From assembly GCF_035083965.1 (NCBI RefSeq), contig NC_089729.1, positions 1,771,001-1,835,000 of the forward strand: a stretch of DNA of 64,000 bases, read 5' to 3'. A program made the translations under genes and the position numbers. The DNA comes from Branchiostoma lanceolatum (taxonomy: Eukaryota; Chordata; Leptocardii; Amphioxiformes; Branchiostomatidae). The notes below the pieces were generated by a model, which saw only the letters and a program-made list of their open reading frames with translations, was not told the DNA's origin and did no database searches. How positions within the stretch are numbered: the first letter of the stretch is position 1; the number at the start of each line of letters is the position of its first letter. This document shows, in pieces, positions 1 through 64,000 of the stretch.

Positions 1-40
1 ACTGCACGAAATGGCCTCGGATCCCGGCGGATACGTACAG
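1..40. mobile_element. Terminus of a CACTA-like transposon cut by the window edge
   Basis: The first bases read ACTGCACGAAATGGCC, the terminal inverted repeat of the element at 43587-47087 minus its first C. The following 20 or so bases also match the inverted right end of that element. No subterminal array or second terminus is visible inside the window, so this is a truncated end or a rearranged copy. Confidence 0.6.
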
Positions 41-227
41 CAATTTACAGTACCACAGACATAATACATCAACACATCACGCACAACAACAACCGTCGCC
101 ATGGCAATGTCATTTTTCCATTGCCAATCTTGTTTAAGATAATTTGTATACGATAGTTTTTAATATGTGCATGTATTTAGAATAGCGTTATCGCTCGTTA
201 TGCTTTCCATGTCAAAACTTCCATTGT

Positions 228-315
228 AATCTCTTGTCGTGGTAAAAGCCATAGGCTACTTGGGCAGCCCTGCCTCTGCTTGCTAAACAGCCAATAAATA
301 AATAAATAAATTCAG
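228..315 (+). repeat. Probable non-LTR retrotransposon 3' tail
   Basis: A short stretch ending in an AATA microsatellite (about 288-312). It resembles the tails at 8627 and 30668, where a GCC-rich motif is followed by AATAAA and a short A/T repeat. This form is typical of truncated CR1/L2-type LINE ends. No reverse transcriptase is present. The assignment rests on shape and on similarity within the window. Confidence 0.35.
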
Positions 316-337
316 AAGGTGAAGCAGCTGTTGAAAT

Positions 338-480
338 ACCGTAAATGCATTTAATTCGCATGGTTTTTATTTCGCGCTAAGGCGATAATGGAGTGTTCGC
401 GGTGGCTTTGAGTTTGCGGCAGCGCTAAAGTCACATGTTGCTACAGTATTGGACAAAATGTTTGCGGTGACTGTCTCAAA
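338..480 (-). mobile_element. CTGTAAA-type MITE, partial, inverted copy
   Basis: This is a reverse-complement copy of the MITE at 50371-50579 and of the related copy at 40205-40435. Shared stretches include ATGCATTTAAT, GGTTTTTATTTCGCGCTAAG and a GCAGCGCTAAAGTCACA segment. The inner part is collinear and the far end decays into the adjacent satellite. Confidence 0.7.
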
Positions 481-2890
481 CCCACTAGAGACTGCCAAGG
501 CGAGAGAAGGGGCGACCCCGGCTTCACTGAGAGGCTCTGGAAATTTCTCGGGCCATCTATCACAACCGTTGAGCAGCATGTAGAGCCGTGTATTCTGCCC
601 AGCATATTCTAGGCGTGGATGTCTCTCGTAAATTATAAATTGTACCTTGAATGTCTGTTACACCAGTACTACTCTGCAACTACTTCGCACTTAATGCGAT
701 AAATGTGACAACCCATAAGGGACTGTCGTAGCGAGAGTGGGGGTGACCTCGGCTTTCTTGGGACGGAGCAGAGCTTTTTAAGTCCATTCATCACAACTGC
801 GTCCAAACCTAAGCACGGATGTCTTTCGTGAAATGTAGTTCGTGCCTAAGCAGGACGGTTACACCATTACTACACTGTTAGCACTCAACACGGCTGTCTG
901 ACATACTCTAAGATGGCGAGATGGCGAGCGGGTGACCCCGGCCTTACCGAGAGGCGGTGGAATTTCTTGTAACATCTATCACAGCAACAGCAAGTGAAGC
1001 CATTTGTTCTGCTGCTGTCTGTTTTAAGTCTGGATGTAATTCGTAAAATGTGGATTGTACATAAAATGTCTGTTGCACTATTACTACTCTGTTACTACTT
1101 CGCACTCAATGCGGCTGTCTATCTTAGCCGATGATGGGACCTCGACCCATTGCCGTGTACTTAATGATGACTACACCGTGAACACGCTATAAAAGCCCAC
1201 CACACTTATCGATATTAGTATTTGTGCGCGCCTTATTTGCAATGGAAAAGCACCTATCAGTTCCAAATAAGTAGGGTTTATAAACATTCAGAGGGGATCT
1301 CATAGCGTTGCTGTGACCTTGATGATGACCATGCCAAGAGCACGCTATGATATCTTTGTATGGTCATCTGAAATTTGTCAATTCATAAGGTACTGCCATT
1401 GTGATAGTCTGCCATTGTGCAACCCTGGATTACCAGAGCAGCGGCGAAGATGTCTCTTACCTTTTATCACAACAGTAAAGCTGTTTGCTGTGCCCCAGTT
1501 TATCTTAGACATGGATTTTTTTCCCGAACTGTAGTTATACTTAAGTAGGGTCGTTACACCTTTGCTGTTACTATTTGGAACTTAGTGCAGCTGTCTAACT
1601 TACTGACATAAAACTGCTAGCCCTTATGGGGACTGCCATGGCAAGAAAAGGGCGCCCCCGACTTCACTGAGAGGCGGTGGGCCATTTATCGCACCAGCGA
1701 CATATTAAGCCCCAGCCCATCTTAAGCGCGGGTGTCTCACGTGAAATGTAGTTACACTACTACTAGAATGTTACTACTCGCACTCAACGCGGCTGTCTAA
1801 CTCACTCTAAGACAAATGTGCCGACCCATTTGGGCCTGCCATGGCAAGAGAAGGGCGACCCCGGATTTTCCGAGCGGTGACAAAGCTTTCTCGTACTAGT
1901 TCTTACCCATTCAAGCAGATCTCTAACCTCTTTACTAGAATGTTGCTTCTCGACACTCAAGGCGACTGTCTAACTCACTCCAAGATAAATATGCCGACCC
2001 ATTGGGTCCTGCCATGGCGAGAGAAAATGCCGTGGGATGATCCTGGCTTTACCGAGCGGCGGCGAAGTTTTCTCGTTCCATTTATCAAAACAACGATTTT
2101 AAAGCTGTTTGGGAAGGCCCAATCTAACTTAGACGCGGATATCTCTCATTAGATTTAGTTTATACCCAAGCAGACCTCTTACATCTTTACTACACTGTTA
2201 CTTCTCCGTGCCGGCTCTCAACTGTCTAACTTAGTCTAAGATAAATGGTACCGACCCATTGGGGATAGCCGTGGCGGGAGAAGATATGACCCCGGCTTCC
2301 CTGAGAGAGGGTGGAGATTTCTGGTACCATTCATCACAACAGCGACGAGTAAAGCCGTTTGCTATGCCCCGGCCCATCTAGGCGCGGATGTCCCAAGTGA
2401 AATGTTGTTACATCATTACTAGAATATGTGATTACTAGAACTCGCACTCAATGTGACTGTCTAACTCACTCTAAGACAAATGTATCAATTGGGGACTGCC
2501 ATGGCGAGAGAAGGGGTGACCTTGGCTTTTCCAAGCGTCAGAGCTTTCTCTTACCATTTATTACAACAGCGGTGTTGAAGCTGTTTGCGACGGCCCAACC
2601 TGTCTTAGGCGCGGATATCTCTCATTAAATCTAGCTTTTATCCAAGCAGACCTCTTACATCTTTACTACACTGTTACTTCTCGGTGCCGGCTCTCAACTG
2701 TCTAACTTACTCTAAGATGAATGGTACCGACTCATTGGGGATAGCCATGGCGGGAGAATTTTCGAAGAGGTGACTCGGCTTCTCTGAGAGACGGTGGAGA
2801 TTTCTGGGACCATTCATCACAACAGCGACAAGTACAGCCGTTTACTATGCCCCAGCCCATCTTAGGCGCGGATGTCTCACGCTAGCAGCC
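480..2890. repeat. Degenerate tandem satellite, unit about 170-260 bp, about ten copies
   Basis: A block containing GCCATGGCGAGAGAAGG recurs near 495, 725, 912, 1633, 1838, 2009, 2268, 2498 and 2744. Each is followed by a TTATCACAACAGCGAC motif, then a CCCAGCCCATCTTAGGCGCG motif and an AACTCACTCTAAGA motif. Spacing varies between units, so the array is old and eroded. The short open frames inside it are shadows of the repeat, without conserved reading frames between copies. Confidence 0.85.
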
Positions 2891-3200
2891 TGCTAGCTCA
2901 GAAACATGGCACCAAAAACATATCCCCTTAAATTTTTGTAAGCACCCATGCCAAGAAACTCGATTCGAAGACACAATATTGACATCAACTTTGTGTATCC
3001 TACAAATAAACTACGGAGTCATCCACTACGGAATGATTAACGACCACAGACGATACGTAAGAGATTCATGATTTGCCCCAGGGCCGGGCAGGGGCGCCAC
3101 ATAAAGCCCTCATGGGACCGGATACTCCAAGAGCCACCCCGCACATGGGCGTAATCTACACTCCCGTCCCCCCGGCAAAGTATGAAGTAGATTTATGATT
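2891..3200. other. Non-coding spacer between two satellites
   Basis: The sequence is unique-looking, with no convincing ORF, splice-bounded exon or structural RNA recognised. Confidence 0.5.
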
Positions 3201-4150
3201 GCTTCGTGTGCAAAGCCCCCATCGTAAATCCCACAGTGTACTCTTGAGATCCTTTATGAAGAATACACGCTGTTGCGCACCTGATTCTAATTCAGGACCA
3301 ACCTAAAAGTTGTTCGATTGGTGTACGTAACGACCCAAGACTACGTTGCTGGAAAAAAGTTGTTCATGAAGATACTACAATAAAACATCCGGTGTCCTCT
3401 TGTGAACCTGTGAGTTACCTTGTGGGAATAAAACATGCCGTTGCACACATTATTGTAAGGACGGACCGGCGTAGGTTATACTGACACCTCAAGGCGTCAC
3501 TCTTGTACAAAAACAGATTTATGATTTATGTCGATACTATATAATTCCATGGCTCCAATGTGACGCTTACAGTGTCCTATTGTGACCCTAAAATGGTAAA
3601 CAGAGTAACATTACGCGAATAAAACGCGCCGTAAGTTGTATAGTAAGTCAATGCTAAGCTCTTGTACAGAACAGATCTATGACGCTACTGTATTAATGGC
3701 TTCAACGTGAATTCCAGTGTCCCCTTGCGATCTTGCGATATGGTAAACAGAGTTACTCTGGCGTCTTTGCGTTCATAAAACACGCTTTGCATCTGACTAT
3801 AAGGCAGGACAGTTGTACGTTGTAGTAAGAGATATCGAGGCTACGCGATTTATGATGGTGCGACATGTAGGGTTCCTATGTGACGCTTCAAGTGCCCTCT
3901 TGTGACCCTAAAATGGTAAACGGGGTTACATTGCGCGAATGAAACACGCCGTAAGCTGTATAGTAACCATGTTCTCAACGCTACGCTCGTGTACAGACTA
4001 GATTGATGACGATACCACAGACAGGGCTCTGACTTGAAGCCCCCAGTGTGCACTTGGGACCTTATAATGGCACGCTGAATGACCTGGTATGGATATCACC
4101 CGCCGTAACGCGTAAGCACCTGTCATAGAGGCTTTTGGACTCCCGACGTT
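3200..4150. repeat. Degenerate tandem satellite, unit about 160 bp
   Basis: The motif TGTGACCCTAAAATGGTAAAC and its variants recur near 3401, 3569, 3724, 3900 and 4046, spaced 146-176 bp. Each is followed by a CGCGAATAAAACACGCCGTAAG-like block (given as a motif) and a CTCTTGTACAGA block. Copies are strongly diverged and carry no shared reading frame. Confidence 0.75.
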
Positions 4151-5760
4151 CCATTTTTCGCCGTCGTCTCTTCTGGTGGGAGTTACGACTACGAGTTGCA
4201 ATCAGTCTTCCAACTCTGAATCAAGCTGTTCAAATAAAATAAGTTACTCCTTGCGAATTGAAGAACAGTTGAAACAATATATGAAATTATTATTTACCCC
4301 AGAGATCTTTAAACAGTAATGGGTATTATATACAGGAATAACTAAGATATGACTATGTTTAAAGTCCAAGCCTCCAAACGATTTGGCTTTGTTTTGTATT
4401 CAAGGACAGCAAATCTAAGTAGAACTTAACTGATACAACCAAAGTACGGAGCCTTCTACAACTAGAGATACACAAAAGTAAATAAACTGATTTTAACATT
4501 TTATTTCATTCTATTTCATTTCATTTTATTCTGTCATCTTTACCCAAGGTAAAGATAGCAACAACACGGTATGTGAGTATATAAATAAATTGGACTTAAC
4601 TGTCGTTTACACTATAGTTTCTAATATCTAAATAGTATCTAACGTGTGCACATATTTGCACGCTGTTAGGATTGTCTACTCTACATGTACATAACACCAC
4701 CAATATCCCAATCATGTCTTCTAAGCCTACTTAAAGCTGCTTTATAGAGACAGCTCGTATCAGGTGTGATAAAACTGTCTGAACCACCTGTCACTTAGGT
4801 AATTTATCTCGACAATCGCGTCTTCGGATCGTGCTTTCCTGTGTATCAAATACTCCTCTGAGTTTTAGGTGTTTAACAACATGTTGTATATCGACACCAT
4901 GTGTGCTTTTGTGCGGCCTTTGCGATGGTTAATCACATTTAGAACAGGTTTGAGCACGACTTCTGGGGGCAAATGGTCAGAAGATCGGGTATAATTTGGA
5001 TGAATGCCAACGACAGGTCATAGACTGGAAGTCATTTTCTGCTGTGCTGTATATCATATTCAAGTAGCTAACAAAAAAGAAATAGCGCGAACAATCAGTG
5101 TCTGGGGTCACTTGACGCAATGTAGTGCGCGCGAACAGCACATTCTATTATTGTTTAGGTACTACTTGGATTTTGCAAGGTCTCCTGAGGATTTGTCTTC
5201 CATCTTGTGCGTAACATCTTTATTTATCCCTGGCGATCTCGGTTTAGGTGAAGGGAATAAAAAAGAATCCGAGGAAAAGTGAGGCAGAAAAAGGTACTTT
5301 ATAAGGAAGAAATAATGGTCAGAAATGAGATACAGAGATCGGATTGTTTCGAAGAAATCTTTTTTTTTCATAAACAGTGAAAAGAAGTATGTAGCGTGAA
5401 TCCAACGCGTAAGCTCCAAAAACCAACACACAGGTTTAAATCACACATTGTTGTCACAATCCAAATCTCTGTGTACACTACTTACAAGTAAAACAGCCAG
5501 AGAGTAAAGTATGTATTAGAGTTTTGACAGTTTGATCACGTCGCGTTGTCAGGAAGAAGTAATCATCGCCGCTGAGGGTCGTTGCCCTGACTGATTGGGT
5601 AATACAGGAACACACTAAGCACGGCCGTGTTGATAAGAGTAAATGGATGACATCCGCGCGCGCATCAATTTTACTCCGTTTCCGAAGAAAACGTTTGCGA
5701 CCATACTGTAAATCATACAAAGCAGCTGGCCAAAAATCAAGTCCGAAGTCAAAGAATGTG
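4151..5760. other. Gene-poor spacer
   Basis: AT-rich sequence with a small ATTTC/ATTTT pentanucleotide stretch near 4497-4545. Around 5640 there is a single end similar to the MITE termini at 37198 and 27851 (GGATGACATCCGCGCGCGCA). The open frames at 5004-5282 and 5162-5431 overlap on opposite strands and show no domain, so they are not called genes. Confidence 0.5.
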
Positions 5761-5770
5761 TTTTTACTTT

Positions 5771-5924
5771 TTAGGACAGACGAGGACGACGTGGCACTGC
5801 ACTCAAGTTTTTCATAACTTATTCAACAGTGCCACGTACAGTGAATGACATTTCTACACCTGGGTGGGGTAAGGAAAGTCGTGTTAAGCGCCTTTTCCCA
5901 AGGATGACGTCAGGGGATTCGAAA
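5771..5924 (-). mobile_element. tRNA-derived SINE, truncated
   Basis: This shares the block from TTTAGGACAGACGAGGACGA through GGGGATTCGAA with the fuller copy at 11296-11501. On the minus strand GGGGATTCGAA is the inverted RNA polymerase III B-box (TTCGAATCCCC). The tRNA-like head is cut off at the B-box by the dispersed duplication beginning at about 5925. Confidence 0.75.
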
Positions 5925-6440
5925 GCACAAACATGAAGAACCTATTTTCGGTATATGATACTTTGTGTGTGATTTGTTCAACCTCCCTGACCACTTATAT
6001 TTACTAATGAAGGAAACTTTTTTCCTTGCCAAACTATTTGTTCCCACGCTCGCACCAGTCCTGTGGTTCCCAGAGGATGTCATCCATGTAATCGAATCGA
6101 CATGGCCTAATAACCCATGGAACTATGGCCTGGGAACCCGCTAAGCGAAAATGTGATGCCATAAATTGCACACAAAATATTTAAAAAAAACGGATACTGA
6201 TGTGGTGTCAAGTAAAAAGTCAAAAAAACGTGAAAGCACTAACATGAAGAATCTATTTTAGGTACATTGTACCAGACTTTGTGTGTTTTTAGTCATTCGT
6301 TCAACCTTCCTGACCACGTACATTTCATAATGAAGGCAATCTTTTTCTTGCCAAACCTTTTGTTCACACGCTCGCATCAGTTTTGCGGTTCCCAGGAGAT
6401 GCCATCGATATAATCGAATCGACACGGCCTAATAAAGGAT
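5925..6440. repeat. Direct duplication, two diverged copies of about 205 bp
   Basis: Copy 1 (about 5925-6130) and copy 2 (about 6226-6440) share AACATGAAGAA, a TTCAACC-CCTGACCAC block, TTGCCAAAC and TAATCGAATCGACA, ending in GGCCTAATAA. The copies are separated by about 95 bp. Neither contains a long frame. They may be two copies of one unclassified element. Confidence 0.75.
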
Positions 6441-7235
6441 CCCGTTAAGCACGGGCGTGACAGATACTGCGTGAAACGCGCGACAACACCGCGTCTGCAG
6501 CGGAACACCAATGAGCCCGGGCTGCCGAATAGCCGCCATCAGCCGCGCTACGGGGTTTTAATGAATCATCCAGGGTGCTGTAGGATCAACCTAATCATCG
6601 TGTTCCAATTCCGGAGGGGTCGCCCGAGAGTTGGCAGGCATTTTTCCTGCTCTTTATAGACGATTTACTCACTCAAGTTCCCCTGCAAAGCGATAGATAC
6701 ATAAAGTAAAGGAGGAACTAGATATTCAACGGCAAGCTTCTGCAAGTGTTGCTTATTCAAGAGCGGTAGCCAGGGATAAAACGTAGAGTCACAACGGTAT
6801 GAAAAATTACAGCCAAAGGACAGAAACGTTTTTATTTGTATTCGTACAACAGTTCTGCAGATGAATCCTTTTACTCTTACTAGTCTTAGACTCATTTTCT
6901 ATCCCTGTTATCAGACCACCAGCGAGCGCAATTAGCCGTCACGGTGGTACTTGAGCAGAATCACAAACCTTTTCATGAAGACATTGTTGTTTACATCTGC
7001 ACGCCTTCCATTTGGAGCTGCATTAACACAACAACAGTTCAGCACGAAGGACAGGACCATGGTGTAGTGATAGCTCCTAATGGCGGTTGTTCGGCGCTCC
7101 TATCTGTATCACCAGAGCTGTAAACCGCCTCATGATGCAGTTTCTTACTTAAAACGATCATTTATAAGCTATACTGACGGTATAAGAAGGTGTGTCTCTC
7201 CTTAGAAGACTTTCAGTGTACCATTCGAAGAGCTT
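6441..7235. other. Gene-poor spacer
   Basis: No exon with credible splice sites, tRNA or ordered repeat was recognised. Two short open frames (6471-6659 + and 6665-6895 -) lack recognisable domains. Confidence 0.45.
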
Positions 7236-7934
7236 GACGCCCTCGAGACACACGGCATGGCAAGCAGTTACTCCGCGTAAAGAATTGGGGAGAAAATAAG
7301 GTGACTACGAGATAGTCTATTACATCTGTTAGAGTCCCTGGAAACCAACGTTACTGTTTTGTCGATCCTCCCTCTTTCATCGCACAAATCGCAATCACTT
7401 TGACGGCAAATTACTTTCCCGGGAATAGGAAGACTATAGATATTTCGTATCTAGGCACTCTACAACCAACAGAGAACGCCTAAGTGTGCCTAGGCTTGCA
7501 AGATAAACCTGAAAGCTAAGAGAGCGAAACAAGTTTGCAGACAATATCTATGATTCACCAGCATATCTGGATTTCTTACATTTTTTCTAAGCATACAAAT
7601 GATTGCAGAAGATAGATGATAATGATATGTAAAACAATCTATGTGTATCGACTAACAGACAAAACTTCCAAAATTGTTTTTTTATTCAAAATTGCCATTC
7701 TATTCAATGTGGTAGCGTCGCATAATTCATTGTAAACTGTACTTCTGACGCCCCCGAGGCACATGACATGACAATTACACCGGGTAAAGAATTGATGAGG
7801 AAATAAGGTGACTACAAGACGGTCTATTACATCTGTTAGAGTCCCTGGAAACCAACGATACTGTTTTGTCGATTCGGCTCCTTTCATCGCACAAATTAAT
7901 CACTTGGAGGGCAGATCACATTCCCGGTAGAGAA
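7236..7934. repeat. Direct duplication, two copies about 510 bp apart
   Basis: Copy 1 (about 7236-7431) and copy 2 (about 7747-7934) share AATAAGGTGACTAC, GTCTATTACATCTGTTAGAG, TCCCTGGAAACCAACG and CTTTCATCGCACAAAT. They are roughly 85 percent alike by eye. The unshared middle is AT-rich. Confidence 0.75.
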
Positions 7935-9280
7935 TGGATTTTCCCATTTTTTGAGGACAATCAGTCAACAGCCAACAAAGAGCACACAAGTTTACCCCTA
8001 GCTTGCAACACAAACTCAAATGCTAAGACGTGCAAGAACTTGAGTACATGAATGTGCACAAAATTTAAAATAACTAGGATTTTAACCATGAAAATCGCAA
8101 GAAAATGTTATTTTTTTTGGTTACATTTTTACAGTTTAATACACCTCCGGCCATGTGCATGTGTGGATTCAAATTAGGCTCTGTGGACAAAATGTAAACT
8201 TCTAGTATATTTCAGTTACATTGTTAACTGAAGGGACCATCCGAAAGATTAATAGATAAATGAAAAAATAAATTTCGTATTATAAGATACTTGAAAACTT
8301 ACTTGATACTACAAGGAAGTTGCCAAAATGACTTTCACTTTCCATCTCAAGTTTTATATGACATTGTTGCATGATTCATTGTGAACTGGGAGTCTGGAGT
8401 TCTCTAGTCTTAAAGAAAGATTAAATGAGCCTTCCCTGGAGATTGTGGGATTCTCATAAGCACATAATCCTTCGAAAATCTCCTAGATGGAATCCACATC
8501 GTTTATCATTTCAAGTAATGGACGGATAAATTACACATGCGGCTATATATAGCCCATAGGGACACAAGCTACGTCATCATTGCACTACGGGAATGTGTTC
8601 CACAAAATGTGTGGTCTGGCGATTAGTCATAAAAGTTATTTGCAAGTTCGTGCCCGCAGGCTACTTGCCTTATGGGAAACATACATGCATGCGGCAAGTG
8701 CTTGGCATTAGTGTACAAAAGGAGACAGATTCTAGTGTTGGCTATATCTAGACAAGTTTGGTTTGTCGTTTTCGGTCTATTGTATTGGTCGAAAAGAACG
8801 TACGAGGAAGTTTTGGTATAAAACCTGGTTTCCCAGTCCTACATGTATTATCATCACTGACGAAAGACAGCGGATGCTGTCTGAAACGTCTTACTGTATC
8901 AAAATGTTATCCAGTTTCTTGAGTAACTATTTTTGGCGTATCTTACTACCTGGATGTCTAACCTTCATCAACGTAACGTACGAGGAAACTTTCTCGATTA
9001 CAACAGCCCCATACCTGACTTAGCGTTTCTCTTTCTTGGCACGAACAGTCGAAGTTTAGCTTCTTAGCTTATCCATCTTTTAAACTTCACAGTGCAACAC
9101 CTGAAGAAAAGCCTAGCCTCCAGGCGCTCGGGTTTCCAAGTGATTTATTCGGGCGGTAATGCCTGCTGACCGCGATGCCCCGCGACTCAGCCCTGCAGGG
9201 GGGTCTGGCGCACACACGCACAGGCGCACATCAATCATTCTGACGTCATATTCATGAAGCAGCATCTTAGCACTGAGAGA
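7935..9280. other. Gene-poor spacer with a LINE-tail-like fragment
   Basis: At 8627-8690 the block TTATTTGCAAGTTCGTGCCC matches the LINE-type tail at 30668. The 86-codon frame 8763-9023 has no recognised domain and may be part of a repeat. No other gene signal was seen. Confidence 0.4.
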
Positions 9281-9287
9281 GAAATAG

Positions 9288-9339
9288 GGAGACAGAGACG
9301 GGAAGAAAGACAGCGAGAGAGAGATAGAGATAGATAGAT

Positions 9340-9424
<85 letters not shown>

Positions 9425-9468
9425 TATAGAGAGAGAGAGAAATAGGGAGAGAGAGAGAGGGAGAGAGA

Positions 9469-9539
<71 letters not shown>

Positions 9540-9760
9540 AGAGAGACGGAGATGCAGAGGGCGAGGGAGACGGAGAGGGGAGGGGGAAGGAGAGAGAGAT
9601 GGAGACGGAAAGAGGGAGAGGTAGACACATAGGGAGAGAGAGTGCGTGTAAGAGAAAGTGGGAGAGAGAGAGAGAGAACGAAAGAGAGAAACAGAATTGA
9701 GAAAGAGAAATGAGAGACAAAGAGAGACATAGGGACAGAGACAAGGCACAGAGGGAAAAG
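9288..9760. repeat. GA/GATA microsatellite and purine-rich tract
   Basis: GATA repeats occupy about 9325-9378, followed by an almost pure GA run (about 9380-9536) and then impure GAGA-rich sequence to about 9760. The three overlapping minus-strand frames of poly Ser-Leu are read from the CT strand and are not genes. Confidence 0.95.
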
Positions 9761-10210
9761 AAAACGTTGCATGAAAGGGACCAGAAAATGGCGGCCGGAT
9801 TGCAAAGGACATGCATTGACTAGCACAAATAGACTCGACTCGATGCGCTTGTGTTCATTGTTTATATTGAAGACACAATGTTCTTCAGCGTGCTACAAAT
9901 GCTACAGGAAGCGCACGCCATTTGTTAAACTATTATTGTGCGTTCATCCAGTTCAATTTGTCGTGGCCAGTATTTGGCATTTACGGTCATTTTCAACAAC
10001 GTGTCCTTATGACACTAAGATAGATCAAGCTATCTCAAAACAAAATTAGAGGTACAGCACATACATATATGGCATTGCAGAATCGGTTGATGTATAGTTT
10101 TTTATCTACCACGTCAATTGAGTTTTCGGGGCTACCATTTGATAATAATCATGGCGCCGGGTATGAGATACCTTAATCCACCTGTGTCGCCCGGGCATGG
10201 CCCTATATCA
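9761..10210. other. Gene-poor spacer
   Basis: No exon, RNA gene or ordered repeat was recognised. Confidence 0.4.
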
Positions 10211-10231
10211 TAGTGTTGCTGATGCGATACA

Positions 10232-10410
10232 ACCATGTACTTCATTGCTGGTGTGTAACGCAGAATGGCGGTTATACCAGATATCTAGATACAGATACAG
10301 AAGCTGGTGTGTTACGCAGAATGGCAGTTATACCGGCTATATAGATACAGATACAGAAGCTGGTGTGTTACGCAGAATGGCGGTTATACCGCCTTTATAG
10401 ATAGAAACTG
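10232..10410. repeat. Three-copy tandem repeat, about 60 bp unit
   Basis: The block GCTGGTGTGTTACGCAGAAT, then GGCGGTTATACC and ATAGATACAGATACAGAA, is repeated three times. A diverged form occurs at 13290-13490, and an inverted copy at about 50790-50850. The unit is therefore a dispersed repeat and not a local accident. Confidence 0.85.
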
Positions 10411-11290
10411 AGATAGCGGTTTCTTCTCATTGGGTAGGGTGGTAACCATTCATCCGTCCAACAACGGCATGTTATCGCTCAAACGATCAGCTTTTAGGTC
10501 CCGCTTTAATTGCAATTCCTCCACCGTGTTCTCTCGTTCAATGTTCAATGAAATGCAGCCTGCAGAACGATCTGGCAAAAACAAACTTTAAGGTTTAAAC
10601 AAAGAAACAACGTGTTTTAGTTAAGATCACGTACGCACCAGGAAATTTTACTGACTCAGGAAAAAGGACAGAGAGTTCCCACGCTAATGACGAATGAAGA
10701 TGTCGCTAGTTGATGCGCATGTGAGCTCCTTTAGCTTCGAGCGTTCCTCGAAGGCGTCTGTACCTCTCCCCGATGCAATTTATCACCTGAGAACAAAGCG
10801 AAGACGTGTCCCAAGGCACAGTAAATGTGCTAGCGTAAGCAGAGGGTAAGATATTTCACTCGCTACTGGCGGCGGTTGTAGCGGCTCTGTAAAAGCGTGT
10901 AAAGAGATAGTGTACGCGCATAGATGGAATCGTTTTATTTGACTGTAGCAACGACTTAGCTAAAATTGTGATTGCTTTAAAGGGTTTGACGTTTTTTTCC
11001 GTATCGCATGTACAATCGCGTGGTAGTCACATCAATTTTCTCCAGAAAGACTAATATCTTGAATCACTTCCGGGGTTTGATACTTGTTTTTCATGGCCAT
11101 CGATATGAACAGTTCCATGCAAAAACGGTTTGGCATAATATCGCTTCTGTATTTTACATCAATGTATTCCACTGTACACCAATACATCAGGTAAAACGAT
11201 TTATGTCAAAATTATGAGATAACGGTAAAAGATAACATTCTTTCACAGCGTTTCTGCCAATATCATTCTTTAGATATTTTGTTGCTTTAC
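10411..11290. other. Gene-poor spacer
   Basis: No credible exon or RNA gene was recognised. The 69-codon frame 11008-11217 has no domain. Confidence 0.4.
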
Positions 11291-11295
11291 GTCGT

Positions 11296-11501
11296 CTTTT
11301 GGACAGACAAGGACGATGTGGCACTGCACTCAAGTTTTCCATAACTTATTTCAACGGTGCCACGTACAGAGAACAATAATACCCATTTCTACGCCTGGGC
11401 GGAGTGAGGAAAGTCGTGTAAAGCGCATTTCCCAAGGGCACAGCATCGGTGGCGTCAGGGGATTCGAACCCGGGACCGCTGGGTTCTGGGCCGAACACCC
11501 T
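11296..11501 (-). mobile_element. tRNA-derived SINE
   Basis: Read on the minus strand, a tRNA-like head contains GGTCCCGGGTTCGAATCCCC, a textbook pol III B-box. It is followed by a body with CCCTTGGGAAA, a TTTACACGACTTTCCTC motif and a CACTCCGCCCAGGCG motif. At least four other copies lie at 5771, 16799, 21615 and 32040. The A-box end is missing beyond 11501. Confidence 0.85.
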
Positions 11502-11829
11502 TCAATTTTGTTTCGCCTTGGATCAGAAGTGCGTTATTGACCCCGATAGGAGTTTAATGTGACCCGGAAGCCCTAACTGCCTCGCGGTTCTCCGTACAAA
11601 TTGAACGAGGCGTGATCTTAATGAGAATCTATGTTCGGAACTGCTCCAAGTAATGACGTGTCACAAAGACTCAGTATAACGAAAGCAGTAAGTTTCGGGA
11701 GTCGTTTCAAGGTTAGAATGTTTTGAGATGGCTGCAAAATAACGTGTTGCTTGGCCCCATTTACAAACGACGGAAAGTGTTGGGCAACTGCTGGGCGCAA
11801 GAATAAAAAAAGAACATTGGCAGTTTATA
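11502..11829. other. Spacer without recognised gene
   Basis: Two overlapping minus-strand frames lack domains and continue into the adjacent repeat. Confidence 0.4.
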
Positions 11830-12240
11830 TCATTGGAAGATGGTTGAAAGACTCTGGAGGTGCTGAAAAGCAATTGGAGGACCTCGAAGATAACTGAAAG
11901 ATGATTGAAAGATCTTTTTAAGACCATGGAGATCCCCGAAATGCCATTTTAGCATCCTTATGATCATGGAAAGACCTTGAAGATTGTTAAAAGATGGTTC
12001 AAAGACTTTCGAAAGCATTTGGAGAACCTTGAAGGTCATCCAAAGCTAACTATAAAATCTTCGAAAAACATTTGAGATCCCTGAAAGATACTTAAAATAC
12101 ATAAGGTATCACTAAAGGGTCATCGGAAAATAACTTGAAGATCACTGAAAGGTGGCTGAAAGACCTTGGAAATCATCGATACATCTTTGAGATATCTTTA
12201 GAAAACATCTAGAGCTTTGATGAGCGCTAACTGAAAAATC
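11830..12240. repeat. Purine-biased degenerate short-period repeat
   Basis: Words such as TTGAAAGATGGTTGAAAGA, CTTGAAGAT and TTGGAGAACC recur every 10-20 bases for about 400 bp. The minus-strand frames (for example 11830-12039) have the repetitive Phe-Gln-Ser-Leu composition such a repeat produces. Confidence 0.65.
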
Positions 12241-14405
12241 GTTGGCAAATATGTCAATTTTTGGACGCTGTTAACGGTGTCTCAAAGGTTTCACTTTTGC
12301 ATCAAGAGTGCGTCGTGCAAACATTTTACAGCAATACGGTGTTTCGTAGTAAAGCGGTGTAATAGAAAACATGTTAGTACGAATTGTCACATTGGATATA
12401 TGAAAGACGATGCAACGATCATTAATTAGAAATGCAGATGAAGAAGTTGCAATTCATTAATACTAAATCATGCCAAAGGTTAAGAAACGCAAACATCATA
12501 CTTAATGCTTTTATTTTATTTTTCAGGAGAGGAATCTTTCAAACCCATCCGAGTGGTGTTCCTTTGTCAGCTCGTGTTCGCTGAGGCTTTTCTTGGCGAA
12601 ACCCTGCAGCAATAGTGGGAGACTTAAAGTGATTCCTTAAGGCGGTGTGGAGCACAGGGAGACTGGTATCTCTTACAGACGACGCTTTGGAGCAGAAGTC
12701 TTGAGGCGACGATGTCTCAGACTGTGCCTTGAGGAACGGGAATGTTTGAAGGAGGCTTTAGTGAGATTTACTGCTTCAAAAACGTCTCCAGAGACATCAA
12801 AGAAAGGCAAAAATCTGAATGGTCCGAAAATGATTTTTGTCCTTAATAGCATTTCAAAGAGCTCCCTCTACGCGTATGCAAGTTTTTTAAAGGAACTATT
12901 GCGTCCTCTTCTATTCGCAGAAGTTGAAGCAAAACAATAGTAGAGTGAACAGCTTCTGTCCATTTACATTCTCATATGTTAGTCCAACAGAAACTTGCAG
13001 CTGCCATCCGTCGCAGTGCATTTAGATCGATGTCTTTGACTGATCCGCAAGTGTATCCTAAATATTTCAACTCAACTTTTAGAAGCATGTCAGTTCAAAC
13101 AAAACGTTTGATAGATGATCGTTTGCTTCTGAAGAGGAACATGAAAAATGGCAGAATCATATATACAAAGTTTTAAACCTATGATTGCTAGAATTATCGA
13201 AGAGTGGAACTTAGACCGTGCGGTACGTGCATCCTTGCCAGATACCTTCACATAACGATGTCTTGTTATGTTTTGAACCATCGCCGCTTGTCTGCCGAGC
13301 GAGTGTGTTACGCCGAAGTGTGGTTATACTTGAACACTAAAACCTGCAGATAGAATTTATCGTTGAGTGCAACTAGTCGTCGACAAGGTTAAATACGGCG
13401 AGGCTACGTTTGCTCGTTTGATATAACCAGCCATCGCTCTGTGTCTGCAGAGCTGGTGTATAACGCCTACGTGTGGCTATACCTGATATACACTAAAACT
13501 AAAGCCACGGCGAGCAGAACTTTCCGCCAACCGAAGAAGACTGCGCTATCAGATGGTCAAAAGAACTTAAAGAGAGCGGCTTGTTTGGATCAGCAGCGCA
13601 GAGTGGCTACGAAGTGCGGCGACTCCGATTCATCTCCTCACCAATAACCATCTCCATTACCTACAGTGTGCGGAGTTACTCACGCGGCTGCGTCAACGGA
13701 GATGGCAGCGCTACAATCCTGACGACTCGTTCCGCGATCTTCGCCGATAAGCCCGTGAGGCCGGGCGGTATCGCACCCTCCATCGGCGATTCGCCGGGAA
13801 GCTAACTGCCTGACGCGGCAATGCCAGGCTTATCAGCGCAATCTGGCACGGAGTTGACGTGACGGGCCGGAGGTGGATGGATGGAGAACTGATTTCTCCT
13901 TTGCCCTAAAGGACTCTGGCGTGCATATCTCCCTTGAGTAGGATTGGATACGGCCTCAGGCGGTTATGCGAGGTTTAGGAAGAATGCCTGCGAGCAATAC
14001 CATCAGCATAACGGAGCTCTTAGAGCGATGACCGATGCTTGTGTCCTGCTAAGGCTCGTGGAAAGAATTGGTGATCAAACTGAAGTGGACACTTGGATGC
14101 CGGTGTCCGTGCAACTTGTACGTGAGAGCTGCCTGCACCACTCGATTTGGGCATAACTATCGCAGGATGACGAAATGGTTTTGACGTTTTTATCGTTCCG
14201 CTGCGCCTCTAGAATCTGCCTTGGCGAGGAGTTCCATTGATTGCGAACGAGTAGAATCACTACCCTCTCTCAAGTAACGTTTGGTGGTTGCTCTTCAGAA
14301 AGGAGATATGCTTCCCTTTCCCGTTGCGATTGTCTGACACAAGCTTTACGGCAGATACAACACTTTGTTGGCTTCAGCAAGACGTCAGCTAAAATCACAA
14401 CGGAC
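12241..14405. other. Upstream region of FR-A, no recognised exon
   Basis: Diverged copies of the 60-bp GCTGGTGTGTTACGC repeat occur around 13290-13490. The 97-codon frame at 12647-12940 and those at 13441-13647 and 13581-13805 carry no recognised domain or splice context. The stretch may include the FR-A promoter and 5' UTR, but no TATA or initiator could be assigned with confidence. Confidence 0.4.
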
Positions 14406-14502
14406 ATGTTGCACGAACTTCATGAACGGAGAACTGTTATCACAGATGGAAGGTTGCTGCTAAAGGCGTTTGTCTTGATCGTTGTGCTGACGGTATTGAC
14501 AG
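14406..14502 (+). CDS. FR-A exon 1, signal segment
   Basis: ATG at 14406 opens 32 codons ending in a hydrophobic stretch and a perfect donor, CAG|GTAAGT. The exon ends in phase 1 and joins exon 2 (which needs two bases) to make an Asp codon. The frame is open further upstream to 14241 without another ATG, so this start is the simplest. The 4-kb intron makes the link inferential. Confidence 0.65.
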
Positions 14503-17500
14503 GTAAGTGACATTGAGCACTCGACGCTTCATGCGTGCGAACTGTTTAGAGTAGAGCAAAATGTTTACAGACGTTTACCTGATAGGATACTGAAGGTATT
14601 GCTAAATTAGAGTCGTTGAAAATAGAACAGATTGGATAAATAATTCTTGTAAGGTGAGATAATTTTGCAAGATTTTGAATTCAACACTTCCTTGTTTGCT
14701 ATAGAAAGCTATTGCAGGAGAGCCCGTAGTGTTTTTCTGTAGCTATAGCAAAACGCCATGAACAATCTCACCATCATTTAGCCTGTAAAACACAAGTAGG
14801 TTCCGTGTTAAATTCACGTGGGAATCACCCTTACATCTATTCTGTGACACCTGGGGCTTAAACAAGTGCAAACCCTAGCCAGGCGCCATCTCATTATGCT
14901 GTCGCCTACTTCAAAATTCAAAGACCTCAAGGCGTTGTATGTATGATCTTGTGTCTCTTCTGAGCTCTTTAATCCTTACACAAAACGATCCATGCCTTGC
15001 CAATGTCTGACAACTTTGATTTGCATTAGCACCGTTACTTGATATCGGCATGTCTGACGAACTGGACGCAGTGTATATGTACATACTAGGCTGCTGCCTT
15101 GACTTGAAAACTAGGTTGGCTAGGCAACTCATAGAACGTGTTATATGAACAAAAACACCTTTAGATTGTCACTGTGTTTAACACAAATAGACATCTCCCT
15201 ATGTCTTACGCCTCTTGTAAAACACCTTTGGATTTTACAAGTGTACTCCTTCAGCCATAAGACAAATGACCAGTCGCTTTATATCAGCTACTTGACCTCT
15301 TCGAAATCTAATTGTCACTTTGTCTCTAAAACAGACCTCTCCCTTTGTCTCACGCCTCTTGTGAAGCACCTTGGGATTTTACAATATACACCTTCAGACA
15401 TAAGACAAATAATTCGAAATCTAATTGTCACTTCGTCTCTAAAACAGACCTCACTCTATGTCTCACGCCTCTTGTGAAGCACCTTGGGATTTTACAATAT
15501 ACACCTTCAGACATAAGACAAATAACCAGCCACCTTTTATCGGCGACACTACCTCTTCGAAATTTTATTGTCAGTTCGTCTCTAAAACAAACATCCCTCT
15601 ATATCTCACGCCTAGGCCTCTTGTAACATAATCTCTACCAGACTAACCGCGCCGGCAATAGGGAAAATATTTGCCAGGGGAGTTTGGCCATGGCGGGTTT
15701 TATTCGCCGGCTCTCATCATTCAATTCACTCTATTTAGCCAATTTCTACTATTTCCCCAGCGATCCGCGGGGCCTGGTGGAGGCAACTTGTAAAACACCT
15801 TTAACTTTTATAAGTCCGAACTTCTCGTTATGCTGTAGACATAGACAAATAAACCCATCGTGGTATATCAGCGGCGCTACCTTTCCTAAATCTTGCGAAA
15901 TAACATTCAAATGTAGCGAAAGAAATAACCATGTACCGAAATAACTTTGTACCATGTGGCGAAACGTACTGTAGCGAAACGTACTGTAGCGGACTGACAA
16001 TGTAGCGAAACAACCTGTAACCGCCCGGTCACATGCATCGTGCGATCGACACGTAATCACTAAAGTAATAAATTCATACGATAATCGCGCGATCTCAAAC
16101 TGAGGAAATTCTTTAGATATTTCTGCTTATGTCTTCAAAACTCGATTGTCTTATTACAGAACAGCGGTGTACAGAAAGAAGGAAATGGAACGAAAAGGAT
16201 AAAAAATGGAACTACAGAAAGTGCGAAATAGAACGAAATGGACAAAAAAGGGAATTACAGGAAGTGCGAAATGGAACGAAATGGAAAAAACCCTCCAAGG
16301 CTGTCTTAGATCCCTGCCGAGGGTTGTTTCTGTCACAACCGACTTGGGAAATGTTATGGCACCAAAGTCGTACATTAGCCTACATCAGGTGTGACCCCGC
16401 CATTAATCAACTAGAAGCGCTGTATAACTGTGCGTATTCTCATTTGTCTCATATTAAAACTGTGGCTGACAAATCCTCCACGGTCTAACCTCGAGGCATT
16501 GTGCCGGCACACGCTATCGACATAGTTTTATTTTATTTTATTTTGTTTTGTTTTGTTTTGTTTCGTTTCGTTTTATTTTATTTTGTTTTGTTTTGTTTTG
16601 TCTTATTTCATTTTTATTTATTTATTTTATCTTATTTCATTTATTCTATTTTATTCTATTTTATTCTATTTTATTCTATTTTATTCTATTTTATCTTATT
16701 TTATCTTATTTTATTTTATCTAATTTTATCTTATTTCATTCTATTTCATTAGAATTGCAACAGTGCAATTATTGCTGGTGTCGTGGCCCACACATAATAT
16801 ACCCGTTTTTACACTTGGGTGGAGTGAGGAAAGTCGTGCAAAGTGCCCTTTTCTTAAGAGCACAAGATCGGTGGCGTCAGGGGATTCGAACCCGGGACCG
16901 CTGGGTTCTGGGCCGAAAACTCTGCCGTTACGCCCCACGACCCTACCGACATATGCCTGTTTACGCCTGTCACGAGGGAATACAAACTAGAACAAAGAGA
17001 CCTGTAGGTTACATCATTAAAGTCCTAATAAAGCTATAAACATATATCATTACACATACGTAGTAATATATCATTGCACATACGTTGCAATTTAATAAAA
17101 TAAATAGATACGTAGTATAAAACGGACTTTTTTGCATCACCGCGAATCTCTTTTTGATACATTTCAGTCACTGTACATCGGTTTCAATTCAGTTACAAGT
17201 TACCTGCTCACGTGGGCCTCATACGCAAATGCAAAGCACATCAGTGTGACCGCAGGAAAAAAATTGTCAAAAATTCTCAAAGTTTGTGTTGCAATAAGGC
17301 GCAGCCCAGTGATATACCCGCTTAGCTTTAGCCTATCTTACTGGACCCGCGGAACGTTGGCGGCATCGCTGCGACCGGGCGATTTGACAAAGCTCTCAAC
17401 CAATTTCATCGATGAACTTTGACTTTTTTTGTTTTATTGTCTGTTTAGTCATACTTGTATATTTTGCATGATATAACCATTTTTAAAAAGTCAAGGGTAA

Positions 17501-18249
17501 CACAAATCCAATTTAGGACGCAGCGAGGTCCCCTCTTACTGGACCCGCGGCACACTGGTGGCGTCGCTGCGGCCAATCAAATTGACAGAGTGCTCAACGA
17601 GTTTCATCGACAAAAATTGAATCTTTTTAAGCTTTGTGGGTTTTGTTGTCTTTTTAGTCATATTTGTATGTTTTGCATGATGTACCCATTATAAAAATCA
17701 TAAAGTCGAGGGTAACACAATTCCAATATTGGACGCAGCGAGGCGCGGGTCCAGTGAGATAGGGGCTTCACGCTCATAATCGACGCAATCCGCCCCCATG
17801 GGCGGTAGTTAGCGTTGATGAATCCCCGCTACTGTGCGATATGACAGCCGATACCAGCCCGGGGGGCCGACACGTGTGTTTGTTAGCTACGCCTACACCG
17901 GAAGGAAAATGGGTCAAACTATCCAGGGGGAGGACATTCGTCGCCGGGGACCGTGTTTGGGAGGCTCGTTATTCTTAATGGGTGATAAAACGGACAGGTC
18001 TTCTTCAACTGTATTGGTTGAACATGTATATTAGCTGAATCATATTTTTGCTGATCAGGATACTTTAATTCTGACGCTAATGCCTTTATTGCTTTTTTTC
18101 TAATTTGTCATTACGTATTCTTAAAGGAAACTATACGGAGATGTCTTCGTGATTTTTATTGGTTTGTCATCAACATGATTCTTAAAACTGCAAACTTATA
18201 TTTTGGGTATTTTTCTCTCTTTCCTTTGCCTATCCCTTCCTTCCTTCCT

Positions 18250-18312
<63 letters not shown>

Positions 18313-18378
18313 CTTTCTCTTTCTCTTTCTCTTTCTCCTTCCTTCCTTCCTTCCTACCTTCCTTCCTTCCTTCCTTCC

Positions 18379-18409
<31 letters not shown>

Positions 18410-20082
18410 TTCCTTCCTTCCTTCTTTCTTTCTTTCCTTCTTTCTTTCTTTCTTCCTTCCTTCTTTCACACCGACCGATTCCCTCCAGATGCGTCAGCAG
18501 ACCTGCTCCTGGAGGACGTTACGGATGAGACAGAGGACGCCACCCGCGGCCCGCTGCCGTACTGCAGCCTGTTCACGAACCGCGCGCCCCACCCCGAGCA
18601 CAAGCTGGTCAAGTGTTCCTGGTTCCACAACGACGCCTGCTGCTACCAGGAAGAGGTGGACAGGTGTGTACCCTGGGAGTCCAGGCACCGTAATCGGATC
18701 ACGTAATCGGATAGCGGAGTTTGGGTTTGCAACGGAGAGTGGGGTGGGGTCAGTCTTCGGGGGGCAGCGGGAGGGTGGGCCGTGAAAGCTTGGGCGCGCG
18801 TGCGGTGATCCGATTACGGTGCCTGGACTCCCAGGGTAACAGGTGTGAAGAAAAAAACGTAGACATGGATGTTTATCTGAACAATGCAGCTACAATATGC
18901 TGGTTTCCATCTAAACGACCGATAAATCCTCCCGTTCATGATCTAATAGAAATCTATGTAACATTTACTGGGATAACTTTCTAAAAGTTTTGTAAAGGCT
19001 TCTCGTTGACTATGCAAATAAGGTCCGCGTTTGCATAAATCATACTAGCCGATGATTTCATATGCAAAATATCATGAGCATGCACCCAGAACTTCTCGAC
19101 CTAATCTGTATACAAACCAACGGCACCGAAAGCATATTCTTCTCGACTATATATATTTATAACGTGGTAAAACAAATGTAAGGATGCCCGTGAATTATGT
19201 CAACATGTTGGTAAATGACTGTATAACATATGATTTTTCTTCCCACAGGATATTCCCGACAGTGGTGCCCCCTCGCGGAGCTAACCAGAACTGCACGGAC
19301 CACCTGTATTACCTGATGTGTTACATCTGCTCTCCCCGCCAACATCTCTTCTACAGCGACGAAGTCGTCACCATTTGCGAAGAGCTCTGCAACCGGTAGA
19401 AATTAATACATCCTTCGTGAAAATCGCTATGTTTTCTGACCGGCTGTTTTTTCTTTCTGAAACCCGCTCACCACCAACACACACGATTTGGAAAAGTAAA
19501 CTTTCACATCTAGTTGAACAAACGTGCTGCCATTGATCGTTTGGTTATCTTTCCTTACTGTCCTGGTGTCTGTGTATATGTCATAAAGCTTACAATAGGA
19601 GAGGTTTCTCTGATATGTCCTCAGTCCTTTCAAATCGTAGGTCTTACTATAACATGGACGTTTTTCTAATCGAGGTGATCGATCATAGAGTTATTTGACT
19701 TGGATGGTGTTTCAAGTGATGATAGACATCTCGGTAAAGTAAATTAAGTTGTGTTTCGCTTTTGGTACTTTTGTACACTATAAAATCAATATTTCTGACA
19801 GAAACTTCATTCCCTCACCCTTTCTCCAGCCTGTTCGAAGCCTGTGCGAACGCGACGCTGAAGGGTCAGCGGATCGGCGAGCAGTACTCTTCCGGGCGGG
19901 ACTACTGCGTCAGCCGGAAGTTCCGCGTGGGGCGACAGAGCAGCGGCAGCTGTTACTCCCACAACTTCTCCGTCGTGGAGGACATAGACCCGCCGAGCTC
20001 CCACCAAGATGGCGTCGGGGGTTCCGTGTCGCTTGTTGTCATGACCTTGATAATTACAAGGACGTTTGCTACGGCGTCATGA
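14406..20082 (+). CDS. FR-A: folate-receptor-like cysteine-rich surface protein (4 exons)
   Basis: Exons are 14406-14502, 18489-18663, 19249-19395 and 19830-20082, totalling 672 nt and 223 residues. All junctions are GT-AG and in phase (1, 2, 2). Residues 1-32 form a hydrophobic signal or signal-anchor segment (KAFVLIVVLTVLT). An acidic linker follows, then from Cys58 a cysteine-rich domain with a CSW...CC start, a C-x2-C pair (CYIC), a C-x3-C pair (CEELC) and YSSGRDYC. This pattern is that of the folate-receptor/HHIP-type FR-like fold. The tail (GGSVSLVVMTLII) is moderately hydrophobic and could direct GPI attachment, but this is uncertain. The homologue FR-B at 51585-56869 matches through the whole domain. 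Ligand and function are unknown, and folate binding is not implied. The first exon is assigned by phase and position, without transcript evidence. Confidence 0.8.
14600..15140. other. FR-A intron 1, 5' part, no ordered feature
   Basis: AT-rich intron sequence without a credible exon or strong repeat. Confidence 0.4.
15145..15640. repeat. Tandem repeat in FR-A intron 1, unit about 113-145 bp, about four copies
   Basis: The block CTTGTGAAGCACCTTGGGAT, then TTTTACAATATACACCTTC, recurs near 15224 (diverged), 15369 and 15482. TCTCTAAAACAGACCTC and ATGTCTCACGCCTCTTGT lie between copies. A degenerate extra copy starts near 15788. The plus-strand open frames here are produced by the repeat. Confidence 0.85.
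15641..16518. other. FR-A intron 1, middle part
   Basis: A short TAGCGAAACGTACTG repeat occurs at 15955-16010, and a GGAACGAAATGGA repeat at about 16185-16290. No credible exon was found. Confidence 0.45.
16520..16757. repeat. TTTTA/TTTTG pentanucleotide array
   Basis: About 240 bp of TTTTA, TTTTG, TTCTA and TCTTA pentamers abut the SINE at 16759-16940. On the SINE's own strand the array reads as a TAAAA-type tail, so it probably grew from the SINE's 3' end. Confidence 0.9.
16759..16940 (-). mobile_element. tRNA-derived SINE with pentanucleotide tail
   Basis: On the minus strand this has CGTGGGGCGTAACGGCAGAG, close to an A-box head, followed by a B-box (GGTTCGAATCCCC) and the same body as the copy at 11296. 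It is the most complete copy of the family in the window. It sits in FR-A intron 1 in antisense orientation. Confidence 0.85.
17331..17766. mobile_element. Two head-to-tail copies of a CCCCTCTCACTGG MITE
   Basis: Copy 1 is about 17331-17530 and copy 2 about 17531-17766. Both read TTACTGGACCCGCGG, then GGCGTCGCTGCG, a TCAACGAATTTCATCGA-like block, TTTTGCATGAT, AAGTCAAGGGTAACACAA and GGACGCAGCGA. Copy 2 ends in GGGTCCAGTGAGATAGGGGC, the inverse of its start. The best-preserved relative is at 39544-39783. Confidence 0.85.
17767..18235. other. FR-A intron 1, 3' part
   Basis: No exon or ordered repeat was recognised before the CTTT tract. Confidence 0.4.
18236..18472. repeat. CTTT/CCTT microsatellite abutting a splice acceptor
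   Basis: About 237 bp of almost uninterrupted pyrimidines on the sense strand (CTTT, CTTTCT and CCTT blocks) end 16 bp before the FR-A exon 2 acceptor at 18488. The poly-Phe/Leu/Ser frames read through it are artefacts, although one is in frame with exon 2. Confidence 0.95.
18489..18663 (+). CDS. FR-A exon 2, acidic linker and start of cysteine-rich domain
   Basis: The acceptor is CCCTCCAG|AT and the donor GACAG|GTGTGT. The exon encodes an acidic segment, then CSLFTNRAP and the CSWFHNDACC motif that opens the folate-receptor-like domain. The homologous B segment is split by an intron at a position where A has none. The donor is duplicated by the MITE at 18669-18838. Confidence 0.88.
18669..18838. 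mobile_element. 170-bp MITE inserted at the FR-A exon 2 splice donor
   Basis: Perfect inverted termini of about 34 bp start TACCCTGGGAGTCCAGGCAC and end with the reverse complement. It is flanked by an exact 9-bp duplication, ACAGGTGTG, at 18660-18668 and 18839-18847. The duplicated target contains the exon end and GT donor, so a second donor now lies 179 bp downstream. A 9-bp duplication suits a Mutator-like or related element, but the superfamily is not settled. Confidence 0.92.
19249..19395 (+). CDS. FR-A exon 3, core of cysteine-rich domain
   Basis: The acceptor is TTCTTCCCACAG|G and the donor CCG|GTAGAA (the donor is weaker than average). The exon encodes NCTDHLYYLMCYICSP and the VVTICEELCN helix region, both well matched in FR-B (SFLYCYVCDP; TVCETFCDR). 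It ends in phase 2. Confidence 0.85.
19830..20082 (+). CDS. FR-A exon 4, end of domain and C-terminal tail
   Basis: The acceptor is CTTTCTCCAG|C. The exon encodes LFEACANATLKG, YSSGRDYCVSRKFRVG and the last cysteine, then a Ser-rich spacer and a hydrophobic end (SLVVMTLII) before TGA. The last 85 nt or so also form the first unit of the tandem array that continues to about 21310. Confidence 0.88.
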
Positions 20083-21310
20083 CAAATCTTGTAGATATGT
20101 CACTCTCCGGCGTTCTACTTTTGTTCGTTAAACACCAGTGAACTTTGACCTCTCCATCAAGATGGTGCCGGGGATTTCGAGTCGCTTGTTTTCATGACCT
20201 TGATAATAATTGCAAGGACGTTTATTACGGCAATATGACAAAACTAATACAAACTTGTAAATGTTGTAAATATGTTGCTGTCTACTTTTGTCATATACCA
20301 GTGACATTTGACCTCTCCTCCAACATGGCGGGGTTGCGTCTGTCTCGCCTGTGGTCATGACATTGATAATTGCAAGGAAGTTTATTACGGCATCATGAAG
20401 AAGTGTTAAACTTGTATATGTTGTAGATACGTCACTCTTGTTCTACTTTGATTTGTCATACATCAGTAACTTTGACCTATTCGCCAACATGGCGCTTGTG
20501 TTGTCGACCTTGACAATCATAATGACGATTATTGCGGCATCATGACAAAATTGTATATATTGCAAATACGGCTTCGTTTTGCTATTGCTCGTCATACACC
20601 AGAGACCTTTATTTGACCTCTCCGCCAACATGATGCTAGTGGCCATGACCTTGACAATCACAATAACGTTCATTACGCCATCATGAAAAAGACATTGCAC
20701 TTGTAAATTTAAATACGTCACTCTCGCTCTGCTTTTGTTCATCACACATCAGTGAAGACCTTTGACCTTTCGACTAACATGATAGCGCGACCTTTGTCTC
20801 GCTAGTGGTCATGACCTTGAAAATCACAGACGTTTATTACGGTGCCATGACAGAAACTGATACAATTGTTAATAGTGTGAATATGTCGCTTTTGTTCTAA
20901 TTTTGTTCGTCCCACATCAATGAAGATCTCTGACCTCTCAACCAGCATGGATTGTATTCACGATATTGACAATCGCAAGGACGTTTGTTATACCATAATT
21001 ACACGATTGTTTATTCACTCTCTGGACATATGCTTAAGAATAAAGAAGTCTGAAATGTCTAACGTTAGAATAAAAATGTCCGCTAAGGCGCGATTTGGAA
21101 CCTATTACGTCATTCGTATCCCATTACTTGGTATCTTGCGCGCATGCGCGTGACGATCCAACTGTGACAATGTGTAAATACAAAGTTGTCATCTTCTTCA
21201 AGTTTACGCCCGTCAGAAATCATTGAAGATCTTTAACTTTCCTAACAATATGGCGTCAGAGGTTCAAGTTCATGTCTTTTGTCGTTCCGAATTGACAATC
21301 CCAATTACTG
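19998..21310. repeat. Tandem array starting inside FR-A coding sequence, unit about 150 bp, about eight units
   Basis: The block ACCAAGATGGCGTC, then a TCGCTTGTTGTCATGACCTT block, GACGTTTGCTACGGC and CATGACAAA, starts in the last exon at about 19998. Diverged copies start near 20150, 20312, 20478, 20616, 20767, 20934 and 21236, each joined by a CACCAGTGAACTTTGACCTC-like spacer. Only the first unit is coding, so later units form the 3' UTR or flank. Confidence 0.85.
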
Positions 21311-21614
21311 TCATTACTGTCAGTAGAATGATACCTGCTGCAGATAATTTACATATTTTACGTTCGACCTACTCCTATGCTGGTTAGGATATGATATTAT
21401 AATAATAATGGTTCAGAAATTAACCGTGCAATATATATAGCAACGGTTACTTTTCTAGTACTTAATTGGTGCAGGGTTAACAATCACATAATGCACATGT
21501 ACATATGGGCAACAGATACACATTTGCTCCACACTTGCACTTTGTGGAACTGTCGTAAGGGTCTGGACGCTGCATTTCGGCGCCACCAGGTAGCTTCAAT
21601 ACTACCTTATCCAT
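21311..21614. other. Spacer between FR-A array and LRR gene
   Basis: AT-rich sequence; no gene recognised. Confidence 0.4.
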
Positions 21615-21771
21615 AATACCAACCGAAGTCAGGTACTCATTCACACCTGGGTGGAGTGAGGAAAGACGTGTCTTTCTCATGCCCAAGGGCACAACATCGA
21701 GGCATATCAGTGGTTCAATATCGGGACCTCTCGGTTCTGGGCGAAACACCCTACCGATTGCGCTACACGAT
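21615..21771 (-). mobile_element. tRNA-derived SINE, diverged copy
   Basis: It carries AACCGAAGTCAGGTACTCAT, CACCTGGGTGGAGTGAGGAA, GCCCAAGGGCACAACATCG and an inverted tRNA-like head ending GATTGCGCTACACGA. The B-box is degraded (TTCAATATCGGGA). It lies about 200 bp upstream of the LRR start codon. Confidence 0.8.
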
Positions 21772-21973
21772 ACAAGATGCCAAATAGTACGTTGGCACAT
21801 TTTGTTAATCATTACCCTCATTACCAACAAAGCTGCTTATCACGATAACGGCTTTTCTTATCCCGGACGTCTCAGCTCTGTCTTGCAAGTCGTCGGTACG
21901 TTCTTAATAAAACTCTAAGACCTCGTAAGGCACGTCACTTAAGACGGAGACAACAAGAAGCCAAAGAGGCACG

Positions 21974-22073
21974 ATGAGCTGGTGTGTGGTGACCCTTGCT
22001 GCGTGCGTTTCGGTCCTTCTGGGAGGTGTGAGCGGACAGACGGACTGCCCCAGCGCTTGCACATGTTCCACAG
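21974..22073 (+). CDS. LRR exon 1, signal peptide and first LRRNT cysteines
   Basis: It encodes [20 protein letters not shown] and CPSACTC. The donor is ACAG|GTAAGA, phase 1. The hydrophobic N-terminus immediately after this ATG supports the start. Confidence 0.85.
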
Positions 22074-25000
22074 GTAAGAACTAGCAAACATGGACAGCCA
22101 TTTGCTCCAACACCTTTATGTTCCGAAATCCTATGTTCCAACACCCTTAGATTTATGTTCCGAAGTCCTGAGTTTCGACACCCCTACGACGTTCCTATAA
22201 TCACACGTTCATATATGTTAGAGTAGTACGGCCAGGATAAGAACTGTGTCGAAACATAGGGGTGTCACCATCGCAATCAAAACATGTGAAGTGATCGGAT
22301 GAATCATTAGTTTAAGCTTTCTCCACGCAATCGCTGCTTGTCCGCTGTCCTCCACAACTTCTGGGGAGGCCACAGCAGGTACATTCTATAGAATATATCC
22401 ACTACACGTAGACTCAAGATTCTAAGAATGGTAAGAGCTCGCGCAAAGTAAAGATATGAAGTGCCTATGAATAAGCAGCTAAAGGTTGCACCACGCACTT
22501 GCTAATTGTCTACTACCTTCCACAGCTTTTACTGATCTTGACCAACGTGCTCTTGCCCTAACAACCCAGTAATGCTTTCGAGAACAGCCCTCAAAACCAA
22601 TATGTTTAGCCTGTATTTGCAAAACTCTTCTAACTGTCCATAGGTATAGCTCAAGCATTCTAGGTTTTGTTTACTTGTACATAATAGCACGGGAATAAAA
22701 GAATGAGCGCTCGAGCATATGCACACACGCGGGTAGGAATGTGTATATTGGAGATAAGAAAACACAATGTCTACACAACCGATAAGTGTAAATTGAAATA
22801 AACTCAAAGTAAGCCACACTAAGCAGAAAGGGGGCCATAAATCATATATTTCACAAGTTTGAATATTTGATAAGCATGTAATAGTACTAGTGCTAGGGAG
22901 TAAATCAGTATCTTTTTTAAGCTTTAAACTTGAATGTAAACAAGAGCAACGGTTGTAACTGCCACTTGTAACGTAGCAACAGAAACATACACATTTCATA
23001 CACACTTCCACGAATAGTCGCTTGGTGGCGCCTCACATAACACGGTCACTATGATGCAGCTACGGTATTGATATTGATTTTGACCCTGAATTGATTCCAA
23101 TAACAAATAATTACCTTCGCCAAGAGAGTTTTCCGGTCTATGTGTTTATGTCTTTGCCTGCCTGTCTGTGTGTCTGTGAACAGCATAACTAGATAGGTTG
23201 TACAATGTTATTTGAATGGAAATCTATGGTATCTATGCTGGGAGGTACCGGTGTTTTGACAACTTGTGTTATTTGCGTAGAGAAAAAAGCAGGTAATACG
23301 ATTTATACAAATTGGGGTCTTATTTTTATAATCAACACAAAACCTTCATAATGTGTCAGCTGTAAAGGTGAACGTCAGTTGGTGAAGGTATGAGGTCGCG
23401 GAACCACGATATCTTTCAACCGCAGTGGAGGCCTAATAGACTAATCACTCCTCACTCCTTCCACGACTTTTCAAGGTGACCAGTTTAAGACGGTGGACTG
23501 TGACGCCCGAAACCTGACCAGCATCCCCGGCCCGTTGCCTAGCGACGCCATCAACATTTTCCTTGGAAACAACAACATCCGGGAAATACCAACAGGTATG
23601 AAATAATAGAATTTGGAGCCATTCAAATGTCATAACAAATGTTGATGTTAAGATGTGCAGCATATTTTCAAAATGTTGATATTGCTCCTATTTCGCTGAA
23701 GCTGGTGACATTACCAAGGTCGTGATTTTCGAAAAATGTTACGATCTTTCATCCAAACATCTGCTTGAAGAGTGGAACTGCGCTGAACGGAAGTAATAGT
23801 GGTTTGGGAATCCAATTGAAGGGGGAATGGCTAGTTCTGTTGGGAATGGGGAGAGGGGAGACGAATAAGCCGTTTCAAAGCCAAAGTCAAAGGCACCTAG
23901 CCTGGTTATTCGCTATATACTGCTAGGGGTCATAAACTTTGACATATAACCCACAATACATTACATCGCACATGCGCACTGCAAACAGTGAACTGACGTA
24001 TTTCCTTGAAACTCTAAGGCATGTGGGTCAAAATTTGTGTCCTTGTGTTAGATTAATATTTCGAATTTGATCATGTTTTTGATCATCAGAAGTGAGTTTC
24101 AGACTACACTTAAATGGATTTCAATGTTCTTCTTATCTACATAGACGCCTTTAACAGCCTTTCCTCCGTGGAGAACCTTTACCTGAACAACAACCCGCTG
24201 ACCAGTCTGCCGCCGGACGCCTTCCGAGGCCTGACCGCGCTGCAGAAGCTGGACCTGGGGGAGTGTCAGATCGGCACCATAGAGGAGAACGCCTTCCGGG
24301 GTCTCACCGAGCTCACGGATCTGGTGTTAGACACTAACCAGGTAAGGGTCGGGTCGGCACCATACAGGACAACGCCTTCCGGGGTCTCACCGAGCTCACG
24401 GATCTGGTGTTAGACACTAACCAGGTAAGGGTCGGGTCGGCACCATACAGGACAACGCCTTCCGGGGTCTCACCGAGCTCACGGATCTGGTGTTAGACAC
24501 TAACCAGGTAAGTGTCAGATCGGCACCATAGAGGAGAACGCCTTCCGGGGTCTCACCGAGCTCACGGATCTGGTGTTAGACACTAACCAGGTAAGTGTCA
24601 GATCGGCACCATAGAGGAGAACGCCTTCCGGGGTCTCACCGAACTTACGGATCTGGTGTTGGACACTAACCAGGTAAGTGTCAGATCGGCACCATAGAGG
24701 ACAACGCCTTCCGGGGTCTCACCGAGCTCACGGATCTGGTGTTAGACACTAACCAGGTAAGTGTCAGATCGGCACCATAGAGGACAACGCCTTCCGGGGT
24801 CTCACCGAGCTCACGGATCTGGTGTTGGACACTAACCAGGTAAGTGTCAGATCGGCACCATAGAGGAGAACGCCTTCCGGGGTCTCACCGAACTTACGGA
24901 TCTGGTGTTGGACACTAACCAGGTAAGTGTCAGATCGGCACCATAGAGGACAACGCCTTCCGGGGTCTCACCGAGCTCACGGATCTGGTGTTAGACACTA

Positions 25001-26287
25001 ACCAGGTAAGGGGCGGGAGCGTTAGACACTAAAGCCCCTATCTCACTAGACCCACGGCGGCCGAGCAATTTGACAGCGCGCTCAACACATTCCATCGATA
25101 AAAAACTAATCGTTTTACGCTTTGTGTGTTTTGTTGTCGTTTTGGTTCTACTTGTGCGTTTTGCATGATAATCCAATTATAAAGTCAAGGGTAACACAAT
25201 TTCAATTTTAGAGATATTTCAAAGTGTATCAACCAGGCCATTGAAAATAATTAAAAAACTGTCGAAAAGCTATTTCTAACATAGTCATCTTTTCATAGCC
25301 CTCTAGGCACCACTGAACAGGCTAGGGCATCAGCTAACATTCTGTCTCTCCCGGTTTTCTGATCTTCTTGAACTGAGCGCTTGCTACTAGGCGTTGTAAA
25401 CAATTAAGTCAGATCTAGAATGATGCTGTTTGTTCATTTATTTTCCATTACAGATCAAAAGTGTGTCCTTGTCGACATTCCAAGGCCTGGCTAGCCTCAA
25501 CACCCTGAACATGAGAATGAACCAGCTGACGTCGCTTCCGGCGGATGTGTTTGAGTCGACCCTTAACCTCCAGAGCCTGTACCTGTCCGGCAACCAATGG
25601 GACTGCACCGACTGTTCCCTCGCCTGGCTTCCCAGGTACGTGGATGGTGATTCCTTCAGTCATCCCTTGGTTCATTCTTTCATTCATTCATTCATTCATT
25701 TATTAACTGTAAACTTTAATACAAAAGATTTTATCATCGATTCTTTTTTAATAGAAAAGCTTACCTTGAGTTAAAGTATCTTGTCTGTTTGAAGTACCTT
25801 ATGTTTCAAAATACAAATTTATAAAGTGATAGCACGATCGAGCTTGTCAAACCTCAGCATGTAAAAGAACCCAGCACACTTATCGAGACGAGTGGGACAG
25901 GGAGTCCCGATATGCTTTGCAAAAACAAGCAAGCCGCAGCGAAGCCGGATTGCACATTGAATATCAATTAAATATCACTTGAATATTGAATATCCCAAAA
26001 ATGTTGCTCAAGTTCCTTGATTAAGGTTGTTGGCCACATTTCATTCATATCATGTCATGACGGAGGTTTCTGATGCAGTGTCCTTTTTTACCGCCAGGTG
26101 GCTCTCGCTGACGGGAGTTTCTCTGGACGCCTCCAAGTGCGCTACCCCGTCTCTGTCCCAGGGCAGTCTGGTGCGGAACGTCCTGGTGACAGAGTGCCCT
26201 GGTCTCGTGAGTTCGTCAGTCACCATGGCAACGCCCTTCACAACCGCCACCATGACCTTTCTCGCTGTGTTTTTCTTCTTCCTTTGA
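21974..26287 (+). CDS. LRR: GPI-type leucine-rich-repeat surface protein, VLR-like (5 exons)
   Basis: Exons are 21974-22073, 23476-23595, 24145-24341, 25454-25635 and 26098-26287, totalling 789 nt and 262 residues. Phases run 1, 1, 0, 2 with GT-AG at every junction. Residues 1-21 are a signal peptide. An LRRNT follows (CPSACTC, then a fourth Cys in VDCDA), then about five LRRs with LxxLxLxxNxL spacing ([55 protein letters not shown]), and an LRRCT ([16 protein letters not shown] and two more Cys). It ends in a Ser/Thr-rich spacer and a hydrophobic end ([10 protein letters not shown]), as expected for GPI attachment. From family knowledge, this layout matches lamprey variable lymphocyte receptors and the VLR-like LRR proteins reported in amphioxus, so an immune or adhesion role is plausible. 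That role is inference. Confidence 0.9.
22074..23475. other. LRR intron 1
   Basis: 1.4 kb with no recognised exon. The minus-strand 160-codon frame at 22529-23011 lacks recognisable domains and is more likely chance in AT-rich sequence. Confidence 0.5.
23476..23595 (+). CDS. LRR exon 2, end of LRRNT and first repeat
   Basis: The acceptor is TTTTCAAG|G and the donor CAACAG|GTATG, phase 1 at both ends. It encodes [20 protein letters not shown] and [15 protein letters not shown], the usual LRRNT-to-LRR1 transition. Confidence 0.88.
24145..24341 (+). CDS. LRR exon 3, central repeats
   Basis: The acceptor is CTACATAG|AC and the donor ACCAG|GTAAGG, phase 0 at the end. It encodes two full LRRs and the start of a third. 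Joining the donor at 24341 to 25454 restores a perfect repeat ([17 protein letters not shown]), so this first donor must be the productive one among the nine copies. Confidence 0.9.
24342..25005. repeat. Eight 83-bp tandem copies of the exon 3 end, each with a splice donor
   Basis: Units start at 24342 and every 83 bp to 24923, ending at 25005. Each copies the last 83 nt of exon 3 and ends ACTAACCAG followed by GTAAG. Eighty-three is not a codon multiple, and the in-frame read-through stops within unit 1. Variants include EEN versus EDN codons plus silent GAGCTC/GAACTT and TTA/TTG changes. Units from 24591 repeat at 24840, giving a higher-order period of 249 bp. Confidence 0.97.
25029..25220. 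mobile_element. CCCCTCTCACTGG MITE, one end lost
   Basis: It reads TAAAGCCCCTATCTCACTAG, then CTCAACACATTCCATCGATA, TTTTGCATGATAATCCAATT and AAGTCAAGGGTAACACAA, collinear with copies at 17331 and 39544. The right inverted end is missing. It lies in LRR intron 3, just after the donor array. Confidence 0.8.
25454..25635 (+). CDS. LRR exon 4, last repeats and start of LRRCT
   Basis: The acceptor is TTCCATTACAG|A and the donor CCCAG|GTACG, phase 2. It encodes two more LRRs and [15 protein letters not shown], the LRRCT signature. Confidence 0.9.
26098..26287 (+). CDS. LRR exon 5, end of LRRCT and GPI-type tail
   Basis: The acceptor is TTTTTTACCGCCAG|G. It encodes [18 protein letters not shown], a second Cys in TECPG, a Ser/Thr spacer and [10 protein letters not shown] before TGA. 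No charged residue follows the hydrophobic run, which favours GPI anchoring over a transmembrane helix. Confidence 0.88.
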
Positions 26288-27750
26288 AATGTGAATGTTC
26301 AGAGTTGGGGTAGATGTAATTAATTCAGCTCAAATCATCACCGTTGTGCAGTAATGATTTCTATTTGAAATCTCCAGCCAACAGTCTAATTGCATTGATA
26401 TGAAGATGTAAAAAAAGGGCGGGGACTAGTTTTTAAATCTATCTAACTCTATGTACATTCCTTAGTGTTTTGTCTTCATTTTTGGAGACAGTAGCTGATG
26501 AATATAGTCTCACGTTTTTAATGATCGGAGGATTTTGTGATTTCAGTAGAATTCTTGTTTTAGTTTTCTAGATAAAGGAAGTTCATAGAGCATGCATTAC
26601 GTAAACGATTAGAAAAGTCTTTAGGCTTCGCTTGCTTTGAAAGTGAGTGAATGTGAGCGTGCTTTGAAATATAGATCTCTCAGTCTTCCGAAAAACCTTT
26701 ATAGCCTTTCTTGTGAGGTAATTGAATGTTATAACCGTGAAATGTTGGTAAAATAAGATAAAATCATGCTCATCAATAAACGTTTCGAAATGCACACACT
26801 GTGTTGTGATCATTTCTGTACACAATCTCTTCTTAATTTCTCTCGCACCAAGGTTCCGTTTTAGCCATTCGTCTCACACCGGGGTTCCACAGATGTTCGT
26901 GCATGATAACATCATGAATTGGCATTTAGAGAAAACATGCGTCACGAAATAAGGTTCGCAATCAATTGGTTTCGCGAAAAACACTTTAAAGCCTGGCAAC
27001 TTGCTGATAGGTCGTCACAATCGGCTTTTCTATTTCTGTCTGTTTGCCGAATATTCAAATGCTCGGTACCTGCAAGGGGCATTTCTGTTTTCACCAACTG
27101 ATATCACAGCCATGTAGTGCAACACACTAGCCTCGAAGACAGGCCGCCGAAGCTGACGACACATTGCGTGGAATGTCTTGTTAGATGGTACACATCTACA
27201 CGCTTTTGTTTGAGGCTATCCTACTACTTTGGACATTGTAAGGTGTATTTTTCCTTGGAAAATAACAGCTCGTAGCTCAAAGACTAGATGACATACTTTG
27301 AATACGATGACGTCGACTTTAAGTATTGAAACAATGCATTATTATAATAAATCATACTTAGTAGTAACTTTAATGTTTTGCTCACACATATGGTTCAGGT
27401 TCCAGTGACGTTGAAACTTACATACCCTTGCTGCTTGCTTCTTTCTGTCTTCCGTTCTATTTTCCCCTCATTTTTCTCCTCACGGTTCTTGGATATACCG
27501 GACTCTTCTTGAATAACATTAGTTGGAAAGAGCCACGATTTTCCCCCTTTTGTATCCCATATCGTTTCCCACTAAGATTTGATTCATGAAAATGGGTTTT
27601 GGAATTTACTACACAAATCAATAAGACCGCAGTGATCCTGCCATAGAAATCTTTCTGTCCATCGATTTTAGCCTACCTTCTGTATTGCTGGGAGAACGGC
27701 TTTAGTCTGCATGATCCATGGTCGTGGCGGCGGCAGGAAAACTTAGGAAT
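26288..27750. other. LRR 3' flank, no recognised gene
   Basis: AT-rich. An AATAAA-like signal (CAATAAACG) lies near 26777 and could end the LRR transcript. The short open frames at 26583-26825 (-) and 26919-27101 (+) lack domains. Confidence 0.45.
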
Positions 27751-27850
27751 CAGCGTAAATCACGATCGGAGTGCTAATGGGGACATGTTTTAGACCATCG
27801 CATAATATTAATGTTATTTCCGACTTCGCCACTTACAAGTCAGATGGTAA

Positions 27851-28429
27851 GGCCACAGCAAGTAAATTCCATGGATGACGTCCTCTGCAGACTCCAAATT
27901 TAGTGCGCGGGGGCGAAAAAAGACAAGGCGGGCAAAAAAACAACAAGATATACACATTTTCAAACTTGAATACCATAAAGTATGTAAGAAGAATTGAAGT
28001 GATAAAACATGGTATTACAACCAACACGTCTTTTATCACTGCATTCAATAAAACAGTAACTAACACTGATGTCAACATTGAAATGAATTTAGATCCAGGT
28101 TTGTATAGTACTCAAGGACACAGAGACAAGGTTTCCCGTACACTGGGCACTGGAGTCTCCTGAGTCATGCGGCAGACTGACTGTGACTAAATAATGTGGC
28201 TTTGCTGACTTCGAAATCACCATTTCTATATGTGGAAATGCCTTTAAACGGCATCTAGAATATTTTTGCAATGAACTGGCAGACGTTTAAAACATATTGC
28301 TCCGTTTTAGGTATATTGACCATTGCCAAAGGGTAAACAAATTCTTGTTTTTTTTTGTTGTTTTTTTCAAAATCAGGCGAAAATCAATGCGTGCGCTGAT
28401 GTCATCCATAAAATTTACTTGCTGTGGCC
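27851..28429. mobile_element. 579-bp GGCCACAGC MITE with TAA duplication
   Basis: Termini GGCCACAGCAAGTAAATT and its inverse enclose subterminal GGATGACGTC blocks. TAA flanks both sides (27848-27850 and 28430-28432). The uninterrupted copy reads ATGGTAAGCAAT with a single TAA. A 3-bp TWA target is a PIF/Harbinger trait, so a non-autonomous Harbinger-type element is likely. No transposase is encoded. Confidence 0.9.
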
Positions 28430-28654
28430 TAAGCAATATTCTGGAATGATCTACACTTAAGCCAGTGAACAATCAAATGAGTGTCACTAAGTGGTGATTT
28501 TATTGTAAAATTTTAGTCGACACCTGTCTGCGTATGACATGAGTACTAATGGGGACTCTCGAATGATTTCATTTCCGATATCGCCACGTACAAGCCACAT
28601 GGTAAGCGGTATTCTTGTGTAATCCACACTTTAGCCAGTGAACAATCGAAGGTA

Positions 28655-28777
28655 TTCTCCAAGCAGAGGTACTACAGGTTTTGGTCGGATGGCTCGGAGT
28701 GGCCATGATTTTTAATGCTTCTCTCCCTCAAAATAGTGATCACTTTAAGCCCCACACCGAAACTTCTGCTTGGAGAA
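28655..28777. mobile_element. 123-bp TTCTCCAAGCAGAGG MITE
   Basis: Inverted termini TTCTCCAAGCAGAGGT and ACTTCTGCTTGGAGAA are flanked by TA on both sides. Relatives are at 38922-39079 and 48280-48432, and single ends near 49557 and 54560. Confidence 0.85.
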
Positions 28778-29020
28778 TAAATCAAATGCCTTTCACACCA
28801 ATTTGGATTTTATCATAAATTTCAGCAAACATGTCTTTGTGTATGACCTGGTCGCCAATGGGGAAATGTTTTAGACTCTCGCATAATGTTATTTTCGACT
28901 TAGCCACGCAGAAGCCACATGGTAAGCAATAGTCTGGAATCATCCACACTTTAGCCAGTGAACAAACAAATGCGTGTCACTAAGTGGTGATTTTATTACA
29001 AAGTTTTAGTATACAAATGT

Positions 29021-29880
29021 TTGCGTATTCTGTATATGTTCTATGTCGTGTTCTGTATTTTGAGAGGCATTGACAATCAACCTTGAGCTGCATTGATTTC
29101 CTCAAATATTTCGTGTGACATTTTACCGATAAGTAGATACATAGATGAAAATTTGATAGTTACTACATCTACATTATGGTGTGGGGCGGCTCTCGGGTAC
29201 ATTTTTCTTCCTCTGTAGATTTATGTTAAAAAAATCATTCATCACTAAACACAATTCTAAACCTAGTAGTTGTTAAAAGAACTAGCGGGTGCCTTCGTGC
29301 ACTTGTATCCTTTTAGTATACCCAGCGTACCCACCTAACAAGCAAACTACATGCGCTTTTGTTTTAAAAATCATCCATAACCAACACACCTTTAAACCTA
29401 GTACTTGTTAAAAGAGACTAGCGAGTGCCTTCTTGGACCTGTATCCTTTTAGTACCCAGCGTATCCACCTAACAAGCAAACTACAATGTACATGTGCTTT
29501 TGTTAAAAGGATCGTCCATCAGAAACGCACCTTTAGACCTACGACTTGTTCAAATGTGTCAACGTGTCGCCTTTTGTACTTTTATGTGTTCAAATGAATG
29601 CCCTAGCCACGGGCACCGCTCGCCTAATCTTGTAGCGGCGCTGTTGTTGTCTAGAGCTGGATCCATCATTCTTGATTAGAACACTCAGCTGTCCATTACG
29701 GCAGCGGGAGAGTGATGGGGGGCTGAGCCGGTAGAGACAAGGACTGTCCCCGCCTGTCCCTGGCTCCTCCCCCGGCGCCAGGCGGCTCACCTGTTGCAGA
29801 GGAGGTGTCGGAGTGTGAGCGTGACGGATGGTCCAGTGGGAGTAGGGAGCCACACGTGCGGAGACAACCTGGCCACAGAA
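29021..29880. other. Short tandem units, otherwise gene-poor
   Basis: A block of about 120 bp with GTACTTGTTAAAAG, AGTGCCTTCTTGGAC, TATCCTTTTAGTA and CACCTAACAAGCAAACTACA repeats near 29270, 29400 and 29520. No gene was recognised. Confidence 0.6.
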
Positions 29881-30553
29881 GTGGCCACGCCGAGGAGTAT
29901 ACTGTAACTTTGGAAACTTTCTCGGTGGTTTAATATTAGCAGTTTTCGCAGTGATCACTCTACTGCAAATTCATGACTGGCACCGCGAGTAGGTCTCCCT
30001 CAGTGTATGACTACTCTGCAACAGACTTATCTAATGCTTGGGTCACATTTCCAACCCTGAACCCGGGCGGGCTGTTTGCGGAAACGAAAAAATTATAATG
30101 TTTATCAATAAATAGGCACAAGCTACGCTCTTGAATAATTTTTGGTACGTTTTGTGTTTTTGTTGTCTTTTATGTCATACTTTTTGTTCCCAAACACTGC
30201 CCGGCCGGGCCCCGGATTGAAAATGTGACCCAAGCATAAAGCGCGAATTGAAAACACTGCGAAAGGCTCGTTTTCCCTCGCACCACGAAATACAACCATA
30301 AATGGAGTTAGAAATTAAACAGTGGCCACGCTGAGTAGTGGAGTATACCGTAAGTTTTGAAACTTTCGCTGTGGTTTTAGCAGGGATCACTCTGCTGCAA
30401 ATTCATGACTGACACCGCGAGTATAGGTCTCCCTCAGTGTATGACTACTATACAACAGACTTATTTAAACCGCGAATTTAAAACACTGCGACAGGCTCTT
30501 TTTCCCTCGCACCACGAAATAAAACCACTCCAAAATCAAAAGAAGCTTAAGTT
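29881..30553. repeat. Two-copy tandem repeat, first copy split by a MITE
   Basis: Copy A (29881-30302) and copy B (30322-30553) share GTGGCCACGC, GCTGCAAATTCATGACTG, a GTAGGTCTCCCTCAGTGTAT block, CAACAGACTTAT and AAAACACTGCGA. Copy A contains the 202-bp element at 30035-30236, which copy B lacks. Confidence 0.9.
30035..30236. mobile_element. 202-bp TGCTTGGGTCACATTT MITE with TAA duplication
   Basis: Inverted termini TGCTTGGGTCACATTTCCAA and AAAATGTGACCCAAGCA are flanked by TAA at 30032-30034 and 30237-30239. Subterminal CCCGGGCGGGC and GCCCGGCCGGGC blocks are also inverted. The empty site is preserved in the neighbouring repeat copy. A second family member is at 57114-57311. Confidence 0.93.
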
Positions 30554-30667
30554 AGAAATAAGACAAACAAACAAACAAACAGTAACCAGCACATCACATG
30601 ATATTGAACGTCACCGGCAGGGGCGGAAGTGGCACAACTGAATTACATGTGAAAGCTCAAGGTGTTA

Positions 30668-30725
30668 ATAAATAATAATTTTATTTGCAAGTTCTTGCCC
30701 GAGGGCTAATTGCAACATGAAACAA
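30668..30725 (-). repeat. LINE-type 3' tail
   Basis: On the minus strand TAGCCCTCGGGCAAGAACTT leads into GCAAATAAAATTATTATTT, the form of a truncated CR1/L2-like tail. Similar tails occur at 8627 and 32900. Confidence 0.5.
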
Positions 30726-32039
30726 TACATAGTAAGGGTATACCGTGCAGATAGTGCGAGTTAACAATGTTGACTAGTAGAACACGTGGCTATTCTAAAA
30801 ACTACTACGTAATACAATCTACGCTTTTGGGGTTTGACTTCTTTTTTTGGAAGCAGTGGAAGACGAAGTGTCCCACTTTTTTGTAATGAGTGGGTTTTGG
30901 GTGGTTAACAAGGTTCTAGTTTTATTTTCGTCAGTAAACGTTTGGAAATTGAACACAAAAAGAGTTTATGTGAGCATCTTTAAGAATCCAGTTGGAAGTT
31001 CGTAGGCGTTTTAATCCTTCATTGAAGGAATGAATAGGGTCTCCCAGGCCTTCAATAACATCGTGGTTAGATATACAACAAATCGAACATAAAGTGATCA
31101 TACAAACTAAAATATACTAGTGTTATTCAATGAAATGATTACGCTCTTGGTCTTAGTCTCTTGGCGTATTCCCAGCGATTTGTTAACTCTACCGACTTCA
31201 ATATAGCAGTAATGTATTTTGACTTGCAATGGGGCGCATATTTATTCCATATGCTAAGATAGACCATCTGAATTCCTATGAAACGCTGACATCCCCACTG
31301 AGCGGCAAGATAAGAGAAAGATGGATTTTTTCTTGAAAACTGCAAGATTCTGTATTTGATGATGATTCAGCAGCCCACAGACAGATATAAAGGGACAAAT
31401 AATAGGTAAGACATGTAAAGGACAGTCGGACGAAAGGAATAGGGAGGAGTGGATGTGAGTGTGGAATGAAGATCGTTCCTCGGACACGGCAACTTATGTG
31501 CATCTGTCATGTGTCCCTTCACACAGAAGTCCTGGGTCTCTCCCTTCTCTACACAACTACAAAGCTTGTCATTACTTAGACGGTGGTTCAAAAGCTGTAA
31601 CATCGCTAGCCAGCTCATTGTATAATCCGTACTACTCTCAGTAGTTGATCCTGTATATCCTCCATCTGGGAAGACAGCAAGACGAATAGATTGTCTCCCA
31701 TCTCCCTCGCAGATTTGACAATTTTACGGCAGTCTAAAGCTGACCGTGACATCCTCTCAAATTGACAGAATAATCCCGGTAAAACCCTTCATACATGGAG
31801 CAGTATCGACTCGAGCTCGTCCCCAGGAGGGAGCTTATCATTCTGCTCATCTGTAGTTTCTACAGATTTTCCGTTTCATTTCTCAGGTATAGCATGTAAT
31901 CCAATAGTCATAGAAACTGTCTTTTTTTCTCTATGCATAGCCAGTCCTCTCAGTTTAGCAGCTTGGCTGTCAGTTGTTACTTGACAGGACGCTGTCGTAC
32001 AGCACTGAGGGGGACTGAGGGGTCTCCTCAAACATGGGA
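30726..32039. other. Gene-poor spacer
   Basis: No exon with credible splice sites was recognised. Overlapping frames at 31139-31618 on the minus strand share no domain. Confidence 0.4.
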
Positions 32040-32220
32040 CCTCCATTTAACGTCCTATCCGAGGGACGTCCCTAACCGAGGCTAGGTACTCATTCACATC
32101 TGAGTGAAGTGTAGAAAGTTGTGCCATTCCCAAGGGCACAACATCGGGGCATATCGGTGGCATATCGAACCCACGACCTCTCGGTTGCGGGTGAAACACC
32201 CTAACAATTGCGCCACACGA
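32040..32220 (-). mobile_element. tRNA-derived SINE, diverged copy
   Basis: It contains AGGTACTCATTCACATCTGA, CCCAAGGGCACAACATCGG and an inverted head ending CAATTGCGCCACACGA. The B-box is weakly preserved (ATCGAACCCACGACC). It shares GGCATATCGGTGG with the copy at 21615, so those two form a subfamily. Confidence 0.8.
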
Positions 32221-33705
32221 TGCCACACCAATTATCTTATCATAGCCGATATAAAACGATTATTGTTTACATGGTCTCTTGTTGTTATAAGGGTGTACCA
32301 CTGAAATATTTTCCCCGTGGAAGCAACTGGTTACCGTGCAATAGCAATTTTTAGAATCTGCAATTTCTACAAATTGGCCGCTTCATTCTTCAGGTACAGC
32401 ATGTAACCCAATAGTCACACAGACCGCCTGATTACTGCCAGCGTCCCCGCTGATGAGGAATGGTTATTTTTTACATGATCTATTTACAATACTCTTGTTA
32501 TAAGGCCTTATGGATGTACCACTACTTCAGTTTCTTTGTGGAAGATGCTTGCCTTGCACATTTTCATACACAGAATCTAAAAACATTATATATGCTTGCA
32601 AAGATTGCCCTTCTAGTCTGCCATGGGATTATTTTTCTTTAACTTTGTGAAACTTTGTTATTCCTTTGATGTATCTTTATCCTTGTGAAATGAAGCCCAC
32701 CCACCATCACTAGCAGCCTAGAACTCGTGAACACTGTGTCCTCCATAGTAAAATGATTTGCGTTACAAGCAGAACCCATTAAGGTCGCCATTAGCGCGTT
32801 TTACACCGTTTATTTTTACATCAGCTTCGGTTAGGACTAAGTAGGTGTGACAAGAGGTGATTTCATGATAATTGATATGGGTCTCTGGAAGCCTGCTGTT
32901 ATCAACAAAGTTTATTGCAAATACATACCCGAGGTCTAATTGCATGTACAAACAACACATGTAATAATGATGAATACAATGATATTATGGCTATATCCAA
33001 TTTTATGCCACATTCTAATGTACGCGCTTGGTCGGGCCTAAGTAGCCGTGACAAGAGGAGATTTCATGCTGATTGATTTAGCCCTGTGGAAGCCTCCTGT
33101 GTTACTGCGTGTCGAACTTTATTAGGCATGGAGCTGACGATGATCATTTCAGATGAGATGGTGTTCTGGTGGTGTCGTTGTTCTTGAATGTTCTTTTTTC
33201 TCCTAACGGAACATCAACATTTTTGATCTCCGAGCCATATTACAGTGGATCATGGACGTGATGCGATAATACACATGCAGACAACACATATTGTATCATC
33301 ACAAACCATACGCATTAAATGTATCTGAAAGAAATTCAACTCAAATCTGATTTCTTTAATTTTTTTTCATTAACAGTAGTATCAGTTCTTGTATTTCAAT
33401 TATTTCCTTATCATGTATTTTATTTAAGATGCAGTCAACAACATGAACAGTGCAATCATGTTTACAGCAATATGATCATTAGCGATGAAAACTAAATTGG
33501 AGCTAATTACATGCTTCATATCATTTAGATGATGACAGGCAGATTGATAACTTGAGCAATTAGAAGCTAGTGACACAATCATGATTCATTAGCCAATTTC
33601 TTTTAAAGATTTTGATATATTTTGTTTTGAAGTACAAATGATAGCCGTGTTCTTTGACAACGTCCTGTAGTAAGGTCGCATCTATCGTTAGAATATACAA
33701 ATATC
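32221..33705. other. Gene-poor spacer with a LINE-like tail near 32900-32960
   Basis: TTTATTGCAAATACATACCC at 32908 matches the minus-strand tail family. A block near 31875-31920 (CAGGTATAGCATGTAATCCA) recurs diverged near 32392. No gene was recognised. Confidence 0.4.
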
Positions 33706-33775
33706 ATGATAATAATAATAATATAATAATAATAATAACTTTATTGCACAACAATTGTACAAGGTACAATAAAGT
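33706..33775 (-). repeat. LINE 3' tail with ATT microsatellite
   Basis: On the minus strand TTGTACAATTGTTGTGCAAT leads to AAAGTTATTATTATTAT. The same tail is at 34583-34640 and 42298-42366, which marks three independent truncated insertions of one non-LTR family. Confidence 0.6.
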
Positions 33776-36380
33776 CGTTGGACGTTTGGCTAGAACGTGC
33801 GATAGAAATTCGCACTGGCTCACAAATTTCCATCTCGTAGTCAGACTCAGATGATTTTTGTTTCCCTACATTCGCAGCATGATTCAGACAACGCGACTCG
33901 TGTCGACGTAGTCCAATCCAAGCCCGTAAACACACCCCGAGCGGACTAAGCTGTCTGGGCGGGCAGGGTCACTCCCAGCGCCGTAGAGATATCGAGGAGC
34001 CCCCGATGGTATGGTTTCCAGGCTAGCACGAGTAAAGTGGATCTGGAGACCGGTCAGATCTGTATCAATCAGAACACTTTAAGTAGTTTTACTGCCACTC
34101 TAACCGCACAGCGGTGCATGCACGGACTGGGCAATCATTGTAGTATGTAATCTTGAGGATAAACTGGTTAAAGTTCCTCTCCTTAAAGGATCAAATTGAA
34201 TGAACAAATGTCATAGAAGCGGAAGGTTTTGTGCGTGTGTCAAGTTTGCCTCCAAATTCAAGTTTATGATCCAGTCTTGTGACATGGATGAACGTTGCGC
34301 AATGGCAAGCGAGGCATTTTGTTCACTTATCGGAGCAAATCGATTAAAACCAACTATTAGGCTCTCACTACGACCAGTCCCTGTCCTGAAAACAAGTCAA
34401 ACTGACAATTATGGTGTCTACGAGCACAGTTCAATAGATATTGCTCATACACCACATGAACTTCTGGCCATTGTAGAAGGCTAAAATTGTACATGTATGA
34501 TAATGAACCTTAGTATAAGCCACATGGTTGTTTTCATGTCTGAACTCTTAACAGTTTCTCTTTTACGGCTGCTATAAATGTACAGAAGAACTTTATTGCA
34601 CGACAATTGTACATGGTACAAAGAATGGCAAGAATATATGGGCTACGTCACATCACTTTCTGGGAGGGGGTGTCGGTCTGTAATTCTGCAGTACTTGAAA
34701 ATGCTGCTAGATAGCCCCAAATCACCATGGGGTGGGGGGGGGGGGGGTTAGAACAACTACCAAAATATCAAAGTCCATTCTAAGCCATACTCATCCATGG
34801 CAGAGATCTTCAGCTATAGCCGCGAACACACATAAAAAACAGTACCTCCGTCGAAGGTGAGACTCCTTCCCTGAACACATGTGAACGCATAACTCTTCTA
34901 AACCTATCCCACAAGGGCAAGGCCGCATGACTGGTCGATACCGTCTGCATATTGCCCGTACGTCACGCTTAGGCAGGTTAATCTGGATACGCGCTATGGA
35001 TCGGACGAGAAGGCAGGAAATTGTATCTGAAGTCCCGAGGCCTTTAGAATGGCCCAGTCCCATTCGGCATTGATCATTTCTATGCCGTACATGGTGTACT
35101 GACTACTGCAGCAGCAGAACACAGTGGACTGCTACTGGATGCAACATGTCACATTTGGTGTTCTGTAAATCATGTTGTTTTTGCGGTTTTAGCGTTGACC
35201 TCTCTATTGTGAAATCACTACATTGCAAATTTGTGTTCCTTTATCATTACTTCTAAAGATTCCAGTGGTCAACTCGGTAAAGATACGTACCTCTGAGCCC
35301 TTTCAGCTCCTGGAAAGTTTGGTTGATTTAGAGTAGTCAGCTAGAGAGATTGATGTAGTGAGGAAGACAGGATTAGAAGTTGAGAGGATGATAGAAACAC
35401 GATGTCGTACATCACACAGACAGCTACATTTCAGTAACGGACCCTTTTAGTTGTTGTTCTGATATTTATGGTACCTGTCTCAGGGCGAGGCTTTAGCTGT
35501 ACGCGAGGAAAGTAACTGGTTTAAAAATCGTCACAAAAATCCTTAGAGATAAATCTACTTCCTGTAAACTTGCTCTCATTGGATTCATGAGGCTTTGTGT
35601 ACAGGCTGCATTAGGCATTTTTGCAATGTGACAAAACTTCTAGCTTAACAGCAAAGAACAGCTCACTCTATCTACGAAACTCTTCAGCTTTCCACTTCGC
35701 TCTACGTTGATTGGTTGAGTTGATGGATATGCGTAGGCTACATTTAAAAGTTGGCCATGTTTTGAAAGGTCCGATTCTGATACACATGCAGTTCCCCTAG
35801 GAAGAGGGTTAAGGAATCATGCGTTCTTGTCATAACAAAGACAACCAAATCTCTCCTAGTCCTCGACGTTAAGTGCTTCTGATTGATTTCTTCATTACCC
35901 GGCGGCGCTCCTTGGGAGAACATCAATCTCGTCTTGAGACGGGGACGTTCTCTGCACGACACCACGTCTTTATAACCGCCAACTAGATTCTAATTAGATG
36001 AATACTTTGATAGTAGGAATTTGGAATTTTCAATATTAGGTTCCAACAGATGCAAAGCACACAAAAGAAAGACACTGTGTCAACCTACTCAGTGTGCTGA
36101 ATGGGAGAGCTGAAAGACAGAGGGGGAGGTCCTCTTACAACAGGAAGTAAACTCCAGGAGCTAAGGCACCTTGCAAGGAGCAGTGGAGAAATATGAAGAA
36201 AGACTGAATGCAGCTGCGGGACGTTTCCACGACTGCAGATGCAGAAACTAGTGGATGATGATGTTGAATACTTCGCAGATCAGGAAACTGGGGGCCACCT
36301 ATAACAATATGCTGCGTGTTATATGCTGCTTCCACTAGGGGTAATAAGGTCCAAGTCCAAGTTTAGGTCCAGAGATTTAG
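33776..36380. other. Gene-poor spacer
   Basis: It contains the LINE-tail copy at 34583-34640 and a G run at 34730-34747. The 94-codon frame at 34200-34484 and others show no domain. Confidence 0.4.
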
Positions 36381-36425
36381 GTTCAGGTCCGGACCTGAAC
36401 CTGGACCTGATCCTGTGCAGTTGAT
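36330..36425. repeat. GGTCCAGGTTC palindromic cluster
   Basis: AGGTCC and AGGTTC words cluster around a perfect palindrome, GTTCAGGTCCGGACCTGAAC, followed by CTGGACCTGATCC. Similar words recur at 36648-36690. It may be a remnant of a small fold-back element. Confidence 0.55.
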
Positions 36426-37197
36426 GTTTTGTTTTATTAGACCAATATCAAACATAGAGAATAATACTGACACGCACGACTATGAAAGTTTCTTGGTGAG
36501 AAAACTTTTAAGATAAACCAGTGTTTGATATTTGAATGTTGCACTTATTCTAAATGCATTTTTTGTCAGAGGGGAGACTCAAAACACTTTTAATCAAACA
36601 AAATAGAAAAATATATTTGTACTTTGATCAGGGTTTTTTTTGGACTCGGTTCTTGGATGTTATAAAGGTCCGAATCAGGTCCAGCGAACTGGTATCCATC
36701 CCTAGCTTCCACAGCTTCCAAAAAAGAAATCAAGCCCCCCGAAGCTAAGATTGTATTCCGTAGCAGATTTAGAATAGTCACTTGTTCAACATGTCAACAT
36801 TGTTAACTTGCACTGTCTGTATACATTTCCTATACATTGTTTCATGTTGCAATTAGACAAGAACTTGCAAATTAGACTCAATTATGTACAACAAACCTTG
36901 GTGGGACTACATACAAACAACTATATGGCACCCTTTCACCCATCTCTACTGTCTCAGTACTGAAGTCAAGAGTCACCGCTTAAGCCCAGCCAGCCATGTT
37001 ACTCGCCATGGCGAACCAGCTGGTAAGCTGCTTTTTTGGTCTCCAGATGCCAGAAGGAGAAGAGGCCGTCCATGCTTTACATTTAAGAACCTTATCGAGT
37101 CTGAAATTTGTTGAAGTGGAAAAGACCTGACTGAAATACAGTGCGATTGAGCGTATTGGAAGCTTTGGATACTTTGGATATTTGATTGAGTTCATTA
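36426..37197. other. Gene-poor spacer
   Basis: No exon or RNA gene was recognised. Confidence 0.4.
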
Positions 37198-37583
37198 GGC
37201 TGCACCAAGTAATTTTTATGGATGACGTCCGCGCGCGCATTGATTTTGGTCTGTTCCCCCCCAAAAAAAATTCCGCTTCCTGTAACTATGACCAAAGAGT
37301 TACGACAGTGCCTCAAATCATAAGATTAACGTCAAACAGGACAGGACAAAAAAACTGCTGTTCAACTTCAACTGATATATTCAAATTATTTCTGTTTTCA
37401 TGATGAATAAAATTTTTTAGTTGTTACACTATGTTCTCTCATTCAATTTGTGTCCTAACATGTGTCGTGGACTATTATATTTCAAATCTAGCCATCTTGT
37501 TTATTTCGGCCCTTCTTGTTTTTTTTATCGCGCTCCCGCATTAGATTCAGGGTCTCCAAAGGACGTCATCCATAAAAATTACT
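37198..37583. mobile_element. GGCCACAGC-family MITE, diverged copy
   Basis: The left end GGCTGCACCAAGTAATTTTT and GGATGACGTCC are inverted at the right as GGACGTCATCC and AAAAATTACT. TTA precedes the left end. It shares GATGACGTCC and GCGCGCGCATTGATTTT with the element at 27851-28429. Confidence 0.75.
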
Positions 37584-37977
37584 AGCTAACATACAAGATT
37601 TGTGAGCAGCTAATCTTCCTGGACATCAAACATACCAACATGAGACATACAAACTACATAAAAGTCATTACAACTGCTATTTACATTCCACGTCTAATCA
37701 AATCTACTGATTTATATCTGAGCTTTATATATGCTTCAACAAGCTAAAGAATACGGATAACGATGATGATGAACTAGATTCTAGTCACCTGCAGCTGTAA
37801 GCAATGGGCCATTACTGTAGACCGCCGTAACAACGGTACTTACTAACGCCCCTGAGGATTACAAGGTGATACAAATGTTTGAGATCTAAAGGAAGTAGCG
37901 CATCAATTGACGGGTTCGTTATTGGCAAACCTAGATATTTCCATACCGTACAAATTGATGACTCAGTAGATTTCTGC
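37584..37977. other. Spacer between two MITEs
   Basis: No gene or ordered repeat was recognised. Confidence 0.4.
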
Positions 37978-37981
37978 TTAA

Positions 37982-38887
37982 GGTGGGGTACAGGCATGCG
38001 GCAGCACTTTTGGGGTGACTTGAAAATACTATATAGTATTACTTGTGGCTCTTGATTTTTTTTTCTCCAAGTACCTCTGTGCAAGACAATAATTTATGCA
38101 AATTTTTATGATGTCATGATGGCGTCATCAACAATTACAGGGCCACGCCCCTTTTTACAAAAGTGGTTTTTCCTCGCTTACGATCCAATGTACAAAGCTA
38201 ATATTTTAGGGACAGATGCATAATAATGCCATTAGTCAATACACGGGCTCCTTTTTTTATATCTTTGTAAAATAATTTTTGGTGAATTTTTTTCAATAAT
38301 TTAATGAGAACCTCCTTCTGTTGGCCCTCACACATTATCAAAGTATCAAAAAGCTTATGCCACCCGTGAGAGGCAAGTTCAGGTGGTAAACCTCAGAACA
38401 GCATTTCTTTTTCTGCCCTATCATATACAGTTTTGTCAAACTTTTGCTTTTAAAATCATGCTGTAGAGGTAGTATCAATAAAACTGGCATTTTGTAATCG
38501 TAAAATGACCCCAAATTGCCATTATTTGCTTTTTTCCCAATCACGCAATTACTAACAGTGACATACGGGTCAATAACCTCTGCAAACACACTATCTGACA
38601 GTCAGAGCAGTGTTCACAGCCAGGCCAGAGAATCCAGCTTTCCAGAGGGAAGGAGGGAATAGCCAAAATGGAGGCCCCTGATTGGTCAGGCTGTTCCAAA
38701 AGGTATCGGCACCCAGCCAGGACGTTGGAAACTGCAACTTTGCCCTTGAAGTTTGCGGTAAACTGATAACCTAAGTAGGAAAATGATGCCAAAAAATAAA
38801 AATAGACCTATACCTCTAACAGATCAGATGGTTATTTTGTCTAAATATTTTTGTTGAAAATGTGCTGCCGCAAACCTGTACCCCACC
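37982..38887. mobile_element. 906-bp TTAA-flanked inverted-repeat element (Kolobok-like)
   Basis: The inverted termini are GGTGGGGTACAGGCATGCGG and, at the right, CCGCAAACCTGTACCCCACC, imperfect over 25 bp. TTAA lies on both sides (37978-37981 and 38888-38891). TTAA targets with GG-starting termini fit Kolobok elements better than piggyBac. No transposase frame is seen, so the copy is non-autonomous. Confidence 0.75.
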
Positions 38888-38921
38888 TTAATTCTCACTT
38901 TTCTTTATTGCCGTAAATCAG

Positions 38922-39079
38922 CTCTCCGAGCAGAGGTACATGTAAGATCCGGGGCATTGTCGATGTATTTTCGCGGTTAAGAGGAGGAAGACCGAACAAA
39001 AAAACGGAAAAGGAGAAAGACGTATACAATACCGCGAATATACGTCGAAAATATCCCGATCTTACCTCTGCTTGGAGAG
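38922..39079. mobile_element. CTCTCCAAGCAGAGG MITE
   Basis: Left terminus CTCTCCGAGCAGAGGTA and right terminus TACCTCTGCTTGGAGAG, with inner AAGATC/GATCTT and TATTTTCG/CGAAAATA pairs extending the fold-back. It is in the same family as 28655-28777. Confidence 0.85.
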
Positions 39080-39543
39080 TACCATAAATCAGCATTAAAA
39101 ACAGAAATAGCCTTCCTGAACAGCGCGAAACATTTGCAATAGTTCTAATTCAGGCACACACAAGACATTACAAGTACACTTCACACATTCTTACATATGC
39201 TTGTACAAGAAATTGAATTTCTAAGCAAAGTCTCTCTGTTAAACTAGAGAAGTAACTTGGTAACACTGCTGCTAAAATCTGCCTGACATATTTATGCGTG
39301 CTTGATGTGCACGTACGACCATCAGAGCGCTTATCCTGACACATTGCCTCACTGCTTTCAAATCTCTCCATACCTCTTCAGAAACCAACGCATTTGTTTG
39401 AGTATAATCCTCTCAAAATCCCCATAACCCTCGATGAGTAATAAGTGCCATTAGTTCGGTTCGAACCCGTTATGGATGCATCTTTATTATGTGATATAAT
39501 TGGCCTGCTTCGCGTATCTGTCTGAAGTGTGAATCTGCCATTA
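39080..39543. other. Spacer without recognised gene
   Basis: Nothing beyond short chance frames. Confidence 0.4.
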
Positions 39544-39783
39544 TAAAGCCCCCCTCTCACTGGGCCCGTGGCACGCTGGCGGCGTCGCTGCGTCCTAAAC
39601 TAGATTTGTGTTACCCTTGACTTTATAATGGGAAACGTACAAGTATGACCAAAAACAAAACACATAAAGCTTAAAAAGATTCGTTTTTTTTTTTATCAAT
39701 GAAGTTCGTTGAGTGCTTTGTCAGTTCGATCGGCCGCAGCGACGCCGCCAGCGTGCCGCGGGTCCAGTGAGAGGGAGGCTTTA
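39544..39783. mobile_element. 240-bp CCCCTCTCACTGG MITE, intact
   Basis: Termini of about 45 bp are near-perfect inverted repeats: TAAAGCCCCCCTCTCACTGG at the left, CCAGTGAGAGGGAGGCTTTA at the right, with GGCGGCGTCGCTGCG inside. TTA flanks both sides (39541-39543 and 39784-39786). It is the reference copy for those at 17331, 17531 and 25029. Confidence 0.92.
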
Positions 39784-40204
39784 TTAGTACCCCATGGAGG
39801 TATTGTTTTGAGGCTGTGTGTGTGTCTGTATGTGCATGTGTGTGTGCTTAAGTTCAAGAACCTCTGGATGTATTGCAGTGATATTTAGTATGTGGGTAGT
39901 TGTAGGAAAGCGAAGGTCATGGTCGATTTTTGACCTTGTTCAGTTATTGTTCTCACTGTTGTGAGATCTCTAGGATCCTTAATTACCTTCGTTCCTTCCC
40001 ACGTGAACATGCAATGATCAACGGTGTCTTAACTCGCCTTGGTACTCATGCGTACATCTGCAGGAGTATGTACAGTGTTGCCAAGTCTTGTTTTTTTACT
40101 GTGCATCTCAAAGATCTGATGAATATTATAGACCTTAATTGTACCGTTGTGCCGCAAACTTTAGATACAACTGAAGCCTCCTTTCCGCTTCTACCACGAA
40201 CTTA
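39784..40204. other. Spacer without recognised gene
   Basis: A TGTG-rich run lies at 39812-39850. The 91-codon frame 39930-40205 has no domain. Confidence 0.4.
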
Positions 40205-40435
40205 AGCCCCGCGAAAATGAATGATTTCGCAGAATTGTTCACGATGGTTTTATGTTAGCGGTTTTCGAGCGACCGTTTTACCGCGAACTTAATACCACCG
40301 CGAACATTCTTGTCTAATACTGTAGCAGCATGTAACTATAGCGCTGTCGCGAACTTAAAAACCACCGCGAACACTCCATTTTCGCCTCAGCGCGAAATAA
40401 AAACCACGCGAGCTTGATTGCATTTACAGTATTTC
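40205..40435 (+). mobile_element. CTGTAAA-type MITE
   Basis: It is collinear with 50371-50579: GCGGTTTTCGAGCGACCGTT, ATACTGTAGCAGCATGTAAC, AGCGCGAAATAAAAACCACG and the terminus GCATTTACAG followed by TA. The left terminus is decayed. Confidence 0.8.
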
Positions 40436-40625
40436 TGGTTAACTTAATAAAGTTGTTCGTTGTGCCCTGAGACGCATGAAGAATCGTTGTCGTTAGCTGC
40501 GCGTCCTGATTTGTGGCAGATATTATCGGTTCTCACATGCAGAGCGCAGATAACACGCCGTCCATACGTCTTCATTCTGTGCATGGTGAGAATCACGGGT
40601 GAGCTGTAGAGGTGTAGTCGTTAGA

Positions 40626-40940
40626 CCCTCATCCACTTGGACGGCGCTCTCACCGCGCTCTCACGGCGACCTAAAATTGGCCAGATCACCGTGAGAGCGT
40701 CGAACTCCTGGAAAACGTGCTCAGGTGGAATCTCTACCACGACCCTTGCGCGCTCTCTGTGCGACCAAAATCTCAAATGTCAGCCACTTTTATGAACGTC
40801 CAAAGATTTAACCGATCACTCAACGATTTTCGGAGATAAAGAACGCGCTCTCGCCGCGCTCTCAGCGCTCTCACGGCGATCTGGCCAAATTGAGGTCGCC
40901 GTGAGAGCGCGGCGAGAGCGCCGTCCAAGGGGAATGGGGG
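40626..40940. mobile_element. MITE with GCGCTCTCACGG inverted termini
   Basis: GGACGGCGCTCTCACCGCGC at the left is inverted at the right as GCGCGGCGAGAGCGCCGTCC, with TTGGCCAGATC/GATCTGGCCAA inside. The ends expand by GAGAGCGCNG repeats. Confidence 0.85.
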
Positions 40941-40950
40941 TATTACTTAT

Positions 40951-41232
40951 ACTTCCGTTCCACTAGAACGGCGCTCTCTCCGCGCTCGCGCTGCGACCTA
41001 GAATTCAACAGAGCGCTCAACGAATGTCATAGTTAAAGAACGAATCATTTCACACTTTCAAGTGTTTAGTTGTCTTTTCTGTCATACTTTTACATTGTGC
41101 ATGGTATTCAAATTATAAAATCATGGGTTACGCAAATCCAACGTAGGTCGCAGTGAGAGCGCAGTGGGAGCGCAGCGGGAGCGCAGCGAGAGCGCAGCGA
41201 GAGCGCACCGTCTAGTGGAATTGGGGCCTTAA
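40951..41232. mobile_element. Related MITE with expanded GAGAGCGCAGC end
   Basis: The left end TTCCACTAGAACGGCGCTCT and the right end ACCGTCTAGTGGAATTGGGG are inverted. The right arm carries five tandem copies of a 10-11 bp GCGCAGCGAGA word. The interior (GTTGTCTTTTCTGTCATACT) matches the CCCCTCTCACTGG family, so the two families share a core. It sits 10 bp from the preceding element. Confidence 0.85.
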
Positions 41233-42297
41233 AGACCATATGTCACCAAAATACAATACCTTTTTCACTTGAAAGTTCATCTGTGTTGGTAGAAGTTGAG
41301 CTGTTATTGCCCAAGGCATACAAAGAAACATCAGACTTATCCAACTTTTCGACCGAACGACTCAAGTCTGTTAACTCAACTCTCAGTTGCAGAAAGTCTA
41401 AGATCACAGACTTTCTGCAACTTATTATCCAATGCTCACCAAGTCACATGTTCTAGCTGTATAACGTGACGTCACTTTAGTTCATCAGTCGAAACTTTTA
41501 GTAAGTCGAATGTTTTGTGTGGGAAAGTGCAGTTCAGGTTTAATCCAGAATACAATTATTTACCCTCTATTTTATATTCAGCAAATCTAGAAATTGTATC
41601 ATCTAATCAACACACAGGAATGTTTAAGCCGTGTTTTTTCTTTGTCTCTCAAGCAATGTTGGCATGCTCTATTAAACATCTAATAAACATGCAGCTCAAA
41701 TTCCTGTTACTTGTAGTCTCTCGTGTTTGTTTTGAGAAGGTCGGACAATGTCGTTTTCCTGTCCTGAGTCCTCGGGGAAATGTCACAATTCTACGCTGGG
41801 CTTATTTCCGGGATAATTCTACGCCGCACTATCAGCCTTTTTCCACATCATTAGTAAAGAAGTAATCATTTTTCGGCACACGGAATTTGTCTCTATTATA
41901 ACGCAACGGGAGAAAGCTGCCATGTGGTGGAACTAGACAGATATGGAAGCTCCAAAGCACAAATCGGTCCCCATGGAGGGTTTTAAGCTTGGCGAGTACC
42001 CTGAATACAACCATTAAGCACTTTACAAGGCAATTCTAACCGACCTTTTCGAGGCCATCAGTAACAAAGGATGTCATTTGTGTCGAGGAAAATGCCATAG
42101 CGCTTAGCGTAATTTGCAACCTTCCAAGGGAAGCCAGTCTAATGAGCCTGTCTTGAGAATTAGGTACAGTCAAGTAAGCGGGAAAGAAGCTGTTTTTAGT
42201 TTTGACCACCGAAGTGTAGCTATCCTGGTTATCGAACTGAAAAGAATATTTGAACCTTACCTAAGACAACAACTGTCAATGAGCAACTCATACGGAT
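41233..42297. other. Gene-poor spacer
   Basis: A short palindromic pair AGACTTTCTGCAACT / AGTTGCAGAAAGTCT lies at about 41385-41420. The 116-codon frame 41515-41865 has no domain. Confidence 0.45.
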
Positions 42298-42366
42298 CTA
42301 AATATATTAATAACTTTATTGCACAACACTTGTACAGGGTACAAAGTATGGCATTCACTGGTACAT
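42298..42366 (-). repeat. LINE 3' tail
   Basis: On the minus strand TTGTACCCTGTACAAGTGTT and GTGCAATAAAGTTATTAATA match the tails at 33706 and 34583. Confidence 0.6.
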
Positions 42367-42576
42367 ATTAGATAACATTCTACTCAGCACAAAAGGTTTG
42401 GAAACTTAACTTTGGTCGATCATATCTCCGTTGTTTCTTGATCAATTTCAATGATTTATATATCATTACAAAGCTTGTGTGATTTTCTTTCTCATGATAC
42501 CAAATTTGATATGGTTGTAAATTGATGCAACAAGCACCAGACCTGCTTATGCGAGCAGGTCACATAAAAAAAGTGC

Positions 42577-42707
42577 CCAAATCTGATGCGAGCGAGCAAA
42601 ACAAAACAGTCATGCAAAATCATGCTTCGACTCAAGAAGCGGTACTTCTTGAGTCGAAGCATGATTTTACATGACTGTTTTGTTTTGCTCGCTCGCATCA
42701 GATTTGG
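42577..42707. repeat. 131-nt near-perfect hairpin
   Basis: The 63-nt arms pair around a 5-nt loop (42640-42644) with one visible mismatch. Arms start CCAAATCTGATGCGAGCGAG. Because of the symmetry both strands contain the same open frame. A smaller hairpin, ACCTGCT-TATGCG-AGCAGGT, lies just upstream at 42541-42560. Confidence 0.97.
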
Positions 42708-43154
42708 ACTCTTGAATCAACGTTACCCCATATACTCAGGACCGTGTCTGCCTGGAAATATCAGCTACAAATAGCTTGCAGTGGGACAGCTCCAATCCGC
42801 AAGCACAAGGATTGCGGATCAAAGCGAAGAGACTGGGTCATAACTAATGTTAGGCTCGCTGTGAGGCGGCCGCGCGTACTTTTATTTGTTCCCGGGGCTT
42901 ACCGCCGCGACAGTCAAGTGCACTGGAGAGGATTTCCGGGATAAAGCGTCGGGACATGAGAACCGGAAGGCACTTACTTTTGCTGGCCAATATATTTTCA
43001 AAACAAAAGCTATCTATGTGTCCACCCTCTCGTTCATAACTATAGAATAAAATGTGAATGTCACGCGAAAGATCCTTTCGTTTTCTTTCACCTCAAGAGA
43101 TGTAGTGTTTTTTCGTCTGTCGGTCTGTGTTTATGTGTGTGCTTGTGTGTGTGT

Positions 43155-43212
<58 letters not shown>

Positions 43213-43586
43213 GTGTGACAATCGCAGTGTGCACAATACGGTGTTGGTCTGAAAGATTGGCACTGTCGTAAAGGCGATTTTCGTAAGCAGTGAAGTCTGC
43301 CATATCTGATTGCTATGTTTATAATATGATTTCGTACTTTTGAGCTGCTAGCGTTATCAGCTGAACCAACGTTACCATACATCTACCAAGAAAATAGTAT
43401 CACCGCGGACATTGCTTCTTTTGTTATAATCCCTAAAAGCACAGTGGTTTCCAATTAAATATATTCATCCACTCCTACAGTCGCGAGGTAGCTTTGCACT
43501 CCGTATCACATCGTAAACATTATACGGTCTGACTACCTTCCACCCGTGAAATTTGACGTGTTTTAATCTAACGAGCCGGCAGAGTT
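42708..43586. other. Spacer with a GA microsatellite
   Basis: A pure GA run lies at about 43157-43210, preceded by a short GT run. No gene was recognised. Confidence 0.6.
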
Positions 43587-43603
43587 CACTGCACGAAATG
43601 GCC

Positions 43604-44640
43604 ACGTATCCTGACGGATCCGACGGATCCGGAATCGGGCCTCATGGCGTTTCCGAGCGAATCCGGAAAAATCCCAGTTCACTGCTCGGATACTGAAGTG
43701 CCCGCAGATCCGACCAATTCCGACGCCGTATTCTTCTGGATTCGTGATGCGCCTCGGATACCCGAAGATATTTGCGCGGATCCCTCGTTTTTTGATATTT
43801 GGAATGTTCGGATTGTTTGTATGTCGGTAGTTGCTTCGGATCCTGACGAATAAATACACACGGCACGGCATGATCTCATTTCCTGACGAATCCAGCAGAT
43901 CCGGAATTGCGCATCATAGCAGATACGGAACGTTTCCGATTGGATCCGATGAACCTCAGATCAGACAATTCCGGCGCCGTATACGTCTGGATCCTTCATA
44001 CGTTTCGGGTACAGATACGGAACGTTTCCGAGCAAATTCAGACAATTACAAGGTACACCTCAGATCCGGCAATTCCGACGCCGTATACGTCTGGATCCGT
44101 GATGCGCGTCGGATACCTGAGGATATTTGCGCGGATCCTTCGTTTCTAGATATTTGTCAATATGGCAGAGATGTTCGGATTGTATGTCGGTAGTTGCTTC
44201 GGATCCTGACCAACAAATACACACTGCACGGCACGCGGCATGATCTCAGATCCTGACGAATCCAACAGATCCGGAATTGCGCATCATGGCAGATACGGAA
44301 CGTTTCCGATTGGATCCGATGCACCTCAGATCCGACAATTCCCGCGCCGTATACGTCTGGATCCTTCATATGTTTCGGGTACAGATACGGAACGTTTCCG
44401 AGCAAATTCGGACAAATACCAGGAACACCTCAGATCCAGCAATTCTGATGCCGTATACGTCTGGATACGTTTCGGGTACAGATCAAATATCTACTCGGAT
44501 CTTTCATTTTTTTATGTATTTGCCAATATGTTAGAAGTTCAGATTTGCCAATATGTTAGAAGTCATGAGCTGTCTCGGATCCTGACGTGTACGGAACACG
44601 GATTCGTGTCGGATATCCAAATTACCCACAAGACACTTCT
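43604..44640. repeat. Left subterminal array, unit about 365 bp
   Basis: Blocks with ACGAATCCAGCAGATCCGGA, AGATACGGAACGTTTCCGA, GCCGTATACGTCTGGAT and TGTATGTCGGTAGTTGCTTC recur at about 43870 and 44240, with partial copies either side. The overlapping frames on both strands come from the repeat. Confidence 0.85.
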
Positions 44641-45434
44641 GGGCGCGACAAACGTTAACGGTTTTCTTTCGGTTAACAGCACAGACAAGAACGGCGTTTC
44701 ATCACCTTCTGTGCTTAACATGGCATCGCCAGAGTCTACCATGGTCGACCATTGATTTTTGAGTGACTTGAGAGTCGAAGGGAATTCGGTGTAAACTCAA
44801 ACGCACGGAATTGCGACGTTGTCTTCTTCGTGCATGCAATATTCGTCGCCCCCCTCCCCCCTTGTAAACGCTGGTAGGGAGTTGATTCATCATTTTGAGG
44901 GACTGCCCTTTGGTAAGTACAAATTGAAAAATTCCCGTTTCTAACTAGTTTTGACGTCAGTTATCCTCCTATTGTGGCTTGACATATCATCGCATTTGCA
45001 TGATAATAAGAATTCTCCAGCCGACCTGCCCTTTTACGGCGTTAGGATCTAGGAAATTTAAAATTTCAATTTGTTCATTCTTGCCAATGGTCATCAGACA
45101 TGTGTGTCTGGTTAACGTTTCAGATACAAAATAGCAAGCAGTGGAGGGAAAGATAATTAAAGATATGGAAGGGAAGAAAATGTCATAAGTATTTGTCCCA
45201 CAAAGATCCCACAGTTTGTGGATAGTGAACTAGAACTTATAAGGAGGCAGTAGTGTGCCTCAGTGATTATTTCATTCAGTTATAGCTGTGCATGTTTGAT
45301 CAATATCATATTCAAGTTATAGATGTAAGTTTTACGTAGTCAATTCAACGATGCCCAGATTCATTTTTTTACACATGCGAGTATGTGATATGTTTAATAT
45401 TTGTCATTGTTTCCATTTATATATATATATCCAG

Positions 45435-46262
45435 TACAGCATCGGCAGATACTTCCTTCACAAATGCAGCACATATTGTGAGGACCTTGGCTGGGAACAA
45501 AGCAATCAACTGTCAGATGCTCAGCTACTGAGTACCTCAGGCTCCTTCGGTAAGTCCAACATCGGTACACTTCAATGTTAGCTGAGAGAGGCATGATGGA
45601 TATCCATTGTCCCGTGTTTTTTGTAGCTGCTGTGATGAAACGAAGCCCATGTCAAAATCATGTGACATGTTCCTTAAATACGTGAATTGATATTTATTCA
45701 TCATTTGGTTTTATCATATAGGAACTGGTTCATCACAAGATGGACTCCAAGCTGAGTCCAACATGCAGATACAGAAGAAATCAGCCTTGCCTGTCCCTTA
45801 CCAAGAGTGCATGGAAGAAGTGAACTCAGATGTAGTCAGAGAATGGGGAGAGGACTATTATACACATGCAGTTCCACGGCATATGCTACTTACGTTTAAA
45901 ATGTGGCGTGTCATCATGGGAGTTCTTCAGACAGTATAATGTTACTTTCTATTTTCAACCTCTGTATTTGAAACAATTGTATCTGATGGCTTTTAGACGA
46001 AGAGCTGGCCACAAATAAGGCTTTTATTACTTTAGTGGAATATTTAGAACATGTAGATGATTTTGGTCCAAGGGCACTATACAGTAGTAAATATTACCAC
46101 AATGTTGTGATGGTGTTAATTGTAATACATTTCATAATTTTTCAGAACATTGGGCTTGCACAACCCCAATTTACCGACATTAACCTGCATATGCAGTGGT
46201 GCTTTGAGTATGTGGATGTCCCTCAGCCTGTCTCAAATGAAATGGATCATTTAGCCACATAG
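45435..46262 (+). CDS. Possible spliced gene inside the CACTA-like element, product unknown
   Basis: Candidate exon 45435-45549 (acceptor TATATCCAG|T, donor TTCG|GTAAGT) joins in phase 1 to 45722-45939 (acceptor TATCATATAG|G), giving an open frame to TAA. It encodes segments such as FLHKCSTYCEDLGWEQSNQL and VREWGEDYYTHAVPRHMLLT. A further candidate exon lies at about 46145-46262 (acceptor TTTTTCAG|A; MQWCFEYVDVPQP), which would need an alternative splice. No start codon or domain was identified. It may be an accessory transposon protein, a captured host fragment or a pseudogene. Confidence 0.3.
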
Positions 46263-46415
46263 TACTTCCGTATTGTATTGTATTTGATAGTTTTTGAACT
46301 TAGAAATACATTATGTTGAGATATGAAATGATACATATGTTACATACAGGCTTTCCCAAACTTCCTGTCATTCAAAATGATGTTTTGGGTATAGTTAAAT
46401 TAGGAATGGAAGCAC

Positions 46416-47070
46416 TTAGTCGGATCCGTTACGGATTCGTTGTTTTGTCCACCTGTATCCGTCAGTATTCACCATTTTCTTCAAAATACAGAAAAATCCC
46501 TGTACGCATCCGTCAGGATCTGTGGCATTTCCGTACAGTGTACGGCTCCGTATTCGTCGAAAATCCCTTACTTTCGGATTCTTCAGGAAATATTCCATAT
46601 ACCGGTGCGGAAATAGTCGGATACGTTACACGAATCCGTATGTATCCGTCAGTATCCGCCAAAAATACAGAAAAATTCCTGTTCATATCCGTTAGGATCG
46701 GTGGCATTTCCGTACAGTGTACGGCTCCGTATTCGTCGAAAATCCCTTACTTTCGGATTCTTCAGGAAATATTCCATATACCGGTGCGGAAATAGTCGGA
46801 TACGTTACACGAATCCGCATGTATCCGTCAGTATCCGCCAAAAATACAGAAAAATTCCTGTTCGTATCCGTCAGGATCGGTGGCATTTCCGTACAGTGTA
46901 CGGCTCCGTATTCGTCGAAAATCCCTTACTTTCGGATTCTTCAGGAAATATTCCATATACCGGTGCGGAAATAGTCGGATACCTTACACGAATCCGCATG
47001 TATCCGTCAGTATCCGTCAGTATCCGACAAAAATACAGAAAAATCCCGGTACGTATACGCCGGGAAACGA
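46416..47070. repeat. Right subterminal array, 179-bp unit, about 3.5 copies
   Basis: GTGGCATTTCCGTACAGTGT falls at 46522, 46701 and 46880, exactly 179 bp apart. Units contain many CGTATCCGTCAG words in both orientations and are nearly identical. Homogeneity suggests recent expansion. The frames in several registers are repeat shadows. Confidence 0.95.
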
Positions 47071-47090
47071 GGCCATTTCGTGCAGTGGTT

Positions 47091-47454
47091 AGATTCACTA
47101 CCTCGCTAATAACACACGACAGAGCCTGACGTAACGTTAGTTCCGCCAGGGGGTCGAACAGAACTGACGGCTCGCTCGATGGTCTAGACTTTTTGTTAAG
47201 CTATTAGATGATATTGAAAGCTGAAAATTTGTATCTTAATATAGTATAGGTAGTACCGGGATTGTCCTGCTCTGATGCTGTATTTGTCATGATACTGAAA
47301 ATAGAACGTGCTAGTATCATTAGCATTTATCATTGTATATCGTTAGCATTTCTCACAAAGAACACTATTTGAGAACATTTGCATGAATGTACGCTGACTT
47401 CATCATTCACTCCAAAGACTCGTGACGTGGACTCTTTCTGCTTACCAATGTTAA
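47091..47454. other. Spacer without recognised gene
   Basis: No feature recognised. Confidence 0.4.
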
Positions 47455-47735
47455 AATTTAAAATTAAAGTCCTTCCCGCACCGAAGGTGCATAAGGCGGC
47501 GCCCATCTCCGGTTCCACAGCCCTTGGGCCTCACAACTTTGTGCAAGTCACTACAGCAGGGGGCTAGTCCACTGGCAGTGGTGTGTGTTTAACTGCCATA
47601 CTCTTTCCCAAATGCTGAGTGCTAAGCAGAGAAAGCAGTATGTACCATTTTTAGAGTCTTTGGTCTTTGGTATGACCCGGCCGGGGTTCGAACTCACGAC
47701 CTACCGTATGCACTCGGCCAAGCTGCTTCCCAATG
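47455..47735 (-). mobile_element. Second tRNA-derived SINE family
   Basis: On the minus strand the head reads GCTTGGCCGAGTGCATACGG (A-box-like) and TCGTGAGTTCGAACCCCGGC (B-box). The body follows, with TTTGGGAAAGAGTATGG and GGAGATGGGCGCCGCC, and an A/T-rich tail at 47455. Body and head differ from the family at 11296, so this is a separate family. Confidence 0.8.
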
Positions 47736-48279
47736 AGAGGGGCACATTGCTGATGACCCTCCTTCTGGAAAGGATACAAATAATGACGGAAATTGGAAAA
47801 TGATTGCACGTATGTTGACTGTGTCCATTCTAGCGGCATATTTGTATGATCTAAGAGAGAACTGACTGTAGACTTGTTATATGAGGAGCCTAGTTGACGT
47901 GAACGCAATAATGCTGAAAATGACCCAATGATAAAAAAATTAGATCAAAATCGAGTGCATGTTGGCTTGATCATCGCTGTGCCGATTTTTATGCCTTGTG
48001 ACATGAGACAAGTTGACGTGTCTTTGACTAATAACAATACATGTCATACTTCGTCCTTTATTACTACTACTCTACTCTCCTTACTCTCAAGTGCGATGCC
48101 TTTGATACACACGTCACCTGAGGACACCGAGGATCATCGATAGACGTTTTGAAGGGTGGCAGATATTTGACAACTACCGGTGCTGAAGATCAGAAGAGCA
48201 CACAACAGCGGGCTCGTGTTATTAACGCCTCCTTAATAACGTAGTCATGTACTTCAATCGTTGTGATACGGTTGACTAC
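47736..48279. other. Spacer without recognised gene
   Basis: No exon recognised. Confidence 0.4.
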
Positions 48280-48432
48280 TCTCCAAGCATAGGTTCGATT
48301 CGGCTTGTTTTGACGTAATTTTAGGCGTTTTTGTCGGGCTTTCTATTTTGTTACTTTTGTTTTAATGTCGCTTGCCCGACAAAACGCCTAAAATACGTCA
48401 AAACAAGCCAAAGCCGAACCTCTGCTTGGAGA
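48280..48432. mobile_element. TCTCCAAGCAGAGG MITE with long fold-back
   Basis: Termini TCTCCAAGCATAGGTTCG and CGAACCTCTGCTTGGAGA, with GGCTTGTTTTGACGTA and TACGTCAAAACAAGCC plus TTTTAGGCGTTTTTGTCGGG and its inverse, make nearly the whole element one stem. Confidence 0.9.
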
Positions 48433-48594
48433 GAAGTGGTTGGCGGCGGTAGGGAAACATTAGACGCATTGGACACGCTATGATACTGAACGGGAGACAT
48501 ATCCACGTTGTAACAGGGATGCTTATCAACGTAAAACACTCAAACGAGGCAGCCAGACGTTGCGTAATGTAATAATCCGGCCGTGTAGACTCAT

Positions 48595-49000
48595 CCAATC
48601 AATCGATCAATCAATTAATCAAGCAATCACTTTTATACAACAATTGCATCGGGTACAATGTGTGGTAAGCTGTTGGGAGATGACCTTAATCTTAAGAATT
48701 ACAAGCTGGCACTTCGGTTTAATAATTATCAATTAATCAATCGTTTTTACACAGCTATTGTATCGGGTACAATGTATGGTGAGCTGTTGGGAACTGTCCT
48801 TAATCGTAAAAATCGCAAGTCGTGAAAATTGATACGGCTGTTTGATAATTATCTAAGGCGTGCTGATATGATCAATCAGTCAATCGCTTTTACACAGCAA
48901 TTGTATCAGCTATAATGTACGGTATGCTGTTGGGAACTGACTTTAATCATAAAACCTACAAGCTGGCAACGCTGTTTCAAAAACTCAAACTCAGCTGTTT
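48595..49000. repeat. Three tandem copies of a LINE-tail-like unit
   Basis: Units near 48600, 48730 and 48870 share AATCAATC words, CACAGCAATTGTATCGGGTA, a GGTGAGCTGTTGGGAACTG block and TTTGATAATTAT. On the minus strand each has a TTGTGTAAAA tail form. Confidence 0.75.
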
Positions 49001-49556
49001 CAACGCTGTCTCAAAAACTCTGTCTCTGCCTACTACTCGCACCACTAGGTTAAGTAACAGCCCAGTTCCATCACTTCTAAGGATACTTAATGAAACAAAA
49101 GGACACTGCTGCCTAAGCAGTCTTATGTTATAATTAATGGATTTAGTGTTGTACATACGAAATAGTATTTTAAACTGACAATGTTGTCAAAGTCGATTTT
49201 GTGACAATAAGTACATGAGTGCAATAGTGCAATAGTTTTGTGATTAAATGTGATTCGTACGATGTATGTCACAATAGACGCAATTCAGTCTAGAAATGTA
49301 GTACTGCAAGTTCTGTTGATTAATAAAACCATTTTGATTGATTGATTGACTGTTTGACTGTTTCACAGTCCTAAACGACGTGCTGCTCTATGTAACAAGG
49401 ATTCAGCACAGTTATTACAATAGAGGGCTGCAGGGCGATATCAGACTGGTTCTGTCTACGTCTGGTTTGACCGCGAAATGAACTCGTGAAGGGAGGCAGA
49501 CGTTACAAATCAACGCCAGTACAAGTTCTATAATACTAAGCCCTCGGACCGAAACG
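49001..49556. other. Spacer with possible LINE tail
   Basis: At 49315-49355 AATAAAACCATTTTGATTGA continues into a TTGA microsatellite, the form of a + strand LINE 3' end. At 49557 there is a lone CGTCTGCTTGGAAA MITE end. Confidence 0.45.
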
Positions 49557-49590
49557 TCTGCTTGGAAAATAGACATGCACAGTGAGAAGG

Positions 49591-50106
49591 TTAACAGCAC
49601 ACTGAAGTAGCCGTTTAGCACCCGATTCCCTATTGGTTACAGAGTAAGGTAGCAGGGAGAAGGTTAACAGCACACTGAAGTAGCCGTTTGGCACCCGATT
49701 CCCTATTGGTTACAGAGTTAGGCAGCAGGGAGAAGGTTAACAGCACACTGAAGTGGCCGTTTGGCACCCAATCCCCTATTGGTTACAGAGTTAGGCAGCA
49801 GGAAGAAGGTTAACAGCACACTGAAGTAGCCGTTTGGCACCCAATCCCCTATTGGTTACAGAGTTAGGCAGCAGGGAGAAGGTTAACAGCACACTGAAGT
49901 AGCCGTTTGGCACCCAATCCCCTATTGGTTACAGAGTTAGGCAGCAGGGAGAAGGTTAACAGCACACTGAAGTAGCCGTTTGGCACCCAATCCCCTATTG
50001 GTTACAGAGTTAGGCAGCAGGGAGAAGGTTAACAGCACACTGAAGTAGCCGTTTGGCACCCAATCCCCTATTGGTTACAGAGTTAGGCAGCAGGGAGAAG
50101 GTTAAC
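49591..50106. repeat. 73-bp satellite, seven full copies
   Basis: TTAACAGCACACTGAAGTAG starts at 49591 and every 73 bp to 50029, with a final TTAAC at 50102. Copies are over 95 percent alike by eye, including a CCCCTATTGGTTACAGAG block with an inverted CCAAT box. Confidence 0.98.
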
Positions 50107-50290
50107 GAGAGCCCCTCCTACAATCCGCCAGACGCCGCGTGACGAGTCAATCCGCGCGTGTCGGGTTTATTGGGAGGGAGATGAGTCGTGGTTCCGGTTC
50201 TTAATCCTGACGGATGGTTGGAACGGCGAGAAAAAGGCGGGAGAGAGGGAGAGAAATGGCCGCGTCGTGCGCGAGTACGTCATTATTTAT

Positions 50291-50709
50291 GCCTCCATTC
50301 CACTCGACAGCGATCGGACTTGTGTAACCATTGATTTCACAATTGGAATATCATACAAAATGTAAAAGTACTGTAAAGGCAGAAATGTTCGCGAAGGTTT
50401 TATATTCGCGGTTTTCGCGGCGACCGTTACACCACGAAGTTAAAGCCACCACAAACATTTTTGTCCAATACTGTAGCAGCGTGTGACTTTAGCGCTGCCG
50501 CAAACTTAAAACCACTGCAAACGTCCCATTTTCGCCTTAGCGCGAAATAAAAACCACGCGAACTTAAATGCATTTACAGTATGACTGAAAAGACAACACA
50601 ACACGCAAAGCGTAAAACGTTTCATTTTTTATACATGAAATTTAGCACTATGTTCAATCCTAGGTCCCTGGGAGCGCGCGGCGAGAGCGCCGTCCTAGTG
50701 GAATGGGCG
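50291..50709. mobile_element. MITE of the 40951 family split by a CTGTAAA MITE
   Basis: The left end GCCTCCATTCCACTCGACAG and the right end GCGCCGTCCTAGTGGAATGG are inverted. The interior TACAAAATGTAAAAGTA and TGACTGAAAAGACAACA are the two halves of the core seen whole in inverted form at 41075-41100. The inner element occupies 50371-50579. Confidence 0.85.
50371..50579. mobile_element. 209-bp CTGTAAA MITE with TA duplication
   Basis: It runs from CTGTAAAGGCAGAAATG to GCATTTACAG, flanked by TA at 50369-50370 and 50580-50581. The host sequence AAAAGTATGAC, seen uninterrupted in related elements, shows TA as the target. The TA target suggests Tc1/mariner or a similar group. Confidence 0.88.
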
Positions 50710-51584
50710 TCAGTGCACGGTACGTCAGCTGTCAGAGTAGACGTGTGGGGCGGTGACAGACATGCAGGGCTCATTCGGGGACGTGTGCGGCCTCTGTATC
50801 TGTATCTATATAGTCGGTACAACTGCCATCAGGTGTAACACACCAGCTTCGCAGCCACGCGGCGCGGAAGCAGCTGGTTACATTACATCGAACGGTCTGT
50901 TACACCTCGTCTAGCGTCTGTAGCGCACTCGCAGTCGGCGTGCTCGTACTGCCGTTTTGTAGGTGATTGCGTGTTGTTGTCTGACTGCCGCCGTGAGCTG
51001 ATATGATTGCTCAACATTATCTCCATGGCGTAGCAAGACTGGCATGCAAGGGCCTAGAGTGACTGCAAATTTTATTTCTGTATTTCTAATGACCATGATG
51101 CGGCTGCATTCGCTTCCAGTGCGGTCATGAGACAGTGGACAACCGGAACCGTACATCTTGTCAATTGCCAAGAAGCGTGATGATTTTTAAACCAACGTGC
51201 TCAAAGTGTGGCTCTTGAGAATCTCCTCGGACGGTGTCACCCTTACTAGTGGCGTACAAATTGGAACACAGAGCGCCGATGGATTCCAACCCTAACCATG
51301 TGGTCCAGAAGAAGGATTGTCACTCTGCAAGCTGACAACAGATCATATTCCAACAAAACGCAAGGGAGTAAAAGATTATCGTTCAGACGATATTTCTATT
51401 CACGTTGACGTATTTGCTATACTTCATGTAGTGCGGGCTCAACCCAAAGCCTGGATGTACGACTCTAAACGCGGAGTGCATGTGGAGGGACAAAGCTTTC
51501 AGAGTTCGACGGCCGCCGCGAAACAGTCGGGAGTTCTAGACTCAGTCGGAGTACAAGGCAAGTGATAGCATATAGAGTGCAGGT
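50710..51584. other. Upstream region of FR-B
   Basis: An inverted copy of the 60-bp GCTGGTGTGTTAC repeat lies at about 50790-50850. The 82-codon frame at 51317-51565 ends 20 bp before the FR-B start and shows no domain. The region probably includes the promoter and 5' UTR, but no core element could be assigned. Confidence 0.4.
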
Positions 51585-52088
51585 ATGACGGGACCGCTGT
51601 ACGATTGTACAGAATCTAAAACGACATACATGCTAACGGTGTGGAGGTTCGCGTTTACAGTTGGAATTGCGTGTACGGTGTTTGGTTTGGTCTGCATAAA
51701 CGCTACCGACGGGGTAGAGATCCGGGAACTGACCGACAAGGAATTTTTTACGGTCCACGAAAAATCAAATCGCAGAGAAAACACCGCACAGGAGTTTGTC
51801 GCAACTTCCAGGAAATCGGACGGCCAGATAGAAACAATTAAGGAAAATTCTGAAGACAGGACGATGCACGAAAGTTCTCTGTTTAAGGACGAACCGATAC
51901 AGAGGTGTAAGAGAAGCACTGATGATAGCGGGGCTAAAGGACTGGACACAGCTGTCGATGACAACAAGAAGGATGTAATGTCGACACCGGCACGTTCACT
52001 AGTCACCAGTGAGGCTACACCTAAGGAAAGCCTCACGGAGGAAGCGCATTACTGTCCGTTCTTCAATAACAGAGCGCCTTCCGCACAG
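51585..52088 (+). CDS. FR-B exon 1, signal peptide and charged linker
   Basis: 168 codons ending CACAG|GTAAGG in phase 0. It includes the first domain cysteine (HYCPFFNNRAP). Linker composition is rich in Glu, Asp, Lys, Ser and Thr with no predicted fold by eye. Confidence 0.85.
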
Positions 52089-55000
52089 GTAAGGCTTTGG
52101 TTCGTAGTACAACCTTTTCTAACGTAACATCGGCATGTTAGACCTTACGTTTGACTATCTTCTTTACAAAAACTCCTTTTGTATTAGTTAAGTGTTGCGC
52201 TACCGTCTGTTGCGTTTAAAGAGAGGGGAAATATAGAAGATGTTAAATGGAAAGGTTTAGTGTTAGAGATTTTAAGTTCAAATTGATTATTATCATCATT
52301 TGTATGCCTGTATGTTTTCACTCTGTGCAATATGTATATCTTTTGCTACGACTAGACGCATGGCCGAAGGGTACCAAAATAAACGTGTAAATGGACGCTA
52401 CGGTCCTTCGGATCTCAGTTTTTGTGACACGTTACCACAGACCTTAACTACACCACAGACCTTAACTTTTGGAATCACGCACCCCCTTCTTTATCCGGAC
52501 CTGCGAAACTGCATGTAGGTGTAGTGCCAGGCGAGGGACAAAGGCGTCGGGTTTCTTTACCTGCGATTATTTGAGCATGCAGGACGTTCAAGGTCTTAAT
52601 CTTACCCTCCCCCTTCCTCAGCCAAACCTGCGGAACTGCAGCTGGGAACGTAACCTGACCATTTAACGTCCGATTTATTCAAAACGTAAATAGGTCATGT
52701 TACGTTACCAGGCCCGCAGCAAAAGTTAGAGGTTTGGTATTAGTGATTATGTACGACTTTCATGTTGTTGTTGTTTTCTTCACCGAAGCCGAACCTGCGG
52801 AACTGCAGCTGGTACCAGCCCCGGAGCTGCTGCCTCCAGCGGGAGATCGACATCATCTTCCGCGCCACCTACCCGCTCTCGGCCGCCTCGGACGAGTGTC
52901 GCAAGCAGCTCAGCTTCCTCTACTGCTACGTGTGCGACCCAGCACAGGTACGGGTTCTCTCGTCTAGCACTGTCTTCTCTCCTTCTGTACATACTGCTTC
53001 TGTAATCTAGTACTTTCTTTTCACCTTTTGCACATCTACTCTTGTCTCTTCTGTCCTTTTACGTGTGCGACCCCACACAGGTACTGGTTCTGTTATCTAA
53101 TAATGTCCCCTTTCCTTCTGTACATACAGCTTCTGTCATCTAGGACTCTCTTCTATTCTTCTGTACTTTACAGCTTCTGTCATCTATCCTAACTCCTCTC
53201 TTCTCCTGTACTTTTACTACCCCACACAGATACTGGTACTGGTTATGTTATCTAATAATGTCCCCTTTCCTTCTGTACATACTGGTTCTGTCATCTAGTA
53301 CTCTCTTTTCTCCTTCTGTACTTTTTTCGTGTGTAATCTCACATAGGTACTGGTTCTGTCATCTACTGATACATTGTATCCTCTTTCCTCCATCTGTACA
53401 TACTGTTCGTATAATTACGTACTCTCTTCTCTTCTTCTGTACTTAACATCGTCCGTCTGGTGCTCTCTTATCATTTCCACATTCATTTATTCATTCATTC
53501 CAGATTCTGTTATCTTGTTCTCTCTTCTCCTCTTCTGTACGTTTCCTTGGGCGAACCGGATTCGGCTCAGCTCATGTCATCGAGTACCCTATTTTTTCCG
53601 TCTTTCAATCCTTCATTTGCTGTAATACCCTTAGTAGATATTGTTAGTTCCGCTAAGCGCTAGTATGGTTTATAACTGGAACTTCCCTTTTTAATTTTCC
53701 TTTTTCTTCCTCTTATCAGGTTCACATGGTCACACCTGTCATCTCTTTCTTTTTTTGCATCAGAAACATTCAACAGGATTCGTTACTCGTAACAAAGGTT
53801 TATCAAACGTAGATGGATGTTTCAATGCATATCACAGTCATAAATCGTGCCCATATCTTCATCTTGATTTATTTCCAGCCTGTATCTATATATGAACGTC
53901 TTCGCCATCTTTCAATTTCACCGTGTGACGCTCTAGATCTGTCTCTCCACTCCGAGTAGTTTCGCCTCCGGCGTTTCCGCTCTCTTTATATTCCGTGTGC
54001 TGCACATCGCTCAGTGCCTATCAGCCACTTTTCAACCATACATGTTCCCATGCAATGTCGAGTACTTGATCAGATAGTTCATATTCATATGTCATTCATA
54101 CAGAACATGACATGCAAGATCCCTGCCAGCATCGTACAAAACTATTCTATATATAGCCAGACACGTGTTCTGGTTTGTATCGCTTTACCATGCTTTCAAA
54201 AGTTTGCCATCTATCATCTGGGTTTTTAACATTTGACAGTTTCGTGATGATCACTCACAATATACGACACATGCTCTGTAATTTGTTTAAAAGCATCATC
54301 TATGTCGACAGTAAGGTCCTGGTTACATTCGTCCTACAGCAAATCTACGACAATAAATTTGGGGCATTCTAGGGACAGCCGTGGCTGCATGTGTCGTACA
54401 ATTGTCGGTCTTCTGACGGAAATTGTCGCGTGCATGTTGATGGTCTGTTCTGTCATAGGTTCCAAATCTTACGACAAAAAAAGAAGTTGTACGACGATTG
54501 TGACCAATGTATCATATGTTTGAATTGTTGAACCGATTTCCCTCAAACCTAATCTCCAAGCAGAATGTAGAAACGCAAAAGCGTAACGTTTCTAAAACTC
54601 CCAGTGAGGTTCGAGGAGCGGTCCACTGATACTGTTTTGGCCACTTTATACGCACAGTCTTGGCCCACTGATACTGTATTAGCCGACATAACGACTCTAC
54701 TAGCGGAAGAATTGAGCTCGGAGATTATTTCAAACCTACGACGACCAGTTCTCTATACTGTTATAGCGACGTAATGAAAATTGTACGAGTATGACTTCAG
54801 CTGAAGCATCTGAAGACGACGTCTGATGAGCGTTATTACGTTTTCTTTAATTGAAACATCAAAAATAACACATAGTGATGCCGCACTCAAGCAACACAAG
54901 CGTATTTATCAAGCGTTTACGTTTTCCTGTATTGAAAAATAAGAAAAACAACACATAGTGATGCCGCACTAAAGCAAAACACGCTTACTTAATCGTATTC

Positions 55001-56869
55001 GTTATAACGCTCCTGTCAAAGTTTCACCCATCTGTCCCCTTTTTTCATCACGATCCGCTTTCATCTTCCTGTTACGCCCTCGGCATTTCTTCCCGACATA
55101 TCACCGCTAACCTGCGCGACCTCGGCTCTCCGCCTGGGTGGCCCGAGGGCACGCATGGTTCCATTCATGTTGTTCATGAAAGCACCGAGACAGGCCGCGA
55201 TACGGCGTGAGTTAAGTAGACAATGGCGGCTTGTGGAACATAGTGGAAACATGTTGAACTTGTGATATACGAGTCCTAACAGCTGTCATAAATTTTCAAA
55301 CAGGCCACAACGACAATGTCGGACAAGAACATGACACGGCACCATTTTCACGATGTTAGCTAACTTTTTACCATCACTAGTATGCAAATTTCTGAAAAAC
55401 ACCATTGATTTCTACCCAAGCTCTAGCCTATAGAAATTCGACTTTTCTAAAAATATATAATTACTATAGGTGACGTCATCATGGCGTCATAACATTTTGC
55501 ATAGATTACCGTCTTGCAATAAGAAACTTTCTCACAAAAATTCAAAGTCCATAGTTAACTGCAAAATGTATTTTTGAAGCCTTAACTGTTGGCAGAGCAT
55601 GGTATATAGAATGGGTGGACTGAAAATACTGCAACAAGACGAAATGAAAGAGTATTTACATGAAAAGATGACCTATTTCCCTTCAGAAGTGTTGGGAGTG
55701 CGCTTGGGCGACACATTGTTCATAAAAGCTATAACTATGATTGCACTGTAACGGATACTGGACATAACTGACGGTGCGGTAACATAGGATTTGTGCCGAA
55801 GTCAGAACGTTACGAATAGTTATGAACAACCATGCCAAGCAGGTACAAAGAAATCTCACGCATCCTCTTTGTTCTATCAGGAACACAATGCCACCATATT
55901 CGTTGAAACAAACACGGTTATGAAAATTTGCAAGGTGACCTTCAACTACTTTTTCCCGCCCGCTGCCTGCAGACGATAAGCGGCACATATACGTCATCGC
56001 TCTATGAGGCACTCTGCTGAGGCAAGCAGGTTTGGCGCACGATAAAACACCGGACCAGTCTGGCGCCCTACTAACTCCGCTACGGGTCCGATAAAAGCAG
56101 CCTCAACACTACGGCCATTTCTCTTCCAAAAAAGTGTCTGATTATTGCACATTCCATGTTTCTAGTGGGCTTAAGGTGTTTAGATCTATGTCTGGTCTGG
56201 AAAGGCAGTTTTGGCATTAGATATAAGGTACGGAATGTTGGCTGAATTCACAGTTAACATTTCAAACGTGTTTAAATTATTTAAGATAGATGTATAACGT
56301 AAATCAGCTAACTCTCTTACAAATACTTTTTTTCTACAGCTTCATGTATGTATCTGTTCAGTCAGTAGCGCCGACTAGCGGATGTAGTTGGTGTTACATG
56401 ACTCGGCTTATAGATTATGCTTTTCATTTGCAAACTACTTAGTAATGCCCGAAAGCTAACCGCAAGGGAACGCACGGATAAGATAATGTAGAAAAAAAAG
56501 TATAAAATGTCTAGTATATAGATCTATCTGATGATGCTATGTACATTAATACTTGATGATTATTTTCAATGTTATCGTTTTCAGAATACGTTTTACAGCT
56601 ACGAGACTCTGACGGTGTGCGAGACGTTTTGCGACAGGATCTTCGCGGCATGCGGGTCCGCCTTGTGGAAGGGCTCGTCCATGAAGTCCGTGTACTCCTC
56701 CGGGAGGGATTTCTGTTTGAGAAGGAGCTTCCGGGTGGGGAGCGTGTCAAAAGGAAGATGTTTTCACCACGAAGAGGAGGTGGTCGTTTCCGGTATTGGA
56801 CAAAGGACTCGACCTTCAACAAGCGTTATCATATTAGCACTTGGCTTGAAACTCGGTAGAATTCGGTAG
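51585..56869 (+). CDS. FR-B: folate-receptor-like cysteine-rich protein with long linker (3 exons)
   Basis: Exons are 51585-52088, 52789-52947 and 56585-56869, totalling 948 nt and 315 residues. All introns are phase 0 and GT-AG. Residues 16-45 hold a signal peptide (MLTVWRFAFTVGIACTVFGL), so Met1 or Met16 may be the start. About 110 charged, Ser/Thr-rich residues follow with a basic RCKRS site that could be cut by a furin-type protease. From Cys157 the cysteine-rich domain runs CPFFNNRAP, CSWYQPRSCC, FLYCYVCDP, TVCETFCDR, YSSGRDFCLRRSFRVG and a last Cys in GRCFHH, matching FR-A throughout. The tail STSVIILALGLKLG is weakly hydrophobic. Ligand and function are unknown. Confidence 0.85.
52490..52660. 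repeat. Two decoy copies of the FR-B exon 2 acceptor edge in intron 1
   Basis: CCAAACCTGCGGAACTGCAG at 52622 and a diverged CCGGACCTGCGAAACTGCAT at 52495 copy the start of exon 2 (52789). The 52622 copy sits behind CTCCCCCTTCCTCAG, a stronger-looking acceptor than the real TTCACCGAAG. Its frame hits a stop after 14 codons, so use of it would truncate the protein. Confidence 0.9.
52789..52947 (+). CDS. FR-B exon 2, first half of cysteine-rich domain
   Basis: 53 codons, phase 0 at both ends. It encodes PNLRNCSWYQPRSCC and QLSFLYCYVCDPAQ. The acceptor is CACCGAAG (an unusual A before AG) and the donor CACAG|GTACGG. The frame and the FR-A match decide the start. Confidence 0.9.
52927..53560. repeat. 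Tandem array copying the FR-B exon 2 donor edge, unit about 130 bp
   Basis: ACGTGTGCGACCCCACACAG followed by GTACTGG at 53061-53087 copies the exon end at 52928-52947. Diverged copies (CCCCACACAGATACTGG near 53220; ATCTCACATAGGTACTGG near 53336) continue the series. TCTGTCATCTAGTACTCTCT and CCTTCTGTACATACT lie between them. At least one copy keeps a good donor. Confidence 0.88.
53561..56584. other. FR-B intron 2, 3' part
   Basis: A CTCCAAGCAG MITE end lies near 54561. A direct repeat with CACATAGTGATGCCGCACT occurs at about 54874 and 54954. The 109-codon minus frame at 55683-56012 has no domain. No further exon was recognised. Confidence 0.5.
56585..56869 (+). CDS. FR-B exon 3, second half of cysteine-rich domain and tail
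   Basis: The acceptor is ATCGTTTTCAG|A. It encodes TFYSYETLTVCETFCDRIFA, a GSALWKG segment, SSGRDFCLRRSFRVG and the last domain Cys, then a tail ending at TAG. FR-A has an intron inside the segment that is continuous here. Confidence 0.88.
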   Translation, partial: NTFYSYETLTVCETFCDRIFAACGSALWKGSSMKSVYSSGRDFCLRRSFRVGSVSKGRCFHHEEEVVVSGIGQRTRPSTSVIILALGLKLGRIR

Positions 56870-57113
56870 AATTCATTCCGGGGCAGGATTCTAAGTGTGC
56901 AACACAAGAAACCTTACCAAGGACATTATGTATAAAATGTCCTTGGCCGTACCGACAGTTTCAACTGTACAGTCTGCGAAGGAGTGAACAGTCAATGTTA
57001 TGAGGACAATTTATGCAGATAGGACACGTGAATCAGTGAGCAGTAGATCAAATGTTCCAGTTAGCTTATGGCGTCCTCCGTCATGCAAATTGCTACTTTT
57101 ACTCCCCTTGTTA
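56870..57113. other. FR-B 3' flank
   Basis: A short inverted pair CCAAGGACATT / AATGTCCTTGG lies at about 56917-56946. It could form a small stem in the 3' UTR. No gene was recognised. Confidence 0.5.
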
Positions 57114-57311
57114 TCCTTGGGTCACATTTCCAATCCGGGCCCAGCCGGGCAATCTTTGCGATCGAAAAGTATGATACAAAAGACAACAAAAACACAGAAC
57201 GTATCCAAGGATTTAAGAGCATAGGTTGCAAATATTTATCAATATACACTTTAATTTGTCGTTTCCGCAAACAGCCCGGCCGGGCCCCGGTTGTGAAATG
57301 TGACCCTAGCA
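57114..57311. mobile_element. TGCTTGGGTCACATTT MITE, second copy, opposite orientation
   Basis: The left end CCTTGGGTCACATTTCCAA and the right end GAAATGTGACCCTAGCA, with GGGCCCAGCCGGGC and GCCCGGCCGGGCCCCGG, match 30035-30236. The interior (AAGACAACAAAAACACAGAA) is the inverse of that copy. Confidence 0.9.
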
Positions 57312-59189
57312 TGAATATGGTGACCACGAGAGGAGGTTAAGACGTCTTTTGTGACGTATACGAAACCAAATACAATTTCTATTCCTATTGACGGTACCTT
57401 ACATACGCGGAGATGGAACTAATGTAGCAAATGGTCTTCAACTGAAAAGATGTAGCATTTAGGGGCCAAGGTCACTATAATGATCACTACCGCTACGTTA
57501 CGTCAAACACATAAAAACCAAAAAAGCTCAGAAAGAAAAGCGTTAAAAACGTAAACAATTATAACTAGGAATCCTCGGAGTAGTTTCGCATGATCTAAAC
57601 ATTGTGAATCAGTATAGTCGTCAAGAAAATAAAAGGAAAAACAAAAATAAGGGAGGTTTATGTAAAACAATTGTGCAGCGGAGTACGTTCATTTCACTAC
57701 TAGAACAATGGAGGTTAGAAAATGCCTCCCTACCTACATACTTCTTTTCAAGGTACAAAACAAAACAAAAAAGCCGAAGACATTTTGCAGTATATAAACT
57801 CATTCCCGCCATTGTGTACTATCTACGCTCCTGTGATTTCTTTGACCTTCTCTTTCTTTCACTGAAAATCAACACGGCCGGTGAGTGCTACACAACCACG
57901 TACACGGATATCGGTAATGGGCAAATATTGACAAAGGAAAACGGGGCGCTTGGTGGTACTTCCTCGATGTGAAAAACAGGGTTACATAACAACACCGAGT
58001 CCCTGTGGTTGCTGTGCAGAACTGGAAGGTGATGCAATAAGCACAAAACATCATACCACTAATATCCACATTATCCGCGCGGTTAAACTTAATCAGAGAC
58101 TTGGTATCGATGGGATGACGACTGCGATTGAAAATATGTTTTCGACGTTTGGGTGACGGTTTAGAAACTCTGAATGGCTGGTGTTTTTGTGGCATTTTAT
58201 CACTGATCTATTCACCTTGTTGCATTATCATAGCCAGTAGGTACCCATCTGAGTAATGAGGTTGTTAAAACATGCTCGAGGCACCTCTTCGAACACATTT
58301 TACGTCTTTCCGAAAGATTGCGCAGCCCCGACAAGGATACCCCTCTAGTATTCGATCGAGGTCTCCCAGTTTTAAAGTAATTGAAACCAGGAGGCTCAAC
58401 TGTGTGAAGCCGCTACCAGTTGAGCTAACGTAACATGACCAACAAGCTATCAGCCATCGAAAAATCAAGACCATAGCACGGCCAGGTCAAAAGATACAAA
58501 AACGGAAGTTCTGCTGCAGTACCAAGGTCACATACCAGGGGGTCCAAAATCGACCTTGAACTTCGGCTTCACAACACCTGCCCACATACCAAATATCATC
58601 GTAATCTACCAAGAGGTTCCTGAGTTATGCTGACTACAGTAGTGCGGAAACACAAACAGACAAACAGACACACACACACCCAAAACTATATCTCCATTTT
58701 TCATTGGAGATAATTAACGTGTAGGACCAGTTAACGTACGTTAACGACATTGTTCTATGTGAGACTTACATCGACGGGACGAAGTCTGCAAACGAAAAAT
58801 GTAATTGCGCGGACCTTCGGCCATGGGTAGCTGTGGGATTTTTGTAGCTTTTTTTCCCTCTTTTTTGCGATGTTTTCTGATCACCCGTTCTATGCCTGGC
58901 TCAGTAGTGGACGCTTCCACGGTAACAAATAGAGCCCCCCCACCTCCCATCAGATGTCATCAAAAGTCTCTCAGGAGTCTACCCAATAGAAATTGAAAAA
59001 TCAGGCCTTCCGCGCTGATCTCGAAGCAGATGTAAATTTTCGGCTCATTCCCAGTGTTAAACGCTTGTTTTCGCAACATCAGTATTCTGGTGCACCTTTA
59101 AACGGTTCTTAAACAGTGTAATAGCAGAAAAGTATTTAATGTTCCCGAAACAGGCGAGATTGCTCCTTGCAGCATCAGGTCATCTTTAC
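57312..59189. other. Gene-poor spacer
   Basis: The 122-codon frame at 57604-57972 has no recognised domain. Short ACACAC and AAACAGACA runs occur at 58650-58682. No exon was recognised. Confidence 0.45.
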
Positions 59190-59459
59190 TAGCCTCCGTT
59201 GCAGACTCCTTCCGGCTTTTATCTTTCAAGTTCTCTTATTACATTTTCTTTTCTTGTTACGGGATGAATATCGGACAAAAATGTAATAAGAAAACGGTCA
59301 CTCAAGAGAAAACAGCCGGAGGGAGTCTGAAATAGCCTGGAGTCCAGCCATATTAGCTTTGGTCCGCTCCCAACGGTCGATACGGTTGGCGGAGTAGCAA
59401 TCGATGAGAGTGGACCAAAAAGCAAAGCTGGATTCCAGGCTGAGTCTGCAACGGAGGCT
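59190..59459. mobile_element. Composite fold-back: AGCCTCCGTTGCAGACTC termini enclosing smaller inverted repeats
   Basis: The outer pair AGCCTCCGTTGCAGACTC / GAGTCTGCAACGGAGGCT spans the element. Inside are two consecutive fold-backs: AGACTCCTTCCGGCTTTT / ACAGCCGGAGGGAGTCT (about 59202-59327) and TAGCCTGGAGTCCAGC / GCTGGATTCCAGGCT (about 59333-59442). Confidence 0.85.
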
Positions 59460-59490
59460 CGTTTTTAGAACTCACCGCAAACATTGACAT

Positions 59491-59750
59491 GTCCTGGGAG
59501 CCAGACTGTTATCGGGCCGTTTAGTCGGGCCCTTCGGCGGCTCAAAGCTCTAAGCCCGTCGATGCAAATAAGGCAACGGGGGAGTTCTAGCCCGAGAGTT
59601 GACCGGCCCTTAACAACAGGTTAAGGGCGCGGTCCACTCCCCGGCCTACAACTCCCCGGAGCGTTAGTTAATTTAAATCGGGCGGGCTGACTGTCTCGGG
59701 CCGCCGTAGGGACTCGCTAGCGGCTCGGTCCTAGTCTGCTTCCCAGGGTA
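59491..59750. mobile_element. GC-rich CCTGGGAGCCAGAC fold-back MITE
   Basis: The left end TCCTGGGAGCCAGACTG and the right end TAGTCTGCTTCCCAGGGTA are inverted. A central GCCCTTAACAACAGGTTAAG stem is also present. TTGACAT occurs at 59484-59490 and 59754-59760 as a probable target duplication. The terminus resembles the MITE at 18669. Confidence 0.8.
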
Positions 59751-59759
59751 ACCTTGACA

Positions 59760-60900
59760 TCGCTCTGCCCCGGCCTTACTACTTCCTCTACAGAATAATT
59801 AATTCCTGAATAACTCACGTCGAATGGTTCCCGAGGAAAGGTTGAAAACAGGAAGACGCGCATTTGAGCAAAACGCTCACTAATGGATCTTTCCTACAGA
59901 AAAGGCAAACAGATTTGGGTGCCTGACGCAACGCGTGAACGGGTAACGAGGCCATGCAAGATTTATTACATGATTGACATCCACACTAGCTTTGATTTTA
60001 GCCCTAAGATAAAAAAAAAAGTGAGAAGATGTTTTTCCCGTTCACAGAATTTAGAGTTATTCGCAAATGTGACAAGTTGGTAAGTGGCCACAATGTTAAC
60101 TGTATGCACAATATGAATTTGAGTTTTGTTCTCTGTAAGTTTTCCAAGACGGCAAACTGCTGATGGTCATGTAATTATGGGGCGTTTTAAAACCGTTATA
60201 ACCCAAGGCAAATTAACACAAAGGCGCTGTAACTATGAAGAATTCTCCGCGACCCTGCAGCAATATCAAATAGTTTGTGTGTCTGCACTACTGTGATGAT
60301 ATCGCTGAAAAATGAGCAAACATGACGAAGTACATTTTTCGTCTTCTGGACTGAAATTTCACATCGCCAGAAGACGCTACCCACAGAACAGAGGTTGCGA
60401 TGCTTTAATGGGTGTTTTGCAGAAGTCGTGGTGACACAGCGCAATGTTTTGATTGTTTAAGCACTGAGTAGGTGGCCACTAAATGTCCCTTACATACCGT
60501 GACGTTGTCATTCGTTCTTTGGGAATTTGGAGGATAGACACCGGTCACGACAGCTTTATAAGTAACATCTAACACATGTGCACGGGCGATTCTGACCAAG
60601 AAGCATCCTCTGGCTTTTCCATCTTCTTCGGGACAGACTGTCGAATAACTGATCTCCTGATTTTTTCTAGTTGAGGTAGCAAAAATAGAGATTTAGATGT
60701 ATTGTCAGGACCAGAAATCTTCTAATCGACGCTGTGTTGGACAGTCGGCTTCTGAGAGTGACGCTTGGACAGCGCAACCGTCTACCAAGACATAGAAAGA
60801 AGTGATTTTCGTGTTGGTCAACGCATGCGCGAGTGAAACGTAGGAGCACTTTCTACCACTGCAACCACTCTGCACGCTGAACCCGGCATTGTTTTTTGTC
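59760..60900. other. GPCR upstream region
   Basis: No exon or repeat was recognised. It probably includes the promoter, but no core element could be assigned. Confidence 0.4.
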
Positions 60901-61245
60901 TACAACAGAACAACGTCTGCATCTGGAGCAGAAAGACAAATCCGAGACTTCTACGGACAGCGTCTCAAAGTTTCGACTTTTGAACAGCTGAACAGGTGAG
61001 AGTATACAGGAACATTTAGGCGAAGGGCTTCCCTACCATTGCCTCCTCCGGCAAACTCACCAACCTCTCCACAGTAACAGCAAGGGATATTTGTTACCAC
61101 TTACTACTATGCACGAGAACTTATTTAGGCCCGTGTCAATGCAGGAAAATTGGCTGATTGCTGGGACGCTGTCTACGCAAGAAACTGTAGCGACTCCTCC
61201 AACTAGACTCTGAGACAGAAAGCATCGCCAATCGAGCACTTCATC
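60840..61245 (+). other. Possible GPCR 5' UTR with a short intron
   Basis: A candidate donor CTGAACAG|GTGAGAG near 60994 and a candidate acceptor CTCCAACTAG|ACTC near 61209 would leave a short leader before the ATG at 61246. This rests on splice-site appearance only. Confidence 0.3.
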
Positions 61246-62337
61246 ATGGAAAATATTGCATTTCTCGCTAAAAACGTGAACACTACGAGCACCCATGTCA
61301 ACACGTCGGGCAGGGGCATATGGAACCGGGGTCCGCACGAATACGTGGCGCTCTACATCGACTTCGCGAGCATGTTCGGCATCCTGGCAAACCTCCTCAA
61401 TAGCCTCGCCATCATGACCACGAAGAAGCTGCAGAACTCCTCGAACGCCTTCATCCTGAACCTGAGTTTCCTGGACACCTTCGTGGCCTGCCTGGGCCTG
61501 GTGGTGAGGCTACAGGTGTTCTTCCCGAAGTATGTTCCGGGAAACGCCTGCGAGGCCGTCGGGGCGCTCACCTGCATCGCGCTGGCCGCGTCCGCCGTCA
61601 ACCTGGCCGCGATTGCCGTGAACAGGTACTACCTGGTCACCAGAGGACCGGTACAGTACAAGAAGGTGTTCTCTAAGAGAAGGACGTTTGTGTGCATCCT
61701 GCTCGTGTGGGTGACAGGGGTCCTCTTCAACCTCCCTCCTATCCTCGGATTCGGGAAGTACGGCTATAACGTGAAGACGCATATGTGCACGTTCGTGTAT
61801 AACGACAGGAGGATGTACTTTCACTTGTTCCTTGGGACTATGTTTGGTTTCGGCGGAGTGATCCTCACCGTCGGCATCTGCTACCTGAAGATCTACCTTG
61901 TTCTGCGGCGGCTGCGGAGGCTTAGACCGGGAGTGAGGCTTCCCCGCCACGCCTGGACAGACACCATCGCCGTCCGCCTGCACCAGATCGAACGCCAGGA
62001 CGCAAAACTGGTGACGTCGCTGTTCTTCGTGTGCTGCGGGTTCTGCGTGTGCTGGCTCCCGCTTTTGGTGACGATCCTCGTGGACAGTAACTTCAACGCG
62101 CCGCCGGCCGCCTACCTGCCCGGTGTTATGTTGTTGTTCACTCACCCGGTGATCAACCCGCTTATTTACCTTTGGGTCAACAGAACATACCGCCAGGCTT
62201 ACAGGAGGATACTTTGCTGCGACTTTTCTCGAAAAAGTAGGTGTTGTCTCGGACGAGGAATAAACACTATCCAGCAACTAACGCAACGCGACGCTGGAGT
62301 CCCGTGTTTGAGAAGAGGCACAGCTCAAAAACGTTAA
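61246..62337 (+). CDS. Rhodopsin-class (class A) GPCR, NRY type
   Basis: A single exon of 363 residues with seven hydrophobic helices. The N-terminus has NTT and NTS glycosylation sites. TM2 has LNLSFLD (Asp77). Cys102 and Cys181 form the usual disulphide. TM3 ends NRY (126-128) where most class A receptors have DRY. TM6 has CWLP (269-272) and TM7 NPLIY (304-308). No lysine lies at the retinal position before NPLIY, so it is not an opsin. Arg-rich loop 3 (RRLRRLRPGVR) and CC at 324-325 suit G-protein coupling and palmitoylation. NRY is shared with melatonin, GPR84 and Tre1/Moody-type receptors, the likeliest relatives. The ligand is unknown. The last 52 codons or so are the first unit of a three-copy tandem repeat. 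Confidence 0.93.
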   Translation: MENIAFLAKNVNTTSTHVNTSGRGIWNRGPHEYVALYIDFASMFGILANLLNSLAIMTTKKLQNSSNAFILNLSFLDTFVACLGLVVRLQVFFPKYVPGNACEAVGALTCIALAASAVNLAAIAVNRYYLVTRGPVQYKKVFSKRRTFVCILLVWVTGVLFNLPPILGFGKYGYNVKTHMCTFVYNDRRMYFHLFLGTMFGFGGVILTVGICYLKIYLVLRRLRRLRPGVRLPRHAWTDTIAVRLHQIERQDAKLVTSLFFVCCGFCVCWLPLLVTILVDSNFNAPPAAYLPGVMLLFTHPVINPLIYLWVNRTYRQAYRRILCCDFSRKSRCCLGRGINTIQQLTQRDAGVPCLRRGTAQKR

Positions 62338-62755
62338 AGAACCCACCACATTGATATAACAGCAGAACACACGGCCAGGATTACGAGAGAATATTCTGTT
62401 GCAACTTTCCCGACGAAGTAGGTGTTGTCTCTGACGATTAACAACTTTTTATACTGCTCTTTTAAACTAACGATACGCGACGCAGGAGGTCCGGTGTTTG
62501 AGTAGTCACACCTCAAAAACGTTAAAGAACCCACCACACCTATCAACAACAACAGAACATCCGGCCAGGATTGCAAGGGGGTACTCTGTTGCAACTTTCC
62601 CGAAAAAGTACTTTTCCCGAAAAAGTAGGTGTTGTCTCTGACAAACTTTCTACATGGCTCTTCCAAACAACATCGAGCGACTGACGTTACACGTCGCTGG
62701 GGGTCCCGTGTTTGAGTAGAGAAGCCTCTCAAGCAAGTTAAAGAACCCACCACTA
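62181..62755. repeat. Three-copy tandem repeat of the GPCR C-terminal coding end
   Basis: CAGAACATACCGCCAGG starts unit 1 in TM7/C-tail coding sequence (62181). Units 2 and 3 start at 62363 and 62553. All contain GAAAAAGTAGGTGTTGTCTC or a variant, a CCCGTGTTTGAG block and GTTAAAGAACCCACCAC. Unit 3 carries an extra 16-bp internal duplication. Units 2 and 3 lie after the stop codon and have their own stops. Confidence 0.93.
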
Positions 62756-62974
62756 AATAACAATAGGGATCCGCCGCGGTGCGAACTGAACAAAACATAT
62801 CCGTTCTATCTGACTCTAAGGCTGCCCTTTGATGCTAACGGCCAGTGGGGCTACATCGACTGTATGAAAGACAAGCCCATGAAGAATTGAAAACGTGGTA
62901 TTATGATATTTCCTAAGTTGAGACTGTCTTGGTGGAGACTGCATAGTATGGCTGCAAACCTCGTTGAAATGAAC

Positions 62975-63127
62975 TAGCCTGGAATCCAGACCTGTTTATA
63001 GCTCCCGAGTCTCTCTCCGCAAATAGAGACTCGGGAGCTATAATAGGTCTGCGGAGAGAGACTCGGGAGCTATAATAGGTCTGCGGAGAGAGACTCGGGA
63101 GCTATAACAGGTCTAGATTCCAGGCTA
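62975..63127. mobile_element. TAGCCTGGAATCCAG fold-back with 9-bp target duplication
   Basis: Termini TAGCCTGGAATCCAGAC and GTCTAGATTCCAGGCTA are flanked by exact GAAATGAAC duplications at 62966-62974 and 63128-63136. One arm contains GGAGAGAGACTCGGGAGCTA repeated in tandem. Confidence 0.93.
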
Positions 63128-63136
63128 GAAATGAAC

Positions 63137-63682
63137 AGGAGCAAGTAAAATAGCACAGCAGAGTCTGTAGGAAACTTTTCGATGATGATCTGTACATATC
63201 TTGGTATTTCTTTAAGGTGTCGTGATGATGTCATGGGTTGCTTAGAACCACTTTTAAGAACACTTGAAGATGATGTTATGAGACATTTATGAAACAAATT
63301 ATAAGTGTGTCATATAATTCTATAAAAGCATTAAAACTATTCTGAGATGAATTTAAGAGAGTTGTGAGATTCTTTAATGGGTAGTTTATCTGTGTGGTGT
63401 ATTAGGCCACACTGACTTCATTCTAAGGATGGCATCAACAAATGTGTTGATTTCTGTCTATTCAAAAAGAGATAAGATAAAAGAATATGCTCAGAACAAA
63501 GGCAGTGATTTGCGACAAAGCTGTAAACGGTGAAAAAAAGGTCACATTTATTCTGTTCTTTCTTTGTCGCATTTGCATCAGTTTTGCTCATGATCAGATG
63601 ATGTCGTCCATCGAATCAAGTCTGGAAAAAAGTTAGATGATGACACAAGAGGTCTGCACATGCCCTTTTCTTTTACTAGTTC
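63137..63682. other. Spacer without recognised gene
   Basis: No exon or ordered repeat recognised. Confidence 0.4.
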
Positions 63683-63851
63683 TAGCCTGAGTACCATCCT
63701 CTGTAGTTACCGCTGGCTCAATTGCTTTTTGGTAGCCTGCAGCTGAGTACCATCCTCCATAATGACCGCTGGCTAAATGCTTTTTGCTTGCTAACTGAGC
63801 AAGCGAGAAGCATTGAGCCAGCGGTCACTATGGACGATGGTACTCAGGCTA
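63683..63851. mobile_element. TAGCCTGAGTACCATCC fold-back with duplicated left end
   Basis: The left end TAGCCTGAGTACCATCCTC is followed about 60 bp later by a second copy (CTGAGTACCATCCTCC). Both pair with the single right end GGACGATGGTACTCAGGCTA. No clear target duplication was found. Confidence 0.85.
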
Positions 63852-64000
63852 ATTTTCTTCACGCTACAACCGTAAACATGAAAAGTAGGTTATGATACAA
63901 AAAACAGGTTACATGCTTAAAAGTGATAGATGATATCCAACCATCCTGTCCTTGTTTATCTAGTAAGTAGTTACATCTATTTTCTTTGACTATCGAGAAG
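63852..64000. other. Window end, no feature seen
   Basis: AT-rich, nothing recognised. Confidence 0.4.

Follow-up and report, generated by a model that had tools for sequence, protein, structure and literature searches.

Tandem arrays that begin within coding exons and cross their 3′ edges in four genes of an amphioxus genomic window

We analyzed a window of 64,000 nucleotides of Branchiostoma lanceolatum (assembly GCF_035083965.1, contig NC_089729.1, positions 1,771,001 to 1,835,000 of the forward strand), i.e., the whole stretch to which all coordinates below refer. It contains four genes, here designated FR-A, LRR, FR-B and GPCR, with the following features:

19830..20082, plus strand: last coding exon of FR-A, with a hydrophobic tail and the stop codon at 20080-20082 (open reading frame; no Pfam match)
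19995..21340, plus strand: FR-A array, diverged, about eight units of about 150 bp, from the coding tail to past the stop codon (self-BLAST)
24145..24341, plus strand: LRR exon, the 3′ end of which is the seed of the array (LRR_8, 1.5e-16; splice motifs read from the sequence)
24262..25010, plus strand: LRR array, nine units of 83 bp, each a 72-nt LRR module plus 11 nt (TRF)
25454..25635, plus strand: following LRR exon (LRR_8, 5e-10)
52620..52645, plus strand: copy (25/26) of the acceptor edge of FR-B exon 2, in the upstream intron (local alignment)
52789..52947, plus strand: FR-B exon 2 (Folate_rec, 4.5e-6, below the gathering score)
52916..53612, plus strand: FR-B 3′-edge array, diverged, crossing the donor at 52948 (self-BLAST)
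61246..62337, plus strand: GPCR coding region, with the stop codon at 62335-62337 (7tm_1, 2e-38)
62178..62753, plus strand: GPCR array, three copies, from the helix 8 codons to past the stop codon (self-BLAST)

Nine of the ten modelled exons were searched against Pfam. Folate_rec was matched on three exons, in each case below the gathering score (4.5e-6, 0.0013 and 0.0049), FR-A exons 3 and 4 had no Pfam match, and FR-B exon 1 had only a weak match to DUF3837 (0.071). A Pfam hunt for further exons covered three frames of the plus strand at 1-14.4 kb and 26-51 kb (the third frame to 49.5 kb) and of the minus strand at 1-14.4 kb; these segments gave a single match below cut-off, to DUF3915 (22.5 bits vs. 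26.9), beside a GA microsatellite located by TRF at 43157-43213. The positive control, one frame of 19.0-34.0 kb, recovered the LRR exon. At 14.4-26 and 51.5-64 kb, Pfam coverage came from the control frame and the nine exons searched, and some exons may be missing from the set of edges used below. A six-frame regular-expression search returned nothing beyond the two LRR exons already known, and the Rfam and tRNA scans returned 0 matches each.

Self-alignment of the whole window identified 15 tandem arrays, which make up 14.9% of its length, vs. 0, 0 and 0 arrays in three shuffled windows. Four of these arrays lie at a coding edge, one per gene, with two crossing splice donors (LRR and FR-B exon 2) and two crossing stop codons (FR-A and GPCR). 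Recovery of these arrays by self-alignment, TRF and BLAST confirmed the claim of an earlier note on this DNA that all four genes carry tandem arrays at an exon edge. The other 11 arrays lie away from every modelled exon, and duplication is therefore not restricted to exon margins; these minisatellites resemble the edge arrays in unit size and identity range, but have no contact with any modelled exon. TRF used alone would mislead on exon-edge arrays, with only the LRR array crossing an exon edge among its 10 rows of period at least 20, and with a row at 61582-61623 located within the GPCR coding region.

The LRR array shows 96% matches and 0% indels by TRF over 24262-25010. Its first copy is the exon end itself, with the native donor at 24342, and the exon part of its last copy ends at 25005, exactly where the array had been said to reach. 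All nine units contain an intact 24-residue LRR with an open frame and are directly followed by CAG/GTAAGG or CAG/GTAAGT, and six of the eight extra units are preceded by AG, with GT after them. Units 5-6 are the same as units 8-9, a 3-unit repeat that fits unequal exchange and may be a hint of past exchange. At the repeat junction, the intron sequence GTAAG is joined to the exon sequence TGTCAG, with AG common to both. The 11-nt GT...AG linker of each unit is far too short for splicing alone, and the pyrimidine tract seen at the real acceptor is absent from the extra copies. Whichever later donor is used, a stop codon follows 23 codons beyond the edge, and the inclusion of one copy keeps the reading frame. 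No selection on the extra LRR copies was detected, with three of six variable sites synonymous (P = 0.16) and the absence of stops being expected (0.87).

The FR-A array consists of about eight copies of approximately 140-160 bp at 65-69% by self-BLAST, traced by BLAST to 21014 and with a degraded eighth copy aligned at approximately 21212-21340. In copies 1-5 the frame is open and the stop position is shared, copy 7 has its stop one codon earlier, and the frame is broken in copies 6 and 8. Differences between copies are even over the codon positions (0.231/0.271/0.274), and on this basis we rejected the FR-A copies as alternative tails under coding constraint. The three GPCR copies are spaced 181-216 bp apart at 68-71% (self-BLAST); copy 1 contains helix 8, aligning with solved receptors, and copies 2 and 3 are frame-shifted with early stops. 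There is no third-position excess of differences among the GPCR copies, and in neither FR-A nor GPCR do codon-position differences give any sign of coding constraint in the extra copies. The FR-B 3′-edge copies have spacings of 133, 155 and approximately 111 and are at 60-67% (self-BLAST), with copies 2 and 4 keeping AGGTACT and copies 3 and 5 being without it in the alignment. The description of these extra edges as mostly dead thus suits FR-A, FR-B and GPCR, but not LRR, with its frame intact in every unit. Likewise, repeat units start in coding sequence and run outward at the 3′ edges of all four genes, as had been proposed, but the array placed at the 5′ edge of FR-B exon 2 (52490-52660) proved not to be a contiguous array. 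Present there are one 26-nt copy, made up of AG and exon bases 1-24, with a local score of 24 vs. a maximum of 15 in 500 shuffles, and a second, weaker copy at approximately 52495 with a score of 15, equal to that shuffle maximum. In the 26-nt copy, the pyrimidine tract of the decoy acceptor is cleaner than that of the real acceptor, and splicing to this decoy would run into a stop after 14 codons.

With 15% of the window covered by arrays, approximately 3 of the 20 modelled edges are expected to lie within one (2.98), and 4 do so (P = 0.36), which undercuts the argument that four of four genes is hard to ascribe to chance. Narrower forms of this argument survive, in that arrays are present in four of four genes (expected 1.69, P = 0.029) and 4 of 15 arrays start within exons (expected 0.72, P = 0.004), while 0 of 15 end within one; all of these P values are nominal and post hoc, coming from one window in which the pattern was picked after being seen. 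Each of the four arrays overlapping a coding exon begins in that exon and leaves it across the 3′ edge. Across 32 parameter settings, P values ranged from 0.016 to 0.043 for genes, from 0.0016 to 0.0156 for starts and from 0.20 to 0.42 for edges, and in the 2 loosest settings one array end lay in an exon and 5 edges lay inside arrays. The notable feature of the placement, on these nominal values, is its direction, i.e., starts within exons, with edge overlap itself being near chance. When the four unit lengths are placed over the coding exons without any filter, all four fall at 3′ edges with a probability of 0.0066; with internal duplications alone removed, 5′ and 3′ edges are equally likely and a 4:0 result has a probability of 0.0625, and a 3′ preference is therefore not established.

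An array of this kind, termed a mirage, was reportedly found in amphioxus Adh3 by Canestro et al. in 2002. The earlier note knew of no named mechanism, but the phenomenon does have a name: “mirages” are minisatellite-like duplications of exon/intron boundaries in several amphioxus genes, i.e., Adh3, the globins BflGb6 and BflGb9 (PMC3087553) and PGBD5 (PMC3902484). In the 2010 paper, units are 10-160 bp, RT-PCR suggests normal splicing, the Adh3 mirage is cited as somatically unstable, and the genomic mechanism is termed unclear (PMC3087553). Our arrays are like the published mirages in being tandem copies of an exon boundary with splice signals kept in many copies, here in nine of nine LRR units and in FR-B copies 2 and 4. 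The unit spans an exon/intron boundary at the LRR and FR-B exon 2 donors; the FR-A and GPCR arrays, unlike published mirages, cross a stop codon and lie in presumed 3′ UTR, so that they work like mirages but are not strict members. No stop-codon-spanning mirage is described in the accessible parts of PMC3087553 and PMC3902484, and such arrays are possibly new with respect to that text. The LRR unit also differs from the mirages described there in being a whole 24-residue module, and an array of nine intact one-LRR units is possibly new for mirages. The AGGT model of intron gain by tandem genomic duplication, as presented in a review (PMC3443670), is similar in that potential introns and exons result when a segment bearing splice-like motifs is duplicated in tandem, but the segment here already spans an existing edge and shows no new intron.

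We think it likely that these arrays are mirage-type minisatellites, generated by frequent local tandem duplication and filtered by selection. Short tandem duplications, here of about 80-190 bp, would be frequent and widespread in this genome, probably arising by replication slippage or unequal exchange. A duplication running from the exon interior past the 3′ edge (donor or stop) would preserve the original exon with its edge in the first copy and place the extra copy in an intron or 3′ UTR, and for this reason should be close to neutral. Duplications inside an exon, or over an acceptor edge, where decoy acceptors would precede the real one, may more often be harmful and be lost. Surviving arrays would enlarge by unequal exchange, as in the presumably young LRR array, and then decay, as in the older FR-A, FR-B and GPCR arrays. 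We infer both the duplication mechanism and the selective filter; for GPCR, LRR and FR-B, the units hold conserved coding sequence (helix 8; Pfam matches), which points to the exon as the source of the repeat. The suggestion of either a local duplication process or a tolerance of dead edges is best taken jointly, with no need for targeting of exon margins. Against this filter model stand the persistence of the FR-B upstream decoy acceptor, the inclusion of acceptor edges among published mirages (PMC3087553), the surplus of arrays that start in exons (P = 0.004), which leaves space for a true mutational bias, and the FR-A exon end, which is without a domain match, so that the repeat may have provided the tail.

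A mutational process that targets exon margins, such as slippage between AG/GT-like edge motifs or damage tied to transcription or splicing, would accommodate the excess of array starts, the array in every gene and the common AG of the LRR junction. We nevertheless consider it unlikely, given that 11 of 15 arrays lie off modelled exons and edge overlap is near chance, that a stop codon, lacking any splice motif, forms the edge in two of the four cases, and that a common AG of 2 nt is often expected by chance. It is quite improbable that the extra edges are in use as alternative exons or ends, chiefly the LRR array as optional in-frame LRR exons; the intact units, the AG before six of eight extra units, the CAG/GTAAG after all and the frame kept on inclusion of one copy are what such use predicts, but the missing pyrimidine tract, the synonymous fraction and expected absence of stops in LRR, the lack of codon-position bias in FR-A and GPCR, and the undisturbed splicing reported for published mirages (PMC3087553) all argue against it.

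Exonisation, in which an older repeat provided the exon end, could explain FR-A in particular, where the tail has no Pfam family and its frame and stop position are common to copies 1-5, but in GPCR, LRR and FR-B the repeat covers conserved domain sequence, which makes this reading very improbable. Least probable of all is an assembly artefact: one published mirage was mis-assembled in a draft genome, according to a supplement legend (PMC3087553), but nothing in the window supports this, and three of the four arrays are at 60-71%, a divergence that mis-assembly does not produce.

The model of mirage-type duplication with a selective filter leads to a testable prediction, i.e., that arrays originate within exons and extend outward. 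The LRR array contains eight extra phase-0 modules of 72 nt, each with one 24-residue LRR and a good donor behind it, and it is conceivable, though rather unlikely, that it serves as a nursery of ready-made exons for in-frame LRR additions. If true, splicing in one AG-preceded copy would add one more in-frame LRR, and receptor length could differ among individuals, or among cells given somatic instability. A single window provides several examples of an amphioxus phenomenon that has received little study, and suggests that arrays of this type form at stop codons as well. The LRR array would make a clean natural experiment on whether mirages yield new exons and protein repeats.

Whole-window self-alignment, blind to genes, identified 15 tandem arrays (direct repeats) covering 14.9% of the window, and the same self-alignment found none in three versions of the window shuffled within 200-base blocks. 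Four of the 15 straddle a coding edge, two of them a splice donor and two a stop codon, and they lie in a leucine-rich repeat gene (LRR), two folate-receptor-like genes (FR-A and FR-B) and a 7tm_1 receptor gene (GPCR):

FR-A array, 19995-21014
LRR array, 24217-25010
FR-B array, 52916-53612
GPCR array, 62178-62753

These locations match those in the earlier note, which had proposed arrays seeded from exon edges in all four genes. A further array that it placed upstream in FR-B, at 52490-52660, did not hold up as a contiguous array: the region contains one clear 26-nt copy of the acceptor edge (25/26) and a weaker copy that does not beat shuffles. The clear copy, at 52620-52645 in the FR-B intron, is a decoy acceptor edge with a pyrimidine tract cleaner than that of the real acceptor, and use of this decoy would lead to a stop after 14 codons.

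The edges derive from 10 predicted coding exons, hand-drawn from ORFs, splice motifs and Pfam, a set that may be incomplete:

FR-A, 14406-14504, 18489-18663, 19249-19395 and 19830-20082
LRR, 24145-24341 and 25454-25635 (gene incomplete in the window)
FR-B, 51585-52088, 52789-52947 and 56585-56869
GPCR, 61246-62337

Pfam, run on 9 of the 10 exons (FR-A exon 1 left out), strongly supports the GPCR and LRR models; the folate receptor match is weak, under the gathering score. An inverted repeat at 18660-18846 (arms 18660-18702 and 18805-18846, 93%) has its left arm starting just inside the 3′ end of FR-A exon 2, at the donor; it is a hairpin or MITE-like element at this splice site.

Placement was analyzed by sliding the exon set round the window against the arrays, with all placement P values being post hoc and from a single window chosen for showing the pattern: 4 of 20 edges fall within arrays (2.98 expected, P=0.36), 4 of 10 exons have exactly one edge in an array (1.15 expected, P=0.024), all four genes are hit (1.69 expected, P=0.029), and 4 of 15 arrays begin in an exon (0.72 expected, P=0.004), with none of the 15 ending in one (0.72 expected). 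Independent random placement of arrays gave P=0.0054 for starts in exons and P=0.013 for all four genes. Across 32 parameter settings, P ranged from 0.0016 to 0.0156 for starts, 0.016 to 0.043 for genes and 0.20 to 0.42 for edges, and one array end fell within an exon in the two loosest settings. Arrays are common throughout the window; what is unusual is that the genic arrays start in exons and extend outward.

Other repeats are also present. The largest repeat-rich block, 463-2885, consists of nested, diverged direct copies (58-82%) and contains a 113-codon ORF (1811-2152); Pfam found no match in the three forward frames of the block. A 73-bp unit is repeated 7.2 times, 97% identical, at 49548-50106 (TRF 49580-50106), with FR-B exon 1 following ~1.5 kb downstream, and a 32-bp array (TRF 63025-63114) lies within an inverted-repeat block, 62974-63128, just downstream of the GPCR array. 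Members of a dispersed family on both strands (17336-17768, 25020-25212, 39543-39793, 40937-41192 and 50578-50706) are 65-87% alike in the pairs listed, and one copy starts where the LRR array ends.

Each 83-bp unit of the LRR array comprises a 72-nt LRR module and 11 further nucleotides, and all nine copies encode an intact 24-residue LRR, because both LRR exons share the break register NQ|I and a duplication reaching 72 nt into the exon takes one whole LRR. Six of the eight linkers are GTAAGTGTCAG, with GT first and AG last; those ahead of units 2 and 3 are GTAAGGGTCGG. Every copy is followed by CAG|GTAAGG or CAG|GTAAGT, the GTAAGT form occurring at six copies, not including the native copy (donor 24342). 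Use of any later donor would bring a stop 23 codons beyond the edge, and one copy taken as a 72-nt exon would keep the frame; the real acceptor at 25454 has a pyrimidine tract, which the copies lack. No selection was detected on variation in this array (synonymous at 3 of 6 sites, P=0.16). Units 5-6 are identical to units 8-9, consistent with unequal exchange.

GPCR copy 1 encodes helix 8 (NRTYRQAYRRILCC), aligning with solved receptors, and copies 2 and 3 are frame-shifted with early stops; the exon is therefore the likely source of the array. GPCR copies differ by 17-21% in the aligned coding part, with third positions not in excess, as in FR-A, where divergence is alike before (133/514 aligned cells) and after (85/296) the stop. 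FR-B copies 2-4 share a decaying exon end, which copy 5 hardly has.

Such structures are called mirages by Ebner et al. 2010 (PMC3087553), who describe both boundary types (BflGb6 and BflGb9), cite Adh3, including its somatic instability, and two further loci, and report apparently normal splicing and copy number that varies between haplotypes. In PMC3902484, PGBD5 has 60-bp and 108-bp arrays across two exons, and troponin C is cited. Our literature search, with most subscription papers outside its reach, found no genome-wide mirage survey and no stop-codon mirage among the papers listed. Ebner et al. (PMC3087553) describe the mechanism as unclear and put mirages forward as a source of new introns; a review (PMC3443670) regards tandem duplication as a genuine way for introns to be gained.

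In our proposed explanation, when a segment running from inside an exon to beyond its 3′ edge is duplicated in tandem, neither the exon nor its first edge is ever altered. Donors and stop codons are equal in this respect, which would explain why both kinds occur in the window. Arrays at acceptor edges may, we infer, be at an extra disadvantage, although such edges do occur among published mirages. Without any filter, the probability of all four arrays lying at 3′ edges is 0.0066; with internal and engulfing duplications taken out, an array is as likely at a 5′ edge as at a 3′ edge, and 4:0 (0.0625) is not significant. A filter against internal duplications would thus account for most of the placement pattern.
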